DNA from: a virus
Length of the DNA: 29,828 nt
Virus record (IMG/VR): IMGVR_UViG_3300044712_002337
Span: 146,564-176,391 of that record
Direction: 5' to 3' (one strand)
Below are positions 1 to 29,828 of this stretch, piece after piece (the stretch's first letter is position 1; each line of letters begins with the position of its first letter). The notes under the pieces were generated by a model. It saw only the letters and a program-made list of their open reading frames with translations. It was not told where the DNA came from and made no database searches. The position numbers and the translations under genes are program-made.

Positions 1-237
1 GCCGCACCGCGTCAGGGTGATGACGGCCTTCCCGCCGACCGAGAGCATCTGGCCGACCCCCTTGAGGAGCGCCGGCGTCGGCGCGAGGAGGGCGTCGACG
101 GCTTCTCTGTGCGAAGCAAACCGTTTGTGCCGCCCCCGCCACGAGTCGCGGGCGTTCATCTCGCTGACGACCAGGACGGGGAGGGTGAATTCGAGGACGG
201 CCGCGGCCGCGTACGGGAGGGTCGGTTTCGCCGTCAC
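1..237 (-). CDS. Partial phage protein of unknown function (C-terminus beyond left edge)
   Basis: The gene starts with GTG at 237 and is still open at base 1, so only its first 79 codons are visible. The start overlaps the stop of the upstream gene as GTGA, which points to translational coupling and fixes the start. The visible part has a basic stretch with the pattern LPVLVVSEMNARDSW followed by several Arg and His residues. From memory this resembles small phage proteins that begin with a 'TLPVR..SE.NAR.HW..R.KR' pattern and are usually left unnamed. I cannot assign an activity; a nucleic-acid role is only a guess from the basic residues. Confidence 0.75.
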   Translation of the reverse strand, partial: MTAKPTLPYAAAAVLEFTLPVLVVSEMNARDSWRGRHKRFASHREAVDALLAPTPALLKGVGQMLSVGGKAVITLTRCG

Positions 238-539
238 GAGTCCACCCTCACCCGCAGCACCGGCTCGGTCAGGCGGCCCTTCAGGTCGGCCCACAGGGCC
301 GACGGGTAGTCGCCCGGGTAGGCCCGGCGGGCGTCCTCGCGGAGGTCGCCCAGGGTGGTCGCGTGCACCAGGTGCGGGCCGCGGTCCTGCACCACCGGGT
401 GGTCGTTGACGAACGTCACCCGGTGGGTGGCCGGCCAGTTCTGCCGGTAGGCCTCCCGGAACACGTCGTTCACCAGGTCGAACACCGACTCCCGGTCGCC
501 CAGGTGGGCGACGTCGTAGTTTCTCAGGTACACGGTCAT
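234..539 (-). CDS. Hypothetical protein, 101 aa
   Basis: This is a 101-residue soluble protein that I do not recognise. It begins MTVYLRNYDVAHLGDRESVF and has no signal peptide or membrane segment. Its ATG overlaps the stop of the P-loop NTPase gene upstream (ATGA), and its own stop overlaps the GTG of the next gene (GTGA). It is therefore the third member of a tightly coupled four-gene run on the minus strand. The composition (aromatic, acidic and basic residues well mixed) is that of a folded protein, unlike the Arg/Gly/Pro-rich shadows in other frames. A longer start in the same frame exists but would run deep into the upstream gene. Confidence 0.75.
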   Translation of the reverse strand: MTVYLRNYDVAHLGDRESVFDLVNDVFREAYRQNWPATHRVTFVNDHPVVQDRGPHLVHATTLGDLREDARRAYPGDYPSALWADLKGRLTEPVLRVRVDS

Positions 540-1006
540 CGGAAGTCCTCCACGGGGACGCCGTGGTCGGCCAGGAACCGCCGCAGCTCGGCGTCCACGG
601 CCGCGGCCTCGGCGGCCGACTCGTACCGCCCGACCGGGTCGTACGGGTGAGCCCGGGGGAGGAACAGGTGCCTCGCCGGGTACAGCTCGTCCATGCGGGC
701 GGCCGTCTGCACCATCTGGGCGGCGAGCGGGTGGTCGGCCCGGCGGGCGTGGAAGCAGGCCAGCCAGAGCGGGCTGTCGGACACCACGTCCAGGCCCAAC
801 TGGCAGTAGGCCAGCTCCTCCCCCACCTCCTCGCCGAAGAACCGCACCCGGTCGGCGGCGGTCGGCACCCGGCGGAGGTGGGCGAACTCCTTGACGCGTT
901 CCCGCACCAGTTCCACCTGGCCGCCCTCGGCCTTCAGCCGGGCGTACAGGGCGGCGGCGGCGGTCGACTTGCCGGCGCCCGGGCCGCCGTACAGGCAGTG
1001 CCTCAT
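536..1006 (-). CDS. P-loop NTPase / small-molecule-kinase-like phage protein
   Basis: The 156-residue protein opens with a Walker A motif, GGPGAGKST, at residues 7-15. It continues with VSDSPLWL (76-82), the position where nucleotide-kinase-like proteins carry a DSP or DxP motif, and has HPYDPVGRYES at 120-130. From memory this arrangement matches the short AAA_28-type ATPases found in many phages, which are thought to be kinases or related P-loop enzymes with an unknown substrate. The ATG at 1006 is preceded by GGAG and overlaps the stop of the upstream small membrane protein (ATGA). Its stop overlaps the next ATG. A longer start at 1207 would overlap that upstream gene completely and is rejected. 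Confidence 0.85.
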   Translation of the reverse strand: MRHCLYGGPGAGKSTAAAALYARLKAEGGQVELVRERVKEFAHLRRVPTAADRVRFFGEEVGEELAYCQLGLDVVSDSPLWLACFHARRADHPLAAQMVQTAARMDELYPARHLFLPRAHPYDPVGRYESAAEAAAVDAELRRFLADHGVPVEDFR

Positions 1007-1164
1007 CTCCCCATCTCCTCCCGGACAATCTGGCGTGTGGCCTCGTCCCGGACCCGCTTCTGCTCGGCCGCGAACCAGCGGAGGAGGTCGACCGTGAACC
1101 ACCCCAGCGTGAAGCAGACCGCCCAGCACGCGGCCAGCGGCCAGTTCTCTCTCAGCCACCGCAT
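1003..1164 (-). CDS. Small membrane protein, 53 aa
   Basis: This short gene reads MRWLRENWPLAACWAVCF and onward: a basic N-terminus, one hydrophobic segment at about residues 8-24 rich in Trp, Ala and Cys, then a charged helix to residue 53. It is probably a single-pass inner-membrane protein. Its stop overlaps the ATG of the NTPase gene (ATGA), and this coupling is the main reason to believe it. The ribosome-binding site is weak (GAGG about ten bases upstream). It is the first gene of the four-gene run and lies just downstream of a hairpin repeat. A small lysis or membrane-anchoring role is possible, but nothing in the sequence proves one. Confidence 0.65.
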   Translation of the reverse strand: MRWLRENWPLAACWAVCFTLGWFTVDLLRWFAAEQKRVRDEATRQIVREEMGR

Positions 1165-1186
1165 CCGGAGCCTCTACCGGGGGGCC

Positions 1187-1222
1187 GTGGGGGCAGAGCC
1201 CCCACATGTTAAAAGGGTGAAA
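1187..1222 (+). repeat. Hairpin + TTAAAAGGG repeat, copy 1
   Basis: A perfect 8-bp stem, GTGGGGGC/GCCCCCAC with loop AGA (1187-1205), is followed directly by ATGTTAAAAGGGTGAAA (1206-1222). It lies between two minus-strand genes, so the motif is antisense to transcription here. Confidence 0.8.
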
Positions 1223-1248
1223 TACCCACGGAACGGGCCGTCAGGCCC

Positions 1249-2385
1249 CTACTTCGCCAGCCCGAACGCCGCCGCCGACAGCGTCCCGAGGAGCGGCTTG
1301 GGGATGCCCTGCTCCATCTCCTCGGGCAGGTCGTTCAGGAAGTGGGCCGCCAGCTTCCGCATGGCCGCCCGCTTGCCCTGGGCCGACCCGTCGCCGTCGA
1401 ACGGCGGCTTGAACGCGGCCAGGCAGGCGGCCACCAGCTTGTCCGCGTCCTCGGCGTCCGGGGCGGACCGGCCCAGGCTGAGGGCCCGGTAGGCGGTCAG
1501 GGTGGCGGCCCCGACGAGCAGGCAGGCGGCGGCCACCGGGCCGTCCGGCGGGGGGCACAGCGGGCCGCCAATCTTGGCGAGCTCCGGACACCTTGCTTTA
1601 ACTGTGGCCGCCGCCCACGTCACGAAGTGGGCCGCCCGCTCGGCCGTCAGGTCCCCGCCCACCCGGTACAGCCCGCACAGGGAGGCGGCGGCGTCCGCCC
1701 CGCCGGCCCCGGCCAGGCTCTTGAACTTCAGGTACGCCTGGGTCCGCGAGTCGAACGCGATGTGCGTGCGGAAGGCGGACCCCGGGTCCTTGTTCAGGTG
1801 GCGGGCCACCTCGCGGGCGAACTCCAGCATCGGCTGCCGGGAGCGGGACAGCTCCCCCCGCACCAGCCGCATGACGCACAGCTGGTTCGAGTCCACCGTC
1901 TTGCCCAGCTGCAGGTTGAGGAAGTCCTCCTGCGGGTCGCCGTCCAGGTACACCGTCAGGGTGACCGGCAGGGCGTCCACCAGGGCGGCGGCGGCGTGCT
2001 CCTCGTCGGCGTGCAGGGCGGCCTTCAGGTCGCCCAGCCCGGCCAGCCGCTGCACCCCGTCCACCAGCTTGAGCGGGTCCCCCTCGGGCACCGCGACGGT
2101 CACCGTCCCGTCCGCGTTCCGGGTGACCGCCTGGGTGGTGACGCTGGCCGCCAGCGGGGCGGGGGTGTACCGGTGCTTGGCCACCGCCCGCATCAGCTTG
2201 CGGGCCTGGGCGTCGTGCCGCACCCGCTGCTCGCCCCGCCCGGTCAGCCCGTTGAACGGGTCCCCGCGGACCGCCCGGCGGGCGTCGGCGAACGGCACGG
2301 TGACGACCAGGAACTCGCGGCCGAGCACCCCCTCCGGGTCGAGCGACCAGCGGTGGGCGGGGGCGGTGAGGGTGTACGTGGACAA
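1249..2385 (-). CDS. DGQHR-like (DndB-family-like) protein
   Basis: The 378-residue protein carries LVDGVQRLAGL at residues 107-117, followed by a segment with the pattern LPVTLTVYLDGD (139-150) and FLNLQLGKTVDSNQ (155-168). This is the order seen in DGQHR-domain proteins, the group that includes DndB of the phosphorothioate DNA-modification systems. There the motif is DGQHRL, followed by a strand and an 'N..Q..VN' element. Here His of DGQHR is replaced (DGVQR). The start is TTG at 2385: an in-frame TAG lies a little upstream, no ATG or GTG fits, and a strong promoter (2419-2447) would place the transcript start about 25 bases ahead. Function in the phage is unknown. Confidence 0.75.
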   Translation of the reverse strand: MSTYTLTAPAHRWSLDPEGVLGREFLVVTVPFADARRAVRGDPFNGLTGRGEQRVRHDAQARKLMRAVAKHRYTPAPLAASVTTQAVTRNADGTVTVAVPEGDPLKLVDGVQRLAGLGDLKAALHADEEHAAAALVDALPVTLTVYLDGDPQEDFLNLQLGKTVDSNQLCVMRLVRGELSRSRQPMLEFAREVARHLNKDPGSAFRTHIAFDSRTQAYLKFKSLAGAGGADAAASLCGLYRVGGDLTAERAAHFVTWAAATVKARCPELAKIGGPLCPPPDGPVAAACLLVGAATLTAYRALSLGRSAPDAEDADKLVAACLAAFKPPFDGDGSAQGKRAAMRKLAAHFLNDLPEEMEQGIPKPLLGTLSAAAFGLAK

Positions 2386-2418
2386 CGGGGGACCCCGAGG
2401 AGGTGGGACTGTCCCCTA

Positions 2419-2447
2419 ATTATACTGGTAAATATACTATTCGTCAA
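2419..2447 (-). promoter_or_regulatory. Sigma70-type promoter for the DGQHR-like gene
   Basis: On the minus strand TTGACG (2447-2442) and TATAAT (2424-2419) are separated by 17 bases. This is a near-consensus promoter. It overlaps the 3' end of the small gene upstream, so the DGQHR-like gene has its own expression signal. Confidence 0.85.
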
Positions 2448-2646
2448 GGGCGGGCGGGTGGAAGGTGGCGCGGAACGTCACCCGCAGCTCCTCGACCGCG
2501 GCCGCCCGGCCGCGGGCGGCCAGCCGCAGGGCCTTGCGGACGGCCCGGTCGAAGTGCGGCGGGCGGAACTCGGCGACCGGCTCGGGCGGGCCGCCGTCGG
2601 CCGGCTCGGCGAACACCAGGTACACGGTCTCGGCGGCGTCGGGCAT
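2437..2646 (-). CDS. Hypothetical protein, 69 aa
   Basis: A small, mildly acidic to neutral protein beginning MPDAAETVYLVFAEPADGG and ending in a segment rich in Arg, Ala and aromatic residues. I do not recognise it. The ATG at 2646 has a very good ribosome-binding site (GGGGAGG, seven bases upstream). An alternative ATG at 2661 would absorb that site and is less likely. The -35 element of the next gene's promoter lies inside its last codons. The gene stands alone on the minus strand next to the large gene-free region, from which its own transcription would have to start; I see no convincing promoter there. Confidence 0.7.
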   Translation of the reverse strand: MPDAAETVYLVFAEPADGGPPEPVAEFRPPHFDRAVRKALRLAARGRAAAVEELRVTFRATFHPPALDE

Positions 2647-3400
2647 GGGGGACCTCCCCACCCGTTACCCCGCGCGGGCACCGCGCGACGCGCCCGATTC
2701 GTCCGGTTCGGTTTCCGAGGGCGCCGACCCGGGGGTGAGGGGGAGCGGGGTGCAGTCGGACGTCCTGTCCTCGCGCGGTCACCCGGCAAGCATTCGCTCG
2801 GCCATCCGGGCCTCGCGGCATAGTCTGGACCCCGGGAGGGTGATGTTTTCCCCTTTTAACATCCGTGCGCCAGCACGGCTAAGCCTGGACCGGGGGAAGG
2901 GGCCACCCCTTTAAGAAAAAAGCGCAGGCAGGGGGGCTACGGCTCACCGTGGTGAATTTATCGGTCGTCCGCGCGTAGTGCTCCCTTTCTCCTGTTTCCG
3001 CGGCATTTATAATCCGCCCCGCAGGTTGTTGGAGGGTCACCACTCCATCAACACCGCCCGCTTCCTCAGCGGGGTCCTCGGCGGCTCAATCGGCCTGTTC
3101 CGTCGCCGGACAGATTGTCCGGGTTCCGCTAGCAACGGGGGTTTCCCGCCAAACTGGGTTTGCTGGGGGGTTCGGAGTACCCCCCGGTTGGCCGGCCCTG
3201 TCGGTTCAGGACCTCGCTAGAACGGCTGGGACCACTCGGGCGCTCGTCCCTTTCGAGGCTGGTCCGCTCCCTCCGGCGGGAAGGCTACTCCCGCACACCG
3301 GCGCGAAATCGCAATGTGGCGTCTTCGGGGGTCTCCCCCAGCCTGCTCGCGCGGACAGGCAGAGTCAGTCTACCCCTGCCCATAAATTTTGTAAAGTAGG
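2647..3400. other. Gene-free, hairpin-rich region (possible structured RNA at 3020-3390)
   Basis: No reading frame here has protein-like composition. The region holds one hairpin repeat (2844-2878) flanked by an imperfect direct repeat (around 2817-2837 and 2877-2897, sharing CTGGACC). From about 3100 there is a dense row of hairpins: CCGGACA/TGTCCGG (3106-3122), CAAAC/GTTTG (3150-3162), GGGGGG/CCCCCC (3165-3185), an imperfect 7-bp stem around CCTG/CAGG (3194-3213), GGGAC/GTCCC (3228-3250), GCGGGA/TCCCGC (3276-3294), GGGGG/CCCCC (3327-3339) and GCCTG/CAGGC (3341-3360). A TATAAT lies at 3008-3013 on the plus strand, without a clear -35. I match no known RNA family (not tRNA, tmRNA or RNase P). 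A noncoding RNA is an inference. Confidence 0.4.
2844..2878 (-). repeat. Hairpin + TTAAAAGGG repeat, copy 2
   Basis: Read on the minus strand: hairpin CCGTGC/GCACGG (2878-2863), then ATGTTAAAAGGGGAAAA (2862-2846). The stem sequence differs completely from copy 1 while its position relative to the motif is the same. That argues that the stem itself is conserved rather than its sequence. Confidence 0.75.
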
Positions 3401-3428
3401 TTGATTCAATTTTCCGCCCTGCTATCAT
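3401..3428 (+). promoter_or_regulatory. Promoter, possibly for a leaderless transcript
   Basis: TTGATT (3401-3406) and TATCAT (3423-3428) are spaced by 16 bases. The ATG of the next gene begins at 3434, six bases after the -10 box, so transcription would start at or next to the start codon. Confidence 0.55.
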
Positions 3429-3433
3429 CTGGT

Positions 3434-3712
3434 ATGGTCTACCCGCCTCCGTCCACCACCATCGACATTTGTGGCGTCAGCCACCACACGAACGCCCACT
3501 ACGCGGCCCTGGCCGAGCGGCTGGAAGACCTGGGCACAGCCCCGATTGACCACCTGACCGTCCGGCTCCCGTCCAAAACGTTCTTCCGGCAACTGACCGG
3601 GAAGGCGAAGGTGCCCACCTGTTACCGCGAGGTGTACGAACGGGTGGTGGTCGCCCTGCTCGGGCTGGACGTGGGGCACATCGACTACGAGTTGGCTGCG
3701 CCAACATTGTAG
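3434..3712 (+). CDS. Hypothetical protein, 92 aa
   Basis: I do not recognise this protein. It begins MVYPPPSTTIDICGVSHHTN and carries a helix-rich, mixed-charge remainder with no membrane segment. It has a short basic stretch, FFRQLTGKAKVPTCYREVYER, near residues 55-75, which could belong to a small DNA-binding or regulatory protein. ATG at 3434 is preferred over an in-frame TTG at 3401 because that TTG is the -35 box of the promoter at 3401-3428. No ribosome-binding site precedes the ATG, so translation would have to be leaderless. The stop TAG (3710-3712) shares its last base with the hairpin of repeat copy 3. Confidence 0.7.
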   Translation: MVYPPPSTTIDICGVSHHTNAHYAALAERLEDLGTAPIDHLTVRLPSKTFFRQLTGKAKVPTCYREVYERVVVALLGLDVGHIDYELAAPTL

Positions 3713-3744
3713 CGGGCTCCCGCCCGCATTTTAAAAGGTGAAAA
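3712..3744 (+). repeat. Hairpin + TTAAAAGG repeat, copy 3
   Basis: The hairpin GCGGGC/GCCCGC with loop TCCC (3712-3727) begins in the stop codon of the upstream gene. ATTTTAAAAGGTGAAAA (3728-3744) follows directly. This copy is sense with the flanking plus-strand genes. Confidence 0.8.
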
Positions 3745-3774
3745 CCTTACTCTTTCTGCGAAGGAACTGAGCAG

Positions 3775-3969
3775 ATGACCTTCGACGAAGCCCGCAAGAA
3801 GGCCCTGGACCGCCTGGACGCGGCGTACGCCAAGCTGTACGCCCTGGCCAAGGACCCGGCCTGGTGCAACGACCTGTGCCGGGAGTACAAGGAGGTGACG
3901 GCGGAGATGACCGGCGTGCTGGCCGACCTGCGGCGGCTGAACGAGGTGGCCCTGGTCGCCGGCAGGTGA
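3775..3969 (+). CDS. Small helical protein, 64 aa
   Basis: The protein begins MTFDEARKKALDRLDAAYAK and appears almost entirely helical, with charged heptad-like spacing, so it may form a small coiled coil. No known domain is recognised. ATG at 3775 has AAGGA about eleven bases upstream. It lies between repeat copy 3 and the ssb promoter. Its codon use matches the neighbours, and the frame holds no better alternative. A role as a small phage accessory protein near the replication genes is only positional inference. Confidence 0.7.
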   Translation: MTFDEARKKALDRLDAAYAKLYALAKDPAWCNDLCREYKEVTAEMTGVLADLRRLNEVALVAGR

Positions 3970-3982
3970 CCGCGAAGTAGTC

Positions 3983-4010
3983 TTGACTATTTTATAAAAA
4001 CTTCTATGAT
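3983..4010 (+). promoter_or_regulatory. Sigma70-type promoter for ssb and the long operon
   Basis: TTGACT (3983-3988) and TATGAT (4005-4010) are separated by 16 bases, in an AT-rich island inside very GC-rich sequence. The ssb ATG is at 4061, which gives a leader of about 45 bases. The next clear promoter on this strand is at 13554, so this one may drive ssb and the following overlapping genes. Confidence 0.8.
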
Positions 4011-4060
4011 ACCCGGGTACGGCCGGACTCCCCGGCCGGCGCCCCGAGAGCGAAGACCTC

Positions 4061-4444
4061 ATGAACGTGTGCACTTTCGTCGGCAACCTGACGGCGGACC
4101 CGGACGCCCCCCGCGCGGTCGGGGAGGGTCAGGTGGTCCGGTTCCGCATCGCGGTTTCGGAGCGGTTCGGCAAGGGGAAGGAGGTCACCACCTTCCTCGA
4201 CGCGGAGGCGTGGGACGGGCTGGCCGGGGTGGTCGGGTCGTACTGCCGGAAGGGGACCAAGGTGGCGGTGAGCGGCAGCCTGCGGATGGACGAGTGGGCG
4301 GACAAGAACAACCCGGACCAGAAGCGGGTGAAGTACTTCGTGCGGGTGCGGGAGTTCTCCCTGCTCACCCCGAAGGGCGAGGGCGAGGCGGCCCCGGCGA
4401 AGGGCAAGGTTCCGGCCGGTGACGACGGCCAAATCCCTTTCTAA
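4061..4444 (+). CDS. ssb: Single-stranded DNA-binding protein
   Basis: SSB coats single-stranded DNA during replication and recombination and recruits partner enzymes through its acidic tail. The 127-residue protein has the OB-fold pattern: MNVCTFVGNLTADPD at the start, VVRFRIAV at 25-32, a TFLDAEAWDGLA segment at 44-55, GTKVAVSGSLRMDEW at 65-79 and YFVRVREFSLL at 92-102. It ends in DDGQIPF, the classic C-terminal acidic tip. The length is at the short end for bacterial SSBs and normal for phage ones. ATG 4061 is the only sensible start. The gene has its own promoter and is followed after 11 bases by the next gene. Confidence 0.93.
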   Translation: MNVCTFVGNLTADPDAPRAVGEGQVVRFRIAVSERFGKGKEVTTFLDAEAWDGLAGVVGSYCRKGTKVAVSGSLRMDEWADKNNPDQKRVKYFVRVREFSLLTPKGEGEAAPAKGKVPAGDDGQIPF

Positions 4445-4455
4445 GGTGAGTTAGA

Positions 4456-4986
4456 ATGTACACCCCCGCCGACCTGAAGCAGCTCGAACTCCACCTCCAG
4501 CGGTTCGCCGTCCGGTTCTTCCTCGACGAGGGGCTGGAGGCGGGCCGCTCGGCCGCTTTGGAACTGGCGGTGGAGCAAGCCCTTCGTCGGGTTGTCGGCT
4601 CTCTCACCGTCGCCGCCCCGGCGACGGAGACGGAGTCGCGGGAGTCCTACTCCCACCCCGACGGGTGGTGGGAGGCCGTCAAGGCCCGGTTCGCCCCCGC
4701 CTGGTGGACGGACCGGTGGCCCGTGAAACTGAAAACCGTCGCCGTCCAGACGACCCGCGTCACGCGGGTCTGCCCCCACCTGCACCAGCCCGACCGCCGC
4801 ACGCACTACGCCTGGCTGGACGGGCAGGACCCGCCGCCGTGCCCGCACTGCGTGGTGCTGGCCAAATACCTGAGCGACGAAAAAGACAGCCTGGGGCTTC
4901 ACGTTGACCCGGACCTCCGCCACGCCGTCTACCACCTCCTGCACCTCGCCCGACAGCTCAAAGACTCGCGTTCTCGCGGTCACTGA
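4456..4986 (+). CDS. Hypothetical protein with Cys/His cluster, 176 aa
   Basis: The N-terminal half (to about residue 55) is helical and begins MYTPADLKQLELHLQRFAVR. The middle is Trp-rich. A segment at about 105-135 contains CPHLH and then CPHC, spaced by about 20 residues that include two further His. This looks like a small metal-binding knuckle, probably zinc. I do not recognise the family. The gene follows ssb directly and overlaps the next gene by 83 bases if that gene's TTG start is right. A role in DNA metabolism is suggested only by position. Confidence 0.75.
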   Translation: MYTPADLKQLELHLQRFAVRFFLDEGLEAGRSAALELAVEQALRRVVGSLTVAAPATETESRESYSHPDGWWEAVKARFAPAWWTDRWPVKLKTVAVQTTRVTRVCPHLHQPDRRTHYAWLDGQDPPPCPHCVVLAKYLSDEKDSLGLHVDPDLRHAVYHLLHLARQLKDSRSRGH

Positions 4987-6505
4987 GAGTCCACTTTTAC
5001 CCTCGGGTTTTGGTACATACGCCCGCGAGCTTTTAACACGGCTGGCGCAAGACGAGCGATTCGAGGTGGCCGCCCTGGCCTGCTCGGGGGCGTACGCCGA
5101 CCCCGACCTGCTCGACCTGCCGTACCGCGTGTACCAGGCCGTGCCCGACCCGGCCGACCCGGCGGCGGTGGCCGCCTACCGGGCCGACCCGCTGGCCGAG
5201 TTCGGCCGCGGCCGGTTCGAGGACGTCCTTCTGGACTGGCGGCCGGGTTGCGTTTTCGCCTTCCGGGACCCCTACAACGACGCCTTCCTGGCGGCCTCGC
5301 CGCTCCGCCCCTGCTACGGCTTAGCTCTGATGCCGACGGTGGACGGGGAGCCCCGCCCGCCGGACGAAATCGACCTGTACGACCGGGCCGACGCCCTGGT
5401 GACGTACACCGACTGGGGGTACTCCGTACTCCAAAAACAGGGCGTGAACACCCCCTGGTTCGGGGCCGCCTCGCCGGCGGCCGATTATGCGGTCTTTCGA
5501 CCGCAGAATAAATCCGTCCTGAAAGGACAATACGGATTCGCCGGCAAGCTGGTCGTCGGCATGTGCGCCAGAAATCAGCCGCGGAAGCTGTTCCCCGAAC
5601 TCGTCCTGGCCTTCCGCCAGGCCCTCGACGCCTGGGCCGGGCCGGAGCCGCTCGCCCTCTACCTGCACACCTCGTACCCCGACGAGGGCTTCGACCTGCC
5701 GCACCTGCTGCGGGACGCGGGACTCCTGTCCAAGACCTACTTCACCTACGTGTGCGGGTCGTGCGGCGGGTGGGAGCCGGCGCCCTACCGGGGGGTGTCC
5801 CACCCGTGCCCGGCCTGCGGCGGGCGGGTGGCCATCGCCAACGCCGCCCGCGGGGTCAGCCGGGAGGCCCTGGCGACGATTTACAACCTGGCCGACGTGT
5901 ACGTGCAGCTCGTGGCCAACGGCGGGTTCGAAGTTCCAGCCCTCGAAGCCGCCGCGTGCGGGTGTTACACACTGGTGTCCGAGCACTCTGGCTCGGGCGA
6001 GGTGGTCCGGCGGGTCGGCGGCGTCCCCCTGAAGCCGGACGCGATTAAGGTGGAGGCGGGGTCCGGCCGGCACCTCGGCTGCCACCAGCCCGAGACCGTG
6101 GCGAAGGCCCTGCTGGACGCCCTGTCGCTCCCCGCTCCCGTCCGGGAGTACCGAGGGTTCTTATCCTCACAGAAAGCCCGTCAGAGCTTCGACTACGACC
6201 TGGCCGCCGCCCGCTGGGCCGAGGCCATCCTCTTCGCGGCCGCAAAACCTCGCCGGCCGTGGGACGACCCGACCGACCACACCCCCGCCTTGCCCGCCGA
6301 CTGGCGGCAGGCCGCCCGCGCCCTCCTCCCGCCGGCCGACGCGCTCCGGGCCGAGCGGGCCGTCCGCCTCGGGCACCGCACCCCGGAATCCGTTCTGGAC
6401 GACTGCCGCGGGGTGTGGGCGGGGTACAAGACGTGGGAGCGAGAACGCCTGCAGAGAATAAATGAACGTTCCGCCGAACATCGTGGTTCTCGGCCCCTGG
6501 CATGA
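4904..6505 (+). CDS. GT-B family glycosyltransferase with inserted zinc ribbon
   Basis: The protein would transfer a sugar from an activated donor to an unidentified acceptor. Its N-terminal domain carries VTESPLLPSGFGTYARELL, typical of GT4-type enzymes (SGFGTY loop). The C-terminal donor domain includes VVGMCARNQPRKLFPELV and GGFEVPALEAAACGC near residues 340-355, the expected acidic GT4 signature. An unusual four-Cys zinc ribbon (CGSC and CPAC) sits at about residues 283-306, inside the donor domain. The start is unsure: TTG at 4904 is the only usual start codon upstream of the conserved VLAVTESP stretch and lies within the preceding gene. The C-terminus overlaps the next glycosyltransferase by 44 bases. 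Confidence 0.85.
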   Translation: MTRTSATPSTTSCTSPDSSKTRVLAVTESPLLPSGFGTYARELLTRLAQDERFEVAALACSGAYADPDLLDLPYRVYQAVPDPADPAAVAAYRADPLAEFGRGRFEDVLLDWRPGCVFAFRDPYNDAFLAASPLRPCYGLALMPTVDGEPRPPDEIDLYDRADALVTYTDWGYSVLQKQGVNTPWFGAASPAADYAVFRPQNKSVLKGQYGFAGKLVVGMCARNQPRKLFPELVLAFRQALDAWAGPEPLALYLHTSYPDEGFDLPHLLRDAGLLSKTYFTYVCGSCGGWEPAPYRGVSHPCPACGGRVAIANAARGVSREALATIYNLADVYVQLVANGGFEVPALEAAACGCYTLVSEHSGSGEVVRRVGGVPLKPDAIKVEAGSGRHLGCHQPETVAKALLDALSLPAPVREYRGFLSSQKARQSFDYDLAAARWAEAILFAAAKPRRPWDDPTDHTPALPADWRQAARALLPPADALRAERAVRLGHRTPESVLDDCRGVWAGYKTWERERLQRINERSAEHRGSRPLA

Positions 6506-7586
6506 GCGGTCCGGAACGGGTCGCGCCTGCGCCGCTTATTTGCAGGCCCTCCTGACGACCGACGCCCGGGTGGCCGCCCGCCCCCTCTTCTTCTCCCCCG
6601 CCGCCGTCGACCAGCCGCCCGACATCGACCGGGCCGAGGCCCGGGTGGTCGAGGACCCGGACGTGGTCCTGCACCTGGGCCCGCCGTACGCCTGGGAGTA
6701 CCTGAGCGGCCCCCGCAAGCGGGCGACGAACGTCGGCCTCTTCTTCACCGAGACGTACCCCCTGCCGCCGGCCTGGACGACCCACTGCAACCTGATGGAC
6801 GCGGTCGTCTGCCCGTCCGCCGCCCAGGCGGACTGGTGCCGGCGGACCCCGCACTTCCGCCCGCCGCTGTCCGTGGTGCCCGTCCCGGTCGACCTGACCC
6901 GGTTCCTGCGGACCCCGCCCCGCCCCGCCTTCCTGCCGCCGTCGGCCGACTTCCGGTTCTACGCCGTCGGCGACTTCGTCCGGCGGAAGAACTGGGACGG
7001 CCTGCTGACCGCGTACTGCCGGGCGTTCCGCCGCCACGACCCGGTCGAACTGGTCGTCAAGACCGGCGGGCAGCCGGGCGAGGCGGACGCGTTCGTGCGG
7101 GCCGCCCTCGGCCGGTGCGGGCCGATGCCTCATCCCAAAGTTCGGGTCGTGAGTCATCGCGTCGGTGATGACGAACTCGACGGGCTGCACGCCCACGCCG
7201 ACTGCTACGTGACGGCGTCCCTCGGGGAGGGGTGGCAGCTGGACGCGCAAGCCGCCGTCGGGTTCGGCAAGACGCCGGTCGTGCCCGCCTGGGGCGGGCT
7301 GCTCGACGCCGTCCCGGCCGAGGCCGGGTGGCACGTGCCCGTCCACGAGACCCCGTGCTACGACGGCGGCGGCGTCCACGCCCCGCTGTTCTCGGCGGAC
7401 AAGACGTGGGCGGCGCCCGACCTCGCCGCCCTGGCGTCCACCATGAGGGCGGCGTTCGAAGACGCCCCCCTCCGAGCGACCAAAGCGGCGGCCGGCCTGT
7501 CCGTGATTGAGTCCTTCTCCCCGGAGGCGGTCGGCCGCCGCCTCCTGGAGGCCCTATGCCCAAGAACAAACGCCCCAAAACCTTGA
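6462..7586 (+). CDS. GT4-like glycosyltransferase
   Basis: This is a 374-residue GT-B glycosyltransferase. It begins with NIVVLGPWHERSGTGRA (the SGTG loop near residue 17). It has ADFRFYAVGDFVRRKNWDGL at the start of the donor domain (about 165-185), VELVVKTGG, then SLGEGWQLDAQAAVGFGKTP near residues 250-270. That last stretch is the place of the acidic EGW/E motif contacting the nucleotide sugar. The acceptor is unknown. ATG 6462 lies within the end of the previous glycosyltransferase, and the 3' end overlaps phoH by 31 bases, so the three are surely cotranscribed. Two GT-B enzymes in tandem suggest consecutive steps in building one glycan. Confidence 0.88.
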   Translation: MNVPPNIVVLGPWHERSGTGRACAAYLQALLTTDARVAARPLFFSPAAVDQPPDIDRAEARVVEDPDVVLHLGPPYAWEYLSGPRKRATNVGLFFTETYPLPPAWTTHCNLMDAVVCPSAAQADWCRRTPHFRPPLSVVPVPVDLTRFLRTPPRPAFLPPSADFRFYAVGDFVRRKNWDGLLTAYCRAFRRHDPVELVVKTGGQPGEADAFVRAALGRCGPMPHPKVRVVSHRVGDDELDGLHAHADCYVTASLGEGWQLDAQAAVGFGKTPVVPAWGGLLDAVPAEAGWHVPVHETPCYDGGGVHAPLFSADKTWAAPDLAALASTMRAAFEDAPLRATKAAAGLSVIESFSPEAVGRRLLEALCPRTNAPKP

Positions 7587-8341
7587 GCGACGACTGGCGG
7601 GTCGCCCGGAACGCGAGCGTCGCCGGGGGGCGGGCGGCCAAGCGGCCTCGCTCCGTCACCCCCAAGACCGCCGGCCAGGCGCGGTACTGGCAGGCCCTGC
7701 TCAACCACCCGGTGGTGTTTTGTGACGGTCCCGGGGGAACGGGGAAGACCCTGCTGGCGTGCGCGGCGGCCGCCGCCCGCGTGCTGGCCGGTCAGGCCGA
7801 CAAGGTGGTGGTGGTGCGGCCGGCGGTGGCCGGCGAGGACCTGGGCTACCTGCCGGGCGGGCTGGACGACAAGGTGGGGCCGTTCCTGCGGCACGTCCAC
7901 GACATCTTCGCCGACCTGCTGCCCGACGACCCCCTGGCCGCCTTCGGGGAGCACGGGCGGTTGGAGTTCGAGCCGCTCGGTTTTATGAGGGGGACGACCC
8001 TCACCCGCACCGCCATCGTCGCCGACGAGTTCCAGAACGCGACCCCGAAGCAGTTCCACCTCCTCCTCACCCGCCTCGGCCAGGGGGCGACCGTGTTCAT
8101 CACCGGCGACTGGTTCCAGGCGGACATCCCGAACTCCGGCCTGGGCGACGCGATGAGCCGGTTCGAGCACCCGGCCGACCCGGACTTCGCCGTCGTCCGG
8201 CTGACGGACGAGGACGTGGTGCGGAGCGAGCTGGTGAAGAAGGTGGAGAAGCGGTACCGCCGGCCCGCCGGCTCCGCCCCGCCGCCCCCGCCCGACGACG
8301 ACCCGCCGTCGTACCACCGGCGCGGGGCCGCCCGCGGGTAG
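7556..8341 (+). CDS. phoH: PhoH family ATPase
   Basis: PhoH-like proteins are cytoplasmic P-loop ATPases related to superfamily 1 helicase cores. They are frequent in phages and their role there is unsettled. The 261-residue protein has Walker A GPGGTGKT at 58-65, VVVVRPA at 84-90 followed by GEDLGYLPG, Walker B IVADEFQN at 154-161 and the sensor-like TGDWFQ at 183-188. These are all family hallmarks in the right order. The first 40 residues are basic and the last 30 are proline-rich, both probably disordered. ATG 7556 has TGGAGG seven bases upstream, inside the preceding gene. Its position amid sugar genes is unusual. Confidence 0.93.
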   Translation: MPKNKRPKTLSDDWRVARNASVAGGRAAKRPRSVTPKTAGQARYWQALLNHPVVFCDGPGGTGKTLLACAAAAARVLAGQADKVVVVRPAVAGEDLGYLPGGLDDKVGPFLRHVHDIFADLLPDDPLAAFGEHGRLEFEPLGFMRGTTLTRTAIVADEFQNATPKQFHLLLTRLGQGATVFITGDWFQADIPNSGLGDAMSRFEHPADPDFAVVRLTDEDVVRSELVKKVEKRYRRPAGSAPPPPPDDDPPSYHRRGAARG

Positions 8342-8360
8342 GTGGGGGTGAGGACACCCC

Positions 8361-8786
8361 ATGATTCCCGCCCGCCTGGCCCGCACCGCGTTCGCCGCCG
8401 CCGCCGGGTTCCCCGGCGGGGTGCGGGTGCTGCGGGTCGGGCCGGACCACCGCTGGTTCGCCGGCGGGGCCGACGTCCTGCCTTACCGCGGGCGGGTGCC
8501 GGCGGGTTGCACCGTCCACCTGGTGGCCGCCACCGAGGCGGCGGTCGCCGAGGCCCTCGCCCTGACCGGCGGGCTGGCCGCCCCGCTCGTGCTGGTGCTC
8601 ACCGCCCCGCCGCCGCCAACGTGGTCGGCCCGGCGGGTCGGGGCGGCCGCCCGCGGCGGGCACGTGGCCGTCGCCGCCACCCCGGCCGCCGCCGCCGCCT
8701 ACGGGGTGCCGCACCTGCCGGCCCTGTCGGCCGAGGCCGCCCTCGCCCTGGCCCGGACCACCCCCTACTTCCCCCTCCGCGCATGA
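8361..8786 (+). CDS. Hypothetical Ala-rich protein, 141 aa
   Basis: The protein begins MIPARLARTAFAAAAGFPGG and has alternating short strands and Ala-rich helices (VHLVAATEAAVAEALAL, APLVLVLTAP, GHVAVAATPAAAAAYGVP). This resembles a small Rossmann-like alpha/beta fold but lacks a recognisable glycine motif. There is no clear membrane segment despite the Ala content. GAGG lies upstream of ATG 8361, and the stop overlaps the next start (ATGA). Its place between phoH and the methyltransferase-like gene suggests a part in the same sugar pathway, perhaps as half of a split enzyme, but that is inference. Confidence 0.7.
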   Translation: MIPARLARTAFAAAAGFPGGVRVLRVGPDHRWFAGGADVLPYRGRVPAGCTVHLVAATEAAVAEALALTGGLAAPLVLVLTAPPPPTWSARRVGAAARGGHVAVAATPAAAAAYGVPHLPALSAEAALALARTTPYFPLRA

Positions 8787-9190
8787 CCGTCGTCGTCTCC
8801 CCGACCCGGCCGGCGGACCTGCCGGCCGGCGGGGCGTACGCCCCGTCCCTGGACCCCCTCCCGTGCTGCCGCGGGGAGGCCGAGGCCGTGTCGCTGGACG
8901 GCCACCTGTCCGCCCTCCCGGCGGCCGCCGTGCCGGCGGCCGTCCGCACCGCCGCCGCCCTGCTCCGCCCGGGCGGCCGGCTGTCCGTCTCGGACGTCGA
9001 CCTGCACCGGTTCGCCGCCGCCGTGTGCGACGGCGCCGACCCGGCGCGGGCGAACGGCTGGCTGGCCGGCCGGGCGCACCTGCCCGACCTGGCCGCCGCG
9101 GCCGCGGCCGCCGAGGCGGCCGGCCTGCGGGTCACCCTCCAGGCCTTCCACGGCGTTCATTTCCATTTGACCGCAGAGGCCCCGCGTTGA
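8783..9190 (+). CDS. Class I methyltransferase-like protein lacking the SAM-binding N-terminus
   Basis: The 135-residue protein contains the C-terminal half of a class I SAM-dependent methyltransferase pattern. There is a helix before LLRPGGRLSVSDVDLHRF (about residues 62-79), matching the common 'vLkPGGrl.i.vPDl' element, then a helix and a final beta region ending in a His-rich VHFHL. The glycine-rich SAM motif I expected at the start is missing: the first 40 residues show no GxGxG. It is therefore either a degenerate domain, an accessory subunit that pairs with another protein, or non-catalytic. ATG 8783 overlaps the previous stop (ATGA); its own stop overlaps the next start (TTGA). Confidence 0.65.
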   Translation: MTVVVSPTRPADLPAGGAYAPSLDPLPCCRGEAEAVSLDGHLSALPAAAVPAAVRTAAALLRPGGRLSVSDVDLHRFAAAVCDGADPARANGWLAGRAHLPDLAAAAAAAEAAGLRVTLQAFHGVHFHLTAEAPR

Positions 9191-9960
9191 ACCTGAAGAC
9201 ATCGTGCCGGTACTGTCCGTTCGCCGTCAAAGAGGGGCTCGTCCAGACGGGCTGTGCCGCCGGCCGGCTGGACCGGTACGCGGCCCAGGGGCCCCTGGCC
9301 GGGGACCGGGACGAGGCCTCGGGCGAGGCCTGGGTGCTGGTGCCCGACCGGCTGTGCAACCTGCTCCCGGCCGGCCGGCACCTGGCCGAGCACCAGGGGG
9401 TCACCGACGGCCTCCTCGCCAAGGCCCGCAACGAGGTCCGGGTCCGCGTGAAGGTGGTCATCCCGGTCCTCGCCCCGGCCGCCCCGGACGCGGTGGTCAC
9501 CGCCTTCCGCTCGGCCCTGGCCCAGACCCTGCCGCCGGCGTGCGTGAGCGTGCTGGCGCTCGCCGGCGCCTGCCCGAGCGTGCCCCTGTACAGGGCGCTC
9601 GAAGCGGTCGGGGCGGGCGTCCCGTGGGGGCTGCGGACGGTCGCCCCGCCGGCCGACTTCTGGGGGCTGGCGGACGCCGACGCGGCCGCCTGGCCGGCCC
9701 TCGCCCCGCAGTACGTGGTGGCGTGCGAGCCCGGCCGCGGGCTCGACCCGGACTACCTGGCCCTGCTCGACGGGCTGGCCAACGACGAGCTGGAGAACGT
9801 GTACTACGTCGACCCGCTGGAGGCCGGCGGGGTGCACGGGCTGGTGTACGACCACCCGGTGCGGGAGAGCCTGGGGCGGGACCGGGAGGGGAGCACCCGG
9901 GACAAGCTGGGGCGGTACGCCCTGCCGGTGCGGGACGCCCTGCGGGGGGGGTCGTGCTGA
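9187..9960 (+). CDS. Cys-cluster / GT-A-like glycosyltransferase fusion
   Basis: The first 60 residues contain C7, C10, C23 and C57 in the pattern CRYCPFA...GC..GRLDRY...RLCN. From memory this matches an N-terminal module found on glycosyltransferase-like proteins of marine phages ('C..CvFA...G.tQ.GC..gRL'). It probably binds a metal. From about residue 85, VRVKVVIPVLAP begins a GT2-like (GT-A) Rossmann segment, followed by ALAQTLPPACVSVLAL. The later acidic DxD-type residues are not obvious. The start is TTG 9187, which overlaps the preceding stop (TTGA); no nearer ATG or GTG fits the conserved N-terminus. A sugar-transfer role is likely but not proven. Confidence 0.7.
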   Translation: MNLKTSCRYCPFAVKEGLVQTGCAAGRLDRYAAQGPLAGDRDEASGEAWVLVPDRLCNLLPAGRHLAEHQGVTDGLLAKARNEVRVRVKVVIPVLAPAAPDAVVTAFRSALAQTLPPACVSVLALAGACPSVPLYRALEAVGAGVPWGLRTVAPPADFWGLADADAAAWPALAPQYVVACEPGRGLDPDYLALLDGLANDELENVYYVDPLEAGGVHGLVYDHPVRESLGRDREGSTRDKLGRYALPVRDALRGGSC

Positions 9961-10403
9961 CACTGGTTTTACACGGCGACACCGTCCCGGCCGACGCCCT
10001 GGCCCGCACCCTGGCCGCCCACCCCGGCGACCGGGTGGCGGTGCTGTACCACACCGCCCTGGCCGGCGACGTGGAGGGGCTCCTGTCCGCCGGCCGCCGG
10101 GACTGCCCGGACTGGCCCCGCCGGCTGCGGTCGGGGGTGCCGTTCGCCGCCTACCGCACCCCGCCCGGCCGGCTGGCCGCGGCGGCCGCCGCGTTCGGCC
10201 CGTTCGTCCTGGCCCCGGCCGGGGCGGCGTTCGCCCCGGCGGCCGACCGGGTGCTGCGGCTGGCCCTGGCCCAGGGGGCGCCGGTGACGTTCGGGTTCGA
10301 CGCCGAGTGGGCGGCCGGGGCCGGGGTGGCCCGCGGGCTGTTCGCCGGCCCCGACCGGGGGGTGCCGGTCCACCTACCGGAAGTGCTATGCCGCCTGCCC
10401 TGA
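9954..10403 (+). CDS. Hypothetical protein, 149 aa
   Basis: The protein reads LTLVLHGDTVPADALARTLA from residue 2 and has several Ala/Gly/Pro-rich segments alternating with hydrophobic strands, ending in VPVHLPEVLCRLP. I recognise no family. The opening strand with a following Asp, and PFVLAPAGAAFAP near the middle, would suit a degenerate GT-A or nucleotidyl fold, but no motif proves it. GTG 9954 is chosen because it is just ahead of the upstream stop (7-base overlap); CTG 9957 is a possible alternative. It ends within the start of the nucleotidyltransferase gene, consistent with one operon. Confidence 0.6.
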   Translation: MLTLVLHGDTVPADALARTLAAHPGDRVAVLYHTALAGDVEGLLSAGRRDCPDWPRRLRSGVPFAAYRTPPGRLAAAAAAFGPFVLAPAGAAFAPAADRVLRLALAQGAPVTFGFDAEWAAGAGVARGLFAGPDRGVPVHLPEVLCRLP

Positions 10404-11050
10404 CGGTCATCCTGCCGGCCGCCGCCGCCCACCCGCGGGGCCCGGCCCCCACCCCGCGGTCGCTCCTGCGGGTCGGCCGGCGGACCCTGCTGGCCGCCCA
10501 GGTGGCGGCGGTGCGGGCGGCCCGCCCGGACGCCGACGTGGTGCTGGTGGCCGGGCACGGGTGGGAGCGGGTGCGGGCGGCCGTCCCGCCCGGGGTGCGG
10601 GTGGTGCGGAACGAGCGGCACGCCGACACCGGGAGCGGGCACTCGGTCGGGCTGGCCCTGCGGGCCAGCCGGGCGGACCGGTACCTGGTGGTGTACGGCG
10701 ACCTGCTGTTCACCCCCAAGCTGGTGGCCGACGCGCTGGTGCGGCCGGGGCCGGTGCTGGTGCTCGGCGGGCGGGGGGACCTGGGGGTGGCGCACGCCGG
10801 GGCGGCGGCCAGCCGGGTGGACTACGGGCTGCCCAGCCGGTGGTGCCAGGTGTTCGCCCTCGGCCCGGCCGAGGCGGCGGCGTTCGTCCGCTCGGCCGAG
10901 CGGCCGGGCGGGGAGCGGTGGGCGGCGCACGAGCACCTGAACGCGGCCATGGACGCCGGGGCGGCGTTCGGGGTGGTCCGCACGTCCGACCCGCCCCGCG
11001 AGCTGGACACGGCCAGGGACTTCCGGGAGCACGGCGTCACATGCGGGTAG
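10388..11050 (+). CDS. Nucleotidyltransferase-like (NTP_transferase fold) protein
   Basis: The 220-residue protein opens with VILPAAAA (7-14), then PRSLLRVGRRTLLAAQ (23-38), which stands where sugar-phosphate nucleotidyltransferases have PK.LLpvg.kpLL. It continues with DVVLVAGHG, NERHADTGSGHSVGLAL (75-91) and LVVYGDLLFTP (100-110), whose Asp is the usual metal ligand. This order fits enzymes that make an activated sugar or alcohol (NDP-sugar or CDP-choline type), although the Gly-x-Gly-x-Arg loop is altered. The substrate cannot be read from sequence. ATG 10388 is embedded in the previous gene's end and overlaps the next gene by 10 bases. It would supply donors for the glycosyltransferases here. 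Confidence 0.72.
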   Translation: MPPALTVILPAAAAHPRGPAPTPRSLLRVGRRTLLAAQVAAVRAARPDADVVLVAGHGWERVRAAVPPGVRVVRNERHADTGSGHSVGLALRASRADRYLVVYGDLLFTPKLVADALVRPGPVLVLGGRGDLGVAHAGAAASRVDYGLPSRWCQVFALGPAEAAAFVRSAERPGGERWAAHEHLNAAMDAGAAFGVVRTSDPPRELDTARDFREHGVTCG

Positions 11051-11691
11051 CCAACGTCCTGACCGACACCGACTACTGGCGGCCGGCGGTGAACGCCGGC
11101 GGGCGGTGGGCGCTGGCGGTGGCGGTCGACGCCCTGCTCGCCCGCGAGGGGGACGCCACGGCGGCCCGGGCGGCCGCCGCCCGCGGGGTGCCGCTGGTCA
11201 CCTACGCCGGGGTGGGCCGGCCCGCCCGCGGGCCGAAGGGCGAGCTCGTGCTGCGGGGGTCGGCGCCGGCGGTGGAGGTGGCCGCGTCGCCGTTCGCCGG
11301 GGGCGTGGCGTGCGTCGACCCGCCCGGCCCGTGGGTCGACCGGGCGCTGGCCGAGCTCGACCGGGTGGCCGTCGTCCGCAGCTTCGGGGGCGGCTCCGCC
11401 GCCCATTACCTGGGGGCGTTGCCCGCCGCCGTCGCCCGCGGCACCGTGCTGGCGGCCGACCTCTTGGTCACCGCCGACGAGGACCTGGCCTGCCTGGCGT
11501 GGGCCGGCGGGGTGCCCGTGCTGTACCCGTTCGCCCCGTTCGTGCCGGGGACGGAGTCCGGCCACTGCCCGGACGCGGCGCGGGCCGCGGACGTGTTAAA
11601 AGGGTTGACCCACGACCCGGACGGGGTCGCCGCCGCGATGACCCGTCACACCCGCTCCGCCCGCCTGGAAGAGGTCCTGAGCCTTGCCTAG
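11041..11691 (+). CDS. Hypothetical protein of the sugar operon, 216 aa
   Basis: It begins MRVANVLTDTDYWRPAVNAG and has an alpha/beta rhythm. Near the C-terminus is ADLLVTADEDLACLAWAGGVPVLYP, which resembles the donor domain of GT-B enzymes, where an acidic residue precedes a helix and 'G.Pvv'. It is much shorter than a full GT-B enzyme, so it may be a single-domain relative or half of a two-protein enzyme. Repeat copy 4 lies in frame near the 3' end and contributes the residues VLKGL. ATG 11041 overlaps the previous stop by 10 bases, and the gene's stop overlaps the next TTG. Confidence 0.65.
   Translation: MRVANVLTDTDYWRPAVNAGGRWALAVAVDALLAREGDATAARAAAARGVPLVTYAGVGRPARGPKGELVLRGSAPAVEVAASPFAGGVACVDPPGPWVDRALAELDRVAVVRSFGGGSAAHYLGALPAAVARGTVLAADLLVTADEDLACLAWAGGVPVLYPFAPFVPGTESGHCPDAARAADVLKGLTHDPDGVAAAMTRHTRSARLEEVLSLA
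11575..11608 (+). repeat. Hairpin + TTAAAAGGG repeat, copy 4 (inside a gene)
   Basis: The stem GCGGC/GCCGC (11575-11588) is followed after four bases by GTGTTAAAAGGGTTGA (11593-11608). The copy is in the sense direction and is read in frame as VLKGL. The match to the AT[G/T]TTAAAAGGG core is weaker at its first base. Confidence 0.55.
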
Positions 11692-12496
11692 CCTGCTCCG
11701 CGTCACCGGCGACTGGGAGGGGGTGGACGCCCACCCCCTGCTGCTGGCCGCCGCCCTGTCCGCCGCGTTCGACGGCGTCGTCGTCGAACAGCCGTCGGCC
11801 GCGTCCGCCGCCGCCCTGAAGGAGTACGCCCACGCCCTGCGGCCGGCCGACCGCCCGGACCCCGACGCCTTCGTCGTCCCCCTGCCCGTCACGGCCGTGG
11901 TGCACGAGGCGAGCCTCCGGCTCGCCGTCGAAACGCGGTCCCCGCCCGCCGTCGTCCCGGCCGACGCCCTCAGCCGGTACGAGTGGTACCGGTTCCGCAC
12001 CCGGCTGACGCAGAACGGCCGGCCGGAGGACCTGGTGGCGGTCGACGCGGGGGGGCTCCCCCCGCCGCCCCCCGGCCTGACCTACCTCACCCGCCCCGAC
12101 CCGCTCCGCCCGTCGTTCGCCCTCGCCCTGGCCGGCGCCGCCCTGGCGGCCGTCGGGCGGGACGCGGACGGGCGGACGTCGGTCACCCCCGTCGGCGGGA
12201 TTTTCCCTTTTAAAATGAATGAGGGGGTCGCCTACGACCCGGCGGAAGACCCCCGGGCGTGGCAGGCCGGGCTCATCTGCGAGCACGCCGTCCGCGGGTA
12301 CTGGGCGGCGAAGGCGGGGGACTTGCGGGGGCTGGGGGCGGCGGTCGACGCCGCCTGGGCGGTGGAGCGGGAGGCCCAGCCGGTCACCCCGGCGCGGACC
12401 CGGGCCGACCTGGCGTACGCCGCCGCCCGCGCCGCCGGCAGCCCCGGCGGCCGCCCGACCGCCGGCGGGCTGGTCACCCTGGAGGCCGCCCCGTGA
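11684..12496 (+). CDS. Hypothetical protein of the sugar operon, 270 aa
   Basis: I do not recognise this protein. It starts MPSLLRVTGDWEGVDAHPLL, with a possible Rossmann-like first half and, around residues 90-110, RYEWYRFRTRLTQNG. The second half is helical (AGLICEHAVRGYWAAKAGDL) and ends in an Ala/Pro/Gly-rich tail. The start TTG 11684 has GAGG upstream and overlaps the previous stop by 8 bases; no other start fits. A copy of the repeat lies in the middle on the opposite strand and adds the peptide IFPFKMN at about residues 173-179, so the protein carries a short inserted stretch that relatives may lack. Confidence 0.65.
   Translation: MPSLLRVTGDWEGVDAHPLLLAAALSAAFDGVVVEQPSAASAAALKEYAHALRPADRPDPDAFVVPLPVTAVVHEASLRLAVETRSPPAVVPADALSRYEWYRFRTRLTQNGRPEDLVAVDAGGLPPPPPGLTYLTRPDPLRPSFALALAGAALAAVGRDADGRTSVTPVGGIFPFKMNEGVAYDPAEDPRAWQAGLICEHAVRGYWAAKAGDLRGLGAAVDAAWAVEREAQPVTPARTRADLAYAAARAAGSPGGRPTAGGLVTLEAAP
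12200..12216 (-). repeat. TTAAAAGGG repeat core, copy 5 (inside a gene, antisense)
   Basis: Read on the minus strand it is ATTTTAAAAGGGAAAAT. It is embedded in a plus-strand gene and kept in frame. No strong hairpin adjoins it. It stands out as an AT-rich 17-mer in very GC-rich coding sequence. Confidence 0.65.
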
Positions 12497-12945
12497 GGCA
12501 GGTGGCCGTGCTCGTGTCCGACCTGACCTCGGAGGTGGCGCGGCGGGCGGCCGAGGCGGTCGCCGCGCTGGCGGCCGACCCCGCCTGGGACTGCGCCCTG
12601 GTCGCCCCCGGCGGCCGCCCCCCGGCCCGGGCCCCGGTGCTCGACCCGGCCGACCTGTGGGGGTACCGCGGGGTGGTGGTGTCCACCGACCTCGACACCC
12701 TCGCCCTGGCCGCCCGCCTGCCCGCCCCCGGCGGGCGGGTGCACTACGCGTGGGACTGGCGGTGGGCGGGCGACGCCCTGGCCACCCGCGGGCGGCTGGC
12801 GGCCGCCCGGGCGGTGTGCCGCACCCCCGAGCACGCCGACCGGTTCGCCGCCGCCTGGGGGCTGCCCGTCTGGGCGACCGCCTACTACCCCGACCCCCGC
12901 ACCTTCCACCCGGCCGCGACCGCGGCCGACCCCCTATGGACCTGA
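12493..12945 (+). CDS. Glycosyltransferase-like short protein, 150 aa
   Basis: The protein starts VRQVAVLVSDLTSEVARRAA, an N-terminal Rossmann strand and helix. Later it has RVHYAWDWRWAGDALATRGRL and a stretch around residues 110-145 with CRTPEHADRFAAAWGLPV followed by YYPDPRTFHP. This second part resembles the linker of GT-B enzymes, where 'cRS..ha..f...w' precedes 'i.ndfd...F'. The C-terminal donor-binding domain is absent, so it is either a truncated enzyme or an acceptor-domain subunit. GTG 12493 overlaps the previous stop (GTGA), and its end overlaps the next ATG by 10 bases. Confidence 0.6.
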   Translation: MRQVAVLVSDLTSEVARRAAEAVAALAADPAWDCALVAPGGRPPARAPVLDPADLWGYRGVVVSTDLDTLALAARLPAPGGRVHYAWDWRWAGDALATRGRLAAARAVCRTPEHADRFAAAWGLPVWATAYYPDPRTFHPAATAADPLWT

Positions 12946-13634
12946 CCGAGGCGAAGCGCCGCTACCTGGCCGGGGAGAGCCCGGCCGCCATCGCGGAGGC
13001 GTTCGGCACCTACCCGAACGCCGTCCGCCGGGCCCTGCTCGCCCTGGGGGTGGAGCTCCGCGGGCGGCGGGCGGCGGCGGCGGCCGCGTACCGCACCGGC
13101 CGCAAGGGGCGGCCGTCCGGGCGGCGGGAGCCGGGGGCGGTGCGGGCCGGGGCGGCGAAGGCGGCGGCCGGGTGGGCGGGGAAGGACGCCGCCCAGAAGG
13201 CCCGGCACGCGGCCATGAGCGGGCGGGCGCTGCAGATGCGGACCCCGCAGGAGCGGTACAAGATGAAGAAGAAGGCGGCCCGCAACTGCGGGCGGGCCGG
13301 GGCCCGGGGGACGCGGATGGCCGCCCACCTGCTCGGCCGGCTGCCCGAGGCGGGGGTGCCGGCGGCGCGGGCGGTCCCGCCGGCCGACCTGCTGCTGGCC
13401 GACGGCACGGCGGTGTGCGTGGACGGGCACTACCGGCGGGCCCGGCCCGCCGGGTGGACGGAGAAGAGGAACGCGGCGGTGCTGGCGAACTGCCCGCGGC
13501 TGGTGGTGCTCCTGGCCCCGCGAACATTTACTATTTTAAAAGGTGAAAGGCTGTTGACTTCCCTCGTCGACTTTATAAAATGCGGGAAGCACCTGTCCCA
13601 CCCCGTGAGCGTGGTCCCCGATGTCGAAGGCTAG
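12936..13634 (+). CDS. HTH protein with basic middle and possible nuclease-like C-terminus
   Basis: Residues 2-45 (DLTEAKRRYLAGESPAAIAE and onward) form a clear helix-turn-helix of the resolvase/transposase style, so it likely binds DNA. A very basic, Ala/Lys/Arg-rich middle follows. A C-terminal part has DLLLADGTAVCVDGHYRRAR then WTEKRN and a strand LVVLL. This faintly recalls Vsr/DUF559-type endonuclease cores, but I cannot confirm catalytic residues. The last 50 or so residues are coded by repeat copy 6 and by the promoter of the next gene, suggesting a secondary extension of the frame. ATG 12936 overlaps the previous gene by 10 bases. Confidence 0.65.
   Translation: MDLTEAKRRYLAGESPAAIAEAFGTYPNAVRRALLALGVELRGRRAAAAAAYRTGRKGRPSGRREPGAVRAGAAKAAAGWAGKDAAQKARHAAMSGRALQMRTPQERYKMKKKAARNCGRAGARGTRMAAHLLGRLPEAGVPAARAVPPADLLLADGTAVCVDGHYRRARPAGWTEKRNAAVLANCPRLVVLLAPRTFTILKGERLLTSLVDFIKCGKHLSHPVSVVPDVEG
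13532..13550 (+). repeat. TTAAAAGG repeat core, copy 6 (inside a gene end)
   Basis: TATTTTAAAAGGTGAAAGG lies within the 3' part of the HTH gene and is read in frame as ILKGER. It ends four bases before the -35 box of the promoter for the next gene. Confidence 0.7.
13554..13581 (+). promoter_or_regulatory. Sigma70-type promoter for the gene at 13621
   Basis: TTGACT (13554-13559) and TAAAAT (13576-13581) are separated by 16 bases. An overlapping TATAAA at 13574-13579 is a possible alternative -10. The promoter sits inside the 3' end of the HTH gene, about 40 bases before the next ATG. Confidence 0.7.
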
Positions 13635-14460
13635 GAAGAGCGTGGTGTCGGCCGACATCCTGGACGCGACCGTGCCGGTCGCGGAGCCGGCCGCCCCCGG
13701 GGCGGACCGTCCGGCCGGGTCCGCCCCGGCGGAGCGGGCCCGCACCCCGGCCGACCCCGACTGGACGGAGTGGGTGCTCGACCAGCTGGACCCGGGCGAG
13801 GTGTACGAGACCGAGCCGAAGGCGGACGGGCGGGTCACCCGCCACCCGACGGTGGCCGGCCTGCGGCGGTTCGTCGAGGCCAACTTCGCCGTCCTGGACA
13901 GCGTGCCGGCGGTCGAGACGACGTGGGGGCCGGGACACGCCGTGCCGACGGTGACGGTCACGCACACCCTCCGCGTGCGGCGGACCGGCGAGGCGGAGGT
14001 GAAGACCTTCGGCGGGGCGGCGTGCGTCGGCCCGCACAACCTGAAGGACATCGGCGGGGCGGTGTACCCGGGGGAGACGGCCGACACCCGCGCGCGGGGG
14101 CGGGCGTACAGCAACCTGCTCGGCCTGGCCACCTGCACCAAGGAGGAAATCGCCGCCCAGACGGTGCCCGCCCAGGTGCGGGTGTCGGACACGGTCACCC
14201 CGGCCCAGGTGCTCCAACTTGCAAACCTTTGCAAGACTAATAATTTAAATGTGCGCAAATTTATCAACTGCGGGGAACTGAAGTATTCCCAGCCGACGGA
14301 CATCCCGCGGGCCAAGTTCGAGCGCATGTTCGAGGCACTCAACCGCCTCCAGCAGGCCGCCCACCGGACGGCCATGGGCGAGGACGGGCTGACCGACAAG
14401 GACAAGGAGTTCCTGGCGGCGCACGGGCCGTGGGACCCGGACTGGCGGACGTCGGCCTGA
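13621..14460 (+). CDS. Phage protein of unknown function, possibly ssDNA-annealing/recombination
   Basis: The first 45 residues are Ala/Pro-rich and probably disordered. A folded part then runs from DWTEWVLDQLDPGEVYETEP to the end. Around residues 140-175 it has GGAVYPGETADTRARGRAYSNLLGL. This is reminiscent of the 'AxADTRALGRAL' helix of Rad52/Erf-type annealing proteins and of other phage recombination proteins. The likeness is short, so I give it as a possibility only. It has its own promoter (13554-13581), overlaps the preceding gene by 14 bases, and ends one base before repeat copy 7. The neighbouring zinc-ribbon gene would suit a DNA-metabolism block together with ssb. Confidence 0.75.
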   Translation: MSKARKSVVSADILDATVPVAEPAAPGADRPAGSAPAERARTPADPDWTEWVLDQLDPGEVYETEPKADGRVTRHPTVAGLRRFVEANFAVLDSVPAVETTWGPGHAVPTVTVTHTLRVRRTGEAEVKTFGGAACVGPHNLKDIGGAVYPGETADTRARGRAYSNLLGLATCTKEEIAAQTVPAQVRVSDTVTPAQVLQLANLCKTNNLNVRKFINCGELKYSQPTDIPRAKFERMFEALNRLQQAAHRTAMGEDGLTDKDKEFLAAHGPWDPDWRTSA

Positions 14461-14494
14461 GCGGGGCTCCGCCCCGCATGTCAAAAGGGTAAAA
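14461..14494 (+). repeat. Hairpin + TTAAAAGGG repeat, copy 7
   Basis: The hairpin GCGGGGC/GCCCCGC with loop TCC (14461-14477) begins immediately after the stop codon of the upstream gene. ATGTCAAAAGGGTAAAA (14478-14494) follows directly. Confidence 0.8.
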
Positions 14495-14524
14495 TCAGTC
14501 CACTAACACCGAGCGGAGCGAACA

Positions 14525-14896
14525 GTGAAGGCGACCAAGCGGTACGGCACCATCCTCATCGAGGTCGAGGGGGCCACCCAGAAAGACCTGTTCCGCGAAA
14601 TCGCCCGGGCCGACGAGCTGCTGGGCGAGAGGTGCTGCGGCCAGTGCCAGAGCGAGGACCTGCGGTTCGTCCACCGGGAGAACGACGGGAACGAGTTCTT
14701 CGAGCTCGTCTGCCAGGCGTGCGGGGCGTACCTGTTCTACAGCCAGATCAAGGCCAAGCCGGGCACCCTGTTCCCCAACCGCAAGATTATCGCCAGCGGC
14801 CCGGAGGCGGGCAAGCCGCACGCCAAGAAGGGCGAGTACGACAAGAAGTACCGCGGGTGGACCAAGTACCGCGGCCCGCGGGGGGACGACGAGTGA
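14525..14896 (+). CDS. Phage zinc-ribbon protein
   Basis: The 123-residue protein begins MKATKRYGTILIEVEGATQK and contains C38-x2-C41 and C63-x2-C66, a treble-clef-like zinc ribbon. A basic C-terminal tail follows, with KKGEYDKKYRGWTKY. From memory this is a well-spread phage zinc-ribbon family, often located near single-strand DNA-binding or recombination genes; its exact function is not established. GTG 14525 has GGAG eight bases upstream. The stop overlaps the next GTG (GTGA). The zinc ribbon probably binds DNA or a partner protein, but this is inferred from the fold and tail only. Confidence 0.85.
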   Translation: MKATKRYGTILIEVEGATQKDLFREIARADELLGERCCGQCQSEDLRFVHRENDGNEFFELVCQACGAYLFYSQIKAKPGTLFPNRKIIASGPEAGKPHAKKGEYDKKYRGWTKYRGPRGDDE

Positions 14897-15216
14897 CCGC
14901 CCACCGCATCATGAAGGCCATCCGGGCGGCCAAGGCCCGGGCCGACCGGGCGGCCCCGCCGCCCCCCACCCCGGCCCCGGCCCCGGCCCCGGCCGACCCG
15001 CCGTTCTACCCCACCCCGGAGCCGGCCCCCTGCCCGCACGCGGCCGCCCTGGCGGCGGCCGTCGCCGGGTACCTGCGGGACGACCCGGACGTGGCCCGCC
15101 TCCTCGACCCGGGCGGCGACTGCTACGTGCTCGCCCGCCTGGCCGGCGGGCGGGTGGCGGAGGTCAGCTTCGCCCGCCGTCCGGAACACCTGTCCCCTCC
15201 CCTTCCCCCCGGCTGA
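14893..15216 (+). CDS. Hypothetical Pro/Ala-rich protein, 107 aa
   Basis: The protein starts MTAHRIMKAIRAAKARADRA, then has a Pro/Ala linker of about 25 residues (PPPPTPAPAPAPAPADPP). A small folded part follows, with CPHAAALAAAVAGYLRDDPD and a strand-rich end (GDCYVLARLAGGRVAEVSFA). No family is recognised. GTG 14893 overlaps the previous stop; ATG 14911 is an alternative. The 3' end overlaps, tail to tail, a minus-strand gene by 53 bases, a sign of tight packing where the two transcription directions meet. Confidence 0.6.
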   Translation: MTAHRIMKAIRAAKARADRAAPPPPTPAPAPAPADPPFYPTPEPAPCPHAAALAAAVAGYLRDDPDVARLLDPGGDCYVLARLAGGRVAEVSFARRPEHLSPPLPPG

Positions 15217-15397
15217 GCGCCCCGGCCAGCCGGTTCAGCCGGTCCAGCACCCACCCCGGGTCGGGCACCACGTCCGCCTCGGGGGTGCGGAGGAACGCCT
15301 CCACCAGGGCGTTCGGGTCCGCCTCCACCACCACCCGGTCCACGACCGCCCGGGCCAGGGCCACCTTGTAGGCCACCAGTTTTCCGCTCGCCGGCAT
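15164..15397 (-). CDS. Hypothetical protein, 77 aa
   Basis: A small, mostly helical protein with MPASGKLVAYKVALARAVVD at the start, and ALVEAFLRTPEADVVPDPGW with VLDRLNRLAGALS at the end. The 'PDPGWVLDRLNRLAG' part loosely resembles the end of another small gene here (23523-23735, 'FADHRWVLGQVSRRAAG'). That suggests two members of one tiny family, although the match is short. ATG 15397 is preceded by GAGGAA. It is convergent with, and overlaps by 53 bases, the plus-strand gene before it. No membrane segment or motif is seen. Confidence 0.65.
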   Translation of the reverse strand: MPASGKLVAYKVALARAVVDRVVVEADPNALVEAFLRTPEADVVPDPGWVLDRLNRLAGALSRGEGEGTGVPDGGRS

Positions 15398-15512
15398 TTC
15401 CTCGCCCCTTGGAACGATAATTACGGTAGGCGGTCGGCCTTGGCGCCGCCGCCGGGTTCGGGGTAGTTACCGGCCGGGGCCGGCAGTCCCGCCGCCCCGC
15501 CCGGAGTCTCGC

Positions 15513-15767
15513 ATGCGTCAGCCGCAGCAGTCGGCCGCCCGCGTCCTGTCCTTCGCCGCCGCCGCGTTCCTCGCCGCGGCCGCCGCCGCCCTGGCCGCCG
15601 GCCCGGCCGGCCCCGCCCGCGCCGCCCCCCGCGGCTGCCTGTGGGAGTGGCTCGGGCCGGGCACCGGGTGGGTGAAAATCGAGGACGGGTGCGGCGGGGA
15701 CTGCCCCGAGCCTAACGTCCTCGGCTCCCAACTGGGAGAGCAGGCCCGGACCGGGTGCGGCCGCTAG
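15513..15767 (+). CDS. Small secreted Cys/Trp protein, 84 aa
   Basis: The protein has a signal peptide: a basic start, a long Ala-rich hydrophobic stretch (about residues 12-30) and a likely cleavage after an Ala-x-Ala near 38. The mature part is short with CLWEWLGPGTGWVKIEDGCG, then CPEPNVLGSQLGEQARTGCG. Four or so Cys probably form disulfides outside the cytoplasm. From memory, small proteins with 'CxW.W....W....D.C...C..P' are common in planctomycete genomes; this is the main hint to the host. ATG 15513 has GGAG upstream. The 3' end overlaps the convergent TPR-like gene by 56 bases. Confidence 0.65.
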   Translation: MRQPQQSAARVLSFAAAAFLAAAAAALAAGPAGPARAAPRGCLWEWLGPGTGWVKIEDGCGGDCPEPNVLGSQLGEQARTGCGR

Positions 15768-16365
15768 GCGGGCCGTGCTCCAGGGCGAGCACGGCGTACC
15801 GCTCGCCCGCCGCCGCCGCCCTCCGGTACCACCCCACCGCCGCCGCCTCGTCCCCCCGCATCCGCCACATCTCCCCCCGCAGGTGCCACCCGCGGGGGGT
15901 GTCCAGCTCGGCGTCCAGCACCGCCTCGGCCTCGGCGAACCGGTGGTCCTGGAGCAGGGCCAGTGCCCGCTGCTCGGCCGCCCGGTCGTCCGGCCGCACG
16001 CTCGCCCCGGCGTCCGCCCGCCGCACCGGCCACAGGGCCCACAGGGCCGCCCCCGTCGCCAGCGCCACCGCCAGCGTGCCGCCGGCCGCCAGCGGGTGCT
16101 GCCGCAGCGGGAAGCTCAACAGCGCCAGGAACTTCCGCAACCCGGCCAGCCCGGCCGCCGTCTCCCGGCAGGCCACCACCGCCTCGTTCGCCGCCCGCCG
16201 CGCCGCCGGCACGTCCGGCGGGTCCTGGGCCAGCGCCCGGGCCGCCTCGCCGACCGCCCGGTCGGCCCGCTCCACCCCCACCTCGGCCATCTCCAGGAAC
16301 ACGGCGGCCCAGCCCGGGGCGGTGTCGGGCAGCGGGGTCGGCGGGGGCGGGTCCGACTGGCTCAC
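15712..16365 (-). CDS. Single-pass membrane protein with short TPR-like part
   Basis: Residues 1-95 are soluble and helical, beginning MSQSDPPPPTPLPDTAPGWA. One membrane segment (AAGGTLAVALATGAALWALW, about residues 97-116) is followed by a basic VRRADAG. The C-terminal part contains RALALLQDHRFAEAEAVLDA and GWHLRGEMWRMRGDEAAAVGWYRRAA, two helix pairs in the style of tetratricopeptide repeats. TPRs usually mediate protein contacts; here the partner is unknown. GTG 16365 is the assumed start and has only a weak ribosome-binding site. The gene faces the secreted-protein gene tail to tail and lies downstream of the winged-helix gene. Confidence 0.7.
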   Translation of the reverse strand: MSQSDPPPPTPLPDTAPGWAAVFLEMAEVGVERADRAVGEAARALAQDPPDVPAARRAANEAVVACRETAAGLAGLRKFLALLSFPLRQHPLAAGGTLAVALATGAALWALWPVRRADAGASVRPDDRAAEQRALALLQDHRFAEAEAVLDAELDTPRGWHLRGEMWRMRGDEAAAVGWYRRAAAAGERYAVLALEHGPPSGRTRSGPALPVGSRGR

Positions 16366-16442
16366 GGGGGCACTCGGGTAAGGGGATACTATCGCACGCC
16401 GGTACGTCGCCCTGTCCGAAACCGGACCGGGCGGCGGAACTG

Positions 16443-16808
16443 CTAACTAGGATAGGGGGTTGCGAGCGAAAAAAAGCCGTCGCCGTCGCGGATTATCTGA
16501 CCCGCCCTGGACAGACCGGCCAGGGCCTCGCGGAAGCTGCCGCTGTACCCCGAGTACCCGGCCGCCCGGGCCAGCTGGCGGCCGGTGAGCGGGCGGGGGC
16601 TGGCCGCCAGGGTGAGGAGGGCCGCCTCCCCGGGGGCGGTCCGGGCCCAGTCCTTCTCGGCCGGGGGCGGGGCGGCGTCGGCCACCACCGCGCCGTCGGC
16701 GGCGTAGCACACCACCCGGGCGAGCGGGGTGCCGCCCCAGGTGAGCCCGCGGGCGAGGAGGGCGCGGAGGTCGGCCGGGACCGGTGGGGGCTTGGGTCGT
16801 TGGCTCAA
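16443..16808 (-). CDS. Winged-helix-like DNA-binding protein
   Basis: The C-terminal 50 residues, EAALLTLAASPRPLTGRQLA and onward to GDGFFSLA, form a winged-helix pattern. There is a helix, a recognition helix in GYSGYSGSFREALAGLSRAG and a wing IIRDGDGFF. From memory the same pattern ends many phage and bacterial regulators of unknown target. The N-terminal 60 residues are Pro-rich and not recognised. The start appears to be TTG 16808, without a good ribosome-binding site. A possible but weak -10 (TACATT on the minus strand, 16849-16844) lies upstream. It follows the radical SAM gene by about 80 bases and may be cotranscribed with it. Confidence 0.72.
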   Translation of the reverse strand: MSQRPKPPPVPADLRALLARGLTWGGTPLARVVCYAADGAVVADAAPPPAEKDWARTAPGEAALLTLAASPRPLTGRQLARAAGYSGYSGSFREALAGLSRAGQIIRDGDGFFSLATPYPS

Positions 16809-16889
16809 CGGAGAGGTCTCGGCGGCGGGCGGGCGGGCCCCTTAATGTATGAGCAAAGGGGAAAAACTTGTCCGGTGGGTGGGAATTTT

Positions 16890-17819
16890 TTAAGCCCCGT
16901 TCTCCAGGTAGTCCGTCACCCGGGCGAGCGGCGGGCCGAGGTCGGCCGGGGCGGCCACCGCCCGCACCTCCCCCTTCCGCTTCAGCCGGGCCACCCCCAG
17001 GTGGGTGAGGCTCACCTGCTCCGGCCCGGTGCCGGTGACCGCCAGCTCGCCCCGCCCCTTGAGCGGGACGCCGCACTCGTGGCAGTGCTTCCGCACCTGG
17101 GCGGCGAAGTCGGCCATCGGCCGCCGCCACCACCCCGGCTCGGCCGGGACGCCGGTGTCCGGGTAGCCCGGGTCGTACTGGTGGAGCATGCTCTGGGCCC
17201 CGGCCAGCTCGCAGAACCAGGCCCGCAGCCCGCCGCGGAACACCCCCACCAGCGCCGACCAGCGGCGGTTCAGGTCGCACCGCGCGATCATCCCCCACCG
17301 GGTGGCCTCGTCCGGCACCACGTCCCGCAGGGCCACGAAGCACGGGGCGTGCCGCGAGTCCCGGTCCAGGCCGAACGGGCGGGCCTCCGGCCAGTCCCGC
17401 CGGAACTCGTCGAACGCCTCCCACGACAGGTGGACGTTCAGGTTGCTCACGTCCGGGTTGAACGTCTCCCGCATCAGCTTCCCGTGCCCGCGGGGGTGGT
17501 TGCACCACAGCCCCCGCTGCTCGAACGGGAAGTGGGCCCGGAGGATTTCGCACAGGACGGGGAACTGGGGGTGGAGGCTGGGGTTGCCCCCGAAGCAACC
17601 TATAACACCTGGATAACCTTTCAACGAACGGCAGGCGGCCTCGAACTGGTCGGGGGTCATGACGTTCGGCTTGCCCGCCAGGTTCGACCCCTGGGTGCAG
17701 TGCCGGCAGGCGTTGTCGCACGCCCGGGTGACGTGAATCTGAATCGTCCCGTCCCGCCACGTGCCCGGGCGGGGGGTGCCGGGGGCGGTCAGCCGGGCCA
17801 GCGCCTGGTCTTCCGTCAT
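16890..17819 (-). CDS. Radical SAM protein with probable auxiliary Cys cluster
   Basis: Radical SAM enzymes use a 4Fe-4S cluster to cut S-adenosylmethionine and start radical chemistry. The 309-residue protein has CxxxCxxC at C34/C38/C41 (TRACDNACRHCTQ) and GGNPSLHP at 77-84, a variant of the SAM-binding GGE/GGEP motif. C-terminal cysteines at C181, C203, C246 and C249 (WFCELAG, HCHECG) look like ligands of a second cluster, as in SPASM-type enzymes. The substrate is unknown; modification of a peptide or a sugar is possible. The ATG at 17819 overlaps the stop of the GT8-like gene (ATGA), coupling the two. Confidence 0.85.
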   Translation of the reverse strand: MTEDQALARLTAPGTPRPGTWRDGTIQIHVTRACDNACRHCTQGSNLAGKPNVMTPDQFEAACRSLKGYPGVIGCFGGNPSLHPQFPVLCEILRAHFPFEQRGLWCNHPRGHGKLMRETFNPDVSNLNVHLSWEAFDEFRRDWPEARPFGLDRDSRHAPCFVALRDVVPDEATRWGMIARCDLNRRWSALVGVFRGGLRAWFCELAGAQSMLHQYDPGYPDTGVPAEPGWWRRPMADFAAQVRKHCHECGVPLKGRGELAVTGTGPEQVSLTHLGVARLKRKGEVRAVAAPADLGPPLARVTDYLENGA

Positions 17820-18985
17820 GTCCGCTCCTCCATCGCGGTGAGCAGCCGCAGGAGGGCCGACCGCCAGCCGTGCGCGTCGGTCGCCCACGGCTGCACCAGG
17901 TTCACCTGCGACACCCCGGCCAGGTGGACGAACTGCGGGTCCACCGCCGCCGCCCGGGCCCAGGTGCGGTCCGCCCACCACTGGTAGTTGTATTTCTCTT
18001 CCAACAGTTTAATCTCGTAGTTGTTCCGCTCGATGTTCCACTGGACGACGCACTGCTCGGCCACGTGGTGGGGCTTGCCCGTGGCCGGGTCGACCAGGAA
18101 GGCCCCGGCCGGCGGCCGCCACACGTCCGGGGTGCCCCGGTCCCACACCACCACCCCGCTGTTCAGCACCCGGGTCGGGTCCGGGGAGCCGGTCTGGCGG
18201 AGCACGTGGAACAGGTACCCGGGGTCGTCCACCAGCGGGCGGTCGTCGTGGATGCCGACGCTCCCTTCGGGCACGAGCCGGAACAGGTCGGGGGCGGACC
18301 GGCGGACCACCACGTCGGCGTCGACGAACAGGCAGCGGGCCCACAGCTCGGTCAGCTGGTGCAGGCGGAACTTGTCCCCCAGCGGGTACCCCGGGGCCCG
18401 CGGGGCGTCCCCGGTGAGGGCGACGAAGTCGGCCCCCACCCGCCCGGCGTACGCCCGCAGCAGGGGCTCGGTGACGGCCAGCATGTCCCGCCCGGCCGGG
18501 CCGACGGCGACGGTCGCCACCACCCGGTCCGAGCGGGGGGCGGGCAGGTCGGGGTCGGCGTAGTCGTAGGGCGGGGGCTCCGCCCCCGCGGCCCCCGGGG
18601 GGTGAGGGCGTTCCCCTTTTAAAATTGGGGGCTCCGCCCCCAAAGCCCCCTCGGCCGGGGCGACCTGGTACCCCGAACACGCCGGCCCGCACGCCGGCGC
18701 CTTCGGGCCGGACCCGCAGGAGCGGCAGGTGGTGACGACCGGGAGCGATTTGCCCAGGGTCGGGTGCCCGCAGGCGAAATGGGCGTCCGCCCGCAGCGGG
18801 TTGAACCCCGCCCCGGCGACGACCCCGGCCGGGAGCGGGTCCTCCCCCCGGAACCGGCACGTCGCGTCGGCGGGCCGCGGGGCGGCGGGGACCGCCGCCG
18901 GTTTCGCCCGCACCGGCACGCCGGCCAGGCACCACTTGCAGTTTTCCGGCTTGACCCCGGGCGCGCATCGGTGGGAGCGGCTCAT
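17816..18985 (-). CDS. GT8-like glycosyltransferase with Cys-rich N-terminus
   Basis: The C-terminal 240 residues have the GT-A pattern of GT8-type enzymes: GDKFRLHQLTELWARCLFVD followed by ADVVV gives DAD at 222-224, the metal-binding DxD. VLNSGVVVWDRG then follows, a usual mark of this family, with later acidic and His residues. The first 105 residues hold about ten Cys (CKWC, C43, CGHP, CRSCG, CGPAC), probably one or two zinc-binding units. Residues about 111-142 are coded by a composite copy of the repeat (ILKGERPHPPGAAGAEPPP), an inserted linker. ATG 18985 overlaps the stop of the tail-hub-like gene (ATGA). The acceptor is unknown. Confidence 0.85.
   Translation of the reverse strand: MSRSHRCAPGVKPENCKWCLAGVPVRAKPAAVPAAPRPADATCRFRGEDPLPAGVVAGAGFNPLRADAHFACGHPTLGKSLPVVTTCRSCGSGPKAPACGPACSGYQVAPAEGALGAEPPILKGERPHPPGAAGAEPPPYDYADPDLPAPRSDRVVATVAVGPAGRDMLAVTEPLLRAYAGRVGADFVALTGDAPRAPGYPLGDKFRLHQLTELWARCLFVDADVVVRRSAPDLFRLVPEGSVGIHDDRPLVDDPGYLFHVLRQTGSPDPTRVLNSGVVVWDRGTPDVWRPPAGAFLVDPATGKPHHVAEQCVVQWNIERNNYEIKLLEEKYNYQWWADRTWARAAAVDPQFVHLAGVSQVNLVQPWATDAHGWRSALLRLLTAMEERT
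18571..18643 (-). repeat. Composite hairpin + TTAAAAGGG repeat, copy 8 (inside the GT8-like gene)
   Basis: On the minus strand: hairpin TTGGGGGC/GCCCCCAA (18643-18625), core AATTTTAAAAGGGGAA (18626-18611), then a second perfect hairpin, GCGGGGGC/GCCCCCGC (18589-18571). The whole unit is read in frame and codes an approximately 30-residue linker. Confidence 0.8.
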
Positions 18986-21900
18986 ACGGATTCCAGGTCG
19001 ACCGTGAATACCATCCCCCCGCCGGTAACGGTGCCGCGGTTCAGACCGAGCCGCGGGACGAAGTCGCCGCCACCGGGCAGGAGGGTGTACAGCCCGCCCC
19101 CGCCGGCCACCCAGTCGGCGGCCAGCCCGGAAACGGTGAACGTGCCGGAAAACTGCACAGCAAAGAACACCTCGCCGTTCAACCCGTTGCAGTTCAGTTC
19201 CATCCGAAACGGTGGGGTCGACGGGAAAAAGTAGTTGTCGAACGGCGCCGACGGCGATTCCCGGTAGATGCCCACGGTCCCCACTGACCCCGGCGCGGTG
19301 GTGACCAGGTACGCCAGATACGAGACCGTGGACGGGGTCGGCGAAGAGTAGTTGAGCGTGACCCGGACGACGGCCGGGGCGGTCGTGGTGTTGCCCTCGC
19401 ACACGTACTCAACGGTCTCCGCCCCGCAGATTGCCACCGCCTCCCCCTCGGTCCGGTACGGCCCGCTCCCCGCCGGCGGGGTGTCGCCCGCGCCCACCTC
19501 CAGAATCGCCCCGTCCGCGCACCACCAGTCGGGCAGGCAGCACGAGTCGTTCGCCACGGTGACGCAGTCGAACGACCCGTCCGGCCGGCGGACGCGGAGC
19601 TTCAGGCTCACCCCGGTGACCACCGGGATGGTGCCCTCGTACGTGCTGATGCCGGTGCTGCCCACGCTCAGGCACACGTCCTCGATGCACCCGCCCGAGT
19701 ACCGCGGGTTGGCCCCGCACCCGCCCCCCGCGGCCGCGGCCAGCGTCTCCAGCCGCCCGGCGTTGGCCACGTACCCGGCGAGCACCGCCCCGCCGGACGG
19801 GATGGCCTCGCCGCCGGCGTTGTGCACCGGCAGCTGCCAGGCGGCCTCGCCGCCGACGCGGAACAGGCCCGAGCCGCCGGCCGGGATTTCCCCGGCGGCC
19901 GTGCCGCGGTACAGGTCGTGCACCGTCCACAGCCCCCGGGCCTCGTCCCACAGGGGGTCCAGGAACCCGGTCTTCCAGGCGTCGCTGCGGCGGCGGTGGT
20001 TGGGCTGGTAGGCGGTCGGGGACGAGCCGGTGGGGTACGCCCGCCCGTCCAGGCCGGGCCCCCACCCCTGGAGGGCCAGCGGCCCCCGCAGGGCGACCGA
20101 GCGGATTCCCGTCGGGCTCGGGTTCCGGGCGCGGGCGTTGTACCCGGTGTACGCCGGCCCCCAGGACAGGCCGTCGACGTCGTGGGGGCCGCCGAACGGG
20201 TTGAGCGCGGCCGCCGTCACGGCGGCCGCGTTACCCGCCCCGAGGGCGGCGGCCTCCTTCAGCCGCAGGGGGGACAGGTACTCGCCCGCCGGGCCGCCGG
20301 CGGGGCCGGTCACCTCGTACGGGCGGATGAGGGCGGTGAGGGTGTTCAGGGCGGTGTTGCGGTAGTCCGGGTCGGAGTCCGCCCCGACCAGCACCAGCGC
20401 CTCCTCCTGGGTGGCGAGCGAGGCGAGCACCCGCACGTCCGGCCCGTCGGCCACCGCCTTGGCCAGCACCGCCTCGTGCGGCGACTCCCGCAGCTTGGCC
20501 TTGCTCACCAGCCGGCGGAACGCCCGGGTGCGGCGGGCGGCGGCCAGCCCGTCGGCCAGCAGGGCCCCCTTGGCGGCCGCCTGGTTGGCCCGCCGGCGGA
20601 GCTCCGCCCCGGCCTCCCCCAGCCGCCGCGCCTGGTCCACCAGCTGCCCCCCGTACCCGCCCTTGAGCGGGGTCTGGGGGGTGAACGACTGGAACCGGTA
20701 GGTGGTGCGGAACCCGTCCACCCCGAACGAGCAGGCGAGGCCGGTGAGGGCGTTCCCGCCGACCCCCAGGGTGTGCCCGAGGGAGAACAGGGGGAGGCCG
20801 GCCACCGTCACCTCGGCCGCGTCCTGGCGGGTCTGGCCGGACACCCCCAGCTGCACCTGCCCGGCGGCCGCCGCGTTCATCGCCGCCACCGACCCGAACG
20901 CCCACGGGGTGAGCGACGGGTCGCGGCGGTACACCACCTTCCCCGGCACCCCGGCGGCCGACCAGGGGCCGTACACCGACCGGTTGTCCTGCAGCGGCAC
21001 CCCGGCGGCGGTCGGGGCGAGGGCCGGCGGGTGGAGGGCGATGGGCACGTTCCCCCCGGCCCCGTTCTTCCGCAGCTGGGCGGACTCGCCGGTCAGCTCC
21101 CGCGTGCCCGCCCCGCCGTCCGGCGACTCCCGCCGGAACACCGGCTCGGGGAGCACCACCACGGCCGCCGGCACGCCCCCGACGAACCGCAGCCGGGGGA
21201 GCACGTCCGCCCGGGTGTACAGGGCGCCGGACGCCACGGCCGAGTGGGCCGGGTCGAACCCGGTGGCGTCGGCCCGGGCGGCGTCGGGCACGTAGGCGAA
21301 CGGCAGCAGGCGGCCGTCGGCGGCGGTGAACTTGTTCTCCTCCAGCGGGCCCAGGCCGATGGCCGCCACCCCGTCCCCCAGCCACCCGGCGTCGGTCGGC
21401 TCGTGCGAGTAGGTCGGCTCGGCGTCCCCGGCCTGGTACTGCTTGGCGTCCACCGCCGGCAGCCGGGCCAGGTACTTCCGCCCGTAGAACTCCTCGGCGT
21501 ACTTGTGCACGAACCGGTACACCCGCCGGCCGGCCGCGTCCAGGTCCTCGTCCACCGCCGCCAGCAGGGCGGCCCGGCCCTCGTTCAGGGCGTCCGTCTT
21601 GACCGCCGCCCCGGCCGCCTCCTTGAACAGCGGGAACACCACCCCGGCCAGGGCCGGCTTGTACTTGTGCACGTACGCCTGCCACTCGTACTCGCCGGCC
21701 AGGGCGGCCCGCATCTCCAGCGTGTTGCTGGCGTAGGCGACCGCCCCCAGGGCGTCCCCCAGCTCGGCCGCCGGCAGGGTGAACGCGTCGCACGGGTCGT
21801 CCGGGAAGTCGGGGTGGGCGAACGGCACGCCGACCACCGGGGCCCCGCCCCAGTCGTCCCCCCAGTACGACGCCAGCTCGGTGCTCACCCACACCGTCTT

Positions 21901-22674
21901 CACCTGCCCGCCGGTGAGCACGCTGGCCGTCGGCACGGCCACCGCCTCGGTGCCCACGCTCGCCCGCTCCACCGCCCCGGCGAACTCGGCCGCCTGGACG
22001 AACTCGGTCACCAGCCCGGCCGGCGGCTGCAGGTTGCGGTTCACCGCCCGCACCCGCAGGGTGAGCCCGTCCAGCTCCACGTACGGGTCCCAGTTCAGGT
22101 CGGAGCACACCTGGCGGACGGCGTCCCACACCGACCCGCCGGTGCACGCCACCCGGTACCCGGGCGGCGGGTCGGGCACCCCGGTCAGGTCCACCCCGTA
22201 GCTCGCCCCGCGGTACACGACCGGCCCGCCGTACGCCGACGCCGGGGCGTTGCACAGGGCGTGCACGGCGTACCGCACCCGCTCCCACGGCATGCCCGAG
22301 TCGTTCGCCAGGCTGTCCCCGAACCCGGCCGCCTCCCAGAACCCGAACACGTTCAGCAGGTTGGGCACCGGGCTGGCCCCGGCGTACCCGTCCCCCACCA
22401 GCGCGGCCGCGTCCAGGGCGGCGGACGCGTCCACCACCACCGCCGTGAACCGCGGCAGCCCCTGCACGCCCTCGCTCCGGGCCCAGTGCTGGAGCAGGCC
22501 GGCGAACCGGAACCCGCCCAGCTGCAGGTAGCACGGGGCGTGCTCGGCCGGGAACAGGGCGGCGTCCCCCTGGGCGTGGTCCTGCACCAGGGCGAGCCGC
22601 ACCTCGGCCCGCCCGCCGGCCAGGTCCAGGGTCGGCTCCACCCGCTCGACGGTCAGTCCGAACGCCTTGGGCAT
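18982..22674 (-). CDS. Large tail protein, hub/Tal-like, with Cys-rich C-terminal region
   Basis: The largest gene here, 1230 residues. The N-terminal part (LALVQDHAQGDAALFPAEHA, YLQLGGFRFAGLLQHWARSE) has the look of phage tail-hub proteins. A middle part has GFRTTYRFQSFTPQTP then LVDQARRLGEAGAELRRRANQ, close to a pattern I recall in hub-like proteins of marine phages. The exact place in the tail is inferred. Residues about 985-1098 hold nine Cys (CIEDVC, DSCCLPDWWC, VAIC), and the last 120 residues look like a beta-rich, possibly receptor-facing domain. ATG 22674 has AAGGGA five bases upstream. Its stop overlaps the GT8-like gene. Confidence 0.8.
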   Translation of the reverse strand: MPKAFGLTVERVEPTLDLAGGRAEVRLALVQDHAQGDAALFPAEHAPCYLQLGGFRFAGLLQHWARSEGVQGLPRFTAVVVDASAALDAAALVGDGYAGASPVPNLLNVFGFWEAAGFGDSLANDSGMPWERVRYAVHALCNAPASAYGGPVVYRGASYGVDLTGVPDPPPGYRVACTGGSVWDAVRQVCSDLNWDPYVELDGLTLRVRAVNRNLQPPAGLVTEFVQAAEFAGAVERASVGTEAVAVPTASVLTGGQVKTVWVSTELASYWGDDWGGAPVVGVPFAHPDFPDDPCDAFTLPAAELGDALGAVAYASNTLEMRAALAGEYEWQAYVHKYKPALAGVVFPLFKEAAGAAVKTDALNEGRAALLAAVDEDLDAAGRRVYRFVHKYAEEFYGRKYLARLPAVDAKQYQAGDAEPTYSHEPTDAGWLGDGVAAIGLGPLEENKFTAADGRLLPFAYVPDAARADATGFDPAHSAVASGALYTRADVLPRLRFVGGVPAAVVVLPEPVFRRESPDGGAGTRELTGESAQLRKNGAGGNVPIALHPPALAPTAAGVPLQDNRSVYGPWSAAGVPGKVVYRRDPSLTPWAFGSVAAMNAAAAGQVQLGVSGQTRQDAAEVTVAGLPLFSLGHTLGVGGNALTGLACSFGVDGFRTTYRFQSFTPQTPLKGGYGGQLVDQARRLGEAGAELRRRANQAAAKGALLADGLAAARRTRAFRRLVSKAKLRESPHEAVLAKAVADGPDVRVLASLATQEEALVLVGADSDPDYRNTALNTLTALIRPYEVTGPAGGPAGEYLSPLRLKEAAALGAGNAAAVTAAALNPFGGPHDVDGLSWGPAYTGYNARARNPSPTGIRSVALRGPLALQGWGPGLDGRAYPTGSSPTAYQPNHRRRSDAWKTGFLDPLWDEARGLWTVHDLYRGTAAGEIPAGGSGLFRVGGEAAWQLPVHNAGGEAIPSGGAVLAGYVANAGRLETLAAAAGGGCGANPRYSGGCIEDVCLSVGSTGISTYEGTIPVVTGVSLKLRVRRPDGSFDCVTVANDSCCLPDWWCADGAILEVGAGDTPPAGSGPYRTEGEAVAICGAETVEYVCEGNTTTAPAVVRVTLNYSSPTPSTVSYLAYLVTTAPGSVGTVGIYRESPSAPFDNYFFPSTPPFRMELNCNGLNGEVFFAVQFSGTFTVSGLAADWVAGGGGLYTLLPGGGDFVPRLGLNRGTVTGGGMVFTVDLESV

Positions 22675-22738
22675 AAGTCCCTTCGGGAACGGGGTCGCCC
22701 CCCGGGCACATACCGCGGGGCCGCCCCGCGTCCGGGGC

Positions 22739-22774
22739 CCCCGGGGCCGGGCCCCGGGGTGTTAAAAGGGGGAG
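22739..22774 (+). repeat. Hairpin + TTAAAAGGG repeat, copy 9
   Basis: A 9-bp stem, CCCCGGGGC/GCCCCGGGG (22739-22759), leads into GTGTTAAAAGGGGGAG (22759-22774). It lies between two minus-strand genes, antisense to them, just after the virion-protein stop codon. Confidence 0.75.
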
Positions 22775-22780
22775 TGCCGG

Positions 22781-23443
22781 TCAGGCGTAATCGCACGTCA
22801 TGAAAAAGGCGGCCTGTTTGTTGCCGGCGGACACCGGCTTGACCGACGCCGCCAGGTACCAGTCGTGGCGGGCGCTCACCGTGCCCGCCCCGCTCGGGCG
22901 GGTGCCGCTCACCCCCGGGCTGGTGGTCAGGGGCATGCCGCTGGCGCTCACCCCGCTGGAGAAGTACTTCCACGCGTGCTGCCCGCTCACCAGCGGGGTG
23001 CCGGGCCCCCCGCTCCCCCCGGCCACCTGGCTGGGGTTCAGGTGCGACACCTCGTACACGGCCACGTCCAGGCCGGTGGCCGCCGGGGGGGTCCCGGTCG
23101 TGACGTCGCCGACCCCGTCGTAGACGAACAAGGTGGCCGACGCCACGCTCACCGGCCCGTCGAACGTGCCGCGGATGTTAACGGTCGCCTGAACGTTTGG
23201 CAAATGGGACAGGGGGATGGGGGTGCCGGTCGGGCCGACCACCACCCCGGTCGGGCTGGCGTGCTTGGCGTTCCACGCCTCGGCCCCGGCGACCGCCCCC
23301 GTCTCGTCCGAGACGTACGTCCGCGAGTTGTACTGGCCGACCGGGAGGAGGGCGCCGAACCCGGCCGGGCCGAAGAACCCCAGGCCGGTGTTGGCCGGCA
23401 CCAGGGTGACGTTGCCGGCGTAAAAGTCGATGCTCGCGGCCAC
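22781..23443 (-). CDS. Virion structural protein (tail-associated, marine-phage type)
   Basis: The 220-residue protein contains GLGFFGPAGFGALLPVGQYN, then TYVSDETGAV, then IPLSHLPNVQATVNIRGTFD and SATLFVYDG. From memory this order (G-F-G, Y-x-x-x-T-Y, L-x-x-(I/L)-P-N, N-I-R, then a strand with 'l.iYD') recurs in structural proteins of uncultured marine siphoviruses and of cyanophages. The precise part of the particle is not known to me. There is no signal peptide. GTG 23443 is the assumed start; the purine-rich core of repeat copy 10 (AAAGGGGGAAA) lies upstream and may serve as its ribosome-binding site. The large tail protein follows. Confidence 0.8.
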   Translation of the reverse strand: MAASIDFYAGNVTLVPANTGLGFFGPAGFGALLPVGQYNSRTYVSDETGAVAGAEAWNAKHASPTGVVVGPTGTPIPLSHLPNVQATVNIRGTFDGPVSVASATLFVYDGVGDVTTGTPPAATGLDVAVYEVSHLNPSQVAGGSGGPGTPLVSGQHAWKYFSSGVSASGMPLTTSPGVSGTRPSGAGTVSARHDWYLAASVKPVSAGNKQAAFFMTCDYA

Positions 23444-23449
23444 GGGCGG

Positions 23450-23466
23450 TTTCCCCCTTTCAACAT
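23450..23466 (-). repeat. TTGAAAGGG repeat core, copy 10
   Basis: Read on the minus strand it is ATGTTGAAAGGGGGAAA. A GC-rich stretch with a weaker stem adjoins it at 23467-23484. It sits 7 bases ahead of the GTG of the virion-protein gene, so its G-run may act as a ribosome-binding site. Confidence 0.65.
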
Positions 23467-23484
23467 GCGGGGGCGGGGCCCCAC

Positions 23485-23524
23485 CGGGCGATTACCCCGC
23501 CGCCCGATTTTAAAAGGGAAAATT
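23485..23524 (+). repeat. Hairpin + TTAAAAGGG repeat, copy 11
   Basis: The stem CGGGCG/CGCCCG (23485-23506) leads directly into ATTTTAAAAGGGAAAATT (23507-23524). Copies 10 and 11 point away from each other and fill almost all of the gap between two minus-strand genes. Confidence 0.75.
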
Positions 23525-23735
23525 ATCCGGCCGCCCGCCGGCTCACCTGGCCGAGCACCCACCGGTGGTCGGCGAAGAACTGGGCGTCCGGCAGGGCGAG
23601 CAGGTCGGCCACCCGGCGGCGGAACGCGTCCGGGTCGGCCGGGTCGACGGGCACGGCCTCGGCGACCGCCCGGACCAGGGCCATCCGCTGGTGCATGTCG
23701 GCGAGCACCTCGGCGGCGCGGGGGGTGAGTATCAC
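23523..23735 (-). CDS. Hypothetical protein, 70 aa
   Basis: A small helical protein starting MILTPRAAEVLADMHQRMAL and ending FADHRWVLGQVSRRAAG. I recognise no domain. The last part loosely resembles the 77-residue gene at 15164-15397. GTG 23735 has a good ribosome-binding site (GGAGG about nine bases upstream). The stop touches repeat copy 11. It is the first gene on the minus strand after the divergent gap at 23736-24085, and the virion-protein gene follows it. Small genes of this kind before tail genes can be assembly chaperones, but nothing here proves it. Confidence 0.7.
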   Translation of the reverse strand: MILTPRAAEVLADMHQRMALVRAVAEAVPVDPADPDAFRRRVADLLALPDAQFFADHRWVLGQVSRRAAG

Positions 23736-24085
23736 GAGGACAACCTCCAGTTAAGGTGGGGCGAGTGGGCGGGGGACGGAATTACCTCAAGAATCGGAAC
23801 TCATCCAGGCGAGGTCGGCCATTTTTCCCCGATAACCAGACCCAAGCCGTTTGCACGCTTTAGGTTAAGGAATTCGGGATTTTTCCACGGCGCTCCCCGC
23901 ACCGGGCCGGACCGGAACTTAGGAATTCCCGGCCGGGCGGCCAGGGGGGAATCGGGATTTTTCCGCGGCCCGCCCGACCCGACCCGGCTCGGACAACGGG
24001 CCCGGAACGCGGTTCGTTCAGAAAACTCTCACCCGCTCGAAAATCCGCCCCCTTTTCCGCCCCCGGGGTAGTAGCCCCCGTCCCC
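23736..24085. other. Divergent gene-free region with direct repeats
   Basis: This 350-base gap separates minus- and plus-strand genes. It contains an approximate direct repeat, GGAATTCGGGATTTTTCC at 23869-23886 and GGAATCGGGATTTTTCC at 23949-23965, each followed by [A/G]CGGC. A shorter ATTTTTCC copy lies at about 23821. I see no clear sigma70 promoter. It may hold a late promoter or regulator site for both gene sets. Confidence 0.5.
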
Positions 24086-24397
24086 ATGGCCGTCGTCACC
24101 CGCCGCCTCCCCCTGGTGTCCGTCTCCCCCACCGCCGGGTCCGCCGGCCGGCGGTTCTTCCTGTACGTGAACGGGGCCGGGCCGAGCGAGCCGCCGGTCG
24201 ACCTGGGGGAGGTGGCGGTCTGCCCGACCTCCTGGGGCGGGTGGGACGTCGCCTGGGGGGCGTCCGGGCACACCTGGGGGTGCGAGCCGGACACGCCCCC
24301 GGCCGACGGGGTGCGGGCCCGCCGGCTGCCCCTGTTCTGCCGGGTGTCCCCGTACACCCGGGCGGCCGCCAAACTCCCGCTGTTCGCCTTCGCGTGA
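24086..24397 (+). CDS. Hypothetical protein, 103 aa
   Basis: The protein begins MAVVTRRLPLVSVSPTAGSA and has strands FFLYVNGAG and GEVAVCPTSWGGWDVAWGAS, ending RLPLFCRVSPYTRAAAKLPL. It looks beta-rich, without membrane segments or known motifs. Position, directly before a large virion-like gene and after the divergent gap, suggests a small structural or assembly protein. ATG 24086 has no clear ribosome-binding site. The stop is followed after eight bases by the GTG of the next gene, so the pair is probably one transcript. Confidence 0.65.
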   Translation: MAVVTRRLPLVSVSPTAGSAGRRFFLYVNGAGPSEPPVDLGEVAVCPTSWGGWDVAWGASGHTWGCEPDTPPADGVRARRLPLFCRVSPYTRAAAKLPLFAFA

Positions 24398-24405
24398 GGT
24401 AACCC

Positions 24406-25875
24406 GTGGCCGCCCCGAGCGTGCAGTACGACGGCAAGAAAATCATCCCCGTCTCCGGCTGGCGGCTGGAGCGGGTGTACGAGCGGTCGGCCGACGGCTC
24501 CTCCCGCCGCCGCGGCTGGCAGGTGACCCTCAACGGGGTGCTGCTGCCCGGGAAGGGGTCGCCGGACGCCACCGGCGCGTTCTGGACCGGCAGCGGGTAC
24601 CCGCCGGACACGGCGGCCGGCTCGCTCGGCGAGGACGAGCTGTTCGACATCCTGAAGAGGAAGAAGCAGGCCCTCGCCCGGCTGTTCAGCGTGGACGGGC
24701 TGAACCTGGACGTGGTCCCGCCGAACGGCGGCACCCGGTACCGCATGCAGCCCCGCTGGGGCACCTTGTCGTTCGCCGAGGGGCGCGAAATCAACCACCT
24801 GCCGTGGGCGATTTCCCTCGACTGCGATTCCATCTCCCCGCTCGACGACGCGGACGAGCACGACCAGGCGAAGAACCCGCCGGAAGAGACCTGGCAGCTG
24901 GAGCGGGTGGACGACGCCGGCCGGCAGTACCGCCTGACCCACACCGTGTCCGCCCAGGGGAAGAAGCGGTTCGACGCCTCGGGGGCGGTGGTCGCTCAGG
25001 GGTGGGAAGTTGCTAAAGATTTGTGTTTGGGCGGGGCCACGGCCGGCGGGAGCTCGGTCAGTAAGCTCGGGTACCAAGCCCCGAAAGCGGACCCGACCGG
25101 GCTGCTGTCGCTCTCCGGGTTCGGCGCCTACAACCGCCAAATCACCCACCAGATTGACGAGGCGGCCGGGCGGTTCACGGTCAACGAAAGTTGGCTGTTG
25201 TTCGACCCGGCCGACCTGCCCACCGGGCTGACCGGCGGGGCGGCGGTCGAGGACTACCAGGTGGAGTCGCGGTACGCCGCCGACACCGGGCTGACCAGCG
25301 TGACGGTGAGCGGGACGATTAACGGGTTGGAACAGCGGCACCCGACCACGAACGCCGTCGTCTCGTCCCGCTGGGCGAACGCCTCGACCCGGGCGGCCGG
25401 AATCACCGAAGCCTGGGCGCTCGGCCTGGCCCAGACGGTGTCCGGGGTGACCCTGTGCCCGCGGGCCCTGAGCACCACCATCTCCCGGAACCGGGTTTCG
25501 GGTGTTATTTCGTACACGGCTAGTTTTGATAACAGGCAGGGCCCCAGTGACCCGAGCGAGGTGTTCCGCTCGTCGTCTATCGAGTTTCAGAACGCTGCCG
25601 ACGTGATTGCGGAAATCCCCGTCCCGTTCCGCGCGGCCGGCCCCATCCTGCAAAACTGCTTCACGGTCACCCGGCGGGTGGTGACCGTCAACATCGAGGT
25701 CGTCAAACAGGCCGTTTACGGCGGCTCCTGGACGGTCCCGGCCAACGACCCGCTCGCCCTCGCCCTGGCCGCCATCGGATACACTCCCACTCAGATGTAC
25801 ATGATTGCTGATTCGACGAGAGCCACCCTTGAAACAGGCCGCTGGTCGAGGTCTTCAACGTTTATTTTTCAATAA
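24406..25875 (+). CDS. Phage virion-like protein, 489 aa
   Basis: The protein starts MAAPSVQYDGKKIIPVSGWR and is rich in beta-strands, with many Thr, Ser, Asn and Gly and long runs that look like repeated beta units. Examples are TWQLERVDDAGRQYRLTHTV, SGFGAYNRQITHQIDEAAGR, then VSGVISYTASFDNRQGPS. It ends STRATLETGRWSRSSTFIFQ. From memory, similar proteins ending in a Trp-Ser/Thr-Arg-x-x-x-(Y/F)-x-Y/F-Q stretch occur as structural (tail or baseplate) proteins in phages of this kind. Its exact role is not known. GTG 24406 has GAGG upstream. The homing endonuclease gene ends two bases after its stop, on the other strand. Confidence 0.75.
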   Translation: MAAPSVQYDGKKIIPVSGWRLERVYERSADGSSRRRGWQVTLNGVLLPGKGSPDATGAFWTGSGYPPDTAAGSLGEDELFDILKRKKQALARLFSVDGLNLDVVPPNGGTRYRMQPRWGTLSFAEGREINHLPWAISLDCDSISPLDDADEHDQAKNPPEETWQLERVDDAGRQYRLTHTVSAQGKKRFDASGAVVAQGWEVAKDLCLGGATAGGSSVSKLGYQAPKADPTGLLSLSGFGAYNRQITHQIDEAAGRFTVNESWLLFDPADLPTGLTGGAAVEDYQVESRYAADTGLTSVTVSGTINGLEQRHPTTNAVVSSRWANASTRAAGITEAWALGLAQTVSGVTLCPRALSTTISRNRVSGVISYTASFDNRQGPSDPSEVFRSSSIEFQNAADVIAEIPVPFRAAGPILQNCFTVTRRVVTVNIEVVKQAVYGGSWTVPANDPLALALAAIGYTPTQMYMIADSTRATLETGRWSRSSTFIFQ

Positions 25876-25877
25876 GA

Positions 25878-26840
25878 TTATTTAGCGTATCTCGATGGAG
25901 TTAAGATAGCTTCTTCAAGGGTCCAACCGAGCTCGTTAATTCGCGCTAACACAGTATAATAAGGAACGCGGCTCCTGGGGTCACGAGACCATTCCGCAAT
26001 TGATTTTATCTCGCCCCAGAGACGCATTTTTCTGGTGGTTCGCCGGTTATTAGCTTGTTGAAACCGGTCTGCCCACCGACAATTCTCGGGGCAGTAATTC
26101 CCGTCGTTATCGATACGATCAATGGTTAAGCCGTCTTGATACCCGTGACAAATAGCCCAATCTCTGAACACCTCGAAAGACACCGCCCATTCTTCGCACA
26201 CGCTGATGCCACGGCCGCCATAGCGTTTGAAAGCTTTATTTTTTTCATCGTTACACCTCTGGCACATTTGAGTCCATATTTTGTATAGCCGCGTGCGACA
26301 CTCACCGTGAGTGGTCTGGAAACCACCAATACTTGCCCGGTTCTCAGCATCCAAACAGCCGCAACTTTTAGTGTGACCATGTAACAAGCTTGTTAACTTC
26401 ACCTCTCGTTCGGTACCGCACTCACATCGACAAAGCACGACAGTTCTGGGTATACCGCTCACTTCTCCGCGGTAGGGATGACTGATTATTTCCAATCTGT
26501 TATGTTTCTTACCTATGTCGTAGTCGGCTTGATTGTAGCGTACGGCTAATGGGTCGTGACCGCACAGTCCCAACTTCACCATCCTCTTCTTAACACGAGC
26601 GTAAGTCATGCCGAGAGCGTGGGCTAACTGCTGTTTCGTGTTCACTTCGTGGTTCGCTCGTAGGTACCCGTCCTGCTCCTCGGTCCAAGCGTTCACCTCG
26701 AAGACGTTGGGTAACCCCATCCGCCGCTTCTTTTGTCCCACCTGTTCTGTTGTCCGGCCTAAATGACTAGCGATTTGCTCATTGGTCTGGTGAGTGTGGT
26801 CGCGGAGGAACTGCTCCTCCTCGGGGGTCCACTTGGGCAT
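25878..26840 (-). CDS. HNH homing endonuclease
   Basis: Free-standing HNH endonucleases cut specific sites and spread by repair. The 320-residue protein has two tandem N-terminal HTH-like units (WTPEEEQFLRDHTHQTNEQI and WTEEQDGYLRANHEVNTKQQ). A zinc-binding module follows at about 110-162 (GKKHNRLEIIS, CRCECG with C137, C139, C141, then SCGCL with C160 and C162). Next is the HNH core LYKIWTQMCQRCNDEK, FKRYGGRGISVCEEW and TIDRIDNDGNYCPENCRW (239-256), and a C-terminal NUMOD-like part (GEIKSIAEWSRDP, GWTLEEAIL). Base composition is much lower in GC than its neighbours, a sign of recent arrival. ATG 26840 has no ribosome-binding site. Confidence 0.93.
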   Translation of the reverse strand: MPKWTPEEEQFLRDHTHQTNEQIASHLGRTTEQVGQKKRRMGLPNVFEVNAWTEEQDGYLRANHEVNTKQQLAHALGMTYARVKKRMVKLGLCGHDPLAVRYNQADYDIGKKHNRLEIISHPYRGEVSGIPRTVVLCRCECGTEREVKLTSLLHGHTKSCGCLDAENRASIGGFQTTHGECRTRLYKIWTQMCQRCNDEKNKAFKRYGGRGISVCEEWAVSFEVFRDWAICHGYQDGLTIDRIDNDGNYCPENCRWADRFQQANNRRTTRKMRLWGEIKSIAEWSRDPRSRVPYYTVLARINELGWTLEEAILTPSRYAK

Positions 26841-26894
26841 CGGCGAGTCCGTGCGGAAAGACGGGGGCGGGCCACCCCGGCATTATCAGTATAA

Positions 26895-26923
26895 ATTATA
26901 CTATTTTAAAAGGGAAATGTCAC
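26895..26923 (-). promoter_or_regulatory. Sigma70-type promoter for the HNH gene
   Basis: On the minus strand GTGACA (26923-26918) and TATAAT (26900-26895) are exactly 17 bases apart. The core of repeat copy 12 forms the spacer. The -35 box overlaps the stop of the upstream small gene. Confidence 0.75.
26902..26918 (+). repeat. TTAAAAGGG repeat core, copy 12
   Basis: TATTTTAAAAGGGAAAT lies between the HNH gene and the small gene upstream. In place of the usual GC stem, a small AT-rich palindrome (AGTATAA-A-TTATACT, 26889-26903) precedes it. Confidence 0.7.
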
Positions 26924-27132
26924 GCCACCGCCAGCGCGGACAGGGCCGCCGTCACCTCCTCCTCGGTGTCGTACTCGTACACCAGCCCGCTGGCGCAATA
27001 CGTGCGATACACCTCCTCCCCCTCCTCGGGGGTGAGCAGGAACGGGACGCCCGCCAGACAGCGGCGGGCGAGCACCTCTAAATGCGCCGGAATAGCGTTG
27101 CTTTCGCCGTTAACGGGGGGTAAAGTCGACAT
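26920..27132 (-). CDS. Hypothetical protein, 70 aa
   Basis: A small acidic protein starting MSTLPPVNGESNAIPAHLEV and ending in YEYDTEEEVTAALSALAVA. The middle (RRCLAGVPFLLTPEEGEEVY) looks like a helix, turn, helix. I recognise no family. ATG 27132 has AGGAG six bases upstream. The gene diverges from the XRE regulator gene at 27269, and the operator-like repeats at 27208-27240 lie between, so the regulator may control both. The stop overlaps the -35 box of the HNH gene. Confidence 0.7.
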   Translation of the reverse strand: MSTLPPVNGESNAIPAHLEVLARRCLAGVPFLLTPEEGEEVYRTYCASGLVYEYDTEEEVTAALSALAVA

Positions 27133-27207
27133 GGTAGCTCCTGCCGGGGCGGGGTCTTGTCCACCCTGCCCTGGAGACGGGTTTGCCGAGCGGGGACGCC
27201 GGCTGCC

Positions 27208-27240
27208 TAGCGGATGTGCTTAAGTTAGCCAATGTGCTAG
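27208..27240. promoter_or_regulatory. Possible operator between divergent genes
   Basis: ATGTGCT occurs twice (27214-27220 and 27232-27238), 18 bases apart. The whole is bounded by CTAGC (27208-27212) and GCTAG (27236-27240), an imperfect symmetric arrangement as expected for a Cro/CI-type dimer site. It lies about 30 bases ahead of the XRE gene. Confidence 0.35.
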
Positions 27241-27268
27241 GAATCGTCCATCCCGATTCGGAGCAAAA

Positions 27269-27553
27269 ATGTGCGCGGCCCTCACTTTGTCCAAGAAACC
27301 TAAACGCGGGGCGGCCGGTACGGGGGAGCCCAGCCTGTTCGGCCGGCACCTCCGGCGGTTCCGCCTGGCCGCCGGGTGGAGCCAGGAGAGGCTCGGGGGG
27401 GAGGCCGGCGTCCACCCGGTGACCATCTCCCGCATCGAGTCGGGCCACATGGCCGAGCCGGGGTGGGACAACGCCCACAAGCTGGCCGCCGCCCTGGGGC
27501 GGTCCTTGGACGAGTTCGTCGCCCCTTTTTCGGATGACCCCGATGTCTCTTGA
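27269..27553 (+). CDS. XRE-family (Cro/CI-type) transcription regulator
   Basis: The 94-residue protein has a compact HTH of the XRE family at about residues 24-84. FGRHLRRFRLAAGWSQERLG is helix 1-2, GEAGVHPVTISRIESGHMAE the recognition helix and its flank, and HKLAAALGRSLDEF the last helices. No protease-like or dimerization domain follows. It would bind a short operator and repress or activate nearby genes; the symmetric repeats just upstream are the obvious candidate. ATG 27269 has GGAG a few bases upstream. It overlaps the next gene by 20 bases. The phage may use it in a lysis-lysogeny or early-late switch, but this is inferred only from the family. Confidence 0.88.
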   Translation: MCAALTLSKKPKRGAAGTGEPSLFGRHLRRFRLAAGWSQERLGGEAGVHPVTISRIESGHMAEPGWDNAHKLAAALGRSLDEFVAPFSDDPDVS

Positions 27554-28049
27554 ATCCCCCGTGCGAGTGGCCCGCCCCCGCTGGCGGACAGTCGTCGCGT
27601 ACGCCGCCCTCGCCCCGGCCGTCGGGCTGGCGGCGCTGTTTGCGGTCATTGTGGTTCGGTCCTACCGCCCGGCGGTGAGCGAGGAGGTGCCCGCCCGACT
27701 GGTGAGGCAGGGGTTCGCCGTCACCCACGCCGAGTGGGGCGCGAAGAGCCGGTTCCCCGCCACCCTCCACTTCCTCCACCTGTTGTCACCCCCCGACGCC
27801 CGGGGCGACCGCTACGTCATGCGGGTGACGTGGACCCCGACCCAGGTGTGCGTGCTGTGCTGCCGCCAGGGGGCCGGGCGGGAGGGCTACGCCCAGGACC
27901 CGTGGACCCTCACCGTGGCGTACCCGCGGCACGCCTTCCCCGGCCGCGTCGACCCCGACGCCGGGGGCGGGGGCGAGGTGGACGCCCGCACCCGCGAGGC
28001 CATGATGGCTCATTGCGACCGGGTACTCTTGGCCGTGCGGGGCGAGTGA
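27534..28049 (+). CDS. Single-pass membrane protein, 171 aa
   Basis: The protein has a basic N-terminus (VRVARPRWR), one membrane helix (TVVAYAALAPAVGLAALFAV, about residues 19-40) and a soluble part of about 130 residues outside or inside the membrane. This part has strands such as RYVMRVTWTPTQVCVLCCRQ and a Cys pair. I recognise no family. ATG 27534 lies within the end of the XRE gene; ATG 27543 is an equally good alternative, and neither has a clear ribosome-binding site. It is probably cotranscribed with the regulator. Immunity or superinfection exclusion would suit a membrane protein next to a repressor, but that is speculation. Confidence 0.7.
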   Translation: MTPMSLESPVRVARPRWRTVVAYAALAPAVGLAALFAVIVVRSYRPAVSEEVPARLVRQGFAVTHAEWGAKSRFPATLHFLHLLSPPDARGDRYVMRVTWTPTQVCVLCCRQGAGREGYAQDPWTLTVAYPRHAFPGRVDPDAGGGGEVDARTREAMMAHCDRVLLAVRGE

Positions 28050-28051
28050 CA

Positions 28052-28087
28052 CTTCTCCCTTTTAACATCGCGGGGCTCTGCCCCGCG
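28052..28087 (-). repeat. Hairpin + TTAAAAGGG repeat, copy 13
   Basis: Read on the minus strand: 8-bp stem CGCGGGGC/GCCCCGCG with loop AGA (28087-28069), then ATGTTAAAAGGGAGAAG (28068-28052). It fills the gap between two convergent genes. Confidence 0.8.
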
Positions 28088-28094
28088 GCCCCGC

Positions 28095-29828
28095 TCAACT
28101 CCGCAGGGTGGCCCCCGGCACCCGGTCGGTGATGGCCTGGTGGACGAGCTCCTCGGCCATCTTCTTGAACGCCCCCTCGGCCGCCCGGAACGCCTCCAGC
28201 CCGTTGTGGGTGTGCGTGTGCTGGACGGTCGCCTTCAGCTCGATTTCCTCGGGCAGCTTCTCCAGCGCCTCGGCCAGCTTGTCCGCCTTCGGGGCGAACC
28301 CGGCCAGGGCGGCGGCCAGCGGGTCGGCCTTCTGGGCGAACTCCCGCAGGGCCTCGCCCAGCTTCGAGTCGACCGCCGGCCCGCCCGTGCCCCCCTGGCC
28401 GCTGTTCGCCTGGGCCAGGTTGCCCGCCCCGATCCGCTGGGCGGCCTGCCGGTTCAGCACGAACTCGCCGCCCTCCAGGAGGGCCGGGGTCTTGTCCCCG
28501 AGGGCGCTTCCGGGGACCGGGCCGCCGCTGGCGAACCGCCACACCGGCCCCACCTGGCGGGCCCCCGGGGCCGCCGCGGCCAGGTCCTGCTCGGGGGAGG
28601 TGGGGTTCCGCCACCGCCGCCAGGCCGCCTCCGCCCGGTCCCGCCGGGCCCCCTCGGCCGCGGCCGCCTGGGCGCGGGACAGGCTCCGCCGGCGGCGGGC
28701 GTCCCCCCGGTCCCCCAGCCGGCGGTCGGCGAACTGCCGGAGCAGGTCGCTCCGCTCCGGGTTGTCGGCCCGGGCGGCGTACCCCTCGTTGGCCAGCCGG
28801 CCGGTGCCCGAGTCGTCGCCGGCGAAGGCGTCGGCCGCCAGGGCCCGCCGGGCGAAGTCCCGCTGCTCGCTCCCGACCAGGGAGGCTTCGGCCCGCCGCC
28901 CCCGCCGCCGGTCCTTGGCGTCGAACGCCTGCTGGCCGAACGCCACCCCCAGCTCCCCGTCCCCGGCCCGCCCGGCCCGGTCGAGGGCGGCCAGCCCCCG
29001 CTCGCGGGCGCGGCGGTCGGCCCGGGCGGCCTCCTGGGCCTTCCACACCCCCACCCGCTTGTCCATCGCCCCCCGCGCCCGCGCCGGGGCGGACTCGGCC
29101 GTGGCCCGCCCGAGGTCGGCCGGGACGGCGTCCACCAGGGCCTGGTCCTGGGCCAGGGCGAGGGCGTCCCGCCGCGGGTCCTCCCCCACCACCCCGCCGG
29201 CGGCGAACCCCTTGGCCGCCCGCCACGGGTTCACCCGGTGGAGCGCCTGCCCGCCGGCGTGCAGGAGGGAGTCGACCAGCCCGCGGTTGGCGGCCACCGT
29301 CCCCTTGGGGATGACCGCCTCGCCCGGCTGGAGGACGGCCGGGACGGTGTCCACCCCCTTGGCCGGCACCCCGGCGTTGGTCCCGTCCCACCCGGCCGGG
29401 GGGACCGGGTACGGGGTGAGGGCGGCCGGCTCGACCACCCCGCCGGCGGCGAACCCCCGCACCGGGCCGACGAACGCGTTCCCCTCCTCCCGCGGCGGGC
29501 CGACGAGCTCGCCCCGCCCGCCCAGGGCGGCGTTGAACCGCCGCAGGGCGGCGGTGGCCTCGTCCAGCGCCTTGGAGTTTTCCGTCTGGCGGGCGGTCAG
29601 TCCGTCCAGCGTCTTCCCGCCGGTGAAGGCGGCCAGGGCGTCGGTCAGGGACTTCTGGCCGGCCGCCCCCAGCCCGAGCAGCTTGTCCCCGCCCACCCCG
29701 CCGGCGAGGGACAGCTCCCCCTTCAGGCGGTCGAGCTCCCGCCGGGCGTCCCGCCGCTCGCCCGTCTTCGGGTCCTCGGCCAGCCGGGTGGCCTCCTCGG
29801 CGGCACTGCGGGCGGCCGCCCGCAGTGC
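28095..29828 (-). CDS. Tail tape-measure protein, C-terminal part (N-terminus beyond right edge)
   Basis: The tape measure sets tail length and helps DNA pass into the cell. Only the last 577 residues are visible; the frame is open at the right edge. Telltale segments are GFAAGGVV twice, VDTVPAVLQPGEAVIPKG and, later, RFASGGPVPGSALGDKTPAL with EGGEFVLNRQAAQRIG. These are typical of tape-measure C-termini. The middle is rich in Arg, Ala and Glu and probably coiled coil. The end has TVQHTHTHNGLEAF. A start at 29696 (GTG) is not real, because the frame continues upstream of it. The gene is convergent with the membrane-protein gene. Confidence 0.9.
   Translation of the reverse strand, partial: ALRAAARSAAEEATRLAEDPKTGERRDARRELDRLKGELSLAGGVGGDKLLGLGAAGQKSLTDALAAFTGGKTLDGLTARQTENSKALDEATAALRRFNAALGGRGELVGPPREEGNAFVGPVRGFAAGGVVEPAALTPYPVPPAGWDGTNAGVPAKGVDTVPAVLQPGEAVIPKGTVAANRGLVDSLLHAGGQALHRVNPWRAAKGFAAGGVVGEDPRRDALALAQDQALVDAVPADLGRATAESAPARARGAMDKRVGVWKAQEAARADRRARERGLAALDRAGRAGDGELGVAFGQQAFDAKDRRRGRRAEASLVGSEQRDFARRALAADAFAGDDSGTGRLANEGYAARADNPERSDLLRQFADRRLGDRGDARRRRSLSRAQAAAAEGARRDRAEAAWRRWRNPTSPEQDLAAAAPGARQVGPVWRFASGGPVPGSALGDKTPALLEGGEFVLNRQAAQRIGAGNLAQANSGQGGTGGPAVDSKLGEALREFAQKADPLAAALAGFAPKADKLAEALEKLPEEIELKATVQHTHTHNGLEAFRAAEGAFKKMAEELVHQAITDRVPGATLRS
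29803..29828. repeat. Perfect 26-base palindrome at the right edge
   Basis: The last 26 bases, from GCACTGCG to CGCAGTGC, read identically on both strands. They lie inside the tape-measure coding sequence (ALRAAARSA). The window stops exactly where the palindrome ends, which may mean a fold-back or an assembly end. Confidence 0.6.

What the first reader, a model, noticed from the sequence alone, without database searches (positions are those of the whole stretch)
1187..28087. About 13 copies of an undescribed hairpin + AT[G/T]TTAAAAGGG[G/T]GAAA repeat
A near-constant 17-base AT-rich core is preceded, in most copies, by a short perfect GC-rich hairpin that touches it. Stem sequences differ (for example GTGGGGGC, CCGTGC, GCGGGC, CGGGCG), while their place relative to the core is kept, which argues that the stem is selected as structure. 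The copies are on both strands regardless of gene direction, and several begin right at a stop codon (3712, 14461). The T-run lies on the wrong side for an ordinary terminator. It could be a REP-like mobile repeat, an RNA processing or packaging signal, or a binding site for a phage protein. I know no named family with this form.
Basis: partly seen in the sequence, partly recalled or inferred. Interest (0 to 1): 0.75.

Follow-up and report, generated by a model that had tools for sequence, protein, structure and literature searches.

The report
Two-way hairpin repeat between phage genes
A large phage with a very GC-rich genome carries about 80 copies of a short AT-rich signal joined to a small hairpin, set at gene starts pointing one way and at gene ends pointing the other way; no described family fits it and what it does is still unknown.

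Summary
The window is the end of a 176,391-bp phage record. That record holds 79 tight copies (85 covariance-model matches) of hairpin + ATKTTAAAAGGGDRAAA. The core is far above chance (11 in the window, 0.02 expected). A stem of 6 bp or more touches the core in 52 of 79 copies, against 0-1 of 79 at shifted positions and 3% at random intergenic positions. Stem sequences differ while pairing is kept.

New findings: about half the copies lie with transcription just before start codons (S), where the core doubles as a Shine-Dalgarno site. About half lie against it, directly after stop codons (A). Orientation alternates along the genome (z = 4.4). Loop sequence is tied to the element strand, not the mRNA strand, which points to recognition of DNA, or of one strand.

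The element is absent from 16 related phage records, and no copy was found by exact-pattern scans of IMG/VR or of 84,980 prokaryote species. REP/MITE, IS200/605 end, ordinary terminator and sense promoter do not fit. The nearest kinds are mycobacteriophage SAS/ESAS repeats and stoperators. Most likely it is a direction-specific gene-boundary signal acting on transcription and read by a phage-specified factor; that mechanism is inferred, not shown.

The parts
1187..1222 (+). Copy 1: hairpin (8 bp, 3-nt loop) + core 1206-1222; class A (against the flanking minus-strand genes, core 26 nt after the stop of gene 1249-2385)
2846..2878 (-). Copy 2: hairpin (6 bp, 4-nt loop) + core; start-facing, 24 nt before ATG of ORF 2444-2821
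   Evidence: start read from sequence
3712..3744 (+). Copy 3: hairpin beginning at the stop of the gene ending at 3712 + core; class S-long, next start at 3775
12200..12216 (-). Copy 4: core ATTTTAAAAGGGAAAAT without hairpin, inside gene 11684-12496 (reads IFPFKM in the gene's frame)
13533..13549 (+). Copy 5: core without hairpin, near the end of called gene 12936-13634, about 70 nt before ATG 13621; followed by a sigma-70-like TTGACT-17-TATAAA site
14461..14494 (+). Copy 6: hairpin (7 bp, 3-nt loop) directly after stop at 14460 + core; class S-long, followed by motif M3 (14509-14523) and start at 14525
18609..18642 (-). Copy 7: hairpin (7 bp, 3-nt loop) + core, inside called gene 17816-18985
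22741..22775 (+). Copy 8: hairpin + core GTGTTAAAAGGGGGAGT; class A, after the stop of minus gene 22781-23443
23450..23484 (-). Copy 9: imperfect hairpin + core; class S-short, 6 nt before start of minus gene 22781-23443
23507..23523 (+). Copy 10: core with no good stem; class A, overlapping the stop of minus gene 23523-23735; copies 9 and 10 share one gap
26888..26919 (+). Copy 11: AT-rich hairpin AGTATA-AAT-TATACT + core; class A, abutting the stop of minus gene 26920-27132
28052..28087 (-). Copy 12: hairpin (8 bp, 3-nt loop) + core; between convergent genes, abutting the stop of plus gene 27534-28049
11593..11609 (+). Doubtful copy: GTGTTAAAAGGGTTGAC inside gene 11041-11691; weak core, possibly chance

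Best explanation
The repeat is one asymmetric gene-boundary element of this phage lineage: a perfect 6-8 bp hairpin with a mostly 3-nt loop, free in sequence, touching a fixed 17-bp site ATKTTAAAAGGGDRAAA. I think it is read at the DNA level by a sequence-specific, probably phage-encoded, factor and acts on RNA polymerase in one direction. A polymerase entering from the hairpin side makes the hairpin just as it reaches a 9-bp stretch of A/T pairs (one G allowed) occupied by the factor, and it pauses or stops, like a stoperator assisted by a hairpin. Copies along transcription (S) sit in the 5' leader of a gene, and their AAAAGGNG tail also serves as the Shine-Dalgarno site. Copies against transcription (A) sit directly after stop codons and would stop antisense polymerases. 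Shown here: the anatomy, the two classes, the alternation, the strand-tied loop and the fit of the S core to a Shine-Dalgarno site. Inferred: the factor, DNA-level reading, and action on elongation.
For: 79 copies, 35 along and 33 against co-directional genes. The core is as conserved in A copies (AAAAGGG, with GGG in 32/33), where mRNA holds only the complement, as in S copies, so the site is recognised whichever strand becomes mRNA. The loop has a central purine on the element strand in 35/44 copies (p = 1e-4), in both classes (A 18/20, S 14/20). Stems have almost no G-U wobble (one in S, one in A) and a similar number of A-C mismatches, which does not favour RNA-only selection. Tails face a gene boundary 0-9 nt away, or about 24-38 nt in S-long. 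Orientation alternates: 58 runs against 39.1 expected, z = 4.4; S/A in co-directional runs 43/56 against 28.3, p = 5e-5. S-short cores give longer Shine-Dalgarno pairing (5.7 against 4.3 nt on average). Within the element, the hairpin is followed by an A/T-rich stretch and then GG, the layout of a hairpin-assisted pause (sequence; general knowledge). In all three convergent gaps that hold a copy, its tail abuts the stop of one gene.
Against: No binding factor has been identified. S cores overlap the ribosome-binding site of the next gene, an odd place to stop polymerase. The phage's own terminator-like sites, long stems followed by T5-6, look different. No source of antisense transcription was shown for A copies to act on. 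S tails vary more than A tails even where Shine-Dalgarno use is not needed (S-long 4/13 GGG against A 32/33, p = 6e-6), so the two classes may not be the same site turned round. About a third of copies lack a perfect stem. All rests on one genome.
Confidence: 0.3

Rival explanations
1. DNA-level site not tied to transcription: a phage architectural, replication, priming or packaging factor binds the core next to an extruded hairpin; orientation matters only for pairing with the neighbouring site.
For: Both orientations occur almost equally, neighbours alternate, stems are perfect Watson-Crick palindromes, the loop bias is tied to the element strand, and most copies are intergenic (core centre in a called gene in 11 of 79) although 85% of the record is coding.
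Against: Tail-to-gene-boundary distances are tight, and S cores double as Shine-Dalgarno sites, so gene expression is involved at least for S.
Confidence: 0.22
2. RNA-level leader and trailer signals: S is a start-associated hairpin + RBS as in SAS/ESAS phages, A is a post-stop hairpin protecting 3' ends; S and A cores may also anneal in the mRNA.
For: S sits exactly at ribosome-binding sites, A directly after stops; M2 promoter-like sites lie mostly outside tail-facing intervals (1 of 13).
Against: No covariation between neighbouring S and A cores; the A core is conserved as the complement of the S core and its loop bias follows the element strand, not the mRNA strand.
Confidence: 0.2
3. A promoter (a hairpin promoter in the style of N4 virion RNA polymerase, or the target of the phage sigma factor at 141324-141860 of the record) firing in the element direction.
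For: AT-rich site in a 70% GC genome; S-long copies lie about 25-30 nt before starts, a good leader length; N4 promoters are variable hairpins with 3-nt loops next to a short AT-rich segment (general knowledge); a phage sigma-like protein exists.
Against: Half the copies would fire antisense. A separate motif (CTAYYTTATAAAA, 13 copies, all intergenic and sense-oriented) behaves as a promoter should. No single-subunit RNA polymerase was found (weak negative).
Confidence: 0.15
4. Intrinsic terminator with an unusual tract, overlapping the next gene's RBS in S copies.
For: Hairpin followed by ATTTTAAAA; a few unrelated AT-rich phage contigs have hairpin-ATTTTAAAAGG before a start.
Against: Position 3 is G in 16/35 S and 12/33 A copies, which breaks the T-run; half the copies face against transcription; the conserved GGGDRAAA lies beyond any U-tract; more typical terminators are present elsewhere.
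Confidence: 0.08
5. Mobile or REP/MITE-like repeat spread by a transposase.
For: Many intergenic copies in both orientations; the phage carries five TnpB genes.
Against: Stem sequences differ in many copies (29 arms in 54); no Y1 transposase; tnpB flanks share no ends with the repeat; positions are fixed relative to starts and stops.
Confidence: 0.04

Closest known systems
SAS/ESAS repeats of Cluster K mycobacteriophages (PMC3203893) and Cluster EF Microbacterium phages (PMC7302621)
   Same: Short asymmetric, over-conserved, Shine-Dalgarno-like repeat at a subset of start codons, about half (Cluster K) with inverted repeats just upstream; absent or very rare in host genomes
   Different: There 10-19 copies, almost all in one orientation, with inverted repeats of conserved sequence for which the Cluster K authors found little support as mRNA hairpins. 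Here about 80 copies, half turned round at stop codons, and the hairpin is kept by structure with free sequence
Stoperators of Cluster A mycobacteriophages (L5; PMC9283540)
   Same: Asymmetric sites repeated in short intergenic gaps, direction-dependent, thought to act on elongation
   Different: Stoperators follow the direction of transcription and have no hairpin; here half the copies oppose transcription; no repressor identified
17-bp palindromes (7-3-7) of Cluster O mycobacteriophages (PMC4351075)
   Same: More than 30 copies, dyad of 7-3-7, many in short intergenic regions, function unknown, absent from host
   Different: There the palindrome sequence is invariant and there is no adjacent core; here the palindrome varies freely and the adjacent core is conserved
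N4 virion RNA polymerase hairpin promoters (from general knowledge)
   Same: Variable-sequence stem, 3-nt loop, next to a short AT-rich segment
   Different: N4 has a few promoters, all sense; the purine-centred loop is, as I recall, on the template strand there and on the other strand here; no such polymerase found here

Membership tests
REP / BIME / MITE | Stem sequence conserved between copies | tested here: not met
   29 different 3' arms in 54 stems; every pair column changes on both sides (on copies chosen for perfect stems)
REP / BIME / MITE | A Y1 (RAYT/TnpA) transposase or transposon ends that share the repeat | tested here: not met
   PF01797 absent from the record; tnpB flanks share no sequence with the element
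Intrinsic terminator | Uninterrupted T-run directly after the stem | tested here: not met
   G at position 3 in 28/68 co-directional copies
Intrinsic terminator | Placed along transcription after genes | tested here: not met
   33 of 68 co-directional copies point against transcription
SAS/ESAS | Asymmetric repeat at the ribosome-binding site of start codons | tested here: inconclusive
   Met by S copies, 21 within 15 nt of a start with Shine-Dalgarno pairing 5.7 nt on average; not met by the 33 A copies
SAS/ESAS | Nearly all copies in one orientation | tested here: not met
   47 plus, 32 minus; S and A almost equal
Stoperator | Site orientation follows transcription | tested here: not met
   35 along, 33 against
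Stoperator | Bound by a phage repressor that halts elongation | not testable with these tools
   No protein-DNA data; no repressor searched for by name
N4-type hairpin promoter | Hairpin with 3-nt loop and central purine | tested here: inconclusive
   3-nt loop in 42/54 perfect stems; central purine 35/44 on the element strand, but N4, as recalled, has it on the template strand
N4-type hairpin promoter | Cognate single-subunit RNA polymerase in the phage | tested here: inconclusive
   PF00940 gave no match but also none in its controls; PHROGs gave no polymerase for the large proteins scanned
Known RNA family (Rfam) | Match above gathering score | tested here: not met
   0 matches in the window

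The most novel reading that the evidence does not exclude
A two-way punctuation system: a phage marks the start and the end of its gene blocks with the same asymmetric site in mirror orientation, each read together with a neighbouring hairpin whose sequence is free, so that structure and sequence are recognised jointly on one DNA strand and adjacent sites work as inverted pairs.
Probability: 0.25. Interest if true: 0.8.

Novelty: new variant of a known kind. Interest (0 to 1): 0.58.

Why it matters
Dispersed short repeats in phage genomes (SAS/ESAS, Cluster O palindromes, Cluster EG repeats) were reported without a known function. This element is the most numerous case I met and carries more information: both orientations, strict placement at starts and stops, alternation, and a hairpin kept by compensatory change. 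If it is a boundary signal, it would show how a large phage partitions more than 200 closely packed genes, and its anatomy makes the hypotheses separable by RNA-end mapping.

Tried and rejected
Rfam search of the window: nothing. Polymerase- and terminase-based relatives in IMG/VR: hundreds found, the best at about 40-45% identity. The element is absent from the relative loci searched and from 16 whole records, while the same model finds 85 matches in this phage. Exact-pattern scans of IMG/VR returned AT-rich chance hits and a few hairpin-ATTTTAAAAGG sites before starts in unrelated phages. A scan of 84,980 species genomes with CCCRCATKTTAAAAGGGNNAAA found nothing; the polymerase profile there gave only Lokiarchaeota and Clostridiales MAG contigs.

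RNA panhandle between S and the next A: no covariation. Mobile cassette bounded by S and A: GC content and interval lengths do not differ between tail-facing and hairpin-facing intervals, and neighbouring cores are no more alike than shuffled. IS200/605 ends: no Y1 transposase, no shared tnpB flanks. T7-like RNA polymerase: none found, but the control was empty too. Literature search for planctomycete phage genomes gave nothing, so the host guess (Gemmataceae) was not tested.
Full report
WHERE IT IS. The window is positions 146,564-176,391 of a 176,391-bp IMG/VR virus record, 70% GC overall and 73% in the window. It is a real tailed-phage genome: portal, large terminase, DnaE-type polymerase in two genes, DnaB-like helicase, ribonucleotide reductase, ThyX, PhoH, single-strand binding protein, RecA/UvsX, integrase, RNA ligase. 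I fetched the rest of the record and called genes with my own codon-score method, so gene edges are good estimates, not annotation. In the window a GC-by-frame plot of 6.4-15 kb supports most of the calls checked.

The core with up to 3 mismatches occurs 11 times in the window against 0.02 expected. Over the whole record I count 79 tight copies. A covariance model built from 21 copies finds 85 matches at E<=0.1 in the record (the lowest-scoring ones are hairpin-only). The hairpin is not an accident of composition: a perfect stem of at least 6 bp ends 0-1 nt before the core in 52 of 79 copies, but 1 of 79 on the other side of the core, 0-1 of 79 at positions shifted by 45-100 nt, and 3.1% at random intergenic points. 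Stem sequence varies freely: 29 different 3' arms in 54 stems, including AT-rich AGTATA-AAT-TATACT at window 26888. All seven pairs change on both sides in the 21-copy alignment, with 42 doubly changed cells against 12 in shuffles (those copies were chosen for perfect stems, so this describes rather than tests). The loop is 3 nt in 42 of 54 stems.

TWO CLASSES. Between co-directional genes, 35 copies lie along transcription (S) and 33 against it (A). S cores end 0-8 nt before the start codon (S-short) or about 24-38 nt before it (S-long); A cores begin, in the gene's sense, mostly 0-9 nt after the stop codon. In element terms the tail faces the nearer gene edge and the hairpin faces the inside of the gap. 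S-short tails pair with the 16S 3' end better than average starts (5.7 against 4.3 nt), so there the core doubles as a Shine-Dalgarno site. A tails are GGG in 32/33 copies; S tails are GGG in 9/21 (short) and 4/13 (long), p = 9e-6 and 6e-6. The S-long result is not explained by Shine-Dalgarno use and is a caution against treating S and A as identical.

ORIENTATION ALTERNATES. Along the record the strands of successive copies alternate more than chance: 58 runs, 39.1 expected, z = 4.4. Within co-directional runs S and A alternate at 43 of 56 steps against 28.3 expected, p = 5e-5. From about 77 to 100 kb the order is SASASASASAS. Tail-facing and hairpin-facing intervals have the same length (medians 1132 and 1434 bp). 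Neighbouring cores are no more alike than shuffled ones, which speaks against a duplex between S and A in one mRNA and against recent cassette duplication.

DNA OR RNA. The A core is strongly conserved although mRNA carries only its complement. The loop is biased on the element strand in both classes: central purine 35/44, p = 1e-4; A 18/20, S 14/20; TGC/TAC/AGA/GGA rather than their complements. Near-perfect stems show one G-U in S and one in A against two C-A in S. These three points favour recognition of one DNA strand or of double-stranded DNA over recognition of the mRNA. They do not prove it; numbers of mismatches are tiny.

INTERNAL CONTRASTS. Two other motifs behave as ordinary sense-oriented signals. 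M2, CTAYYTTATAAAA (13 copies), is always intergenic and sense-oriented, sometimes as a -35-like TTGACT with a -10-like hexamer 16 nt on, for example before the tRNA-Met. M3, GCGAGCGGAGCGARC, sits 1-4 nt before start codons in roughly 18 genes, and some S-long or degenerate copies carry it. Terminator-like sites with long stems and T5-6 also exist. The two-way use of the present element is therefore peculiar to it.

DISTRIBUTION ELSEWHERE. Phages related by polymerase are plentiful (427 candidates, best about 45% identity), yet the model finds nothing in 16 whole records. Pattern scans of IMG/VR give only AT-rich chance hits and a few hairpin-ATTTTAAAAGG sites before starts in unrelated phages. 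A scan of 84,980 species genomes is empty. The element looks private to this lineage; very close records may have been withheld by the tool.

WHAT IT MOST LIKELY DOES. I commit, at 0.3, to a direction-specific gene-boundary signal acting on RNA polymerase and read by a phage-specified factor, with the S copies also serving translation. The geometry (hairpin, then about nine A/T pairs, then GG) is that of a hairpin-assisted pause, and the nearest precedents for direction-specific intergenic phage sites are stoperators (PMC9283540). A DNA-architectural or replication role (0.22), an RNA-level leader/trailer role (0.2) and a promoter role (0.15) are the main rivals. No step beyond anatomy, placement and strand bias is shown.

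COMPARISON. It works most like SAS/ESAS (PMC3203893, PMC7302621) on the S side: a Shine-Dalgarno-like, over-conserved repeat at starts with inverted repeats upstream. It differs in copy number, in the mirrored half at stop codons, and in a hairpin kept by structure, which the Cluster K authors considered and found little support for. Cluster O palindromes (PMC4351075) share the 7-3-7 dyad but have invariant sequence and no core. It fails tested defining features of REP/MITE, intrinsic terminators, stoperators (orientation) and SAS (orientation), so I file it as a new variant of dispersed phage repeats, not as a member of any of them.

Noticed in passing
G000 record 45795-46778, 58187-59431, 88555-89649, 100035-101153, 108992-110074 (outside the window): Five TnpB/Cas12f-like genes in two groups (67% identity within one, 42-47% within the other, about 24-31% between), conserved D-E-D-like motifs by eye, no TnpA and no shared ends.
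   Followed up: partly
G000 record 117255-119753 and 122158-124179: DnaE-type polymerase split into two genes about 2.4 kb apart; the C-terminal part carries an HNH-containing, intein-like insertion.
   Followed up: partly
G000 record; window copies include 149962 (window 3399) and 150550 (window 3987): Motif M2 CTAYYTTATAAAA, 13 copies, all intergenic and sense-oriented: a likely phage promoter element.
   Followed up: partly
G000 record, e.g. window 14509-14523: Motif M3 GCGAGCGGAGCGARC placed 1-4 nt before about 18 start codons, sense only: an SAS-like start-associated sequence, sometimes downstream of the hairpin repeat.
   Followed up: partly
G000 record 141324-141860: Phage-encoded sigma-like protein (Sigma70_r4_2), a candidate reader of one of these motifs.
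   Followed up: no
G000 record 117050-117242: tRNA-Met behind an M2 promoter, preceded by a head-to-head S and A copy with no gene between them.
   Followed up: no
many gaps, e.g. G000 record 95154-95202 and 73896-73930: Stop codons often followed by a GGGGC-NNN-GCCCC hairpin and then an unpaired CCCC, with or without the core: a possible separate post-stop structure.
   Followed up: no
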